This document shows positions 1 through 64,000 of a stretch of 64,000 bases of DNA, one piece after another. How positions within the stretch are numbered: the first letter of the stretch is position 1; every line of letters starts with the position of its first letter. The stretch is from Heterotrichella gracilis (taxonomy: Eukaryota; Sar; Xanthophyceae; Tribonematales; Xanthonemataceae), in NCBI GenBank assembly GCA_032358255.1, contig JAULBX010025830.1, positions 124,001-188,000 of the forward strand. Direction: 5' to 3'. Under the pieces are notes generated by a model. That model did not search any database, had not been told where the DNA came from, and was given only the letters and a program-made list of their open reading frames with translations. The translations under genes and the position numbers were made by a program.

Positions 1-873
1 TTGCTGATGTGATCAGCCAGTCTCTGAGATGGCAAGCTTTGTCGAGCTGTGCACATGGCCCAGCTCTTTTTCGTCAAGGTAAGATCAGTGGCGATCGGCA
101 CTTACAAAAGGCAGTGCATGACCATGCAAGTGCAGGTGCGCAGCAACATGCCCCTCATACATGAAGCCTTGCCCACACATACACCAGTGCATACCATGCA
201 ATATAAATTCATGTGCAAGCGCCACGACAGGCGCACAGTCAGCAACTAGTATTGCACTCACATCAACGTGATCCACAGCCAGTTCCTTGAGCTTCTGCGC
301 CCATGCCTTGACCGAATACTCTGAGCTCACATCCACCTGGGTCACCACCAGCTTGCCATGGCTGCTGGACGAAGTTGCAAGCTCGTTGAGGGCTGTGGCG
401 TTGCCAGGGGTGCGCACCGCTGCGTAGACTGTGTTGTCATTGGCGAGGAGCTCTTGGACCAACTGCAGGCAAGCAAGGGAGCGTTTGAGGACATGGACAG
501 ACTACTGTAGGGTTTAGGCAGATAGGGTTATAGGGTTTTGAGAACATGGACAATTTGCAGGACAAAAGGCCCATATGCATATGCATGCATTGTGTCCACT
601 GTGTGCAGCATGGGGCACTTTACCAGGACGAGTGGCATCGTGTTTAGGACAAGGGTGTTGGTGCGTCTTGCAAACCCACCGGCACAAACGACAAGCAATT
701 AAATAGCACTGCATGGGCAGGCACCATCGTCGAAAGGAAGTGAAAACACCAGATCACTTGCTACGGCATGCCACAGATGCCAAAGGCAGGTTGCCAAGAC
801 TCACCGCCAGTCCAATGCCACGGTTGGCCCCAGTGACGATGACGGTCTTGCCTGTGATTGTGCTTGAAACCAT
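1..873 (-). CDS. short-chain dehydrogenase/reductase, 5' part (SDR1)
   Basis: This is the start of a classical SDR oxidoreductase, cut by the left window edge. Exon 1 (805-873) gives ATG and 23 residues with the Rossmann motif TGANRGIG, which binds NAD(P). Exon 2 (262-462, 67 codons) begins LVQELLANDN and ends HVD at a GTGAGT donor. Positions 1-261 are intron, and the exons with NNAG and YxxxK lie outside the window. The exons match the complete paralog at 53773-55474 almost word for word. Exon 1 has the same length, and exon 2 is six bases longer because it has extra serines. The substrate cannot be told; carbonyl-reductase-like SDRs are the nearest group I recognise. The role is probably soluble, as no targeting peptide is seen. 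The call is firm for family and weak for function. Confidence 0.85.
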
Positions 874-1025
874 CGCTGTGTTGTTATGGGACACTGGAGA
901 ATGAAGCAGAGGAAGGGAGTGGGTTATCAAGAGGCGAGGAGACAGGGGTACAGGCTAGTCAGGCGAGTGCCGAAAGGAGGTTGAAGCAAATCTGAGTAGT
1001 TTACGAGAGTGCTCAAGTTTGTTCC

Positions 1026-1033
1026 TTTATATA
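1026..1033 (-). promoter_or_regulatory. TATA box of SDR1
   Basis: The minus strand reads TATATAAA here, 153 bases before the SDR1 ATG. SDR2 has the same octamer at exactly the same distance. The preceding ~35 bases (about 1034-1070) also align between the two genes (GCTGTCG.CGGCCTT), so the core promoter was duplicated with the gene and kept. Confidence 0.75.
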
Positions 1034-1329
1034 CGTTTGTTGTAAGGCCGACGACAGCGCGTCCACCCGCGCTGTTTTAAACCTGCCCTCACTCTCTACC
1101 GAGTCTCTACACACGGCCATGCATATGCGGCGTTGTGGCCAAAACCGGTTACGTAAAACTTCGACACACTTCCAACCTGGGCAACACCCTGAAGGGTTTT
1201 TGCCGCTCCAGCCCTGTGCAGAACCTCATGCAACTCTATTGCTAAACGGCACACGTAGTTCTGATGCAAAATTTGTTGCGAAGCGGGGCTTAAGAGCAAA
1301 GAAACTGCCGCGGGCGATGCATGCAGACT

Positions 1330-1760
1330 GTATTGCAAGGATGCCATGGCGAGTTGTAACAACGCCGCGCAAACGCTACAAGGTGAGCGCCGGTTCAAAC
1401 AGGAAGGATTAGCACTGGGACGCAGCATCAGAGTATGGTGAACCCGCTTGTTCCCGTGGTACAGGCATGCACGAGTGTGCATGCACCAAAATGCATGCAT
1501 GTCAATGTGCAGATGCATGCATATGGGCAATCACCTGAACCTCGTGCCGCTAACCAGTATCCACTCCGCTTCAAGCTGTGGTATCTATACAACACCATTG
1601 CGCTGCCCAATTCCTCGGGGTTGTTCCACCCTGCCTGGTCCATCCCCACCACGGCATCCAGCACCACACCCCACCAGTCTCCCTTGGCACCAGCCCTTCC
1701 TGTACCTCAGCCAGTGGCAGCAAAAAGAAGAGGAATAAACCCTGCACTGAACTGTGGCGA
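1330..1760 (+). repeat. copy A of a ~430-bp dispersed duplication
   Basis: This stretch is a diverged copy of 7820-8250 (copy B). Shared blocks include ATGGTGAACCCGCTTGTTCC, the ATGCATGCAT-rich segment, GGGCAATCACCTGAACCTCG and CATTCCAGCACCACAC-like sequence. Copy B lies at the 5' end of the membrane-protein gene. Copy A has the same ATG (1435) but no downstream exons and no TATA. It looks like a decapitated duplicate of a gene 5' end, not a mobile element: no terminal repeats or coding capacity are seen. Confidence 0.7.
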
Positions 1761-2334
1761 GCTTTGTTGTCATTGTGACAAAAACACACTGTATTTTGAA
1801 ACTCAGTGGAGGTTGTAGCTATTACATACGGTACCCGATACAGCATGGTGCCCAGCATACGGTAGTCTTATCCAGACACGCACAGCCTGGTCAGTTGCAA
1901 CGCTCACAGTACAAGTGGAGTTTGTAGAACGTTGAAAATTAAAACACAATACACACCAAAAAAACACAAAAAGGTACGGTACCAGGTAATTTGAATGCGG
2001 GGTCACCAATAGTCATGCCTGGCAACAATGGAAACATGTTCGGGAATGTTATCCACCAGGAGTTTGCGAGTGAAACCCCAATAAGCTTGACTGAGCACCA
2101 TGGTTCAATGTACGGGTCCGACTGAGCTCTTATGAAATTTAACACAGTGTGGGCACTGACAACGTTGTGTCTAATGTCGCCAAGCTCCCTTTGAAGTCCT
2201 ATATATAGGTGAGAGAGATGCCGTAATATTCTGTAAAAGTTCACAGTGTTGGGGGCTACAATGTAGATGGTGCTATATTTCTACTGAGGACCCAAAATTG
2301 GCAGCACCTGCGATCCAGCCGAACATTGCACAAA

Positions 2335-5300
2335 CTACTTGAGGGTTGCTTTTGCACTCAGGTTGGGCTTGCCGCCGGGTGGCGCAGTAAACTCCACCGT
2401 CCCCTTGTAGGTCTTGCCCCCAACCTTTGCTGTATACGAGTACGTGCCGTAGTACCCCTTGAATGAAAACACCCCCTTTGCCAGGCTCACCCTTGACTTG
2501 CGTGAAATGGCTGTGGTGAAGGTCTGGGTGGTCAGCTTCTTCCACACCTTGGCAGCAGGCTTCTCCCTCCAGTCCTTGTCCCACATCCCGCACTTGAGGC
2601 ACGCCGCGTCCTTGTCCCACATTCCAGAATGGAACACGCCCTTGACAGCCGGGGTTGAAAACAGCCATGTGAGGTACTTCTCGTAGAACACAGCCACCAC
2701 GTCCTCGCAGTCGCCCTTGCCGATCCTGTCGCACAAGCCCTCCGCCGAGACGCCTTGGGCGCCGACCTTGGGGTCTGCAATCGCAAAGGACGACATGTAC
2801 AGGTCTGCCCCGGTGGACGCCAGCTGGCCGATGCGGTAGCCAAAGGCCTTGGCTGTGAGGTTGTAGCCGATGGATATCAGCTTGACGGGGTAGTACTCGG
2901 GGCCAATGCTGTAGGGGGGGTCATTCCAGCCCACCAGCTTGGCCACGCGGAAGAACTCGTCCATTGCGATGCACTTGACGGGCGCCCCTTTGCTCGTCAT
3001 TGCGTTGGCCAGGTCCCGCACCTGCTCATAGTTGTCGGGGTAGGGCAGACCGTAGGGTCTGGAGCCTTGGAGGAGGGCTGAGCCCTGCAGAAACAAGAAA
3101 AATAAAGGTAAATAAAGGGACATGTTGGGTCGGGTAGGGATGCATATGCATGCCAGTTGTGGAGTCCCTGGCCCACAGTGGGTCTGCTGCTGCGAGTGCC
3201 AAGTGACCATGTGCGGATCATAGTAAGAGTGCATCGCACAGACATGTGAAACAACTAACAAATATTGGATTTCCCCCGCTTACCAATGAAATAAAAAAAA
3301 GCATTTTGCAGTATTTTCATTAGATTCTTCATTTGACTACACGGCGCTGCAGAAATCTGCCTGCAGCGCCGATACAAGCAAACCCTCCACCCCCCCATGC
3401 CAGTGACGCTGGCGCACCTGTATGCAGTACTGCCCGTCGGCATAGTCCGCCTGGGCCCACTTGAACGCGTCCACCCCAGTGGTCAGCGTTGCATTGCACT
3501 TCGCAACAGGCCCGCCACCAAACGTCACCCCCTCGAAAATGGTCCAGAGCGGGACCATGCTCTTGAACCACCCAATCTCCATGGCGAGCAGCTTCTTGAG
3601 GGCAGTGGCGTAGGCGCTGCAGGACAGGGACCGGGAGTAGTGCTGGGCGAAGTTGCCCACGTTCGAGAAGCTCTCAATTGAGCCCCGCAGCACCTTGGAG
3701 CCGTACTTGGCAAAGAAGGGGGTGTAGGCCTTGTCCAGCAGTTTGGATACCTGCAGCGCCACACGCACCAATTTGGTCTAAATCCTGCCATTACACCGCC
3801 AGAATCGGTCATTTTGCACATTCCTGTCACCCTAGGATCAACCGATCAAGAGTGTCGTGAGCTGTTCACGCAGGAAGGTTGGATTTTAAGCAGGTATAAG
3901 TGCGCTACTTTGGAAAGTCTATTGCAAGGTTGAAGTAGGCAGGTTTGGCGAGTGCCACATGTGAAATCCCAGCTGCTTACCCAATTGGGCATGTTGAAAT
4001 TGCCTGTCTTCTCAAAGGATGACCACTGCAGCACGTTTTTTACCGCGATGGCGTTGAACTGTTTGCCCAGGATGCCCTCGTATGTCAGGGCATCGGGCGT
4101 TCCTTTGCCAGCATAGTCGTGGAAGGAACTCTGGGTACCTGTGGACATGTGAATGCGCTTCAAATTCAGCACAATGCCATGTATTGTGGTTTAGGGTATT
4201 AACCGTATTTTTGGGGCAGTTCAGCTTAGCAGACAAAACCCCGGGAGGAGACCAGAAGAGGTATCTATTTTAAACATTGTTTGTCAGAAAATGAAATGAT
4301 ATGTAAAAAATACATATGAAGTAAAAATAAAGAAGAAAAAAACAATAAAGAATATGTACTTTGCTGCACCAACTCTTGCCGCTCATGTGACGTTGAAGGC
4401 AACACCTAAAGCACAGGGTCTTGCGGTGGCAAGCAAGCCCAACACTACAGGGCCCAAGGCTGCATGCAAAACCCCGCCGATTCCAGCACGTGCAAAGGAG
4501 CAATGTGACTACCCTACACGGTATACAGATGCCAGAACACAGTTCAACACACCACTGATTCCAGCTTGGACCAAGCTCTAAGAAGGGTTGGCAGGTGGTG
4601 GGAGCCAGGGCACCTACCCCACAGGAACATGTGCTTGGTTAGCTTGAGGTCCAGGCTGTCCAGCGCACCCAGCGCCTTGCCATTCTTGTCCACAAACCCC
4701 AGCTTGAGGCTGCCCATGCGGTTTTGCTCGATGCGGGCCTGGATGCTCTGGGGTGTGCCCCAGTTGGGGTCGATGTCCTTCTCCACCAGCTCAAAGTCGT
4801 CGTAGTACATGCGGGTGACTGCAAAGGAGATCTCCAGCGCAAAGTAGTAGAACACCTCCTCCTCCGCCACCTCCTCGGGGATGTCCCAGTCCAGCAGCTG
4901 ATACTGCGCCCAGGTGGTGGTGAGCACGTAGGTGTTGGTGCCATACATCCACGGCTCCTCTGTGCGCAGGGCAGGGTGGTATTAATATTAGCAGGCAGGC
5001 TCAAGGGAACTGGTTAATTCTTGAGGGTGCAGTAGGGACAGGCTGGCTAAATTATCCCGTCACCATGCAAGGTGCAGGGCGCGGGGGCGCGGACCAGGCG
5101 GGGGGTGTTGGGTGCGCGCACGGGGTGTACCCACTACTGGTGGCGCCATGCTCTCAAAAAGGGAGGCGTATTTAAACCATGTATTTTTGTAATTTATGCT
5201 AATTCCTATGAGTATAAATAGCATTATCCCTGCGCCCCTATTGCGCCCTGCGAACCCCTTAAAGTGTACGCGGCCTGCACCCTGTCACCCTGGCGTGGCA

Positions 5301-7002
5301 TCAGAAGAGGGGCGGGGAGGTCAGGGGGACAGGAAGGGGGTGCCGGTGGGGAGGGGGTGCATGCGCATGGGTTAGGTTTGCAAGACGTCAACTGCAACTC
5401 TGCACTAGACAGCAGTTTCTAGTGAAAGGGGACTGTTGATTATTAGGCTGGTGGTGGTGGTGTCCCAATGACAAAAATGCAATCGGTAGACTCTGGCACA
5501 ACCCCTACTGGAAATGCGTAGGGCACCAGTCAAGCACACTATGGCACACCCTTCAGCACCCCTGAATAACTATTGCACAGCCACAACATCCCAGCCTTAT
5601 ACCTACTTTTCAGCCCCTTGTATTTTGTCACCCTGTAGATGTGCACCCCAATCACCCCAGCATTTTCATCATCTGCACGCGCCCAAAACCTGAGGCCATA
5701 CATCTTGGCCCTGCTCCACGTCATGACCGGGGACTTGATCTGCATGAACCAGTTCTCGCCCTTTGGAGGGATGCCGTAGACCACGGTTTCGATGCCGTAG
5801 CTCCCGCTGTGGGCGGCGCGGAGGGAGCGCGGGTAGTGGTCAAAGTATGCATGGCGCTGCAGGGGCCACAACACTGGTGAGATGGGGCTGGGCTGGCAAC
5901 CTTGTTTTTATTTTTATTTTTCAAAGGTGTTCACGTGCGTGTTGCTGGGCTGCTTGGGCTCGTATGTGGTTAAGAAAAATGAGTTGACAGGGATGCATAT
6001 GCAGCATTCACGCTTGGGAACAGGGTGCCAAGGGTCCGACCCTGGTGGCAGCTAGGGAACAGATTGTCAGAGTTTAGGGTTTAGGGTTTACACCCATGCG
6101 CAGATGGCTGTCTGATGGCTGGGCAAGGGGCCTAGAAAGAGAGGGTTTATCTCTCCATTCACCCCTTTGTGGTTGAGGGTTTAGTGCAACATGCGCAGGG
6201 GATGCCTGGGCTTGACAAGGTCAAGAGGTAACTGCAACTGTGTGCAAACCGTCCACAGAGCAAACACCCCTCAGGCTGGCATCATGTCTAACCTCACCTC
6301 GTTCAAGACCTGGACGAAAAATGGGTTGTAACCCGGCAAGTTCATGCCCTTATCATCTTCACAGTCGGGGCACGTCTCGATGATGGCAACATCATCCAGA
6401 TCCAATATGGAGGCGTCCTTGTTGGACATGAAGCTGAAGCTGAGAGTGCGATTCACCTCCTCGTTCACCTCGAAGCTCCGCTCATAGAACCGCCAGTCCG
6501 TGTGCAGCAGATAGGCATACGACAAGGTCTGGTTGCCAAAGTTGCTGTTGCTGACGGCAGCGTTGAGGCGGTAGGTGGCTGTCGCTGAATTTGGCGCGCG
6601 GGCATAGAACTGCAGCGTGTAGTGGAAGCCGGGCCTGGCCAGGATCGTCTGCGTGCACACATACCTTGCGCGGCTCTGCATAGGGCCATCGCTGTCGCGG
6701 TCAGTTGTGAGCACCGTGATCCGGGTCCCAAATGCGCCATAGTGGGCCGCATCTGCCGATGACGGGGTGACGCTCACGGACCCTAGGAAGCTTGAGAACT
6801 GCCTGAACTTGAAGGGGCTGGTGTCATTGGACTCGAAGGTGGCGTTCAGCTTGACGAGCTGTGCAAGGGGTAGGGAGTGGGCTGCTGGGAGAGTGGTGGC
6901 CACGAGGAGGAAGAGGACAGACAGGGTGGGGGCGCACAGGGATGCGCACCACCGGCCTGCCATGGTGGCCAGGCGGGGGGCGTGCTTGGAGGTGGGGGGC
7001 AT
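2335..7002 (-). CDS. secreted GH10-fold protein with two CBM-like modules, probably catalytically dead
   Basis: Six exons (6298-7002, 5607-5856, 4618-4959, 3981-4138, 3418-3750, 2335-3084) join in phase to 845 aa. A signal peptide follows ATG 7002 or the in-frame ATG at 6963 (MAGRWCASLC...). Residues ~40-200 and ~250-400 resemble CBM22/CBM4_9 jelly-roll modules, as in plant xylanases. The rest follows GH10 order: the entry strand ending KHMFLWG, FNAIAVKNVLQWSSFE, AFKWAQADYADG, and a C-terminal FSFKGYYGTYSY that matches plant GH10. The catalytic positions look lost. The WDVxNE acid/base box reads LWTIFEG with altered spacing, and the TELD nucleophile box reads MSSFAIAD. It is therefore likely an extracellular glycan-binding pseudoenzyme. 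A highly diverged active enzyme is possible but less likely. There is a weak TATA-like TTTATAA about 50 bases upstream of the ATG. Confidence 0.8.
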
Positions 7003-7916
7003 GGGCGTGCCAGGTGACGGCCAGCCAGGCGCGGTGGGGTGTCACAGTAGACTCGTTATAAAGGCTTGTTCTGCAAAGGTGGGCAACTTGTCACCAGTAC
7101 TGTAAGCCATAAGTCAAAAGGGCGGGGTGGTGCTTGTGTATAGGTACTTCAAGCCCAGCGTCCGGTGCAGTGCCTGGGGCACCGAGAGTGGCATAAAATG
7201 TATAACAGCGTATCACTGCGCAAACCTGCGTCTGTTTAGGGGTGCAGGTGCAGAGTTGGCTGGCTAGGTTCACGGAATCTGGCGTGCTAGGGCTACCCTG
7301 AGGCACATAGCGCTTCGGCTGTGCTGTGCTAGCACATGTGAGGTGGGCGTTGTCAATGCCAATGGTGAAAAATATTGAAGGCGCACTGGGAGGTCATGCC
7401 ACCGTGCTTGCAAAAGCGTTGCAGAAAACAGGGCAGCTGGATCCACCTGCTCGAGGCTGACGGGGTGCAGCGTCGTCGTTTAGCCTGGAATGCCTTGTCA
7501 GTGGACCAGCTGGCATACACCACCTGGCAGAACGTCCCTCCCCGTGAAAACCCCACACCACCTCACCACACACAAACCCCCCACACACCTCACCACAACG
7601 GTGGACCCACCACGGAGTGCCCACAACCTGGGTTGAAGGACCAGGGCACTTCCAGTACACTTATACCGTATCGCTCTCAATAAATACTACTCTACGTCAT
7701 TGGTGTTTCACCAAATACTGTACTTCAAACAGTGTACAAATCTGCTTGGGGTTGTTTTGATGGCCAGCGGGTGTTATCTTGGTTGCGCCAAGCTGGCAAA
7801 GGTGCGAGCCAGGTGCCTGCAAGGATGCCATGGCGAGTTGCATGCCGCGCAAACGCTGCAAATGAGGGCCACTTGAGGCAGCACAAATCAGCACCGTGTT
7901 TTTGCAGTAGCAGGAG
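7003..7916. other. divergent intergenic region between GH10-like and membrane-protein genes
   Basis: This region should carry both promoters. It holds the 5' part of repeat copy B (from about 7820) and no convincing TATA box for the plus-strand gene. Open frames such as the one around 7375-7683 show no motif or codon pattern that I would trust. Confidence 0.5.
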
Positions 7917-8250
7917 ATGGTGAACCCGCTTGTTCCCGTGTTAGCAGGTACGCACGAAAGTGTTTGCACCAAATGCATGCATATGGCCAAAATGCATGCA
8001 TGTCATTGTGCAGATGCATGCATATGGGCAATCACCTGAACCTCGTGCCGCTACAGCCACACTACCAGTATCTACTCCGCACCACTTGATGGTATCTATA
8101 TAAACTCAGGGCGCTGCCTATATCCTCGTGGTTGTTTCACCCTGCCAGGTTCACCCCCACCACGCATTCCAGCACCACACACCACCAGTCTCCTTGCCCC
8201 CAGACCCTCCTGCACCGCTGCACCCTGGCATACGCTCTAGGGTGAAAACG
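7820..8250 (+). repeat. copy B of the dispersed duplication (see 1330-1760)
   Basis: This is the gene-associated copy, spanning the proposed first exon and first intron of the membrane-protein gene. It contains TATCTATATAAAC where copy A has TATCTATACAAC, so any core promoter here was lost in copy A, or gained in B. Confidence 0.65.
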
Positions 8251-10461
8251 AGAACATACCACACAAGACATGTGCAGCTTGATCCCCCATCCCGACGTGC
8301 ATCCTCTCCCGGGATCCTCTCTCAGGCCGTGTGCCCCCAACCCATCCAACAAACGAAAACATATCTCCTACTGTCCATACCCCTCGCGCTCTCTACCGGT
8401 GTTTACACTTTAGGGTTTAGGTTTTAGGGTTTAAGGTTCCTAAACACCACTCCCCCTGCCTCCCACTGCCCAGGCTACCTGTTCACGTATTACAACACCA
8501 AGAAGAGCGAGGAGCGCAAGGCGCAGATAGAGAGGATAAACGAGCAGGTGGGTGGGTGGGGTGGGTATGTGCATCTGGGATTGTGGGTGGCGGTGTGGGT
8601 GTGAGTGCGTGTGTGGATGTGGGTTTGGGTGACAGTGGCGGTGGAGGTGGGGGTGAGGAGTGCACGTTCATCAAGTTTGGGCAGACTTGATGCACGTAGG
8701 TAGAACAAGGAGCTGATTACCACTGGCTGAACCACACACCCAGCAAACCACATAATCACCATCGACAGCTGTCGCCACGCACACCCACCACCCACCACCC
8801 CCACGCCCCCCCAGGTGAAGGAGCTGTATGGCCCCCTGCTGGCCACCCTCAACGCGTCAAAGTCCTCATTCGATGCCATGGTGCGCCAGCACTCGCCCGA
8901 CGGCACCCTGCAGACCTTCCTCAGGGAGCGCAAGGACCACCCAGAAGGGGTGGTGGGGCAGGCGTACAGGTGGGAACCTACCCTAGGGTGTTGACAATGT
9001 GCGCGGACCCTAACCCATGAATCCCGGACCCCGCATGCGCTCAGGGCGGGGTTGCAAGCTGTCCTCCAGGCGCTCAACAGCTGCGTAGCAAGCATATCGT
9101 GGACACTTAGGCCCTGACCTGGTAAAGTTAAACCCTGCATGTGCGCAGGATATCGCGCTACTCCAGGGATGGCCGCACTGTACATTCCTTGTGGACCCTA
9201 GACTCTACATCATGAACCCTGGATCTAGCATACTTGCAGAAGGTGTATGCAGGGGGTGTTCAGCCGGTGAACAAAGGCACCGCAGCCGTTTATGAACTTC
9301 CAAGCTCTGCTAATCTTCACATGCATGCAGGGTCCCATTCCTCGATTCTGAAATCCTAAATCCTGCACGCCCGTAGGACGTGGATGCAGGAGGTGCTGCA
9401 GCCCCTGAACGACCGCGGCGCCAACATGATCGTGGACCCTAAACCCTAAACCCCGCATGCCTGCAGGACGTGGATGCAGGAGGTGCTCCAGCCCCTGAAC
9501 GACCGCGCCGCCAACATCATTGTGGGCCATGCCGACCTGCTGGAGTCAAGTACAGTGGAGCCAGTGCTGCTGCAGCTGGTGGCGCATGTGGCGGCCTACA
9601 AAGTGGTGCTCAAGCAGTGCGTAAAATAACCCTAAACCCTAGACCCTGGTCATTGTGCATCATCATCATGACACCATCACGTGCTCACCATCGCATCATG
9701 ATGATCACCATGGTTATAATCAAAATCAGAAACAGAATCACAATCGGGCCCTGGACTCCAGCAAGCATTTTTTTGGGTATGGAAGTCGTTACCGTATGTA
9801 TCAGAACTTTACCCTCCCTTATTTGGGTACAAGTTCCAAGCAGCGACAGTGGCATTAGTATCCTCCTCCACGCCCTGCCGTATGCCCTGTCCCAATGCTA
9901 TTCCGTACCCTAAGCAAAACCCTATTCATGCGTCCTGCCAAGTGGCGCTACAGTGACATCATTGCCTGGTCCTCCGTGCCCTACCCCAATGCCACACTGT
10001 ACCCTAGCCAATACCCTAACCAAAGCCCCAAACCCTGAATAATACCCTGACCATGCATCCTGCCTGTGGCGTGACGGTGACATCTCGGCGTGGTCCTCCG
10101 TGTCCTGCACAAACCAATCCATTACTTCAAGCATTACCCTGCTCAACCCTTAAACAAACCTCTAGACCCTAAATAGTCCCCTACTCCACTGCTCTGCCAG
10201 ATGGCGAGACGGCAACATTTCCGCATGCTCCTCCGTGCCGTGCCCCAAGGCCACCCTTGTACCCTAAACAAAACCCTAGGGCCTAACCCTACATGCATAC
10301 CTGCCAGGTGGCGCGACGGCGACATCTCGGCCTGGTCCTCCGTGCCCTTCCCCAACGCCATCCTGGGCTACGTAGAGAAGGAGTTCAGGAGCATCAAGCG
10401 CAGTCAGGCAAAGCTGCTGGGGATAAAGAACGGGCAGGCATCCCCGCTGTCAAAGCTTTAG
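7917..10461 (+). CDS. single-pass membrane protein of unknown function
   Basis: Exons 8474-8547, 8815-8969, 9467-9616 and 10308-10461 are well supported. They join in phase and end at TAG 10459-10461. The 5' part is a model: ATG in exon 7917-7947 spliced to 8204-8398, giving 252 aa. No ATG is available in the 8101-8398 frame, so an upstream exon is needed. Residues ~63-82 (TYLLLSIPLALSTGYLFTYY) form one transmembrane helix. It is preceded by an Arg/Pro-rich, transit-like stretch and followed by a charged helix (KKSEERKAQIERINEQ) and the motif LYGPLLATL. The remainder is probably a helical soluble domain. I have a vague memory of similar LYGPL-containing hypothetical proteins and cannot name a family. 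A TATATAAA at 8095-8102 falls inside the proposed first intron, so the start could be wrong. A TGTAA at 10969-10973 may end the transcript. Confidence 0.6.
9041..9434 (+). repeat. three decayed copies of exon 4 inside intron 3 (membrane-protein gene)
   Basis: The exon starting at 9467 (ACGTGGATGCAGGAGGTGCT) is echoed at about 9376-9432 (nearly identical, ending in CCCTAAACCC), at about 9236-9290 (diverged) and at about 9041-9085 (heavily diverged). Each copy begins at an acceptor-like AG, as the true exon does. Confidence 0.8.
9930..10260 (+). repeat. three decayed copies of exon 5 start inside intron 4 (membrane-protein gene)
   Basis: The true exon at 10308 starts TGGCGCGACGGCGACATCTC. Copies lie at about 9938-10005, 10066-10115 and 10192-10250. 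Each keeps the CTGCCAG-type acceptor, the GACGGTGACATC core and GGTCCTCCGTGCC. CCCTAAAC or CCCTGAA motifs separate the copies. Confidence 0.85.
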
Positions 10462-11404
10462 GGCGCAGGGCGTGGGTGTGGGTGGGGGCGCGGTGGACAT
10501 GCGTAGGGTTGGTGGGGGTTGGGTGGATGGGAGTTGAGCGGGAAGGAGGGGGGCATTAACCCATTTACGTACAAGGAATAAGGAATGCCATTGTTGTACA
10601 AAGAATGACGCTGAATGATGGTGGCCACCAGATACTTTATAGGAAAGTACCTGGAATAATTTACTGTGAAATGCAGGACCAGTCAGCCTGAGGGTGTGGG
10701 GCCACAAGTGCACATACCCTCTTGACATTCAACATGTAGGCAATAGGACCTTTGCATGTTCTGAATGGCATTATAGTGCTGGAACAATAATACAGCATGC
10801 TACAGTATGTACAAAGGTTTAACCATGAGTCAGCGCAATAGCTCATTAATGCAAACGCCTGCGCTCATGAATGCAATTCTCGGCAAGAATGAATCATGAA
10901 GCTGTTACAGGTCATCGCACGACTGCAGCAGCTGCTGCAGTTCATCAACTGTGGCAGCTGCACACACATGTAAATGGTTGCCTGGCAGTATGTGCCTGCT
11001 GACACCTTGGTAATGCTTGGAAACAGGGGGCGCCCAAACACTACATATAGACTGGTGAACAAGCTGCAGGCCTGCGCTATCTGCATGGCATACAAAATGG
11101 AATTCAATTCGGTGGCGCCTGGTGACAGGCTATAAATCAAACTAGTAGTCAAAATCCAAGTATATTAATATAATTAAGCCTTAGACCAAAGCTTAGACCA
11201 AAGCTTAGACAAAGCTTAGACCAAAGCCTTAGACCATAGCCTTAGACCAAAGGGATAAAATGGGGAGCACGAAAGTGCGGTAAGCGGCACGACTGGTTGG
11301 CCACCATCTGCCACACTGGAAACAGTGTCAGTTAAGCCTTGGCTCTAAGACTGGGGTGAGGCATACCCAGACATGCTAACCTGGCTTCAAAGCTGGAAAG
11401 CAAA

Positions 11405-11436
<32 letters not shown>

Positions 11437-12184
11437 AGACCAAAGAGTCTTAGACCAAACATCTGATCAGTGCTGGTCGTAAGCCCTTTCACTGATGGCA
11501 GGCTGCTGCAAGCGCATGGACTGTGCAGCATAATAGTTGATGCCCGCATGGACGTGCATTTGAGATCGCTAGCATAACTGAAAAGGTCCAGCGCACGCAT
11601 GCATGTGGTAATACCATGGGCTGGTCGAGTCATCGCGTGCCATATACAGCTAGCTAGCTAACAACGATGGTCAGTGGGGGCCTCCTAGCGGCTCGCCAAT
11701 CGCCCGAGGCGTGAAAAAACCTACTACGTCAGTGCAAAACCCTGCTGAATGCTATTAGTCAGCTCAAGTAATAGACTTGAGGTACCGTACTTACGGGAAA
11801 TGATGGATTCAAACGTGTCACTATAAGGGCCCTGATCAACACCATGCGCGCCCTTCCCCAGGGCCTGGCGCTGTGTGCAATGTCAGTTCCTACTGCCTTG
11901 ACAAGTACCACATTCTGACCCCTCAAGTCAGATCTGCTCCAGAATCCCTCAGATCTATCTATCCCTTAGATACAACAAAACATGATTGGAGGAATCCCAC
12001 CTCCCGGCAAAGATTTCCCAAAATAATCCACCCCACTGCATGTTCCCCTTACCCACCACCCACCACCACACCCATGCCCTCCCTCCCTCCCTGCCAGGAT
12101 AGCTGGGAGAAGGCTGACCCGCCACCCCAAACCCTAGACGGGACAAGCAGCACCGCCTACACCCTCCACCCTCCACCCCACACC
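10462..12184. other. convergent intergenic region with simple repeats
   Basis: This region contains the 3' flanks of the membrane-protein gene (plus) and carbonic anhydrase A (minus). It holds an irregular 12-base repeat (AGCTTAGACCAA, about 11176-11256) and a (CTTA)n microsatellite (about 11406-11436). No gene is seen. Confidence 0.6.
11406..11436. repeat. (CTTA)n microsatellite
   Basis: There are about eight uninterrupted tetranucleotide units. Confidence 0.95.
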
Positions 12185-15100
12185 CTAGTTGGGCGAGGGC
12201 AGCGCGGTCCACAGCGGCCTGCCGTTGACTGGCTGCAGCGAGCGGTTGTTGGTGCGCGTGCCCGATGGGTAGCGCGCCCACACATCCTCGTAGCGCTGGC
12301 TGTCGTAGCCCTGCACCGTGGCGCGGCCCAGGTCCTCGGTGGTGGCCAGGGCGCGCTGCAGGGCGTCAGCCTGCGGTGGGGAGTGGGGGGTGAGGAGGGG
12401 GTGGTGTGGTGGGGGGTGCACAGACCCGTGGTGGCAAATAATGCATTGCAGCATTCCCGACTTGAATAATGATTGACAAATCTTTTATTCACCATGGTAT
12501 GTCTTATCTATCATCCCCTTCTGATCATATATATGAGCTATATGATCTGGCTTTGTTGCCGGTATGCATGTAATATATAATATATAATATAATATATATA
12601 TGCAGGAGGATATAAACACATGCGCAACACTAAAAGACGATGGCTTGCCAAGCCTAGGCAGGATGCGGTGCCTCAGCGGGCAAGCTCACCTGGTCGATAT
12701 ACAAGTACGGCGGGTTTTTGAACACGGCCTATTCAAACCGACTATAAAAATTTAATAATGCTCACCTGGTCGATCGACACATACAGCGGCTTGGTGAATA
12801 CATGCCAGAACACACCCTCAGTGCATGGGGGCGTGGTGAGGCTGCCTGGGTATGATATGAAGGCCTTGTCATCGGGGAACAGGCTCATGAGGTCAAATTG
12901 CTGGGAGGGGGGGAGGAACACGGCGGCCTGAGGAGGGGGGAGAAAGCTAGGTTTGAATACAAGGAGGCACAGAGAGGGAGGTAGAACAGAAAATAATATG
13001 CAACTGCAAATTTGTTACTGTCAACGTAAAGAAGGACAATCAAATGACAAAATGCTACGTTGCTCGGGGAGGGGCGGGCATGACTGTGGTACACATGGCT
13101 AGATGGGACTGCACATGCGAAGGTGATTGTTGTGGCTTGAATGGTTGTGGGCCAGGCTTCAGTGCGGCCCATTGCAATTGCTAGCGTGGCCTTTACTCAC
13201 GTCTTTGCCGGTCTTGGTGGGTATGCTGTCAAAGAATGGCTGCAGCACTGGGTTTGGCTGCCATGGGTTCTCTGGGTTGTACTCCAGCAGGATTCCAAAC
13301 ACCGCCAGGCAGGTGCCGTTCTTGCACACCGAGGGTGCGTTGGGGGCCTTGGGGTCAACCTTGGTCACCAGGTGCACCTCCATGGGGGCTAGGCTGCCTG
13401 CGGACGGTTTGGGTGGGGTGGGTGGGTGATGGCGTGGGATGGGTGTGTGGTGCGTGGGGGCCATTGGGGTTGCGTGCAGTGGGAAGTGATGGAATTGTGC
13501 GAACGGGGGTGCACTTGGCCGCCAGCTGCATATGCATGAGGGCCAGGCTGCCTGTGGACTGTGTTCGGAGTGCAACAACTGCCAGGATACCATGTATGCA
13601 GTGCCAGCAAATTCATGTGGTCCCTGCCGATGTGCCCCATGAGTGACAGTGCACTGCATGGAGTCTGCATGCAGGCCAGCATGAGCTCCCACTACGCGCA
13701 ATGCATTATGCTTGTGTTGCCCCGAGGTGGCGGCCTCACTGTTGCTCCGGCAACTTAGGGACCTCGGTCACAAAATGGTTCGAATATGTCCCTCACCGTT
13801 GACGATGTGCTCCGACACCGAGTGGAAGTGGAACTGCAGTGGTACCAGGGGCACGCGCTGCAGCTCACTCAGCTTCACAAAGTCCTTCAGGGTGCCCAAG
13901 TACTCCTCGCCTGCGCGTGGGGATGAAATTGCATGCTTATCACATTTTACACATTTTAAATTATATACTTTACACCGTAACATACTTCAGCACTTCCAGC
14001 TGATACCAATGAGGGTGCCTAGGTACTCCTCGCCTGTGGCACAAGGCGAGGGGTAATTTCCCATGCTACTGTCACAACTAGTACAGTGCGGCGGCATGCG
14101 CTCTTACCTGCTGTTGTGACGTAGCTGGTCCCCGAGTTTGGCACGTTGTCCCACTCCACCTGCAGCGAGTGGCCGGTGTTGAAGTAGCGCACGTTGCGCG
14201 CCTTGCCAAAGGCAATCTGGGTGGAGATACCCTGGGGGATGCTGCCAACCACGCCGCGGCCTGCGGGAGAGAAGATCACGAGGTGAGGAAATATTCTAGA
14301 TACCCTACATGCCATAAGATGGGGGGGCGGGAGGTGTACCCTAGATCCTGTACATGGGACCCCGAGGGATGAGTACCATCCCTGTACCTGTCAGCATCAC
14401 CTTCCAACATGCGCGAACTCACTGTGCATACCCACCCCACGTGAACCTCGTCATGCTTGCACCACATGCACAAATCCATCCGCAACCCGATCCCTGAATC
14501 CTTGATCCCTGCGCCTTGCCCCCGTTCACTTGATGACACGGGGATGTGCCACTGCAGAGACACCTACGTGCACACACCCGCCCAATGCACGCCGCTGGGG
14601 CTGCAATTCTACCCACTACAACATGCACAGCACATGGCCATGCCCCAGCCAATTGTGCAGCATGCAATCACAACCCATAACCCAGTTCCCGCATTCCCCC
14701 CACGCACTCACTTGATGACACAGGGATGGGCGACTGCAGGGAGCCCTCAGTGCACACGCCCGCCCAGTCCACGCCATTGGCGCGGTAGTTCCACTTGTCA
14801 GCTGGCGCCGATGGTGCTGGTGGCGGGCGGGATGGGGCGGGTGCTGGGGGTAGGGGTGGGGAGGAGAGGCGGGGCAGGTCCCTCCTGGGTGGGGCGAAGT
14901 CGTTGGGGTTGAAGTCCCAGTCGGACTACACACAGCACAGGAGTCAGGGTTTGGGATTGGGATGAAGATGACAAGGTCTCAGTCCCAATTCGACTGCAGG
15001 CAACACAGGCAATGTTTCGGGTGATGGTTACACAGTTGCGCTTTGTGCCATGCTGAGGGCCATGTGCCATGGGCCATGCGTCATGTCATGTTGCGCCTGG

Positions 15101-15434
15101 CGCCATCCCCAATAGTGTCAACAGACAGGAACCAAGTGCCGGTGTAGCTACGCTGCAGGTACGTGGGCTCGTTTAGAGCGCAGGGCGCAGATGTCAGGGT
15201 GTAAGGTGTAGGGTGTAGCCTTCAAGTGTAGGGTTTCAGGGCATAATTCATGTGCGTACGTCTGCAAGGCCCACGCCGGGTGCGCCATAGGACACCGCTA
15301 AGCTCAGCAGGAGGGCAGCCAAACCCTTGGTGACATCCTCGCCGGCCTCCTTCAGGCCGGAAGCCTCAGCAGACTTCATCAGGTTGCGGAAGGCGGCCTG
15401 TGGCGCCAGCCTGGTGGCGCGGGTGATGGCGCGC
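12185..15434 (-). CDS. alpha carbonic anhydrase A, CAH3-like, thylakoid-lumen type (first exon missing)
   Basis: Seven exons are supported (15260-15434, 14712-14925, 14108-14260, 13797-13910, 13201-13397, 12766-12927, 12185-12370), about 399 aa. The first begins in phase 2 after a TTTGCAG acceptor, so an ATG exon lies further upstream and I could not place it. The N-terminus is Arg/Ala-rich and leads into a hydrophobic lumen-targeting stretch (GLAALLLSLAVSYGAPGVGLA) and then a Pro-rich linker. The catalytic domain is complete. QFHFH gives two zinc histidines, MEVH the third, SEH the gatekeeper Glu and SLTTPPC the Thr and a disulfide Cys, with VCTEG as its likely partner. It should hydrate CO2 or dehydrate bicarbonate. 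In Chlamydomonas the related CAH3 acts in the lumen for carbon concentration and photosystem II. Exons of 153, 114, 197 and 162 bases match its tandem partner exactly. Confidence 0.88.
12688..12735 (-). repeat. echo of carbonic anhydrase A exon end
   Basis: CTCACCTGGTCGAT and the following bases repeat the donor side of exon 12766-12927, with GGCGGGTTTTTGAACACG in place of the exon's own sequence. It sits about 40 bases inside the next intron. Confidence 0.7.
14010..14040 (-). repeat. echo of carbonic anhydrase A FHFH-exon acceptor side
   Basis: GGGTGCCTAGGTACTCCTCG repeats the 5' edge of exon 13797-13910 with two changes, about 100 bases upstream of it on the sense strand. Confidence 0.75.
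14526..14600 (-). repeat. echo of carbonic anhydrase A QSPIPVSS exon end
   Basis: This repeats the donor side of exon 14712-14925 (ACTTGATGACAC.GGGATG). Similarity runs about 75 bases before decaying into unrelated sequence. Confidence 0.75.
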
Positions 15435-17801
15435 CTGCAAACGGGTGGCACGGGGTTAGGGTTTAGGGTTTTGGGCTAGACAGCGGTATCCACCCAGGGT
15501 AGTGGTGGTGGTGGAGACTACCCTGAGGATGATTTGTTCGAGGTCTTAGGGAGGTTGATGAGAAAAGGTGGTGGAAAGGCCACGCACGAGCGATGGGGTT
15601 GGGTAGCTGGCCCTAAGGGGCCAGTATGGAAAGGGGTTGCAGAAGCTACCCAGTGGGGGCCTTGGCAACCAACGTTTAGGGAGCTTTAAAACCCATTCCA
15701 AGGGAGAATGCAAACTATCATAGAGCAGGTTGAAACCTTGTTGGAGCTTGTAGGTACGAGTATGACCCTGGGATTGGGGGCCGTGCGAGCCTATGGCATG
15801 TGGGGGGCATCCGGCACCAACGGGAGCACCCTAGCAGCTGGCGACACAGTACTCAACAAGCTTCGTTCCTAAAGGATTTTGTGCGGAAAAAAACGGGCAG
15901 AAGTGGTCCTCAGCTCGAGTCAACGGGGGCCTAGGCCTGTTCCGACCCCCACCCACCAAAGCGGCGTGGGAGGACCTGGGCAGAGTAGCGGGGCCTCCCG
16001 TCGAAATGCTCTCGTCACGTAAACAAGCTCACTTGTCACACCTACTACGTGTATACCAGGGCGAAACTGCGTTGTAATGGGCGAGTGGTGGTGGGGGGAA
16101 TGCATATGGTACCCTACCTCTGTGGGGGGAGGGGTTTCCCCATGTAGGAGGGTTGGCCATTATTGCTGCCTGGCAGGCTGCTCGACCTTCTCAACGCCGA
16201 GCCCAAGGAAGTGGACGCCATTTGCGCAGACAGAGCCATTTTTCTGCGGGTTGGGAAGCGGCAGAGGTGTGAGGTTGGCCACAATTTGACCGTCTAGACA
16301 CCCCAATTCTTTATGGCATGCGTGCTCGGGCAGAAATGCCACCAATATGCATGCCACCAAAATGCAGGCGAGCTTTGCTGCCAAATGCACACGTCAACGC
16401 AGGAAGAGGTAAATGAAGGTAACTAGACAGGTTATTGAGCTGTTTCTAGCCTCTGCAGCTGGGTAATTTGGGGCTCAAGAACCGTGCAGTAGCCATGGCA
16501 CATTGCCCCCTGGCCCAAAATGGGACAATGCACAACGGTCGACCTGTGTCCTGGAGGCATATACAAGACAGGACTCGTGACAAAGCTTCACTGCTGCTGC
16601 AACTTAACAACCTCTGGCCAGTGGAACGTACCTGCACTGGCTTAGCAAGGGGTCTGCAGCAATGGGTTGGCGAGTTCCAGAGTGTTCGTGCAAGGCAAGG
16701 GTCTTTCAATGGCACAAGCGTCGACCAAGGGTGCCTAAGTGAGCGGCGTGGGTGTGAGAATACTGGCAATGCGTGAAGGTTCCGTCCGTGTCTTAATACT
16801 GCCGGGAAGACTTGGTGGGTGGCCGCGAGTGCACAAGCCTACTATTCTGGATTCTCAGTCTCTGGCCCTTGCGCATTGCCAATGACGTCATTCAGAAGTG
16901 GCGGGAAGCGTGGGCAACAGGCCCTGCTATTTCACTCTTTGGCGTGCACTTGCCACAACCCAGCAAACAAAGGGAAGACTCTTACAGGTTGTGGGAAGGA
17001 TGGAGGGGAACGTGTACAGTTAGTGCCCGCATTGCATGTGGATGCGACCATGGCATGCCACATTGCTGTGGGGAGACAAGACTGTGACCAGATTGTGGCA
17101 TAAACAGAAACATAATAATAGTTTGGCTGGTGCTGAGTGGTATACAAAAAACATTGCAACAATCCCAAGCCTGACTCCCAACGGGATAACACTGTATTGT
17201 GCATGTCCACTAAAACTCCGACAGTGCTGTTGTATTAGCCAAAACCGGTCAGTTCGAGTCAAGTCACTGAATGAAATAGAAAGCTAGTCGTTAACATATT
17301 ATAGTAAGCTACACCTCCTTGTCAGTAGTTAACTGGATATACCAGCAGAAACAAAAATTCCAAAGTCATCGCGTAGGTTGCCAACCTGAGCTTATTACCC
17401 CACTCTTGATTCCCTACATAGTTGCAATTGGTTGCAGATCAAAGCTTCACAGCTGGAAAGTCAGTCAGTACGTCACAGGCATACCCTATACCATAAAACC
17501 ACCTCTGTAATAATAGAACAGCGTAAGCCACCCCAATGTGGGGCCAAGCAATCATGCCCTGCTGCGTGGCAATGCCCTTGTCAACCTACGAGTGAACACT
17601 CATTTCCCCTCCCTCCAGGGCATAACACCCAGCGTGCTGCAGCCCCCACTCCAGTCCCTTTCCCGCACTCGGCAGCCCTCGTCAACCCACCTCACTCCCA
17701 CTTGTGCATTTTCCGCCCGCAACCATCCCACAGTCAGGGTGCGGGTGCAGGTCTATCGCAATATGTCCCCTGAAAATGTGTCAACCTCACTCCCACACCC
17801 T
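15435..17801. other. region between the tandem carbonic anhydrase genes
   Basis: This should hold the unplaced first exon and promoter of carbonic anhydrase A and the 3' flank of B, including a minus-strand TGTAA at 16982-16986. ORFs here start with TTG or GTG and show no recognisable domain. A candidate ATG frame at 16105 ends in the wrong splice phase to be exon 1. Confidence 0.5.
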
Positions 17802-20800
17802 TCAGTTGGCAACGGCTGTCCACTCCAGCCTGTCGTTGTTCTTCTGCAGGGTGCGGTTGTTGGTCCTACCCCCGCCAGGGTAGCTCCCCTCATAGGGCTG
17901 GGGCTCCCCCAGCAGCTGCACCCTGCCCTTCTCCACCACGTTGGCCATGGCTGCCTCAAACGCGTTCACCTGGAGCACACAGGCAGCGCACTGAGAATGC
18001 CAGTGGACACACTGGTGTTTGAAAGGGCAAAAATAGCCAATAATAATATAACCCACGATGGTAACGGGGAGTGGTTGCTGAGGGCAGAGGTGCAGGAATA
18101 TGTACAAGGCGTTTTCTGATTTTGAGGGAATGTCCTGCACCATGAGCTCCTCCCAAGCCTGCCCACCTGGTCGAATGCACTACCCGGATAATGATGATAA
18201 TAATAACAAAAATAAGTAATGCCTGCACAAGCCCGCTGCTTGGCTGCTTACTTGGTCACAGTAACCCACACAATATAACAATCCACGATTTACATGATTA
18301 AAAAGCTCACCTGCTCGACCGACACATATAGCGGGTTTGTGAACACGTGCCAGAACACGCCCTCAGTGCAGGGGGGCGTGGTCAGGCTGCCCCCATAGGT
18401 GATGTATGTCTTGTCCTCGGGTATGAGCTGCATGAGGTCGATGGTGCGGTCGCTGGGGATGCGCGCAGCTGCCTGCAGGGGTACAAGGGGGAGAAGGGCG
18501 GTCACATGGGGGTGCGCACAGCTGGGGGTAAAGGTGCTGATGCCTCATGAACACCACGCTTTGGCGCCATGCTTCGCCCCGAAATCAGCAATGGATGGGG
18601 TTGAAATGCAGCTGTGTGTATAAAATCCCTATGGACGGACGTTCATCACGATAAATAGTTTGCATCATGACGCCTCCACCATGAGACTCTCTTAGCACCC
18701 TGTGCATACGCATGCCAGCAGACAGAGGCAGTGCACCCCCCTACCTCTTTGCCAACACCAACTGGGATGTTGTCCAAGATCATCTGCACAAAGGGGTTGC
18801 CGGTCCATGGGTCATCGGGGTTGTACTGCAGCATCACGCCAAACACCGCCAGGCAGGTGCCTGTGCGGCAGCTTGAGGGGGCGTTGGGTGCGTTGCCATC
18901 GATCTTGGTCACCAGGTGAAGCTCCATGGGGGCCAGCCTGCCTGCACAGACGAGGTAACTTGATCGGATGTGTGAATTGCTGCTTGCAGTGCAGATGGCT
19001 TTGTGTGTGTTGGTTGATGTACCTACCTAGATACCTACAGGTATCTAGCTCGGTAGCGCCTCTTAGTTACTTTGATGCAATACTGCATGGCAAGTGCAAA
19101 GTGCATCTGGTGAAAATGGTGGTGATGCCATTGGCAATGCGTGGGTTGTTGATTTGGGTCCATGGGTCAGCATTTGGAAGTAGTGCTCCTCCTCCTTTCA
19201 TGCTGATGCATTCTGTACGCAAGAAAGGCTGCTATTGAAATTCCAATCCAAGCAGGACAACCTGAGGGTAAATGCGTACAGTCCCAGAGAATCGCAGCCT
19301 ATGCACATGTACAGCAGGCAGGGAAGCCTGGGGTGCTATTGCGTCTCACCATCCAGGATGTGCTCGGAGGTTGCATGGAAGTGGAACTGCAGCGGTATCA
19401 CTGGCACCTTTTGCAGCTCACTCAGCTTGACATAATCCTGAAGGGTGCCCAGCACGCTCTCGCCTGCACACAACCACTTCATTTCATTAGCTTTCATGCG
19501 CAAGAGCAGTACAGTTTGACAGGCAATTTGTCCTGCATGCCTTGTGACGGCAGGGCTGGCACTGCTTGTACCCCTCTCTGCGCATTCATTTTGATCAATG
19601 CCAACCACCATGTGAGAGTCCTACAGGCTTTCAAAATTAGCTTGGCCCCAAACAATCACCATGCTCTAAAGCTGCGTGGCATACTGCAAGCTAGCAAGGG
19701 TTGCGGCAGTACCTGCCACGGTGATGTAGCTGGTGCCGGTGCCTGGCAGCGCATCCCACTCCACCTGCAGGGAATGCCCCGTGTTGATGACACGCGCGTT
19801 CCTCCCCTTGCCAAAGTGCACCTCGCTGGCAATGCCGTTGGGGATCTTGGCGTGGACCTTCTTGCCTGCACAGACCATGTTTAGGGTTTTAAGGTTTGGG
19901 CTTTAGGGTTGGGAACCTTGGCGTACACCTTCCTGCCTGCACGCACCATGGACCACAGGCGGTCACACCATGGCACACCATCCAACCGTCACCTCCTTGT
20001 TGGGAGCACCTCAGCAACAGCACCGCCGGGCATGGCCGACTTCTCCTTGCCCTCCTACGCTTCAGTAATATACCCTTAGCCCTAAAGGTACGTACCCTCC
20101 GACCATATGGGCATGGGCGACTGCTCCTTGCCCTCCTTGCACGCGCCTCCCCAGTCCGACCCGTTGGTTCGGTAGTTCCAGTGGCTAGAGCTGGCAGGTG
20201 CAGGCTGGCGGGGAGGCGGGGCGGGCACTGAGTCATACTGAGGGATGCGGTAGTAGAAGTCCTGCAAGGGAGGGGGTGGCCATAGTCAGTAAAAAAGCAG
20301 TGCGAGTGGGGCCTGAGCAAAGGGCCATATGCTTCCTTCAAAAGCTTCAGAGTCACAATTACATGTGTCCCAGCTGGGATGAAGCGCTACCAATAGTGGC
20401 TCCACACACACCAAGCACTCCTGTTTCTCACAAGCCCTTTCAACTTGACAGGGGAGAACCTTACCTCTGCAGCGCTGGCATCCGGTGCTGCTGCTACAGC
20501 GCCCACTGTGAGGGCAAGCGCTGCCAGGCCCTTGAAGGCTGTCTGGGCCAGGTGGGCGAGGGGTATGGGCTCGGCTGCGCACCCGCACTCTAGGTGGCTG
20601 CAGCTGCTCCTGAGGTGCTGTTTGTGTGGCAGGGCGCGCAGAGGTTGTACGCTGCGCAGTGCGGACCGGCCTGGCAGAGTGACGGCCCTACAGGGGTGGT
20701 GGTGGTGGTTATGGTGTGGGTGCCACAGAGTGCCAAGGTTCAGGACCCGGCTTGAAAGTACTGCCTATCCTGCATTGAGCTCAATTCGTTGCAATTTGGT

Positions 20801-21028
20801 GTGGCAAACAGGTACAATGTTGTGCAGTATTTGCATGTCCTTCCCCCCACCTACCTGCTTAGCTGGGTGCTTTGTGAAGGCAGCATCGCAGGGCTGGTGT
20901 TGTTGACAAGGGCTTTGGGCTGTAGTTGCAACATCTTGGTGGGACGTGCAGCTGAAGTGCTGGCTTCTATTGGCAACCAACTTGCTGTCTGCAAGAAAAG
21001 CTGGGGTTGGTGGGGTACTGGGCGACAT
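17802..21028 (-). CDS. alpha carbonic anhydrase B, CAH3-like, tandem paralog
   Basis: Exons 20096-20261, 19713-19865, 19350-19463, 18745-18941, 18311-18472 and 17802-17969 are firm. A preceding exon (20465-20542) encodes the hydrophobic lumen signal ending ASAAE. I propose exon 1 at 20855-21028 (ATG 21028, Ser/Thr/Gln-rich, transit-like), joined in phase to give 403 aa; this 5' part is tentative. The zinc ligands (QFHFH, MELH), the Glu in SEH and SLTTPPC are all present, so the enzyme should be active. The core exons have the same lengths as carbonic anhydrase A and protein similarity is high throughout, so the pair arose by tandem duplication. The differences are mainly in the transit region, the Pro-rich linker and the C-terminus. 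Confidence 0.87.
19905..20062 (-). repeat. two echoes beside carbonic anhydrase B exons
   Basis: At about 19910-19950 the 5' edge of exon 19713-19865 is repeated (CTTGGCGTACACCTTCCTGC) after a TTTAGGGTTTT tract. At about 20031-20062 the end of exon 20096-20261 is repeated (CGACTTCTCCTTGCCCTCCT). Both lie in the intron between those exons. Confidence 0.8.
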
Positions 21029-22755
21029 GCCAGCCAATAAATTGTGTGGCAGTTTCAGAGATCTGGCAAAGGCATGACTCGGCAAGGTTGGAGAAAGGAA
21101 GATGTAGATGGTCAAGGGTGACAGCTAACTGTCGAAGGTCAACGCAGGGTGGCTGATTAACGGTTTGGAAAGGGGACTCATGACATCTGTTCGACACCAG
21201 CAACATGCCGTGAAGGCGAGTCACATAACTGTCAGCAGCTTAAAGGAAACGGTAAGTGGGTTTCCTGCTAAAGACCTGCGTTGCACAGCACACGGCGCAC
21301 ACGCGTTTGACTAGGAACGGGCAAGATAAGGTTTCGTTCCGTGATAGTCCGTCGCAGGCCAGGAACAACTCAGTCTGACGTGTTCCTAACTATTGTGCAC
21401 CAACCCAACTAGTCAGGACCCAATTGCCAGATAGGCTATGTCATAGCGTGCTTACCGCCTCTGGATTGCTTCGTTTGCTCAACGGTTTGGGTACTGCCCA
21501 ACCGTTTTCACCTGGGACAAACGCAGGTATCTACTGACTGGCTCACACCTAGCTCACAACTGCGCTACTTTCCTGTTACAAACAACACAGCGTAGGTTGA
21601 GGCGTAGCGTGAAGTATTGCTGTTTCGGGGGTGCGTTGACCAAGTACTCGGCCGACGATGGGTTTTGGCCAGGCGTTTTCGCGCGTTTTCGACAATAAAG
21701 CGTTGTGTGGCTGCTGGGTGGCTGTGAACGAAGTTCTACTACACAAGAAACACGTGATGTTTTAGGGTTTAGGGTTGATACCAATCTCAAACCCCAGCTG
21801 CAAAAGCCCTGCAGGTTTAGGGTTGGAGAGGTGTCAAGCCAGTGGTCTTGAGTTTGAAGTTGAGGCGGCAGTCTGCAGTTGGGCTGTTGGACACAGACCC
21901 TGCATGGCCTGGACACAATGTGCTCAAGAGGCAAGCCAGATGGCACAGTTCGCAGGAGAATAGTATGACCCGGCAGTTACAAAGCGCACTGCTGCAATGA
22001 GCCAGGCAGTGCTGGAGGTCCATGGCTGTTGTAGTGTCATGTAGTGTACATTGTGAACAAAGTGAAATGGAGACACACTAAATTAATCTCCAGAGACAGT
22101 GCGCATAAGCCAGCTCGCATTGGAAATACAGAAGAGTACCAAATTTCATCACTTTGATGCATCTGTTCCCAGGAGAGCTATACAATGCTAATGAACCAGG
22201 CAATATAATGTTGTGTGCAAGTCTTGAGGCAGGGCTATTATGCCCTTGCAACCCTAAGTCATGGCTGGTCAAAAGTGAGCAGCTCTGGTTGAAGCAGAAT
22301 CAACTGGTTGACGATAAACTTGAATGGAAAGAGGTCATCAGTTCCAGGTGCCCTTTCCCACGGAGAGAAACAAACAAGCATGCTTGCAAGGATGTAAAAA
22401 GAAGATAATAGCGTAACATGGCTGAAAACCCCACTTGCTAAGATTGAACGACCCCAGGTTACACTGACAGCCAAAAGGTAGAGCAGCCAGCCTGTCCAAC
22501 GCCCATTCCAATATACCAAATCCCCCATGATCTGCCTCCCAGCCTTGTGGGCAGATGAATTCCACCCGCCCTAAGAATGGTGGGCACCCCATGTAACCGC
22601 CGCCCCAAAATGAATGAGCGCCCAGTTGTACTCACTTCCTTCATACTGTGCATCTGCGGGAGCTGCATCACCTTCTGGCGACTGGAGGGTGGGTTAATAA
22701 ATAGTGCACCATCCCCTGTAGTTACCCTCCTGGTGTGCATATACCATGGTATCCT
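21029..22755. other. intergenic between carbonic anhydrase B and the purine permease
   Basis: This holds the upstream region of carbonic anhydrase B and the 3' flank of the permease; a minus-strand TGTAA at 22456-22460 is a candidate poly(A) signal. It contains one TTTAGGG pair near 21764. No gene is recognised. Confidence 0.5.
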
Positions 22756-25700
22756 CTAGACCTTGGCAAACTGCTCCACCTGTGGCGCGTCCATCTCCCC
22801 CTTGACCGCCACCTCGCTCAGGTCTGGCTTCACGCTGTCATCGATGGAGCCAGCACGGGAGCCCTTGCGGGACTGCGGCAGCACAGGGCAGGGTCAGCAA
22901 GGGATTGTAGAAGGAGGTTAAGGGTTGTGGTTGTAGGGTTTGTGGGGGTTGGGGTTTGGGGCTGTAGGGTTCGGGCACGTAGCAAGGGTTTGTGCCATCA
23001 ATGGGCTGTCGCTGCATGGCGACAAGTTGGTCAGCCTGTCACTCAGCGGTGGCTACATGTCATGCAAACCTGTTAATCAGCCAGCTGGTGCAGCCGGCAG
23101 CTTGCACAAGCGCACTAATTCCCATAATCAATGCGATTGACAGTAAAAGTGCATTCCGTAATTGTTGACAGCTTTAGTGCATCGTTGCACATTATTACCA
23201 TACGTATGATGATTAAAACTACAAATGGGGGAATTGTTACAAAACTATGTGTTATAAACACCCCACTCACCCTCTCCATGCGCTTGCTGGCCTGGCGCAG
23301 GTCGTACTCCACCATGGCGGCATCGTCCTCAGGGGGCAGGATGAGGTTGAGGATCATGGCAACAACAGCGGCAAAGCTGCAGGCAGGAAGGTGGGGGGGT
23401 GAGGCTGCGATTTCAAGCAAGCAAGGGAAAGGAGACAGATGCTGATGCTGTGACAAGTGGCATGGTCCACGCACCCCCATATGGAGTGAATTCCGTCCCA
23501 TTCTGGTGCAATTCATCCGCAGCAACAGGCATGAGATTGTATCAGAATTCATCAGTAGCAACATTGGCAACATTCTGGCACGATTCATCTGCAGCGACAC
23601 GACATTCCGGTGCACAGCACCACAACCACGGCTCCACCACCCCCCCGCGCTCACCAGAATCCGGTGGACATGATGAGGATGACCGCCTCGTTGATGCCCT
23701 TGACAAAGCCGCTCATGCCGGGGGTGGCGGGCCACAGGTTCCATGTTGCCCACTGGGGCACCAGGGTCACCCCCACGCCTAGGGCAAGGGAGATGGCGGC
23801 GATGAAGCGGTTGCGGCGGGTCATGGTGTCGGCCATCAGGATCTGAAGGGAGGGGCATCCAGGCATATTTAGGGTCAAGGGTTTGGGGTAGGGTGGGATG
23901 AAGGGTTGCGGCGGGTCATGGTGTCCGCCATCAGGAACTTCAGGGTGGGCGATATAATGACAGGGCGGGGAAGGATGACAGGGAGGGTCAAGGGGTGACT
24001 GTACATACCAAGGGCTCATGACATATCCAGGAGCCACACCACATGCACGGCAAGGCGGAACCCCATAAGCAGCAGAAGCGCGATGCGACAAGGTTGCAAG
24101 GCGAGGCCCATGGCACCTCCGGTGGCCCTCCCACTCACCCTGATCCCGGACACGATGACGTTGGCAAACAGGAAGGTGGTCATGCCGCCCAGCACGCAGT
24201 CTGGGATGGTGAGGATCCAGGCGCCAAACTTGGCGATCACCCCGGCCAGCATGAGCCAGAATGCTGCAGCGTAGCCGGCGCTGCGGGACGCGCACCGCGT
24301 CAGCGCAATCACTCCGTTGTTCTGCGCAAGAAAATAAGGGAATAGCTTAATTGCATGCATGTTTAGTAAGTGTATGCATGTGTACGATCCTTTTTTATTT
24401 GGTGCACCGCGTGGGCGCATTCACACTGTTGTGCTACGTTGAAAACAAACAGTTGAAAGGCCACCATATCCCCTAAGATGCATAGGCTATGAAGTGGATG
24501 CAAGAAATATGGACAGGGGCTGACCCAAAACTCTAAATAAAGAGACTTTCCACAACCCTCCCTTACCTGTGCAAAGGTGGTCACGGGCATGACGCCTGAC
24601 AGAGACCCCAGCAGGCAGCTGGCGCCGTCGTTGAGCAAACCACCAGACACGTGCTGGTCGTGCTCCGCGCCGTCGGTCTCAAGGAAGGATGCCTCCTCGG
24701 TGGCGGTCACGTCGCCGATGGTCTCAAGGGAGGTGATGGTGTAGCCGATGATGGTGGGGATGACGGCGGGGCCGTAGATCTCTGGGGTGGGGGGGTGGGG
24801 GTGGCGGGTGTCAGTGGATGGTGGCGGTGGAGGCAGTGGTGAGTGTCAGTGGATGGTGGTGCAATAAAGCAAATGGTTAAAATAATCAGCGTAAAACAAA
24901 TACATTCAATGAAATATAGACTACCGTTAATGGTGGTGGTGGGTGCTGATTAGTAAGCAGAATTATTTAGTAAGCCCATGAACACCATGAGTCCCAATGG
25001 TCACAAGCACACCGCTTGTCACACGTACTGAGTGGGAATGTAGTTGTCCACAGGAAGGTGAAGGCGGGTGCCGCGCTGATCTTGTCAGTCACCACGTAGT
25101 TGTCGCCGTCGTGGGAGGTTGCGGCGGCGATGATGTAGCCCATCATCAGCCCAATGATGACCTGCAAGGAATCACATAACGATCAGGGGGACAATCAAAC
25201 AGTATCTGGTTGTTGAAACTGCTACAAGATGATAGTGGTAGGGTGTGCTACAACCATTAGCTGCTGTGACGGCACCAGCAAGCCAACATCAGGGGTTTGC
25301 AATGCCATGACTTGAGGGTAGGCACACCCATGCACTCCCAACAAAAGCTGGCAACTGGTGCATTTGCCTCTGCAGGTGCGGGTAGCACAATGCAAACAGC
25401 AAGGGGGAAAACCCTAAAACCCTATGGCGAATTCCACCAGCGGAGTGCCAAGTGCCTACCAGGCAGTTTACGATTTAAAGCGCATGAAGGGCAACACCAG
25501 CAGCTGCACCAGCCTGATTAGGGTTCAGGATTTAGGGCGAGGAGTCTAGGGCCTGCACCAGGGGTGCACCAAGACCCAACGAGCAGTTGCGCATGAAGGG
25601 CGAGCCAAGCAGCTCCACCAGGAAAAGTAGGGTTGTTGGTTTTAGGGTGCAGGGTCAGAGTATGTGCGAAGACCCACCGAGCAGTTGCGCATGAAGGGCA

Positions 25701-27676
25701 AGCCAAACAGCTCCATTAGGAAGACTAGGGTTATGGGTTTTAGGGTGCAAGGTAAGGGCACGTGCCAACACCCACCGAGCAGTTGCGCATGAATGGCGAT
25801 CCGAACAGCTCCACCACGATGATGGTTGCAAACACGCTGAAGCCCAGGCCCACGTACTCTGGTGAGCCAAAGGGCAGCATGACCGCACCGTTGCTGAAGC
25901 ACATGATGTCCTTGCTGGTGGCGCACACCGCGCCGCCGCCCCAGTACTGCACACACACCCAGATGGGTCAGTGGCCAGTGGCAGTGGGTGTGGGTTTTAT
26001 AATTATATATCTTATTACTATATTATTGTTATCATTATTAAACTTTGTAAAATCTTGTATAAATTTGTAAATTTTATAAAGATAATACATACTACATAAT
26101 ACATAATAAAATACAAGCGTCGGACCACGCAACAGCACATGCCTCACCTGCATGCCCACCCCTGTGAGGTTGATCCCGATGAGCATGATGGTGACTCCAA
26201 TGACCACGGGGGGGAACATCTTGTGGAGGGCCTTGGCGGGCAGGCGGGACATGAGCATGGGGATGGGGGAGCACAGCGCAAGGGTGCCCATCATCTTGCC
26301 GTAGGACTCGCTGAAGGTTTGTCCCTCCTGCGGGTCACACATACAAAGGGTGTTTAGGGCTCGGGATTTAGGGTGTTAAGTGCCCATCAGATGAACTCTT
26401 GCCATAGGACTCCTACAGGTCAGAAATGCGCCCTAAGAAATGCGGGGTTGCAAACTTCAAGCCAATGGAGGGCCGGCAGCTAGCAATAAACATAGTTTCA
26501 TCAAGGCATAAGTCAACCACAAGCTTTATGCACTGTCAATGACAGCATGAGTGTGGCCAAGAAAAACCAGTTGCAAACATCTGTTTATGACTTGCCATAC
26601 ACAGTTGACGCATGGCATGTGCAGCTTGGGTTCCAGCTTACCGCCATGAGTGTCGCCACCACGCTTGATGCGATTGGCACAAAGGTGAAGGAGATGCCCA
26701 TCACAGACAGGATGCCGGAGCCCAGGCGGACGCCGCGCTTGGGCCAGATGGGGATGGACGTCACTTGGATGGTGGTGGCGATGGAGGCGACGATGAGGGC
26801 GGCGCTGACCAGATCTGCAAGGGGAAAAACAGTATGTCATTAGCGGCTGTAAAGGCTGACCAGGGTGCTTACATTGAGAGTGGGGGTTGGCAGGAAGTAG
26901 TTACTTTTCTAAGCAACTATAGTACATGGGCTACTTCAGCAGTTGGAAGGCAGCCTTGCACAAGCGCCGCCAAGCAGTTCTTTCCTGGGCTATCCTGGCC
27001 CAAGGAGCAGGGCATGGCCCATTCTGTTGGTTGCGTGCACGGTGCAGGTGGAGGTCAGGCACCTCAAGGTGTCACGCGTGCAGTCAGCAGTATGTTCTAG
27101 GTGCTGACAAGGGTTTAGGGCTTACTTAGGGTTTAGCGGCACAGAGGCACGCCCACACTTACATTGCTGGATTGTCTGGTTGTCGCTGTTCAGGCCGAGG
27201 ATGACCGGGGGGGTGATGAGGCCACCGATCATGGCCAGCGCGTGCTGCAGGCCCATCACCAGCGCCACCAGCACGGCCATGACCTCATCTTTGGCGAAGA
27301 ACTTGGCGGGCTTGCGCTGCTCCTTGGCGCACCAGGGCCATACTGGCTGCACGGCGGAACCCAAAAGGGCTTAGTACGTCGTGGAACGACGGCTACAGGT
27401 GAGGACATGAGGGTGGTTCGTTCGGTAAGCTGAATCGCTGAAACAGCGGCATGTTGTGGAAACCCTTCTGTGGGCGCAAGGTTGTTGGCGCGCTTGAAAG
27501 CAGGGTGACAAGCACTGAAAACTTTGAAACCTGCCGCTGGACAAGCCCTAGCGCGGAGAAGCGTGAGCAGACCAGTTGGGTCGAGGGTTTAGTCACTGGG
27601 TCATCTTGGCAAGCCTCACCATGCACAGGAACTTGTAGTCGTAGTCGCCCAGAATGATATCGTGTATCTTGCCCAT
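22756..27676 (-). CDS. UapA-type uric acid/xanthine permease (NAT/NCS2 family)
   Basis: Eleven exons (27620-27676, 27163-27346, 26642-26814, 26148-26327, 25776-25946, 25029-25161, 24567-24781, 24139-24321, 23655-23842, 23271-23376, 22756-22872) join in phase to 568 aa, close to fungal UapA. The family signature QNNGVIALTR spans the junction of exons 7 and 8. Before it comes the transport-site segment ETIGDVTATEEAS, where UapA has GDITAT. QHALAMIGG in exon 2 is the conserved TM1 motif. Repeated hydrophobic stretches fit 14 membrane helices, with a charged cytosolic tail (RQASKRMER, SRKGSRAGS). It should take up urate/xanthine with H+ at the plasma membrane, feeding purine-nitrogen use. Specificity within the family is inferred from similarity to UapA rather than plant NATs. 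Confidence 0.93.
23899..23945 (-). repeat. echo of permease exon 9 start
   Basis: GGTTGCGGCGGGTCATGGTG repeats the 5' edge of exon 23655-23842, about 60 bases upstream of it on the sense strand. A TTTAGGG tract lies between the two copies. Confidence 0.85.
25555..25730 (-). repeat. two echoes of permease exon 5 end
   Basis: ACCCAACGAGCAGTTGCGCA (about 25573) and its counterpart near 25676 repeat the donor side of exon 25776-25946 (encoding SPFMRNCS). Each runs about 60 bases, and TTTAGGGTGCAGG-type tracts separate them. Confidence 0.9.
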
Positions 27677-29502
27677 GGTTGCTCTCTGCCTTCACACCAC
27701 CGTGCTCACTGGGAGCAAGCTGCTTGGGCGTTGCACCTGCGGGGTTCACACACCTGGTGTGACACCAGGGTTTGAAGACGTTCCATTGGCTAGGGGCACG
27801 TCACACGCAGTACACAACGGGCAGATCGCGACGCTCTATGGCAGCCAACGGGCGCAAAGCAACAGAGAGAAAGCTATCGAGAGGAATGCTGCTCCTCCTA
27901 CAGCCTAACCTACGCATCGGGGTTTCAGACGCACCAGCCAGTAGAAGGTCAGACTGGGGTCGCTGCCGCGAATGCCCTGCAAAACTATTGCGGATCGAGC
28001 AGGCGCTTTTCCACGCACACAACACTACAGCGCCTATTCGCAAGCAAAGCCTCCCAGAGCCCTTGTCGATGCTGGAGCGCGCGAAAGCATGGGTGCACGG
28101 GGGTCAGAGATTGTCACGGGATACGAAACCACGGGCATCACAGGGATCAGCCCATCAGCTACCGCAGCAGCTACAGCTGTGGTGACACAGGCAAAGGACT
28201 AGCAGAGGCGTCAAGCGTGCGGTCGAGGCCACTCATGGTGAGCCTGTGGGCCGTTGCGGCGGCTAACAAACAAAGGAAACCCTGGCTGAACAAAGACGGA
28301 TGGATGCTTGGACACACGGGGCACACGGGCCGTGATGCACACGCCCCCGCAGGCGAAACGCCCACCACCAAGCGACGGCGGACGAACTAATACAAGGAAG
28401 CCTATCCGTGTTTCTTTCCGCGAGTTTGTGCATGTTCGGGTTGCTAGCAACGACCGATCTAGGCAGAATGTTGGGGTTTGCATCGAAAAGTGCCCATCAT
28501 CGTCGCACGTGCACTGTCACTGCATTACTCACCGGTTGCAAGCCAGGATCCCTTGCGAGTTTGCGTGGCTTCAGACGTTGTGAGAGGCGCGCAAGTTGCA
28601 GAAGAAGCCTCGGGTTGGCAAAAACAAATTTGGGCAAGGTTTGGCGAAAACCTTTATCGCAGAGCCGTTGTGTTCGACAAGTTTCTTCTGCACATTTCTG
28701 CGTACGTCACTTCTTTTGTTGGGCGGTGTGGAGCGAGTTCCCATCCCAGAAATACAGCAAATCCCCCTTTCCCTCATTTGCATGCTGCATCACCATCATG
28801 CAGCCCAGCCATCCCCAAAAACACAATTCACCAGTGGTGGTCCTCCCTTTGCTAGTTCAGCTGTGATTGTTACATGTCAAGATGCATTGAAGTTGCCCAC
28901 CAATAGTGCGCACACGCCACGGCAGCAGAGAATTCAGCCAAGGGGCACACATGGTCCATTGCGCAGCCAAGAGTTTATCTTTGCCAGCGGCTCCCTCTAA
29001 CATCGTATACATATAGCGCCCTGCTGAGCCAAAGAAAGAAATCAGCCACTGTAGCAGTAAAGCAATACAGCAACTACCGTACAGGCTGGCCATCACAGCA
29101 CCACCATGGCACTGGCGTGCTGAGTCAAGATCAGATCTACCCCCCTGGTGCTGCAACAGGTCAAAACTGTGGTGGCATGCCAACCCCATCTTTCTCCCCA
29201 CGACCCTAACCTCCCTCAGCCCATGCCCACCCACCCAGGGAGCAGTTTGCACCTGGTGAACCCTGCCTGCGCCGCGGCTGTGAAACCTGAAAGCCATGCA
29301 AAAAACCCCGCCCCAGGGCACTTTCTTTGCTCCTCTAATGTACACAAAAGACAGTGGAAAACGCTCCCCGATGGAAAACAGCGCCGATTCCGTGTGTTGG
29401 TGCAGCAGCGGGTGCGCTCGCATGCGGCAACAAGTGGCAGGCGGCTGAAATAAATTGGAATTTCAACTTCACACATAATACCCATTTATGGGCCCCTGGG
29501 AT
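27677..29502. other. intergenic: permease promoter and VPS15 3' flank
   Basis: A minus-strand TGTAA (28870-28874) about 630 bases past the VPS15 stop is a candidate poly(A) signal. The rest up to 27676 should hold the permease promoter. ORFs on both strands have no recognisable domains. Confidence 0.5.
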
Positions 29503-32500
29503 TCACTTCCACGCCTTGATGGTCCCATCCCCGCTGCATGATAGCAGCAGCCTCTCCCTCGCCTCCACCACCGCCAGGTGGAGCACCACATCCTGGTGGC
29601 ACAGCAGGCGGGCGCGTTCCCAGGCGGCGCCATGTGGCGGCCTGCCAGGTGGCGCCTGGGGGGGTGGGGTGGCCAGGGGGGCCGCGAGGACCTCGTCGGT
29701 GACCTGGGCTCCCCCGATGGTGGAGGTGGTGTAGCTCACGGTGGGGGGTGGGGGTGGGGGCGGCTCGCGGGGGTCCTGCGGGGACAGACGCAGGAGTGGG
29801 GGTGAGGTGGTGTGCGGTTGGTGTGCATGTGTGGCGCACGTGAGGATGTCTGACCGGGGCTGGGATACATACAGGGGTAGGAGGAATGAGGGGCCACTTC
29901 TGGCCCCTTGGCCGAGCACCACCACCACCCATGGTGGCCGATACCGGCACCTGCGGTCCATGCACCTCCTCCTTCCAGTGGAGCATGGAACCACCAGCCC
30001 TGCAACACTAACCACTGAGCTCATCCAATATAAATACAACGACCACACAAACCACCACCGCCACCCTTTATGGCCGATATGCCCCGCACCTGCGCAGCGG
30101 GTGGGGCGTGCCCAGGGGTGGGGGGGGGCGGCCCCGCCACCACGTAGCTCGGCTGCGCCCCGCCCCACAGCCGGATGGTGCAGTCGGTGCCAGCAGTCAG
30201 CAGCGCACCTGCGCCGGTGGGCATCAGCGCGCGAACCCTGCACACAAGGCACATTTGTTGGCTCGAATGCCTGCGCCTGGGGCAGTGCAGCGCGCGTGCA
30301 CCACGTGTACATCGCAAAGCGCAAGGCAATGCGACGCTCCAGGCGTGCGCCACGTCGGTGCAAGGCTGCTGCCCCTGGGACCCTAGACCCGGACAGGACC
30401 CTGAACCCTCGCTTAGAATTTACAGTTTTGAAGCCCTAAACAGTGGGACTCTGGAACCTCATGAATTCATTTGGAGATACACGCATGACGGACATACCCT
30501 GAACCCTAAACCCTAAACCCTAAAGCAGCGTGACGTACCCCGGTGGCCTTGGTTGCGGGTGCGTGAGCTTGTGCACCTGAACCCTAATCCCTAAACCCTA
30601 AACCCTAAAGCAGCGTGTCGTACCCAGGTGGCCTTGGCTGTGGGTGCGTGAGCTTGTGCACCTGAACCCTAATCCCTAAACCCTAAACCCTAAAGCAGCG
30701 TGTCGTACCCCGGTGGCCTTGGCTGTGGGTGCGTGAGCTTGTGCACCTAAACCCTACACCTAAACCCTAATGCAGTATGGCGTACCCCGGTGGCCTTGGC
30801 TGTGGGTGCGTGAGCTTGTGCACCGCCAGGTGGCTGGCCAGGGAGGCGGGGTCAAGGGGGTTGGGGGGTGTGTGGCGGGGGGGCTGCAGCGCAGATGGGA
30901 GGTCGGCAGCACCTGGGGTGGCGTGCTGCACCCGCATCACCTGGAGGGGAGGGGGCATAAGAAGCGCGTCATGAATTAAAAAACCCTGAACCCTACTTCC
31001 ATTGCTGCACCCGCATCACCTGGAGGGACCAAGGGGGAAAGGGGGTTGAAAGCGGCGCCATGCTGCATGAAATGTTGTAGTTTGTGCTGATGAGCAAGGC
31101 CAAGCACCGCCAACCTGGCACTCTCCCCTGTGTGACCTACCAGTAGGGGACACAGTGGAGCTCACACGTTGAACGCTCACTTGAGCTTGACTCGACCCCA
31201 AACCCATCTCCGGGTGTTTGGGAGAAGTGCAGCAGGGGTGCACGTCACGAATGAGTGAACACCACTGCAGTACCCTGGAGCTTTGCGCCGCATGTGCAAG
31301 GCCAACTCCAATTGCGCTACTTTGGGCTGTTTCGGGCCCATTTTGGCTGTTTTGCATTAAATTCAAAATTAAATATGGCCCTTTTCCGCTCAGGGGGCAA
31401 TGGTTGGCTCAGTTCTAGAAAATCGAGTTGAGTGTGCTGATTCCAAATATGTGTTCAAAAGTGTTGCCCTCGGAGTGGAAGGGGAGTATTTAATATAATT
31501 TTGCACCCCCCCTAAAAAGGGCCCAAGTGTCACTACCTAGAGGCCAACTCTAATTGCGCCTGTACCGCTGTAACGCATGTACCTAGCTGCCTGTGGCTCA
31601 GTCAACACTTTCCATCCTCCTGCGTATCCCCTTCTCCCTTCCCTCCCTCTCACCTGGTGGCACTTGCTCCCCTCCATGTCCCACAGCCCCACCTCATGCG
31701 GCCCAGCAGCCACATACACCAGGGGGGCCCGCACCCGCAACCCTGACCCCAACCCTAATCGGGGGGCTGGGGCGCGCGCGGGCGCCAGCGCGTTGATTGC
31801 CCACTGCCCCGGGTGCTGCCAGCAGTTGACGGGTAGCTGGAAGCGCACGTCCCACAGGCACATGAATCCCTGGGATGTGCCTGCCAGGACCCAGTCGGAG
31901 GAAATTGGATCGGTGGCCAGGGTGGTGACGAGACCCTGTAGAAATGGGGGACTGAGAGGGTGAGTCTGGGGAGTAGAGTTTAGGGATAAGGGTAACATTC
32001 ATGAATCCCTGGGAGGTTTATGCCAGGCCCCGGTCGGAGGAGACTGGGTCAGTGGCAAGGGTGCTGCATCGATCGGGGCAGGAAAGGTGAACACGAGCGG
32101 ATGTCTGTGGATGGCGCTTTGGCGAGCTGGTTCAGGGTTTAGGGTTTGTAACTGGTCATTGGAGGACGTCATTGCGCACCTGGCTGGGCTGTGCCGGCAG
32201 GTGCCACACGTCCCCCCCCGGCGCCCTCAGGTCCCACCCGTGCACCCCCCCCCGCTGGGTGGCGTACACCACCAGCCCCCCCCACTGGACCACCTCCAGA
32301 ATGGCGCCTTCAGAGGGTCCAACCTGCACACCACATACCCTCACATCAACCCTCGCCCCAGCAAGCGGCCAGCGAGACCCCCAAAGGCTGAACCCTAAAG
32401 GGAGTGTAGCCTTGCAAGAGTCGCTACGTGCAAGTCATGTAGACATCCGAGCATGCGCACTGTGCACGCAACCCCCCACCCACACCCACCCATCCACCCA

Positions 32501-35500
32501 GCACATCCCCCACAACCTGTTCACCACTCCCCCGCATGAACCACCGCACCCACCTGGCACCTGTTGACAATCCCCAAGCACCCGCTGACAATCCCCATAC
32601 ACATACCTCTATCCCCAAGCGCTCGCTGACCATCCCCACACCCACCTGGCACCTGTTGACAATCCCCGTGTACCGCTCCGGCTCCCGATTGGCCCGCTCG
32701 GTGTACTCCACCCGCCACACGTGCAGGGTGCCCTGGGAAGATGCGGACGCAATGCTCTGGCTGCCTTCGCAGGCTGTGCAGGCAAGCATGCGCCCGCCTT
32801 GCCCGGAGTAGGTGAGGCGGGAGCGGAAGGAGACGTCTTTTTCCAGTCGCCGGCAGTCCCAGACCTGCGGCGGGGGTGGGTGGTGGGGGGGGGTTGACCC
32901 TGAATGTTAAGCCACAAAACCCCACCTAAACCCTAGTCCCAAAACTTGGACAGAGGCTTGGCACTCATGGGGGCACTCAAAAACCTGCTACAATTGTACA
33001 TTAACAATCCATTTCTATGACACACTTTCAGTCCCCCACTCTTGTGGCATACTTTTGAACCTCGACCTTAAGTAACCGTTTTGGTTCTCAATCTCATACA
33101 ACCCCTCGCCCTCACCTTTACAGTTTCATCATTCGACGCACTCACGAAAAAGGCCCCATTATTCGCCACTGCCAGCTGGTTCACCCCCCTCTTGTGCTCC
33201 GCCAAATGCGCAATCAACACCCCCTGGGGCTGCCAGGGCCCCTCGTCCACCGATGGGCCGCCACGTGGCGCTGACGAAGCGCCCCCGCCGGCTGTGGTCC
33301 CGGGTTCGATTGTGGTGTAGCCCGGAGATTGCGGGGGCTGTGTGGTGGAGGTGGCTGTGTCTGACACGGGCATGGACCCCGCCCTGCAGGGTGTGGTTAG
33401 GGTTTAGTGTTCCGAGGATTGGTGTGTAGGGTCCAAGGATAACCTCTTAGGGTTGCTGAGGCAGGCATGGACCCGGCCCTGCAGGGTGTGGTTAGGGTTT
33501 AGGCTTTTGGGGCAGGCATGGCAAACCCGGGATACACTTTGGATCGACATTTCCTTTTCCTTACTGAGGAAGATTTACTGAATAAATGACGCGGACATAT
33601 AAACAGCACATTACCTGTAAAAGGAGGGTGACAGTATGTTTCCCGCCATTGACCCCAGGTCAGTGGGCGGCACAGGCGCCACCCGCTTTGCATGCGCAAA
33701 CAGCCTGCCACCTGGCGTGCTCAGGGGAGATGCTGACGTGGACGCCTGCGGACAATGGGATTTGATTGGATGCGACATATGATCAGACATGTGATCGTAT
33801 TGGACTGTTTGAATGACATCGATGCCTGCAGCCAAATGAAGATTGGATGGGGGAATTTCATGGCAGGGAGGCCTCCAGGATCGGACATATGATCGCATGG
33901 TATCGGATACAGATTGCAGTAAACAAATTACATGGTGTCGATGCCTGCAGCAAATGGGGTCAGATGCAAATCCCACATCACATGGCATCGACACACAAAA
34001 CCGTACCAAATCGCCAATCCCCACCCCCCACCAATCCAGAGAATACCCCCACCCCCACCCCACCATCCCACCCCACCTGCTCCTGGCGGTCGCGCCCCCC
34101 CTGCGTGGGTGCAATGATGTGCCCCCCTTGCCCCACCCCCCCCACCGACTCCAGCGCAGCCGCCACCAGTGGGGTGTGGGGGCGCAGGGCGCGGGGGGTG
34201 ATGTCCACCTCATAGTGTGCTACCCCGGGGTCGATGAGGGACAGGTCTGCTTCGCGGGTGGGGGCCAGGGGGGGCAGGGGGGTGGTGGAGCCTGGAGGGG
34301 AGGGATTGAGGGGGGAAATTAGGAATACGTAATGACTCTATAGATGCGTTAATCGTTGACTCACGAAACCAAACCCTTCGCAAGTGGTACCAGGTCCCTA
34401 CCAAAACCCTAGCAAGTGGTGCCAAACCCTTGCATGTGGTACCAAACCCTACCAAGGGTAAAGCATGTTTTGTTCCAACCATACCTCTGCGCGACTTGGA
34501 CACCGGTGACACTTTCCCCCCACCCCCATTTCCCCCCTTGCTCCACAGGGAGGACTCAGAACCCCTCCTCAACCCCCACCCCCCACCCCCCTTGGCCCCC
34601 CCCTCAGACACCCCATCCAGCGAGCTTAGGTCGGTGCGGGAGGTGGAGGTGGAGGGGGTGGGGGAGGTGGAGGCGGAGGGGGGTGGGGGGTCGCGCTTGA
34701 GGCACCTCACTATGGCTTGCTGGGAGGTGAGGGACAGGGGCTCGCAGGCAAGATAGGGCTCAATGATGGGCAGCAGGTGCGCGTATACGTCTGCAAGGGG
34801 GGAAGGGGGGAAATTCAGAGGGAGCCTGTAGAACCGGGGAGGGAATCGGCGCACATTTGTGGTGACCAGGGAGGGGACAGAGGCTTGCGCACACAGAAAA
34901 TGAAGAGGAGGATTGGTCAGGCATGGCGGCAGGATGGGTAGCAGGTGCGCGCAACAGAATGGTAGATGGGCAGACAAAATCGCCAACCTATGACAGCGCC
35001 GCCCCTCCACCCCCTCCACCTCCACTCTCCTCACACACACACACCACTCAGAGACATCCCCCCCGCAATGCAACACACACGCCGCCCACCACCGGGCGGC
35101 AGCGCAACCACTTCCCCCACACCCTCGACCCCCCACCCCGCCCCTCACCTGCCGGCGACAGCGCAGCCCCCACAGCGGCAGTGAACTCCGCAGCCGCCGC
35201 CCGCACCGCCGCAGCGGGGTGCGCCAGCAGCTTGGGCGCCACGCGCTGCGCGGCAGCCAGCATGGCCTGCGGCCGCAACAGTCCTTGGTTTGATGCTGCT
35301 GTAAGGAATCGCACCGCCTGGGCAATGACTGCGTCCTCGCTGTCCGCCAGGGCCTGCACAAGAGAGGCAGAGACATTGTTGCCAGGCTGCTCCAGGTAGG
35401 GGGGCTTGCTCCACCGCACGCCCCCCTACCTGTCCCACGACCACACAAGTGCACCTGCTCTAGACAGACATCAAGCGGTCGGGGTTTAGGGGTCAGGGTT

Positions 35501-38500
35501 TGTTCGCCAGCGCACCTGCTCCAGGCAGGGCAGCAGGAACGTCTCCAGCCCCCGTGCCCCGATCAGGGGTGCTATGGCGGCAAGGTGTGTAAAGAATGCG
35601 GCGCGCAGCTGCCAGTCTCGGTCGTTGAGAAAGGTGATAAGCACCGGCAGGAGGAAGTCGTTGGCCTCCCTGGGTTGCAAGAAATAAAAAAATTGGTTGG
35701 GGATCCAAAATGGCACAAATCGCTTGCGCAAATCGCAGCATGTGGCGAGCGTCGCCTGCTTGGTGTGCAGGTGTTGGAACTTGGCTGGTGTTAAAAAGCA
35801 GGGGGCAAGGGCTCAGCAGGGGCGTGTAGGCCCATGGGAGAAGTTAGGGTTTAAGCTAGGGTCCCAACTAGGGTTTTAAGCTGCGGGGCGCCGAGGCCTG
35901 GGTGGGGCAGGGTAGGCGGTTATTCTCTAAGCCCTACACCCTTGCAAAGTGCACAAGCTGCACCCACAGGGTCAGCAGCAACCAGGATGGGAAGCAGAGC
36001 AGCATAAGGCAAAATAACATTACGTCACGGGGCCTTCCCAAGTAATCTCTCTCCCCAGTACTACTCCCGCCGACACGGAGTATAACTTCGAAGTTCTGAT
36101 GGGGTTCGGTGTGTTCTCCGACGTATGAACGCAGCATACATGGAAAGGGAATCACACTCACTAACTCTGCACCACGTACAAGGCAACGGGGCATTGTGCT
36201 GTTAGATGCACTTGGCATGTCATGTTGTATGCTCCTCCATACTACCCTCACCCACCGACACCAGCCGCCACACCTACCCACAGCCACCAGCAGCCGCCAC
36301 ATCCAGCCGCCGCAACCACCTCCTGCACCCCAACAACTATAACACATAGCCCACCCTGCAATTCCCACCCACCCCCACCAGCCGCCACCAGCATCAGCCG
36401 TCACCAGCCGCCATAACCGCCACATCCACCAGAGCAGTCGCCACCAGCCGCCGCCCCACCCAAGCACGACCACCACCACCGCCACCACCACATAGCCATC
36501 CCCCGCCCACCACCTCCTCCAAACCGCCAGCCACCCACCCCAGAACCTAGCTAGGGTTTGAATGTTGTTGAGCAGTGCACGGCATGTGGTCTGCAAGCTA
36601 CAAGAACCCACCACAAGTAGGGTTTAGGGTTAGCCCATGCGCCCGACCCACCCCGACCATCCGTCATATCCCCCCGAAACCAGGCGAAGGGTTTAGGGTT
36701 TGGCCACAAAATGCTGCCCGCACCTGTCCCCAAAGAACCTAGCTAGGGTTTCGGTGTGGTTCAGCAGCGCGCGGCGCGTGGTCTGTGTGCTGCGTGGCCC
36801 CACCACTAGCTCGTGCACCACACGCTCCACGCCCTGGCGCATCAGCGCAGCCTCGCCGGCAAGGTGGCCCTGCGCGAGTGACAGGAACGCGCATTCAGAA
36901 AAGCACATAGGAAAGAATGAAAGAAGGCAACAGAACGCCCGCACACACGGCGGCACACCGCCAGCTGAGCTAGAAATTTGGAGATAAGAAGACTAAAGTC
37001 ACTGGCAGTTGATTGATTCATGCAGCAGCACTAGCCACCACTCACCGCAGGCCCAGACTCCGATGCCTCCCCAGGTGCCCCCTCCCCACCCGCACCACCA
37101 TCCAGCCCCTGCGCCTCCCCTCCTTCGCCCCCCTCCTGCCCCCCCTCCCTGGCTGCCTCCTGCAGGCCTGAGGAAGAGATGCAAGTAGATTTAAAGCTAT
37201 TGAAAGCAAAAAATAAACAAATAAGGTAAGTAGATAGAAAGGACATACCCCCCCGTCTGAGAACGAGCAGGGTGTATAACCACATCGAGCATGACTAGGA
37301 GGCGAGGAGCATCGACCATGGAAGCGCCAGGCAGGAGCAAGCACAAGGTGCGTGCTGCACCCCAACCTACCTGTGAGGAAGCGCTTTGCTGCAGTGGCCA
37401 TGTGCGGGAGGTCGTCTGAGTACTGCACCCGCACCGCCTCCTCCGCGTCGTTGGGCACCAGGGAGAGGGAGGGCAGGATGTACCTGGGGAGGGAGGAGGA
37501 TTGGGCAATGTCAATGAAAAACAGCATTCAATCCGCAGAAAAGAACACTTGCTAGTCTATTCACTACTGCTGTAATTGCCAGTACTTGTGTTGCTCTCGG
37601 CAATTATTGCAATGATGCTTTGATGGCATGACGGCGCTGTCTATATTACTATCTATATTACTATCTATATTAGTATCTATTATATATGATGTGTTAATGC
37701 CATTCCCACATGTCCCTTCGACACATCAGCCCCGCACCCCACTCAATCGTTGTATGTAATCTCCATCCCCTCAACTCATTACAACCCACACTCACTCGTT
37801 GAAGATCTTGGCCTCTGAGGGGGGCAGCACCCGCACCGCACCCAGCACGCCCGCCAGCGCCCGCAGCGCCGCGCAGCGCACCGCCGCCACGTGGTCCGAC
37901 ATGACCGCAAGCAGGTAGGGCACCACCCGCTGCAGCCGCGTGGCGTCGTCGCAGGCCAGGGCTACCTCCGCCAGCAGGCGCACGGTCTTGCGCTGCAGGA
38001 GGGGGTATTATGTTTAGGGTTTAGGGTTTAGGGCTTGAAGAGCAAGCGCAGGGACTTGCGCTGCGCGGGTGTGTGGTTTGTGGTGGGGGTAGGGTGGGGT
38101 GTGGGGGTGTGAGTGCAGGCAGGGCTGCAGCCGCGTGGCATCGTCGCAGGCCAGGGCTACCTTCGCCAGCAGGCACACGGTCTTGCGCTGCAGGGGAGAT
38201 CGGAGTTAAGGTTTAGGGTTTGTTTTGGTAAGTGGGGAAGGTGGTTACTTACGCCACGAGGCGCACGGTCTTGCGTTGCGAGGGTGTTTGGTTTATGATG
38301 GGATGTGTCACGTGGTGGGCTTTGAGCTTAAGTACATGCGCTCAGCCCCCTATGTGTACATGATATGCATAAGGGTGCCTTGAATGTGTCTTCCCTCCCC
38401 ACCTTGTTTTCCTGCAGCTTTGCCCCCCTGAGCAGCGAGCACAGCAGCACAGCCACCAGGATCATCCCCTGGGACCCATCGCCCTCCTCCGCATCCCCAT

Positions 38501-41500
38501 CGTCACCACCCCCCATCCCCCACACGCCCCCGCCCCCGCGCGCCGCGGGTGGCAGCGACTGGGTAGAGTGGCGCTTGCGCACCCACCGCCGCCGCCGGAC
38601 GGTGCAGGTGTCGCTGCAGTGGGCGCCCCACCCGCCGGTGGCTGTGGATGTGGCTGTGGGTGTGGCTGGTGGCGTGGCTGTGGGTGTGGGCTGGTTGAGG
38701 TGCAGCCACCCTTCCTCATCCCCCAGAAGACCTGGGAAGCAAGGGGTGGGTGGGTTCACACGTACACACGCCAGCTAGGATTAAACCCCTTCAAGATGCA
38801 GCGCAGAACCCTCCCCAAAACAATAACACTACTGTACCAGTGGCGCAAGCATGCAGCTGGTTTGCAGAAACCTTGCCCTGCCACTGAGCCTAGTCCCCCC
38901 CAAGTACATCATCAGCAAACCTTAAACCCTACAGCGACCGCACAAGAGGTATCCGCCCCCCACCTGCGGTATCCACCTGCCAGTCCCCGATCCACCTCCC
39001 CCACACCCACCTGCGTTGTCCACCTGCCAGTCCCCGATCCACCTCCACCCACCCCCCACCGGGAGCTTTATGTCATCCCTGCGCCGCTGGCTGTCAACAC
39101 CCCACTCGCCCCCCCCCTCAGACCTCCCCACGCGCTCGCTGAACGCACCCCCTGGCTCACGGAACTGCAGGGGGAGGGAGGGGGAGGGGGGTCAGGATTA
39201 GGAGGTGGAGATGTGCACCATGGCCTCAGCGTTGGGGTTCATAGGGTTTTGGTTCACGGGGTTGAATTCTGTCCACCCTCACTTGAGCACTGAAAACTGG
39301 GTGCAAGCCGAGTGCGTACCTTGGTGGCACACCACCTCCCCTGCGCCACCCATCCCGACTACTGATGTCATTCAAACATGAGTATCACGAGCATACTGGT
39401 AAGTAATACCTGCAAGACATGATATTACTGGCCGTCATTACCTGATGCTCCACCACCTCTTCCGTTACCACCTCCCCTACTCCGCTGCCACCCCATTGGC
39501 CCACCAGGGATCCCCCCCCTTGGGGTTGCGTGTGGTCAGGGGAGTTACCCAGCATGAAGCTGGCCTCGGGGTCACCTCCCCTGGTGTCCTGCAAGGGGGA
39601 AACACACAGTTTAGGGTCTAGGGTCTAGGATCTTGCCCAAAACAGTGCGATGACACATCAACTCTGCAGGGCCAGGTGGCCGTAGCTTGCGCACCACCAG
39701 TAGGCAAATGAGATTGTTTAGGGTTTTGGATGCAGGGTCTGGGGGTTTTAGGATTTGGAAGTTTCAGGGTTTTGGCGGTTTTTATGTAAGACTCCCCTGG
39801 CGCAGGCACAGCGCGATACGCAGCGTAATGCCAAACCATCCACAGACTGCCACCTGGCTTTATCAAGGCGGGGACCGACTATTCAGGGTTTGTGTTTTAG
39901 GGTTTCAGGGTTTTAGGGTGGAGGGTTCCACCTCGTGCATCCTGTCCAGCAGGCCCTGCGTGTCGCGCAGCAGCGATGACACGTCACCCAGCAGGTCCAC
40001 GTGGCCGCCACCTGGCGCATCGCCAGCGGCCGAGGCCGACTGGAAGTCGCTCCACTCCACGCCAGCTGGCGGCGCCTCAGGAGAGTGGTGGGCGGTGGGG
40101 GGGGAGGGCAGCGCCATGGGCTGTGTGGGTGGGTGATGGGGGGTGAGGGGCGAGACCCTACTCTATACCCTAGAAGGGTGTGGCCAAGGGGCCAGGTGAG
40201 CAAGGTGAGGTGGTGCACATATCCATATGACATGTGCATGCAATACATCATGCCTTGGTTAATGCAATTACAACAAACACGCAGCCTCCGCTTCACACAT
40301 TTCCCTCCCCGCCTTGCACCCAAGTCAGTCAGTTTGTTTCCCCTACCTTGTCCGCCGCTCCCATGCCCTCTTGCCCCCTGCCCGCCTGCAACGTTGGAGG
40401 AAACTATGAACAGGTGTACCAAATGCAGCCACGGACCTACACTAAAGTGTGAGGGCATATGGGCAGAAGGGAGCCACTGCAGCCGCTGCAGCAGGTTGAC
40501 CCCTCCAAGTCACCCCCCCGCTGTTGTTATTATAATAACGATTATATTACAGGGAAGTCCTCCTCCGCCATGTTCATATCATTATATGATCATTTGTCAC
40601 TACTTATTATACTATACGTTTTACCTGCAGCATTTGCCTGAGCACGGGGACTCCTCCCCCACCATTTTTAAACCATTATACTTTCATCTGTCGTCATTTT
40701 TTATATTATTTATTTTACCTGCAGCATCTGCCTGAGCACGGGAAACTCCTCCTCCACCGCGGTGATGCGTGCGTCTGGGTCCATGTGCAGCAGCGACTTG
40801 AAGAAGGGGTGCAGGTAGGCGTCAAAGTAGGGGGGGAACAGGCGGGGGCCCCAGAGCTCAAGGTACTGCGCGGCGCTCAGGCGGGCGGCTGCGGGGGGGG
40901 GAGGGGAAGGGGGTGAGGGAAGGCAGGAACACATGCCACAATGTGGATGCCACTGCCAGACTGCCTTGGCATGCGCTTGCACATATCGCACCGCACATGA
41001 TACCACACATGATACCGCACAGCATTCATGCGGTGCACATGCCCCATGTGCACGCGTGACATGCGCAACCCCAGGTCACATATCACCAAAGGCCCTGGTG
41101 CATGTTCATACGCTCGTCACTGCCCCAGCCCTGGCACAAGCGCACATCCGGCACGTCCACTCCCCCTTACTCACCAGGGTCCTTCTGCACCATGTGCGCG
41201 ATGAGGCCCCGCATGGGCTGTTCTATCTGCAAACACGCAAACAGGGCAGACGGGTCACGGGTCAGCATTAATAAATGCTTATGTGCACCGCTAATGCCAT
41301 AGAAGGGGCAAACACGCCGCAGCAGAGACCACTGGTAAGAAGCTAGCACAGCGGCAAGAAGGGTAGCAACAGAGGCGGAGCAGCAGTGGTGCATTATCAG
41401 GGGTCTGCAAGGTGTGCCCCTCCCCAACATTAGATACACATTCAGGGCTAACCATCACCGCTGTACCTTCTCAAGCGTAGGCGAGGGGTCAAACTCGCCT

Positions 41501-44500
41501 CGCCGATATGCCAGCAGCTGCAGAGGGGAGAGGGGGGCTTAGGGGTCAATGATGCAGCGCATGTTCAAGGTTCCCCACAGCCTCCACCAACCACATCCAC
41601 CAAACCACTGGCCCACTACACCCAAATGTCGGCAGTACCCATGCCACTACACTCTGCCACTAGGGTTTAGGGTTGAGTGTTCACGCCAACCACAGTGCAC
41701 CCACACCATGGCGCATTGCATGCAAGGTCACAAGTTGGTATCACCAGGTTTTAGCACTTGATTTCAATTTTGCTGCGTTTAACCCATAAGGCACATGTAG
41801 GACTACAGCAGAACTAGCCAGCAAGCACCAGGTGCCAAGCTCGAGCATGCATTCCCTCCCTTCACTACCCATGTACCTACCTTGGACAGGTCGAAGAACG
41901 CCACCCCCTCCAGGAACATCTCGCCAAATACGCACCCCATGGAGAAAATGTCCTGCAGGCGCCAATTCACATGGGTATTGACAACATCATGCAGGGCGCA
42001 TTGAAGAATATTCCACTCGGTAGAAATGCAGATGCTGCATGTTTTTTGATGATATAGAGTGGCATGACGATGACGTATAATTATTTGCAATTGCACTCGC
42101 GCTCCCATGCGAGTGCACAGGCGACTCCCCCATATATCACCCACCATTGCTGGCTGCAGCGCTGTTGGCACCCCTTTGCCCGCCTCAGCAGCGTCAAAAA
42201 ACCTCTCGGGTGCCACGTAGCAGCGCCGGCGCCCACCCGTGTCATAGTAAAACGAGAAGTCAGCCTGCGATAATTGAATCAATCAACAAGACAGATATTT
42301 GGCTGCGCCGGGGCTCACAAAAGGAGATGTCAGGACAGCATGCACGCGCATCGAAAGAAGTGCATGCAACATTTGAACAAACACAGAGTTTCTCCAAATC
42401 TACTGTCCCAATACTGCATGCAAGGGCAATTTGCGGATTGATTTCAGATCCCCATTCGAGCATTTTGGGCGATTCGTAGCTTGGATGCAAAAGGCATGGC
42501 TCAGCCCATGGGTCAGTCGCAATGCTTCCAGGACAGCCATCTGGGATCACCTGCACCTGATCTGCATCCCCACCAAAATGCCACCAGCCTCCACCACCCC
42601 CACCCACCCGGACCACCTACCGGGTTGTCTGCCGGCAGCGCCACAGGCTTGAATGATGCAAAGTCAGTGAGATAGGCCCAGTTCCATGAGGTGACCACCA
42701 CGTTCTCGCACTTGATGTCCCCGTGGCATACCCCCCTTGAGTGTGCCTGGACCAGCGCCTGGAGCAGCTGGTAGGCAAGCCACAGCTGCAGGCGGGGTTT
42801 AGGGTTTAGGGTTTAAGGTATTTGTGGTTTAGGGTTCAGGTCTAGGGCTTGAAGCAGCTGGTAGGCCAGCCACAGCTGCAGGCGAGATTTAGGGTTCAGG
42901 GTTTGAGGTAATTAGGGTGCAGGGGTTTAAGTCTAGGGCCTAGAGCAGCTGGTAGGCAAGCCACAGCTGCAGGCGGGGTTCAGGGTTTAGAGTTTAGAGT
43001 TTAGGGTTCAAGATGTCAGACTGTGTAGGGTTTGGGTAGAGGGCATAGGTAGGCGAGGCCCAGCTGCAGTCAGGGGGAGGATTGACGCTTTAAGAGCACA
43101 AGGTTAAAGCTTTGGTTAACCTGGTTGTTGCTTGATGTTGCCTCGACACACACTTCCTTGAGTGCAAATGCCAGGGATTGCAGCAGCATATTGTGCAAGG
43201 TGTGCATGATTTTGCTGATGCATGGTGGCAAGCCAGCTTTGGCGTCGATGCATGCAGTGGCGGATTACGTATCCCATGGGATCATGGACGATTCTGGCAC
43301 CATGCAGCAATCTTTGCACAAATGCCATCATGCAAATGTGCCAATCAATATTCCATCTCCACGGATGCCATCCTGTACACTATGTGGCAATATGGTGGCA
43401 GGGCGATGCACGCCCGCGGTATCCCCCCGCTTCCCTCCCCTGCACCTCCCCTCCCTACCTTTTCCACCTTGCTGAGGAATGGCCTTGTGCTGAGCCTGTG
43501 GTACAGGTTTGAGAACAGGTACTGGCGCATGAGGTACACAGCACGCTCCGTGTGCATGAAGCGCTGGAAGGGCCACACGTGGGCACAGGCAACGCCGCTC
43601 AGCTTGCTCCTGGGGGACGGGATTGCAATACGTGAGTGATTGGAAAAATAAAAAAGGAGGGGGAAAAACCGCTGGAAGGGCCACACGTGGGCGCAGGCAA
43701 CGCCGCTCAGCTTGCTCCTGGGGGACGGGATTGCGGTACGTGAGTGGTCTTTTAAAAAATGAGAACGAAAAAGAAACAAATTGTGGAAAAATGCCATTTA
43801 TTAATCCCTCCCTTGGGGCTTGCTCCTGGGGAGGGGGTTGTAGTGCGTGAATGGATTGTGAGATAAAATGAAGAAATAAGAGGAAAAAGCGACTCATGGA
43901 CTCTTTGTGGGCTTACCGTATGTCATTTAGCTGCTGTTCATAGGGCCGCATGTCCGGCGAATCGCTGCGTTTGTAGTACACCTGCAGCGCGATTTTTTGG
44001 CGACTTTCAAGAAGCAACGACTAGGTGTTTTCCAGTGCTCAGCTGCGTGCTTCATTGCATTGAGAGCATGGAGGGCAGAGGGTTGCTTCCTACACTGGCT
44101 GCTATTGTAGTGGTTCCAATGCGCGATGCAGACCTACTCTACCGTGGCAACATGGTGTGCTTGCAGAATGTCGCAAGAAGGACTGAGGCACAGTTTGGTA
44201 CAAAGAAGTGGTGATGGCATCAAAAAGCCCTGGCGCACATTTCTGTGGGTGGCTGCCTTCTCCCGGTTGTGACGACACCCCACCTTCACCACCGCCAGCT
44301 AAGTTCGCAACCCTAGACCCTACACCTTTCACCCTCAAGCTGCCTGCCTACGGCTGGGTGGACCACACACCTTGACCACCACCACCAAACCCTACAACCT
44401 ACACTCTAAACCCTAACCCACCTTGACCACCACCACCAAACCCTACACCCTAAACCCTACATCCTGACCTACCTTGACCACCACCAGGCCCCCGTCATCG

Positions 44501-45131
44501 TGCACACACAGCAAGGTCTTGAAGAAGCGCCCACCACCTGTCAAGGGGAAGGAACCAGTTTAGGGTTTAGGATATTGAAGTTTAGGGTTTACGGTCTTGA
44601 AGCGTCCACCACCTGCCAAGGTGTGAAAGATTGCCATGAAACTCTCAGACAGGTATCGCCCAAGGCTAGGCAGGTATCGCCCAAGGCTAGCCATGGGTCG
44701 CAGGTTTAAGTGAAGGGTGTAGGTCAAGGTTTGGGGCAAGGGTCTTCTCGGGCATTGGGCGATGGCTGCAGTTCCACCCGTGCATATCAGAGAGGTGCAG
44801 TGGCAACCTCGACAAACCTTCACCCTCCTAAGAGCTTTGCAGGCCTTCACAACCACGCCCTCTAGGGCGACGCACGGCAAACGGTGCACCGTGCACTGCC
44901 CTATGCATTGTGCTCTTGTGTATTGCCCAGCAGGTTAGTTCAGACTAAAGGTGGTCCCCAGCAGACATATGTTGCTCCTTCAAGCGCTGCACACGGCTGC
45001 AACGCGCCGGCTTTTCATAAATGCACATGCATGCACAACAACCTACCCAGGTTATCCTTGAGAACCACGTTGGGAAGCTCCGCCAGATAGTCCGCTTGCA
45101 GCCGCGGGGGTGCAGCCAGCTGGTTGCCCAT
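29503..45131 (-). CDS. VPS15: VPS15/PIK3R4, regulatory kinase of class III PI3-kinase
   Basis: Thirty-one exons join in phase to 1643 aa: 45047-45131, 44473-44537, 43917-43981, 43459-43609, 42621-42785, 42145-42264, 41881-41952, 41467-41517, 41175-41226, 40719-40888, 40347-40385, 39932-40120, 39442-39588, 39011-39164, 38403-38731, 37796-37992, 37371-37483, 37046-37167, 36724-36869, 35516-35669, 35149-35353, 34485-34790, 34077-34291, 33615-33745, 33116-33383, 32646-32864, 32180-32323, 31654-31935, 30786-30940, 30090-30237, 29503-29775. MGNQLA is a myristoylation site. The kinase domain (~25-290) has [20 protein letters not shown] for HRD and DFASFKP for DFG, then [13 protein letters not shown] repeats (~585-1000; [14 protein letters not shown]) and WD40 repeats (~1200-1643; [19 protein letters not shown], final GDGTIKAWK) follow. 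It scaffolds VPS34 on endosomes and autophagosomes. Gly/Pro-rich inserts make it longer than human VPS15 (1358 aa). Confidence 0.96.
30515..30780 (-). repeat. three tandem echoes of VPS15 exon 29 end
   Basis: A ~100-base unit (GTACCCCGGTGGCCTTGGCT ... GAGCTTGTGCACC) is the donor side of exon 30786-30940. It recurs near 30525, 30612 and 30700, each preceded by a run of CCCTAAACCCTAAA. Copies are over 95% identical by eye, so this array is young. Confidence 0.95.
31003..31030 (-). repeat. echo of VPS15 exon 29 start
   Basis: TTGCTGCACCCGCATCACCT repeats the acceptor side of exon 30786-30940 just upstream of it, so this exon has copies of both its ends. Confidence 0.8.
31998..32065 (-). repeat. 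echo of VPS15 exon 28 start
   Basis: CATGAATCCCTGGGA and CGGTCGGAGGAGACTGG repeat the 5' half of exon 31654-31935 with substitutions and small gaps. Confidence 0.85.
33464..33530 (-). repeat. echoes of VPS15 exon 25 acceptor
   Basis: GGCATGGACCCGGCCCTGCA and the shorter GGCAGGCATGG repeat the 5' edge of exon 33116-33383. GTTAGGGTTTAGG follows both the real edge and the first copy. Confidence 0.85.
36017..36136 (-). rRNA. 5S rRNA gene or 5S-derived pseudogene in a VPS15 intron
   Basis: The minus strand aligns base for base, at about 119 nt, with nuclear 5S rRNA. TTCATAC occupies the usual place near the 5' end, then CCCCATCAGAACTTCGAAGT (loop B/helix III) and GGGAGTAGTACTGGGG (loop E), and finally TTGGGAAGGCCCCGTGACG. 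Ends can form a short helix I with wobble pairs. TTTT follows directly, as a Pol III terminator would. The segment after GTACTGGGG (helix IV/box C) departs from the usual GATGGGTGACC, so it may be a decayed copy. It lies in the intron between VPS15 exons 19 and 20, on the same strand. Confidence 0.6.
36545..36610 (-). repeat. echo of VPS15 exon 19 end
   Basis: AACCTAGCTAGGGTTTGAAT and CAGTGCACGGCATGTGGTCT repeat the donor side of exon 36724-36869. It lies about 120 bases into the next intron, beside a TTTAGGGTTAG tract. Confidence 0.85.
37640..37690. repeat. short AT-rich tandem repeat in a VPS15 intron
   Basis: Three units of about 14 bases contain CTATATTACTAT, in the intron between exons 16 and 17. 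Confidence 0.85.
38040..38290 (-). repeat. three echoes of VPS15 exon 16 start
   Basis: The edge CGCACGGTCTTGCGCTGCAG of exon 37796-37992 recurs. One copy near 38121-38196 keeps 75 bases, including CGTCGCAGGCCAGGGCTACC. Shorter copies lie near 38047 and 38258. TTTAGGG tracts lie between copies. Confidence 0.9.
38945..39010 (-). repeat. tandem copy of VPS15 exon 14 donor region
   Basis: CCACCTGCCAGTCCCCGATC occurs twice about 60 bases apart. Each is followed on the sense strand by an equivalent GCAG|GTGGG donor, so the choice between them changes the protein by about 20 residues in frame. Confidence 0.75.
40440..40665 (-). repeat. echoes of VPS15 exon 10 end
   Basis: TTTTACCTGCAGCAT.TGCCTGAGCACGGG at about 40619-40650 repeats the donor side of exon 40719-40888. 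A more decayed trace (AAGTCCTCCTCCGCC) lies near 40555. Confidence 0.8.
42838..42980 (-). repeat. two echoes of VPS15 exon 5 start
   Basis: AGCAGCTGGTAGGCAAGCCA, the acceptor side of exon 42621-42785, recurs near 42850 and 42944. Both copies are followed by CAGCTGCAGGCG and TTTAGGG/TTCAGGG tracts, as the real edge is. Confidence 0.95.
43668..43860 (-). repeat. two echoes of VPS15 exon 4 start
   Basis: GGCCACACGTGGGCGCAGGC through CTTGCTCCTGGGGGACGGGA (about 43678-43735) copies the acceptor side of exon 43459-43609 almost exactly, with its upstream intron. A shorter copy starts near 43817. Confidence 0.95.
44578..44625 (-). repeat. echo of VPS15 exon 2 start
   Basis: GGTCTTGAAGCGTCCACCAC repeats the edge of exon 44473-44537 after a TTTAGGGTTTACGG tract. 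Confidence 0.85.
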
Positions 45132-46037
45132 CGCTGCTACGACGCTATGATACTACCGCTTCGAAATATTGGAAGGGTTATGGCTTCTAGACGGTGCATG
45201 CATGGTCACCGTAGGCGCATATGCATGCATATATGACTCACAACGACACAAGTTTCGGGCTTGCCCACAAGGCTGTGCCAACGTCAGATTTAAACCAATT
45301 TAAAAGTACAGTGCCCAGACACGAGTGTCGCCCAGGTGCAGAGTGGGACCCGTATCACCGTGATAGCGGGGAATAACGACCAGGAATTCGTGCAAGTGTC
45401 GGACCTCGAGAGTTCTGAAACAGGACTGACTCTGCCGTATCGACTAGCAGCGGGGTCTGATTGGAATATAGCATGATACGTTAGAAGCTGAGGAACGAAA
45501 TACTCTGGAACAACTGCGGGCACCTCCCAAAATGGCGGGAACATGACAGTGCACAGGAGGGAGCACGAGTGAGCGCTGGTGTCAACACTTTCTATCACAT
45601 GTGATACTGACAGTCCAGCAAGTCAACCAGCATCATTAGCCCGTGAACTCATCATTGCGCATTACCAGTACGTGTCTCAAGACGGTGCTGCATGTGCTAA
45701 ACATGTGCAATGCTCATTGTGCGACATGCCCATGTGGAGATTGGGGCTCCTGTTGACTGTACTGTGAGTGCTTGCCATGAACCCGCGGGGAATGTTGCAG
45801 TGTTGTAAATATCCCTCACACCTACCTTTCTTTGACTTTCAGCGGGTGTGGGACCCTTGGCAGCGTTGAAGATACCTTGCTGACTAGCGAACAGTCACTG
45901 GGACAACGCTAGTTGGCTATGGGGTTGAAGCTCCCACTCTCGTCCCACCAGCGACCCATACCATAGTTGACGGTCACCAGATGAAGACGAGTGCATGAGT
46001 TCACTCCACAGCTAGCATCCCACTCCCATAGCAACCC
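45132..46037. other. divergent promoter region, VPS15 / fucosyltransferase A
   Basis: About 0.9 kb separates the two ATGs. It should contain both 5' UTRs and promoters. I see no clear TATA box in either direction and no gene. Confidence 0.6.
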
Positions 46038-49000
46038 ATGGCAACCTTTCAGCACAACAGCGAGGAAGGCAGCCGGCCCCAAGGTGCCAGTGCCAACAGC
46101 CACTGCCACACAAGGAGGTTTCGCCTCTCACACCTGGCAGTGGTCAACACCGCAGCCTGCTGCCTCTTGCTGTGCCACCTCTCCCTATCAGTGGTAGCCC
46201 ACCAACTGCAAGGCGCGCTGCAACACCAGACCCAGGACGCACCTCAGCACCGGTCCAGGCAGCTCCAGCAGCACGGCAGGGTGCGTTCGGTGGCCGAAGT
46301 ACAGCCAGAGAGCCCCGCTGACATCCCCGAACCAGGTAGGTCACAAACCCTAAACCCTAATCCCCTCACCAGGGAGGTCACAAACCCTAGACCCTAATTC
46401 CCGCACCAGGTAGGTCACTGTGACAACACCTGTGAGCTTTCTTGCACACCAAGCATACTTGAGGCTACTGTATGGCTGGGCAAGCTCGCCCAGCCGTAGT
46501 CGCATCGCTTCTACCTGTTTAGGGTTTAGGGTTTCGGGTGTGCATCCTCCTTTCCAACCTGAACACGACACAAATCCAAGGAGTGAGGCAAGCCATTGCA
46601 ATACCACAATGCGATCACCACCACAAAAGAGGCCTCGAAGCCGAGCACGGGTTGATGCCATACATACCTTGTTAAATGCTATTAGCAGGTTTCAGAGTTT
46701 GTACAAAACCTGTTTGATTTTCTGCCTGCTGCACACAGGTGGGGGTGGGAAGCGGCGGACGAGGCGGCGCAGGCGGCACAAGCACAGGCTGCGGAATAAG
46801 CTGGGCAAAGGCCAGCTGGCATCCAGGCGGTTCAGGGGGATTGATGTGTGGACGGATGGAGGGGAGGATTTGGAGGATGGCGCTGGGGAGGGGGGGATCC
46901 AGGCAGTGAAGATGGATTTGCCGGAGCAGAGCAGGAGCAGCCCCTTCCGGTGGCCTCAGAGATTGGACTGGGAGGACGGGTGGGTGCTGTGAGTGGGTGG
47001 GGGTGTGTTGGGGCTGACAGTGGGTTTGTTGTAAATGCGGTTCTCGCTTTTATGGAGGCTGCTTTTCCCATAGCATGTGCATTTACACCCCGCATACCTG
47101 CAAAGATTAGTGCCATTGCCCCTTTGGACTAGAGAATACCCAATAAATCAATGTCAGACATGAATCATCTGATCTAGAAAGTTTCAATATGTACGTCGCA
47201 TTACGGATCCATCCTCCACGGCATGCAGGAACCAGGTCCTGCATGCCGCATTCGCACGCGAGATTGTTGTGGGTGTGGCAACGGGCGACTACTTTGGAGG
47301 CTTCCAGGAGCGCATGACGTCATGCACGTACCAGAACCGCAGCCTGCCATGCGACCTCACATCGGACGAGAGCGCCTTCGGAGGTAAGCAAACGGGCGGC
47401 ATGGCGTGCACCTCCCTGTGTGTCATGTCCTTGAATGCATCTGTACTCATTATTATGCAAGCAGAGAGGGTAATTCAATCTTGGTGATCATGGGGGTAAT
47501 CCGATCCTAGTGATCGGGGAGATAGTCCAAATCTGGTACGCAAGCACAAGTCATCAGAGGGGATATTCCAAACCTGGTGATCAGGGGAGCAACGCCCTGC
47601 CTGTTTGCATTTTTTATACTGCTGTGTTGCTTGCCTGTTCAGTGCCATGGCTCACGCTGGGTGTGTGGCTGTGGCGGCGCAGGTGCCGACGCGCTGTGGT
47701 ACCATGCCCCCGGCTACTGCGGCACCCCACCCGATGTGCGCTACCCAGGCCAGCACCAGGTGAGGGGCCATGCACATCATAGACCCTAGGTGTTAGAATT
47801 TAGAGTATAGATACTGCGGCACCCCGCCCAATGTGCGCTATCCAGGCCAGCACCAGGTGAGGGGCCATGGACATCATAGAGTGTATGGTTTTGGATGTAG
47901 GGTATAGGGTTTGGGGTTTAGGTACTGTGGCACCCCGTCCGGTGTGGGTGAGGGGGCCATGCACACTGCAGGGTTTTGGGTTTGGGCAACTGCAGCCACC
48001 AGCCCAGTCTATGCTACCCTAGGGTTTGGCCACCATCAGGCAAAAGGCAGCATCCATTCACAAATGCACCGTGCTTCCACCATGCTGCGCGCTCCCCTAC
48101 ACTGGACAGCTCGACCTTTGAGAGGCCAATTACAACTGATTACACCCCTGCTGCAGGTGATCATGTCCATGGAATCGTCTGTGATTACAACTAATTACAC
48201 CCCTGGTGCAGGTGATCATGTCCATGGAATCGTCAGTGACAGAGCCCTGCCTGGATGGCGAGACCTACATGGCCCAGTTCAACATTGATTTGACCTAATT
48301 GCAACTCGTTACAATTGATTACACCCCTGGTGCAGGTGATTATGTCCATGGAATCGGCGGTGACAGCGCCTGCCTGGATGACGAGACCTACATGGCCCAG
48401 TTCAAAATTGATCTGACCTAATTGCAACTCATTACAAGTGATTACACCCCTGCTGCAGGTGATCATGTCCATGGAATCGGCGGTGACAGCGCCCTGCCTG
48501 GACGACCCAGCCTACATGGCACAGTTTGATATCGAGATGACTTAATTATAAGTGATCACAAGTGATTACAAGTGATTACACCCCCTGCTGCAGGTGATCA
48601 TGTCCATGGAATCGGCGGTGACAGCACCCTGCCTGGACGACCCAGCCTACATGGCACAGTTTGACATCGAGATGACCTACCGCCTGTCTAGCCAGGTGCC
48701 TGTGACCTACTTCAACAGCGACATCCACAGGGAGGTGATGAAGCCGCCAAAGTACCCGTGGGACCAGAAGAAGGACGCGGTGAGGGGAGGGGAGGGGGTG
48801 GCATCGTGGCTCCACAGCATGCATGTGGCATTTGGCGCATGAGCTCTTTTTCTCTTGGTGGATTAAAAGAAATTTAATTTTAATTTAGCAGTTCATATCC
48901 TTTGCCTGTGATGTACCTCAAGAGCGACATCCACAGGGAGGTGATGAAGCCTCCAAAGTACCCGTGGGATCAAAAAACGCGGTGAGGGGAGGGGAGGGGA

Positions 49001-50457
49001 AACCGGGAAAATGGAGGGGGGGGAGGGCGGCGGCCATGGCAGATTAACCATTTTCACGTGTGGCATGATTCCCCGTGTTTTGAAGGGAGTGAATAAGAAT
49101 TATAAGGAAAACCATAAAGATACAATAAAAAAGAAGGGGCGAATGTAGAATGACAAACTGTGCGACTGAAAGGAGTCTTTTGGCGCAGATGATCTTCATC
49201 CAGAGCAATTGCAACCCCGAGGCGCCCCGCACCAAGGTGGTGAAGCAGCTCATTGCCGAGAGCACCAGCGTCCCCGTGCACTCCTACGGGCACTGCCTGC
49301 AGAACATGCCGGAGGGTCTGCCGCACGACATTGAGGTGAAGGCCGACAAGATGGGCCAGTACAAGTTCTGCATCACCATGGAGAACAGCAATGTGGAGGA
49401 CTATGTCACGGAAAAGGTGAGGAGAGGTGGTGATGGTATTGCAATAAACAGAGACAAACATCAGAAACTGTGGAGGAGGGAATCGCGGATACATCTACAG
49501 CATAAACAACAATGACACTTTTTCTAGACATCCCCGCTCCCCCCGCGGTGTGGCATGCGTTCATGGTGGGCTGCGTCCCTATCTGCTATTGCGCCATGTA
49601 GATAAAGAGCCACGTGCCCGCGCTATCCTTCACTTGGCATGTAAATCATTAATGGGTCTTGCATTTAAATTTGGACAGCACAATCGTGACGATCCAAAAC
49701 ATATTTTGTAAACTGAAACCCACCATTACCCGCAGGTGTGGCACGCGCTCATGGCGGGCTGCGTGCCCATCTACTACGGCGCCAAGGAGATTGAGAGCCA
49801 CGTGCCCGACCCCCTTGCAGTCATCAACTACCACGAGATTGAGGACGTGCCCACCCTCATCCGCCTGGTGGAGCACCTGGCCTCCAACCGCACAGCCTAC
49901 GAGGAGCGGCTGGCGTGGAAGGGCAAGCCGGAGCATGAGCTGCAGGTAACTGAATATAAAGTAGAGCAAATGCCTGTACAGTAAATCAAATGCAAGGTAA
50001 ACAGGCGTGCTTGATAACGCTAGGTGTTTTAGGCATCAACGCGTTTAAACAACCCTCTCCGATTTTCTACAAATCGGAGAGGGTTAATAGTGGACATCAA
50101 AGGGTACAGCGACGTATAGTTGCAGGGCTTGTCATGGATGCAAAGAGACCATGATTAAATGCCAATTAGGGAGGTAAGTATATTCAGCTAATCATAATAG
50201 TCGTAGGTGTTTGGCATACTCTGCTTATGTTGCAAAACGGAACACCCCCCTTGCTGTAGGCCTCCTACGTCAACCTTGTGGAGTATGACAGGCTGGGCCA
50301 CACCAAGTGCAGACTGTGCGAGCTGCTCATGGAGTGGAGGATCAGGGACGGGTATGCGGCGGCAAGGAACGGGAGCGGCGGGGGCGGTGTGGGTAGTGCG
50401 CGCAGGCGACTGCAGGAGCCACGGCCACACAGGGCAAAGCTGCGCGTGGTAGTGTGA
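46038..50457 (+). CDS. GT10 alpha-1,3-fucosyltransferase A, Golgi type II
   Basis: Eight exons (46038-46335, 46739-46979, 47229-47383, 47683-47759, 48594-48779, 49189-49416, 49736-49945, 50260-50457) join in phase to 530 aa. A signal anchor near residues 30-55 (HLAVVNTAACCLLLCHLSLS) gives type II topology, followed by a basic, Gly-rich stem. The GT10 donor motif is intact: KFCITMENSNVEDYVTEK, then VWHALMAGCVPIYYGA. MTYR before it is the upstream conserved box. The C-terminal KCRLC is the CxxC seen in plant FucTs. It should move fucose from GDP-fucose onto glycans, probably N-glycans, in the Golgi. Tandem partner: 57442-60689. A TGTAA at 51150-51154 may end the transcript. Confidence 0.92.
46336..46412 (+). 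repeat. two echoes of the fucosyltransferase A exon 1 donor
   Basis: ACCAGGTAGGTCAC at the exon 1 end recurs near 46370 (ACCAGGGAGGTCAC) and 46405 (ACCAGGTAGGTCAC). The copies are separated by CAAACCCTAAACCCTAAT-type tracts. The last copy is still a usable donor. Confidence 0.9.
47219..47248 (+). promoter_or_regulatory. hairpin over the fucosyltransferase A exon 3 acceptor
   Basis: CGGCATGCAGGA and TCCTGCATGCCG are perfect inverted arms of 12 bases around a six-base loop. The acceptor AG (47227-47228) lies within the 5' arm, so folding would hide it from the spliceosome. Confidence 0.6.
47810..47960 (+). repeat. two echoes of fucosyltransferase A exon 4
   Basis: TACTGCGGCACCCCGCCCAA to CAGCACCAGGTGAGGGGCCA (about 47816-47872) copies the second half of exon 47683-47759 plus donor. 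A shorter copy starts near 47921. TTTAGAG and TTTAGG tracts precede each. Confidence 0.93.
48147..48545 (+). repeat. four tandem echoes of fucosyltransferase A exon 5 start
   Basis: GTGATCATGTCCATGGAATC starts at 48157, 48212, 48336 and 48459 before the true exon at 48594. The unit is about 125 bases except for the first, which is cut short. Every copy has its own CTGCAG or GTGCAG acceptor. The three long copies run to a TAA where the exon reads TAC. Confidence 0.97.
48905..48990 (+). repeat. echo of fucosyltransferase A exon 5 end
   Basis: GCGACATCCACAGGGAGGTG and AAAGTACCCGTGGGATC plus the donor GCGGTGAGGGGAGGGG copy the second half of exon 48594-48779 into the following intron. Confidence 0.93.
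49545..49635 (+). repeat. decayed echo of fucosyltransferase A exon 7
   Basis: GTGTGGCATGCGTTCATGGT and AAAGAGCCACGTGCCCGCGC match the start of exon 49736-49945. The copy has an in-frame TAG and no donor. Confidence 0.9.
50051..50085 (+). repeat. perfect 15-bp hairpin in a fucosyltransferase A intron
   Basis: AACCCTCTCCGATTT and AAATCGGAGAGGGTT flank a five-base loop in the last intron. The function is unknown. Confidence 0.8.
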
Positions 50458-51726
50458 TCTTTGCATGGAGTGAGTGATCAAATTGGCCGCCCCTGCTTGA
50501 GGGCATTTTGGGTGAGGCGGCTGCAAGGAATGGGAATTTGGAGAAGCTACCTAGGGGCAGGGGGCCTACGAATAGGACTATTGTCCTTCAGTAGAATAGT
50601 TTTATTTTAGTCTTCCTGGTAAGCGGCTACACAAGCCGCAGCTACCCAGCGGCATGCTTGTCAATCGCATTGATGATCCTGGTTGCTGACCTCTGAACCC
50701 CATAAACCTCCTGGCCAGGGCTAGGGTTAAAGGCTAGGGGTTAGGGTCACGCCACCCCACGTTCCTGTTGGCTGGCAGGGGGAACGCCAAGCGCCTCGTC
50801 GCCCATGAGACAGAATTTTGTCCAGGCATGTGGGAAGGCGTGTGCCCGTTGCGGTATCTGGGATTGCCTACGCCCTGCTTTAGGGTTACATGTGCCCCTG
50901 CCACTGTGCATTCCAGGTTTATTCACAACTAATGACAACTGCTTAGTTTATCTGTTCACAAGGTGTGCTTTGAGGACGAGCTCCAGCCTAGCCTAGCAAG
51001 TTTGCCTTAGGCTTGGTTACCATAGGTGCATGGCTACCGTAGGTGCATGGCTTGGTAGGTGCATGGCTTAATAAGCATGGCATAATATGCAACCTACCAA
51101 GACTTGCAACGGGAGAGAGTGGCGAGGACAGCCCTTGATCCGGACGTTGGTTGTAATGCTTTGCAATCCATACTCAGTCTGTGCACATTTGCCACATTGT
51201 GGCAATTGCTAAATTAAATGCATAAGTCACTCATAGTATGGACAATGCCATCATGGCCGGGCCACCCATGCATGATCATATCATGATTACATTTGCATGC
51301 TTTGGTGGGTCACCATCTCAAAAGTGCATTTGGCAAGGGCTTTGCTAAAGTATCATTCACGATTTTTCAACGACTTGGAAGTTACATTATATTTGCAATC
51401 ATTATGCAGCCGTGCCAATCCACGCCGCGTGGGGCCCAACCTGATCCTGTCTGGTGGGTTGAGTTGGGCTGCCCGGTCACTGATACTCCATCAGTGTGCT
51501 CAGCAAGTGTAACACTGTGCTCTGAGCCAGAAACTTGAACACAGTATCAGCGCTGTCGTGATGATACTACCTAATCGGTACCTATTCCACCAAATGTGGT
51601 GTTGGCACATTAAACAACAGAAGCTACTACCACTGAAATACTTCCGCAGGAATCAGCCTAACCGGCTGCACCTCAATCACCCGAACTCTATAACCCCAAA
51701 GTTAAACACTTTTGCTGCACATAATT

Positions 51727-51873
51727 ATAGGCTGAAAGACTTCCCAGAAACTCAGTGACCATACAAAGCATACACTACACAGTCTCCGAGGCACTGCCGG
51801 GCTGGGCTTAACTCTGTAGTGTATGCTTTGTATAGTCACTGTCAGTGAGTTGTTGAGAAGTCTTTCAGCCTAT
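51727..51873. repeat. long imperfect foldback (hairpin) element
   Basis: The left arm starts ATAGGCTGAAAGACTTC at 51727. The right arm (51814-51873) is its reverse complement over about 55 bases, with a few mismatches and one six-base insertion. The spacer is about 32-35 bases. It could be a MITE-like foldback or a small-RNA precursor; nothing in the sequence decides between them. Confidence 0.8.
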
Positions 51874-52125
51874 GTGGGCCACAATCGTCTCTGCCCTAAT
51901 GCACAGCGCCAGAATCATTCCACATATTGTCTTCACCACAGCGACTCACCATTCCACAAACTGGACAAACTTCTGATCATGAGGTAGTGTTCACATCCCC
52001 CAGACACCCCAACAGCAGCGTCAACCCCATGCACCACCTCACAGCAACGCCACAGCGCCTGCAATCACCCCTGATGCCATGCCAACTGGACCACGCTTGT
52101 GCATTCGCCGCTGGGTTGAATGGAG

Positions 52126-52485
52126 TCACCGCCACCTGGCACCACACCAGCTCACCACCTGGCAGCACACCAGCGGCGCCATGGCCAGGTTGGCCCACGC
52201 CCTGGACCCGCCCTGTGCCCGCGCCAGGTGCATGTGGTGTCGCTCGAGCCCCGCAAACCGCGCGCCTGCATGGCCACCGCAATTGCTGCGCTGCGCTGCA
52301 TGAGGTTGCTCAGGAGCTTGCTGCCCAGCTGGAGCACCACCTGGGGGTGGGGGGTGGGGATAGGCAGGGGTGAGATTTGTGTTCATAGAAAAAGGGAAGG
52401 TGGCAAGGGATGGCGTGGACATTGGCGGCGCTGCGCTGCATGAGGTTGCTCAGGAGCATGCTGCCCAGCTGGAGCACCACCTGGT
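52126..52485 (-). pseudogene. relic exon, possibly EcfT/ABCI12-like, with one echo
   Basis: The minus strand reads VVLQLGSKLLSNLMQRSAAI and then AVAMQARGLRG. That pattern resembles the AMxARGF/LRG region of EcfT-type energy-coupling transporter proteins such as plastid ABCI12. The following ERHHMHLARAQGG lies in another frame, so the reading is broken by a one-base shift or an unseen splice. A partial copy (about 52425-52485; LQLGSMLLSNLMQRSAA) precedes it in an echo-like arrangement. I find no other exons of such a gene here. The family call is tentative. Confidence 0.35.
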
Positions 52486-53612
52486 GACGGGGGAGCAAGG
52501 GGGGTGATGCCATTTTAGAAACGGGAAGCGCCGTGGAGTACGTGTGGTCATCGTTGCGAACGTAACCTCTACAGTGGCTTTGCATTGGTGGGCTGACAGT
52601 GCAGGATGAGGTGTGGTGGCCAGAGCCATGCAGGCTGAAACCTGTCCGACAACGCATGCCTGATGGGTCAACGGATGGCATGCCACATGTGGCTATGCAC
52701 GCATAACCCTATGACGATCACAACTGACTTGAGCAGTGCATCATACCCAAAGTGGGAGGCAGCAAGCCACATCTCTATATCCCGTCTTCACACCTTGCCA
52801 TCAATCTATTGGCTTTGCTGCAAAAGTTGCTGCAAAGCTGCATTGAGGGTCTCACATCCATGGCAGCTTAAATCTTCCTCATCCATGGCATCTGTAATCA
52901 CCAGGGGAGTGGAACAAGGCATGGGAGAATGGGAAGCTTGCAGTAAGAGTGTAAAGCACTTCCACACACTTCAAATCAGTCAAGACAGTTCCTTCCACCC
53001 TCCACTTACCTTCCAGCGGACCCCGAACATCACATACAACATGATAAAATATCCGGTAGACATAAAGAAGATTCCTTTAACAACAAACAAGGTGTTTCTA
53101 ACCTACTCGGGCTGGTGCTGAACTGCAGACCCCAGCTTGACAAAAAAAGGTGCCTTTCTGGAACTGCTTTTCCAACTAAAAGGGGTGTTTGTTTCGTTCG
53201 TTCTTATGCATCACTGTGGGTTTTGGCAGCGTTCATAGAAATTCGGGCACGGCATCTATGGACGTGGGGTGCCTTGTGGGCAGCACTAATATGTTGGCAC
53301 AATGCATGCATGCATAACCCATGCCGTGGCACGAACGTGGCTACCCTAAGGTAGGTTCAGTGGCTAGCACTACTTCTTGCACCGTTTGGCTCCTGCTTCA
53401 GCAAACGTTGTAAGCCGTGCCTGGAGATACAATCCCTCCCTCGGGGTGTTGCGAGGTTTCACCTCGTGCACTGGAACACGGTAGAGCGTTTACATAAGCA
53501 GGTGCCGTGCAGGTCCCCTCCGCATGGCGTTTTTGTAGAGCCCCGAGTAGAGGGTGAGCGTAGGGTCTGCTAAAACGCCTGTCGACACGCTGTCGCCGGC
53601 CTTGCAAAACGC

Positions 53613-53620
53613 TATATAAA
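53613..53620 (+). promoter_or_regulatory. TATA box of SDR2
   Basis: TATATAAA lies 153 bases before the ATG at 53773, the same spacing as in SDR1. The preceding block (about 53580-53612) is conserved with the SDR1 promoter. Confidence 0.8.
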
Positions 53621-53772
53621 GGGAGGCACTCGACACTTTTACAAACTCCACCCACCGCTCTACTTTGGCACCCACTTTTGACGACTCTCTCTGAACCCCT
53701 ACCCCTTGTGCTCGCAAGCTTTTTCAACAGTACCCTTCCTTTCAATCTCAACAAGCCCACCACAACACAGCG

Positions 53773-55474
53773 ATGGTGTCAAGCACAATTTCAGGCAAGA
53801 CCGTCATCGTCACTGGGGCCAACCGTGGCATAGGGCTAGCGGTAAGTCTTGTGGCATGTTTTGGCATCGGTGGCATCTGTTGCACCCACCTGCAACTTCG
53901 CTCATGGACAGGTTTGATACTACCTTTATGTTTAGCACTCTTAATATGTCACTTGTGGGTAGAGCTCGACAAGACTTGCCAGTGTCCTGCATAAACTGAC
54001 ATCATGTCTGTGACATGCCCTCAAACCGTAGATCCTAATCGCTTAAACCCTACAGCAGTACTAGTCTGTCCATGTTCTCAAACGTTCCTTGCTTGCCTGC
54101 AGTTGGTCCAAGAGCTCCTTGCCAATGACAACACAGTCTACGCAGCGGTGCGCACCCCTGACAACGCCGCAGCCCTCAACGAGCTGGCTTCCAGCAGCCA
54201 TGGCAAGCTGGTGGTGACCCAGGTGGACGTGGGCTCTGAGGAATCTGTCCAGGCATGGGCGCAGAAGCTCAAGGAATTGGCCGTTGAACACATAGATGTA
54301 AGTGATGCGAATTTAGGCGTTGGGTGCTGCGCCATGTGCTTGCAGCTTGTACATCATGATCAGTAGATAGTCAGCTCATAATGAGCATTCGCACGATATG
54401 TTCTCGAAGAATAACCTTTACTGCTTGCATTCAGCTGCAAGCAAAGCATCTGCATTATCCGCATGCATGCAGCTGCGCACTCAAACCTGCCTGCATATAA
54501 ACATAGGTCCTTAGAGAAGAAATGCAATTTGGTTCATTGCTGACTACTAGGTTATGCAGATAATATGGGTAGTGCCTTGGTGTGTCATTAGGTTTTGTGG
54601 CTTCCTGTCTGATCACGTCAGCACAAGTCCAGTCAAATGTGTGTGCATACGCAGAGTCACTCACAGCAGTATTACTAATCACTTGTTCAACTACTAACCT
54701 TACTTTTGCCTACCCAGGTGGTGATCAACAACGCTGGCGTCCTAGTCGAGGGCTTCACAAAATCCTTCGACACCATTGAGGTGGATGACTTCCTGTCCTC
54801 CTTCAAGGTCAACACCCTTGGGGCATTTGTGGTCACCCGGGAACTGCACCGCGCTGGCATCATAGGCCAGCCAGGAACCATCATCCTCAACGTCTCCACC
54901 CTCCTTGCTTCAATCTCGGACAATGACTACAACAAGTTTGGGTAAGTCACCCCTTCACATTTCCCATCAGAATAATCGTCGTGATGCCCGCATTGTTGGC
55001 ACCCAATTTGGCAACCCTGGGATGGCAGCCAGTCCCCAAGGCAGCATTGGTTTTCTCACAACGTTGTGCAAACATGCTGATTGCAGTAACTACATGCGCA
55101 TGTATGGGGCAAGTTTTATTTTTGTCAACAGCAAAACATTCAGCTCCCCATGTGGGGGAAATTGTGCCCAATTTGCAATTTTTTGCCCACTTTATTGACT
55201 CCTTTTCCCTCCCCGCAGGATCATCGCCTACCGTTCCTCCAAGACTGCCCTCAACATGCTCAACAAGCATGTGGCCCTAGCCCTAGCCAAGGACAGCATC
55301 ACCTCCATCGTGGTCAGCCCAGGCTATGTGAAGACAGACATGTCGGGCAACCCTGACGATGGAATTGAGCCCGAAGAGTCTGCCAAGGGACTGCTGGCAC
55401 TGGTGGCCAGGGGGGCAGAGGAGCTTACACATGACGTGCTGTACAGCTATGATGGCACTACCTTTGCGTGGTAG
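53773..55474 (+). CDS. short-chain dehydrogenase/reductase (SDR2), complete
   Basis: Four exons (53773-53841, 54103-54297, 54718-54941, 55219-55474) join in phase to 247 aa, the usual classical-SDR length. The Rossmann motif TGANRGIG, the NNAG motif, the catalytic Ser in NVST and the active-site YRSSK are all present, so it should be an active NAD(P)-dependent oxidoreductase. Carbonyl-reductase-like SDRs are the closest group. No signal peptide is seen. It sits between two GT10 genes on the same strand, and its close paralog SDR1 lies 53 kb away in inverted orientation. A TGTAA at 56156-56160 is a likely poly(A) signal about 680 bases downstream. Confidence 0.93.
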
Positions 55475-57441
55475 ACGAATGTTTCTTCTCTTTTTGGCTC
55501 AGCTGATGCTAGGTAGCCAGCGCTGTGGTCATAATCAGATATGCTTGGCGTTGCAGTGTGCGCCCAGTCCTAATCGGTTTGAATCGTACTTTGGGACAAA
55601 AAGACACCAAAACTTGCAATTGCTTGCAATTGCATTTGCACTGCAGCACATATGTTTCCTCGACACACAGCCCTACAGTTGAGTTGTTTTAGTTTTCTCA
55701 AGTAATTACAGGTTATATGTACAGTCCTATTGTACATTGCGTTTCATTCTTTTCCTGCGCACTACATGGCTCCTTAGCGTGGGGTGACCATTCCAGCTTG
55801 TTAAACCGATGTTACATTAGTGTCGCAGGACATGATCGAGATCAATATAATCAGTTGAATCATCGTGAGGCAACTGGACTTTCAGTGTTTGCTGATAGTC
55901 CATTATTTCAGGCATTGCCAAGTCATTGCACATGCTTGCACTATTAGGTTCACATGGCATTTTGTAGCAGTGGGCCACTGTTGTGCGTTATGTGCAAACA
56001 TAATTGTATATACATAATGAACATTCTTTATTTTCCTAGTCAGCTGCATTTACGGCAGCAGTACATCCAGATTAGCAGTGAGCCTTGCACAAGCGTGCTA
56101 ACAAGCGTTGTTTACCCTTTACACACCACCCATGCGCAGCATTATGTTTGTGTGCTGTAACTACTGTGTCCAAATTTATTCACTCAAAGTATGTAACCTA
56201 CTTTAATTCCAGTACAACGCGCTGGCTATCACTTTGAGTGATGCCCTCTGATACTCAGTCTGGGCTGCCACCAGTGTCAGTGCAGTCATTGTGACCCAAA
56301 CAAGTGGTTTGCATAACAAAAGCCTCTCTTATGTGGTCTTTTCATAGATATTGAATTTCAACTGAGTACCAAATTGGTGCATTTGTTATTTTTCATCCGC
56401 TGGCTATGTGCTGAGAGAGCCATTTAAGATTTCAGCAACAATAGCCTAGGGAGTATCCCCCGCGGCTCACAAAGCCAAGGGCGCCAGCCTTCATTTGAAC
56501 AGGAACAACTACATCTTCCCATACTGCTGGAATGGGCTCCCCAATCTATCGCTCTCAAGAAGTGCCTGTGGAACCGATGGCTATCTCTCTAGCCAGTGCA
56601 TGCTTGTAGGGTATTAGGGTTTGAAGCTTACGGTTCAACCCTGGCGTGCCTGTGCCACACTTGCTGCTGGAACGTTGGGACAGACACAACACACTTTGTT
56701 GGCTTGTTTAGCATTCCGAACACACTTTTGACCCAAATATATGCTGCTTTAAAGTCAGTATGTGGTCGTTCATATACGCGATGAATACGTAGAGGATGCC
56801 TAGCCGGTATTTGAAAGCAAGCATGTCGAATGTTCCACTGCTTAGACTAAACCTGCTCTGCCTTGGCGAGTCGGAGTCATATTTTTATCCATTTGGTGCT
56901 CAAGGTAGTGTCGTTGTCAGCTGAATACCCGTTCGTATTGTCGCCCAATGACCTGATGGCATCAATGTGACACAGACGTACCTAGTAGAGCCTTTGTGTT
57001 GGGGTGGAGGGTCGCTGCTTGTTACTATACTTTTGTTGCAGCTATTCACGCCTATAACATGTGGTCGGTTTTGTGAACTGCTGCTGGCACCAAGCCCGTT
57101 CACTCACATGCGTCTCAGCGCTATATGCATGCATGCATTCTTGCACAGCATGGCACGCCACTTATGCCAAACCATACTCGCCTTGATACTTTAACCACGC
57201 GTGCATAGTCTTTTACGCCAGCCCATCTCTTTGCTGCTGCATCCTATGCCAGCACATTCAAAACCCTTCAAGGGTTTCTGGCCAGCAGCACCGCCCAACT
57301 TGGGTAGGACGTAGCAGGTGGCATCTACCACAGAGACCACGCCCAGGGGTTACCGCTACCTCTTGCAAAACCCTCAAGGGCTTCTGGCCAGCACCGGCCC
57401 ACGATGGTTTGACATAGCCCCTGGTACCTCCCTCAGCGGTT
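55475..57441. other. intergenic: SDR2 3' UTR and fucosyltransferase B upstream region
   Basis: There is an AT-richer 3' UTR up to about 56.2 kb. A 35-base direct duplication (AAAACCCT.CAAGGG.TTCTGGCCAGCA) at about 57259-57300 and 57365-57400 precedes fucosyltransferase B. No gene is seen. Confidence 0.55.
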
Positions 57442-60400
57442 ATGGCAGTCATAACCCACCTTCTCGTATTATTACTGTCCGTCCACCTCCTAGCCAGCCA
57501 CCTCCAGGCAGCGCCTCAAACCCAACATGGGCGGGGCAATTCTACCAACAGCAGCAGAACCCTACAGGGTGTACAACGCCGATCATCACTAAGGCACCGC
57601 CACCTAGCAAGCTTCCACGGGCTCCGGCCCACACACACTGAGCACCACCAGCAGGTTGGTGGTGGTGGTGGCGGAGGCGGTGGGATCAGTACAGGCGGCG
57701 GCGGTGGTGGTGATGGCGGCAGCAACGGTAGAGGTGATGGTGGTGGTGGGCAGAGTACAGGGGGTGGCGTGCGTCGATTAGCTCTCGATGAGCAGCCGTG
57801 GAGGGACCGATTTGTATGGCCAGATGATCTGGACTGGAGAGACAGGTGGGTGACATGCATTGCTGCTGGATCACCTGCAGTGATTTAGAATCATCTATGT
57901 AGTGATTTGCATTGTACTATGAGGATTTGCAGTGATCTGGAGTGAAATGGACTGGAGCGTCGAGTTGGTGGCAAGCATCGTCTGTGAACCATCTTTACAA
58001 CAACTTGACAATCGCGGTGTGCATGGCGCATCTAAATATAAGGGCAACATAGGGCAACTAAAAGGGCATCTCTGAATAAAGGGCAATCCACCGCTTGCCT
58101 GCAGGACTGCCGTGCGTGATGCTGCCTTCAGGCGTGAGGTGGTGGTGGGTGTGATGACGGGGGACTACTTTGGGGGGGTGGCGGGGGAGCACCAGGGGTG
58201 CGAGCTGGCGGGGCGGCCATTGCAGTGCCGCTTCACTGAAGACAGAAGCGCGTTTGCAGGTGGGGTAGGGGAGTTTGTGGCTTCACTAATGGCTTGACTT
58301 GTTCAGGCTTCAGGGGTAAGGGCTTGTCGTTGCACTGCAGGTTGAAGCATGTTTGCAGGTATGGTGCAAGTCATGTGGCGATGGCCGCACATGCCACATG
58401 AACATTCGGCGCGCTACCCATCTTTCTACCCTTGCTCCAGTGCCCATGCTACCAACGCGCCATGGTACCACGCACCCCACTCTGAAACCTGCCAGGTTTC
58501 AGCCAGATTCAGAATATTTATTATCAACCCAAAAAAATTTCCCTTTTAGTTCGATTTCCGACAAAACCCCGCCATGCCTCCTCCCATGGCGTGGTCACAC
58601 TCTAACGGCTCTTATTTACCCCCTTGTAGGCGCCGACGCGCTGTGGTACCACGCCCCCGACTTCTGTGGCACTGAGGTGGTGCAGCAGGGCAACGTCATA
58701 GACCTGGGGGCAAGGGTGCAGGAGGGGGAGAAGCCTGTGGTGCACTTCAAGGGACAGCACCAGGTGGGGGTGGGGTGGGGTGGGGTGGGTGGGTGTTGTG
58801 CTCGAAGGGATCTGGTGCGCAGGGGGCAAAAACATCTGACTGAGTGTTAAAACAAGAATGGCGGTGAATTGGTGATCGCTCGGCCAACCCGCGCAAGTGC
58901 TGTTGCGGGCCCCTTGCAGGCCGCACCCCATATCGCATCACCTCCCATGCCACGCTACCTGTCTGTTCTCCCCTTCCCCGCACACCCCCTGCAGATCATC
59001 ATGTCTTTGGAGTCAGCAGAAATCCTAAACCCTAATCCCCCTCCCCATCCTGCTCCCCATCCATCCCCTGCCCTTTCTCCCCCTGCAGATCATCATGTCT
59101 ATGGAATCAGCAGGAACCCTAAACCCTAAAGCCCCCTCCCCATCCATCCCTTCCTCTTTCCCCACACTACAGGTCATCATGTCAATGGAGTCAGCAGAAA
59201 CCGTGCCCTGCCTTGAAAACGAGGAGTACATGCGCCAGTTTGACATCACAATGACCTACCGGAGGGACTCCACCATACCCTCGCCCTACTTCACCGCAGC
59301 CACCCACAGAGCCATCATGCGCCCACCCAGGGTGGATTTCGAGGACAAGAAGGACGCAGTGCGTGTGCATCGTCAACAGTGGCACATTGGAGGACAAGAG
59401 GGAGTTGGTGGTGACTGAACTTGCGGAATCCTTGCCTGCCATGGAACAACCGCCATCATGCGCCATATCATGCGGCTGACCAATCCCCATCTGTATCCAA
59501 TCCAAGTGCTGATCATTGCCTGTTGATCATTTCCCACAGATCATCTTCCTGCAATCCAACTGCCTGCCCTGGAACAACCGCACCGCCATCGTGCGTCAGC
59601 TCATGCAGCTAAGCACCAGCATCCCCGTGGACTCGTTTGGGATATGCCTGCACAACACTGGGGATCGCAACATCTCATCGGACCACGAGGACAAGCTTGA
59701 GGCGATGAGCAACTACAAGTTTTGCATCGCCATGGAGAATGGCAATCTGGAGGAATATGTCACGGAAAAGGTGAGGGGAGCGGATGGCACAGCTGTTCAA
59801 CATCTTACACATGCCAAAACGCCCTTTTGTCAGCCTATAATTTATTTCAAAGTGGCATCCCGCCATGCTGCCTGTCTTGTGCTCCCCCACAGGTGTGGGA
59901 TGCACTCGTGACCAGCTGCCTGCCCTTCTACTACAACACCCCTGACATTGAGACCCACTTCTATGAACAAGAACTACAGATGGAAACAACCAATTGCAAT
60001 GCAGCTTAGATTAGCCCACCTCATGACCAAGCTTTGTAAACTAGCATCTTTCTCGCCAACATCCCCGCAGGTGTGGGATGCGCTCATGGCGGGCTGCCTG
60101 CCCATCTACTACGGCGCACCCGACATCGAGACCCACCTGCCGCACCCCTCAGCAGTGATTAACTTCCACCATATCATGGACGTCCCCGCGCTCATCAGCC
60201 TCCTCACCCACCTGGCGGCCAATCGTAGCGCCTACGAGGAGCACATGGCGTGGCGCACATGGCCCGAGCACAGACTGCAGCACTCCTACCGCCAGCAGCT
60301 AAAGACCATGCAGGTGTGTGGGGTGTTGGGTTGGGTCAGGACTAACCAGTCCCTGCTAAATTGTTTGGGATTGCTGCAGGATCAGGGTCACTAGTAGTTC

Positions 60401-60689
60401 ATTCTCCATGCATTAATGACATGTGCACATGGTGCGATGATGTGAGGCATAAATGGCAATATTGTGAGCGCCATGCGTCAAGATGATTAATCTCTTTCTC
60501 AAAACAGTAGAGATCTCTACTGTTTTGCCTTGACAATGTATGTGGCTGAACCTCAAGAGCATTTCCGTGCCCATGGGTGCCCTGCAGGTACATTCCAAGT
60601 GCCGACTGTGCAGGCTGCTGATGCGGTGGCGGGTGGCGACAGGCATAAGGGACGCAAGGCAGCGGGGGCATCTAAGTTGGGCAACGTGA
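57442..60689 (+). CDS. GT10 alpha-1,3-fucosyltransferase B, tandem paralog
   Basis: Seven exons (57442-57845, 58105-58259, 58630-58763, 59173-59358, 59540-59770, 60071-60313, 60588-60689) join in phase to 484 aa. The N-terminus (AVITHLLVLLLSVHLLASHL) is a signal anchor, followed by a Gly-rich stem. NYKFCIAMENGNLEEYVTEK followed by VWDALMAGCLPIYYGA is the GT10 donor site, MTYRRDS the upstream box and KCRLC the C-terminal CxxC. The exons before and at the MESA box (155 and 186 bases) match fucosyltransferase A exactly. This copy has a longer exon 3 (EVVQQGNVIDLGARVQEG) and a shorter tail. It is probably a Golgi enzyme using GDP-fucose, with the acceptor unknown. Confidence 0.9.
58425..58500 (+). 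repeat. echo of fucosyltransferase B exon 3 start
   Basis: CGCGCCATGGTACCACGCAC matches the ADALWY start of exon 58630-58763 with several changes. Confidence 0.75.
58990..59135 (+). repeat. two truncated echoes of fucosyltransferase B exon 4 fused to CCCTAAACCC
   Basis: CTGCAGATCATCATGTCT followed by GGAGTCAGCAGAAATCCTAA (about 58991) and a second copy (about 59088) each carry only the first ~28 bases of exon 59173-59358. Each then switches directly into CCTAAACCCTAA. Confidence 0.95.
59415..59490 (+). repeat. echo of fucosyltransferase B exon 5 start
   Basis: CTTGCCTGCCATGGAACAAC and GCCATCATGCGCCATATCAT match exon 59540-59770 with a nine-base gap. Confidence 0.8.
59891..60008 (+). repeat. 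echo or alternative terminal exon, fucosyltransferase B
   Basis: GTGTGGGATGCACTCGTGAC onward is a 23-codon open copy of the start of exon 60071-60313, with a good CCCCCACAG acceptor. It has no donor and reads to a TAG at 60007-60009. If used, it would truncate the enzyme just after the donor-binding motif. Confidence 0.8.
60500..60527. repeat. perfect 28-bp palindrome
   Basis: AAAACAGTAGAGA and its reverse complement abut, with a flanking C/G pair, in the last intron of fucosyltransferase B. Confidence 0.9.
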
Positions 60690-61727
60690 TCATGATGATC
60701 CTCAAGTTGGGGCCTGGGTTTCCCTACACGTGCAGTGTGTTGGGATCTGGCATTGCCCAATGGGCATAGAGGATGACATCGCATTGTGCCCACTGCAGCA
60801 GCTGATCATGATGAAGAAACTTATGGTCTCAAATGCTCATTCAATGAGAAGTTCTGGCGTTCAACGTGCAACTTGTCTGTATGATGTAACACTGTCCACA
60901 ATTGTAGTTTGTTTGATTCATGTTACAAGGAGCGAATGATTCGCTTTCATAATGTTCTGACATGTCACATGCGGTTCGTCTGATCATGCATGGTCAGTGA
61001 TCGAGTATCGAGTATCATACCGCAATGGCGCACCCTGCGCTTTCACACCCTCAGCATGTGGGGGATGTGCACCACCCTACGGATTATTAGGGATGAAAAA
61101 GTTTCAAGCTGAGTCAGAATACCGTTTAACGCTGCTCCCAAAATGCTGCTTTGACATGCAACCGCTGACAAGCATGCTGAACAAGAACATCCCGGAACTT
61201 GTGCTGTAAGCTCTGCAGTCACTGACTTGGTAATCACTGCCTAAGGCTATAAACACTACGTAGTAACAAATGCTGCTGACGGCTGAGTGAGATGCGTACT
61301 TCTAACAATTTTCTTATACAGAGAGGTCAAGTGCGACTATAAAACAATTGAGACTACCTGCTGCATGCGTGTAAATCAATAATGATCACCACCTGGTGAC
61401 ACCATCGATCACACTAGCACTCCAATCTAATACTTGCACTGCAACGCTGCACATGCACCTAACACCCCAACAATTCTCTGACAGTTCTCCTACCAACATA
61501 TGTCAACATCTGAAGGGAAATACTAGTCAAACGGCAAGATGTCATACCGCGTAGCTGCTGGCATTGCTGCAACCCAAACTGGGCCACCACCCCGCTACCT
61601 CTTTGCATAAAAAATAGAAGCGCCCCAGGCACACATAATCCACACAGCTTCTTGATGTGGCGCCGGTAGTGCACAACCCCAGCGTGTCCCAGGAACCCTA
61701 AAACCCTCCACCCTTGCGTCCCAGACC
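60690..61727. other. convergent 3' region, fucosyltransferase B / patatin
   Basis: Plus-strand TGTAA signals lie at 60886-60890 and 61205-61209. No gene is seen. Confidence 0.55.
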
Positions 61728-63907
61728 CTAAACAACCTTCTGGGGCGCGGGCACACCAGGCACCAGCGTGTCCCACGCCTTGCTCAGCGCCGCGTACAGC
61801 CCGGGGCGCCGGTACCGCTCAAAGTCGGGGCCGAACCCGCCCGCCGCGTCCACCCGCTCCGCGTACTTGTACCCCGTGTCAATCAGCTGCAGCACCTCGC
61901 CGTAGCCCCGGAGCTTGAGGAAGTCCAGGCGCGAGAACTGCATCTGGTCGTCGTTGAAGTAGTCCACCACAAAGGCCTGGCCGTTGCACTTGAGCAGCGG
62001 GGAGTTGTCGCCGTACCTGCAGGGGCAAGGGGTGTAATAAGATTGAGGTGATGATGCCACATGCGCCTCATTCGATCAAACCTTGAAGTCACAATCCCAT
62101 CGCTATGCACATACACAGCACATGAAAATCATCAAAGATTGTCAGGTTGCACATTATGATTCCTCTCATTAATTTCATACTCATTTGTTTACTCTTGTTC
62201 TGCAACCCACCAGAAGTCTGCCAGGCTGCCGTCGATGCAGCGCTTGCCCCTGTACCGCATGGTGGCCCTGCCATCCAGGAACCAGGGCACGTGCGCAGAG
62301 GCCATGCAGGCCTCAATCAGGTCCTCCTTGGTGGCAAAGTCGTCTGCGTACAGCTGCTTCAGGCTGGGCATCTCTGTGAATATCATCTTGACCCTGCCCT
62401 GGCACAGCTCCACCGCGTTGTCGGGCAGCAGCTGGTCCAGCCACTGGCGGATGAGGGGGCCCCAGATGCCTGCAAGGGGAGGAGGTAGGATTTAGGGTTT
62501 GGAGTGTAGGGTTTCAGGCGGGGGGACAGCATGGGAGGGACAGAGGCTCAAAAACATTTAGGAGCCCACTTCTTATGCCTGTTACTGGGCCTCCTTTCCA
62601 TGCCCTAAACCCTAAACCCTAAAGCTGGTTGCGCCCCTCCACATGCACCGCAAACGCTGTGCAGCGCAGTGCTCATTCAGTGCGGCTTACCTACAACGCC
62701 GCCCTTGCGGTTCCAGATGTCGTTTTCGATCGCCAGCTGGTATGCCACTGTGACGGCTCGCTCCGGCTCCACGTTGCAGGCAGTGAGTACTGCCACCAGG
62801 GAGCCAGCGCTGCTCCCTATCAGCTGGGCCTTCCTGATGTCAAAGTGGTGCATCATGTATTTCATCACACCTGCACAGGCAACAACGTGTCAGCAATAGC
62901 ACGGCAAGGGCAATTTTTTTCACCACAGAGGCAATGACCTGTCCTGCCAAGCCTGTGATAAACGCCATTGTTCAGTTAAACTGCTGCAACGACCGTGACA
63001 GGTATGGAAGGGAAGCTAATTTCAGTCTACTGCAAGCAGGCACATGCTCGATAATATTTGCAATTGCATAATCAATCCAGTTGACCATACCTAGTTCCCA
63101 AAAGAAGAAGATGCCGCCGCCAGCGATGCTCAATAAGGGCAGCTGCTCTGTTTCCTCCTCGTCCGTGGACCATGTCAGCAGGTTGAGAGGGAACGGTGGG
63201 CCTGGGCTGACCTCCCTACTTGGCCCAGGCGCTGCCTCTGCTGGTGCTGCCACTGATACTGAAGCTTGATCCACAATAGGTGTGGAGGTCCCTGGTTGTG
63301 CGTCTGCTGGAGGGCCCAGGAACAGGCTGAGGGGGAAGCCTGCACCCTTGGGCTGTTCCTTGGAGGGAGTGAGGACTTTTGTCGTCCCATGCACACCTTT
63401 TGCCTCAGACGTGCTCTCTTGCTGCTCTGCTTTGTCTGGAGAGCCGGAAAATAAGCTGAGGGGAAAGCCAGCCTTGGTGGGCTTGTCTGAAACAGCAGGG
63501 CTGTCTGGTAGTGGCCGTGCCTCAGCTCCTGACACTGTAGCTTCCAGGCTGCTAGTACTGGCTGGAGATCGCCAGAAATAGCCCCTCACCGTCCCCAGCA
63601 ACGACCCACTGTTACTGGAGCTGGGTTCGCTGGCTTCCTCCGTTGCGATCCTCTCGACTGACGCCCGGTCCTTGGTGCCAGTGGCCTTGCTGCTGCTTGG
63701 GTTGTTTTGGTTTGAACGCTGCTTGGAGAAACTGCTGAACAGGTCGCTTCCTCTGAACGCGGCAGCAGGCGGGCAAAGCTGGCGAGGGGCTGGTCGAAGC
63801 ACGGAAGCCCTTTGAAAGCCATGGGGCTTCACACCAGCAGGCCGTGGAGGTTGAACCGCTGCCATCCGACCCGTTGTAGTTGGAGTGTTTGTGATCTGAC
63901 CCGCCAT
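61728..63907 (-). CDS. patatin-like phospholipase, probably chloroplast-targeted
   Basis: Four exons (63091-63907, 62691-62870, 62211-62469, 61728-62016) join in phase to 514 aa. ATG 63907 is chosen; the longer frame begins with TTG. The catalytic dyad is present: GSSAG holds the nucleophile Ser (~293) and DGS (~411) the Asp, with SIAGGGIFFFW as the oxyanion-hole glycine turn. It should hydrolyse acyl esters of membrane lipids or triacylglycerol. The first ~255 residues are a low-complexity, Ser/Pro-rich extension with basic N-terminus, consistent with a plastid transit peptide. They contain three copies of a FPLSLF-type motif. The stop TAG is part of GTTTAGGGT, a telomere-type motif. Confidence 0.9.
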
Positions 63908-64000
63908 AACACCCGACAACTTGGGTCAGGGCAGGGTATACAACAAACACAGGCAAAGTAGTTAAGCAGCAAGGCAAGCAAGTGTAGCTCTGCGATCACT
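63908..64000. other. patatin gene upstream edge
   Basis: Only the 5' UTR or promoter edge is present; no TATA box is visible. Confidence 0.4.

Follow-up and report, generated by a model that had tools for sequence, protein, structure and literature searches.

Direct tandem copies of exon edges in the introns of a 64-kb algal genomic window, with telomere-type repeats at about half of the joins

We find that introns in the analysed stretch of algal DNA (64 kb in full, referred to as the window) carry real copies of the edges of the exons that flank them. These are plain duplications, direct and in tandem, of contiguous unspliced DNA across splice junctions, and at the joins the duplication is tied to runs of a telomere heptamer. 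Most of the copies look like decayed pseudo-exons within old introns.

The gene models were predicted from the sequence: the finder gave 90 exons, of which 10 were then dropped and 2 trimmed by hand, and the exons at 38056 and 48459, dropped for their echo-like look, are among the 10. Every intron was aligned to both of its flanking exons, with shuffled introns and the exons of other genes as controls. At a score of 36 an own-exon match is present in 22 of 68 introns, with 0/340 in the shuffled introns and 0/340 in the other-gene exon trials, which bears out the initial annotation in its claim that introns hold copies of the adjacent exon edge including the splice site. It had also proposed the alignment of introns to their own exons with a shuffled control, and the own-exon excess appears in that comparison at score 30 as well (28/68 introns, shuffled 0/340, other-gene exons 1/340). 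A copy of the own flanking exon is counted in 25 of the 68 modelled introns of this one window. A search at score 34 that allows up to four copies on each side of an intron yields 37 copies, their exonic portions measuring 17-86 nt, and 30 of the 37 begin or stop within 2 nt of the exon edge. Seven of the nine intron-bearing modelled genes have copies; two genes, with four and three modelled introns, are without any exon copy, so that the earlier wording "nearly every gene" was too strong. Copy-bearing introns are longer (median 403 vs 286 nt, P 0.0009), a difference partly built in, as long introns offer more room and the copies themselves add length. The intron sequence is partly simple.

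The arrangement of the copies is seen in a local self-comparison with the low-complexity filter switched on. Direct pairs of at least 30 bits number 59 at distances up to 500 bp, none between 501 and 1000 bp and one between 1001 and 1500 bp, with means of 0.03, 0.1 and 0.03 in 30 dinucleotide shuffles, and only a single inverted pair lies within 500 bp. The repeat pairs group into 39 clusters, and the spacing of copies is mostly about 70-210 bp. Exon sequence is present in just one of the two copies in 34/39 clusters, and in 0/39 are both copies mostly exon. An exon edge is crossed by 28/39 clusters, where shifting gives a mean of 11.2 and a maximum of 21 in 2000 shifts. Identity, taken from one pair in each of the 39 clusters, ranges over 70-100% and is at most 94% in 34 of them, in keeping with the earlier description of copies as near-identical to barely visible. 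The loci are as follows (coordinates in the window, strand, feature).

9028..9528, +, gene M: acceptor-edge copies of exon 9467-9616; best pair 9351-9438 / 9441-9528, 87.5%; telomere tract 9436-9453 at join
9883..10364, +, gene M: last exon 10308-10461 with three decayed copies of its acceptor edge; telomere-like tracts in between
14526..14794, -, carbonic anhydrase 1: exon ending 14712, donor edge copied at 14526-14612; 79%, no tract
19837..19950, -, carbonic anhydrase 2: acceptor-edge copy; tract 19885-19910 at join
20028..20137, -, carbonic anhydrase 2: donor-side copy; tract 20069-20086 (sense TTTAGGG) directly before copy
23801..23949, -, permease: exon 23655-23842, copy of its acceptor edge; join with tract 23868-23889
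25480..25819, -, permease: donor-edge copy array of exon 25776-25946; inter-copy tracts 25518-25537, 25638-25655, 25726-25740
30496..30824, -, VPS15-like gene: donor-edge array of four copies, unit 85 bp; three to four telomere heptamers in most units
30924..31027, -, VPS15-like gene: 25-nt acceptor-edge copy, 100%; TTTAGGG-type tract 30981-30995 at join
31861..32066, -, VPS15-like gene: acceptor-side copy, 82%; tract 31974-31993 at join
33361..33502, -, VPS15-like gene: acceptor-edge copy, 91%; tracts 33397-33411, 33492-33511
36542..36809, -, VPS15-like gene: decayed donor-side copy; tracts 36618-36631, 36688-36701 separating copy from exon
37929..38287, -, VPS15-like gene: several acceptor-edge copies of exon 37796-37992; tracts 38012-38036, 38206-38221
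42754..43094, -, VPS15-like gene (kinase part): acceptor-edge array, unit 90 bp; tracts 42795-42819, 42826-42840, 42888-42904, 42976-43008
43559..43891, -, VPS15-like gene: exon 43459-43609, copies of its acceptor edge, 95%; no tract
44279..44621, -, VPS15-like gene: copies of a donor edge (44279-44465) with sense-strand TTTAGGG-type tracts; acceptor-edge copy 44515-44621 with CCCTAAA-type tracts
46323..46418, +, fucosyltransferase 1: three 37-bp units, each with the donor edge, followed by telomere repeat in units one and two
47715..47922, +, fucosyltransferase 1: copies of a donor edge at a spacing of about 97 bp; degenerate TTTAGGG tract 47877-47922
48129..48679, +, fucosyltransferase 1: four acceptor-edge copies and exon 48594-48779 itself; no telomere tract
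49542..49808, +, fucosyltransferase 1: decayed acceptor-edge copy of exon 49736-49945; in-frame stop, broken AG, no tract
52285..52493, -, unnamed locus: copy of an acceptor edge, 93%; no tract
58985..59202, +, fucosyltransferase 2: exon 59173-59358, two copies of its acceptor edge; a telomere tract joined to each (59020-59039, 59115-59133)
59885..60136, +, fucosyltransferase 2: exon 60071-60313, copy of its acceptor edge, 82%; no tract

TTTAGGG is the telomere heptamer of plants and green algae. In the part of PMC8226300 that we draw on, it is the ancestral green-algal telomere type. The window has 73 tracts of this type vs 1.2 in shuffles (10 shuffles), and pattern counts of the telomere repeat give 67 vs 0.30 and 44 vs 0 in controls. 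Introns hold 60 of the tracts (22.7 per 10 kb of intron), 13 lie outside the gene models, and the 14.5 kb of core exons contain none. We term the tracts telomeric on the assumption that TTTAGGG is the telomere repeat of the source species; with that assumption, they are runs of the telomere heptamer beyond chance and away from chromosome ends.

The tracts are found where the copies meet. A tract lies inside 13 of 27 tight joins (2.7 expected, P 0.0004), and 12 of 26 exon-side breakpoints, counted once per intron side, have a tract no more than 15 nt away (4.7 expected, P 0.0002). The breakpoint excess is weaker under a stricter tract threshold, at 10/26 vs 4.1 (P 0.002) and, within 10 nt, 7/26 vs 3.5 (P 0.04). 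Duplication clusters include 38/73 tracts, where circular shifts predict 11.8 (P 0.0005). Masking of the tracts leaves 58 near pairs of at least 32 bits, hence the copies are not telomere matches, and 20/39 clusters are without a tract, hence the telomere repeat is not required for duplication. Among the 18 tract-bearing clusters judged by eye, 11 have a tract at the join and none at the outer end, the pattern expected from insertion at the join, 6 have an outer tract and 1 is ambiguous. At only about 5 of 17 joins, by eye and with decay allowed for, at least 2 nt at the break are in telomere register. Copy identity is not significantly linked to tract quality (Spearman 0.41, P 0.08 by score; 0.17, P 0.49 by purity) and does not differ between clusters with and without a tract (P 0.87), so the birth of copy and tract in one event is not established.

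The number of exon edges among the duplications is also high. Clusters with an exon copy number 34 vs 5 without, where a simple simulation in which exon copies are under constraint predicts about one half, at roughly 1.0-1.2 edge duplications for each purely intronic one. The excess has P 2e-6 to 1e-5; a two-to-one advantage of edges in detection would bring it to P 0.003, and a count restricted to the 28 edge-crossing clusters gives P 0.017 to 5e-5. Because the edge simulation is crude (assumed constraint of 0.4, small indels, no low-complexity filter), we regard a preference for exon edges beyond the detection effect as likely but not firm.

The two fucosyltransferase genes allow a comparison of copies between paralogs. 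At one edge the copies are closer to their own exon than to that of the paralog (0.84 vs 0.77 and 0.82 vs 0.75), the paralogous exons themselves being 0.85 alike there; at another edge the copy is 0.87 alike to its own exon and 0.73 or less to the paralog. The nearer match to the own exon disfavours shared ancestry of the copies and favours the view that the copies in fucosyltransferases 1 and 2 arose in separate events, a view weakened by the likeness of the paralogous exons at the first edge and by possible gene conversion. A search for relatives of the fucosyltransferase found none. Viral contigs were considered as relatives in a telomere pattern scan, which yielded 17 loci, and by tract and near-duplicate counts none is close; locus L003, alone similar in tract density, was set aside, its open frames looking like those of a virus of prokaryotes.

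Since the copies duplicate unspliced sequence directly and in tandem, they agree better with a break-repair or template-switch event than with the unspecified "re-copying" of the initial annotation. Its idea of a recurrent local process stands in that exon edge, splice site and a piece of intron are copied, at many ages (70-100% identity); what it missed is that about half of the joins carry the telomere heptamer. On balance we lean towards intron growth by tandem duplication during the repair of staggered breaks, with a telomere repeat at about half of the joins and later decay. The process would begin close to an exon-intron boundary, with a double-strand break that has staggered ends or with two nicks, one in each strand, separated by some tens of bases. 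Fill-in and rejoining would then leave the overlap B on either side, giving A-B-B-C. In about half of the events the 3' end would first gain telomere heptamers, giving A-B-T-B-C; these might be added by telomerase, or might come from a captured telomeric fragment. The true exon would remain intact and attached to one working splice site, and for this reason the duplication would be tolerated. The second copy and the tract would turn into intron and then decay within the lengthening introns. More tentatively, we propose that telomerase or telomeric filler DNA is routinely used in this alga to repair breaks at exon-intron boundaries in active genes. Each repair would duplicate the boundary and leave heptamers, making exon edges the preferred sites of intron growth and introns a fossil record of repairs.

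The order of events might be the reverse, which we consider possible but rather doubtful: pre-existing intronic tracts would act as fragile or slippery sites, at which the polymerase switches back and recopies a stretch, so that duplication proceeds without telomerase. The trigger could be a replication stall at the G-rich strand or annealing of the tract to a short exon match. If a tract-bearing unit is copied, an outer tract is expected in addition to the one at the join, and by eye this is seen in 6/18 clusters (for example 30496-30824 and 42754-43094), but 11/18 are without the outer tract. Arrays of identical units with a tract in each must, once the first event had taken place, have expanded through slippage or unequal exchange, and 35/73 tracts lie outside the duplication clusters, which means that tracts occur without duplication. 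However, unequal exchange between two tracts cannot yield a join in the exon interior, since core exons hold 0/73 tracts, and pre-existing tracts still require a source, the known one being insertion at breaks. It is improbable that the tracts are retained or biased in direction for splicing, with CCCTAAA as a branch-point-like, pyrimidine-rich element and TTTAGG as a false acceptor AG. On the sense strand intron tracts are CCCTAAA in 40 cases and TTTAGGG in 20; within 60 nt of an acceptor the counts are 13 and 1, at acceptor-side joins 8 vs 1 (arrays included) and at donor-side joins 4 vs 5. These leanings agree with a role in splicing, but the counts are inflated by arrays, and the position of a tract in the intron does not differ with its orientation (by tract P 0.36, by intron P 0.47; Fisher test on the nearest end P 0.41). 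Besides, splicing would account for direction and retention, not for the exon copies. A polarity rule, with CCCTAAA at acceptor copies and TTTAGGG at donor copies on the sense strand, is not significant over all intron tracts (P 0.36 to 0.75) and was rejected; the acceptor-side lean to CCCTAAA remains a weak hint.

Introners, reported from lineages including green algae in the sections of PMC9860276 used here, raise the thought that introner-like transposable elements make up the introns, the matches being copies of a dispersed element with telomere-like ends. We hold this to be very unlikely, as the copies match their own flanking exon and neither exons nor introns belonging to other genes (0/340 at score 36), and the duplicated stretches far exceed the 3-9 bp target duplications quoted there for introners. 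With the tracts masked there are 29 far pairs of at least 32 bits, only 6 of which fall outside the two paralogous gene pairs, and none of these 6 repeats a duplication cluster elsewhere in the window; similar sequence across many unrelated introns, the mark of introners, is not seen in these 64 kb. The partial simplicity of the intron sequence and the use of a single assembled window would be the grounds for chance, low-complexity matching or assembly error, which we can hardly credit: shuffles are near zero with the low-complexity filter on, and assembly duplication would not give well-diverged copies, while 34/39 listed pairs are at most 94% identical.

Should the pattern be genome-wide, duplication at splice junctions would be a visible and datable source of intron growth, with the telomere heptamer as a chemical marker at the joins. 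The lengthening of introns and the gain of spare splice sites could be tested by counting and dating joins. The exon-edge excess would implicate breaks linked to splice junctions, or polymerase switching there, and the addition of telomere repeats at internal breaks would be far denser than in the mammals in which it was described.

Direct tandem duplication of intron 3' end, acceptor and exon 5' edge is described in PMC4974935 for one case, in which a new intron and exon were made. The duplications in the window take the same parts. Unlike that single case, there are 39 clusters in 64 kb with copies decaying inside the old intron, and many joins carry a telomere repeat, which does not figure in the relevant section of PMC4974935. 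Introners likewise represent a recurrent change of intron content in algae, but no dispersed element is found here, and the string "telomer" is absent from the main text of PMC9860276. Tandem exon duplication for alternative splicing, as given in the portion of PMC9013439 considered here, is also a local direct duplication involving exons; there whole working exons are duplicated, and here partial edges, mostly decayed. A literature search over titles and opening abstracts returned no description of telomere repeats at exon-edge duplications in introns. What is new, as far as that search goes, is the pairing of the two at such density, each alone being known already.

The telomeric side of the process is known from mammals. 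According to the relevant parts of PMC2246262 and PMC7215372, short telomeric insertions occur there at double-strand breaks, with microhomology in register at the break and sometimes with target duplication at staggered breaks. The tracts in the window resemble these interstitial telomeric sequences in being short, probably inserted runs, absent from exons, with some target duplication; in-register bases may be a further shared trait. In the mammalian loci of the same two sources target duplication is rare (6/130 rodent, 4/25 primate and 3/66 horse), so that the long and frequent duplications found here need an extra reason. Unlike in mammals, 38/73 tracts lie in clusters, tens of bases are duplicated across splice sites, and introns hold 22.7 tracts per 10 kb. 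Since both ingredients are in print as single processes, in the parts of PMC4974935, PMC2246262 and PMC7215372 cited above, the process that we propose has precedent.

The window (64,000 bases, G+C 55%) holds eukaryotic genes rich in introns. Eight partial translations were compared with Pfam. Carbonic anhydrase (E 1e-29), a xanthine/uracil-type permease (E 5e-28), a protein kinase (E 4e-16) and GT10 fucosyltransferase in two genes (E 3e-24 and 2e-6) scored above the cut-off, a patatin-like piece scored under it, and two of the eight had no Pfam match. The closest solved structure for the carbonic anhydrase is 3b1b, a Chlamydomonas enzyme (E 2.9e-35; second best 2.9e-16), so the window probably comes from a green alga. 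The VPS15 label of the initial annotation fits our reading of the translation as kinase followed by WD40-like sequence; M, GH and CBM are our own provisional gene labels. A small exon finder, trained with 21 exons picked by eye and run on each gene's coding strand, gave 90 exons. With 10 weak or echo-like exons removed and 2 trimmed manually, the models comprise 80 core exons totalling 14,517 nt and 68 introns totalling 26,395 nt.

Self-comparison gives 59 pairs of direct repeats that score 30 bits or more and lie no more than 500 bp apart, with a shuffle mean of 0.03; such pairs cease past this distance (0, then 1, in the following two 500-bp bins). The only inverted pair within 500 bp is, by its position, telomere tract against telomere tract. 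The pairs group into 39 clusters, of which 34 have exon in just one copy and none has both copies mostly exon. A splice junction is crossed by 28/39 clusters, compared with 11.2 in shifted placements (maximum 21 in 2000). The initial annotation had claimed intronic copies of exon edges from the sequence and proposed aligning introns with their own flanking exons. In the window's 68 introns such matches occur at score 36 in 22, compared with 0/340 shuffled introns and 0/340 exons of other genes. The copies are real, beyond what that annotation could demonstrate. At score 34 we find 37 copies in 25 introns of 7/9 intron-bearing genes, and 30 of the 37 are anchored at the exon edge. Derivation from spliced mRNA is ruled out, because the copies continue unspliced through the junction.

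The window is also rich in tracts of the heptamer TTTAGGG/CCCTAAA, given as the ancestral telomere type of green algae in PMC8226300. The heptamer pattern matches 67 times (0.30 expected) and a longer version 44 times (0 expected). Tracts scoring at least 10 number 73, with 1.2 in ten shuffles and 0-9 for each of 15 scrambled heptamers of identical composition. Introns contain 22.7 of them per 10 kb, sequence not covered by the models 5.6, and core exons 0; 30/68 introns hold at least one.

The duplications and the telomere tracts belong together. Clusters enclose 38/73 tracts, compared with 11.8 when positions are shifted circularly across the non-coding part (P 0.0005), and 36/60 compared with 17.2 when only introns are considered (P 0.0005). 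Tracts are present in 19/39 clusters (8.4 expected, P 0.0005; introns only, 18 compared with 11.9, P 0.02). With one overlapping pair excluded, the tract lies inside the join between the two copies in 13/27 clusters with tight joins (2.7 expected, P 0.0004) and in 4/11 with loose ones. A tract scoring at least 9 is found within 15 nt of the exon-side breakpoint in 18/37 copies, where positions drawn at random from that intron would give 7.9. When each intron side contributes a single copy, which limits array effects, the result is 12/26 compared with 4.7 (P 0.0002; same score). Stricter tracts (score 10) give 10/26 compared with 4.1 (P 0.002), and with these a limit of 10 nt gives 7/26 compared with 3.5 (P 0.04). 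The copies are not a by-product of the tracts, since tract masking still leaves 58 near pairs that score 32 bits or more. The initial interpretation, local copying of exon edges, is partly supported; a telomere component must be added to it, and a genome-wide claim would be premature before a search of the genome.

Places referred to here and below are:
30496-30824 (-), array in the VPS15-like gene
36542-36809, place in the VPS15-like gene where the coding sequence of an exon contains AAACCCTAG, a telomere-like octamer common to the exon and its decayed copy and present by chance or inherited
59173 (+), exon of fucosyltransferase 2, its start preceded by AG
255-1111 and 53534-54304, gene piece, short-chain-dehydrogenase-like from its translation, and another copy inverted relative to it (identity 73% and 89% in the two matches)
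1334-1706 and 7818-8216, dispersed direct repeat, 76% identity
51727-51873, pair of nested inverted repeats with complementarity of 88% and 94%, resembling a small palindromic element

A viral contig from the telomere-pattern scan (L003, IMGVR_UViG_3300023179_001117) has 10 CCCTAAACCC-like tracts in 12 kb, and LNPKxM-like letters open several of its stop-to-stop frames. The motif may stand directly upstream of start codons in a virus of prokaryotes.

Upstream of exon 59173 lie two worn copies of approximately its first 30 bases, both preceded by an AG of their own. Each ends at the exon's AAACC, continues as CCTAAACCCTAA and passes into ordinary intron. The equivalent exon of fucosyltransferase 1 has four copies; their different join, without telomere repeat, suggests that the copies arose independently in each gene.

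We suggest that a staggered break near the boundary would have its ends filled in, with telomere repeat added to one end, presumably by telomerase. The expected product is the order A-B-T-B-C, where B is the boundary stretch and T the telomere repeat. The main rival is that pre-existing intronic tracts trigger template switching. Among 18 of the 19 tract-bearing clusters, read by eye, the outer array end has a tract in 6, is ambiguous in 1 and lacks a tract in 11, which tends to favour insertion at the join without deciding the matter. The 20/39 clusters without a tract, and the absence of a clear correlation between tract quality and copy age, count against one simple story. So do arrays like 30496-30824, in which each unit has its tract and which must have been extended later by slippage or unequal exchange.

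Duplications wholly within exons would be purged by selection, while wholly intronic ones should persist. In a crude simulation the latter are expected to be about as many as edge-crossing ones; the observed clusters with and without an exon copy number 34 and 5. This excess reflects either a preference for exon edges or hidden detection effects larger than those simulated. Introns with copies (33/68) are longer (median 403 compared with 286 nt, P 0.0009), and copies and tracts total 5,147 of 26,395 intronic bases. This fits intron growth but falls short of proof, because copies add bases and long introns give more room.

According to PMC2246262 and PMC7215372, mammalian telomeric insertions show target duplication at 6/130 rodent, 4/25 primate and 3/66 horse loci, with bases in register at about three quarters of loci. 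PMC4974935 describes one tandem duplication of an intron end and the following exon edge in potato, and the copies in the window likewise duplicate the intron end with the adjoining exon edge. The events are of known kinds, and their density is unusual.
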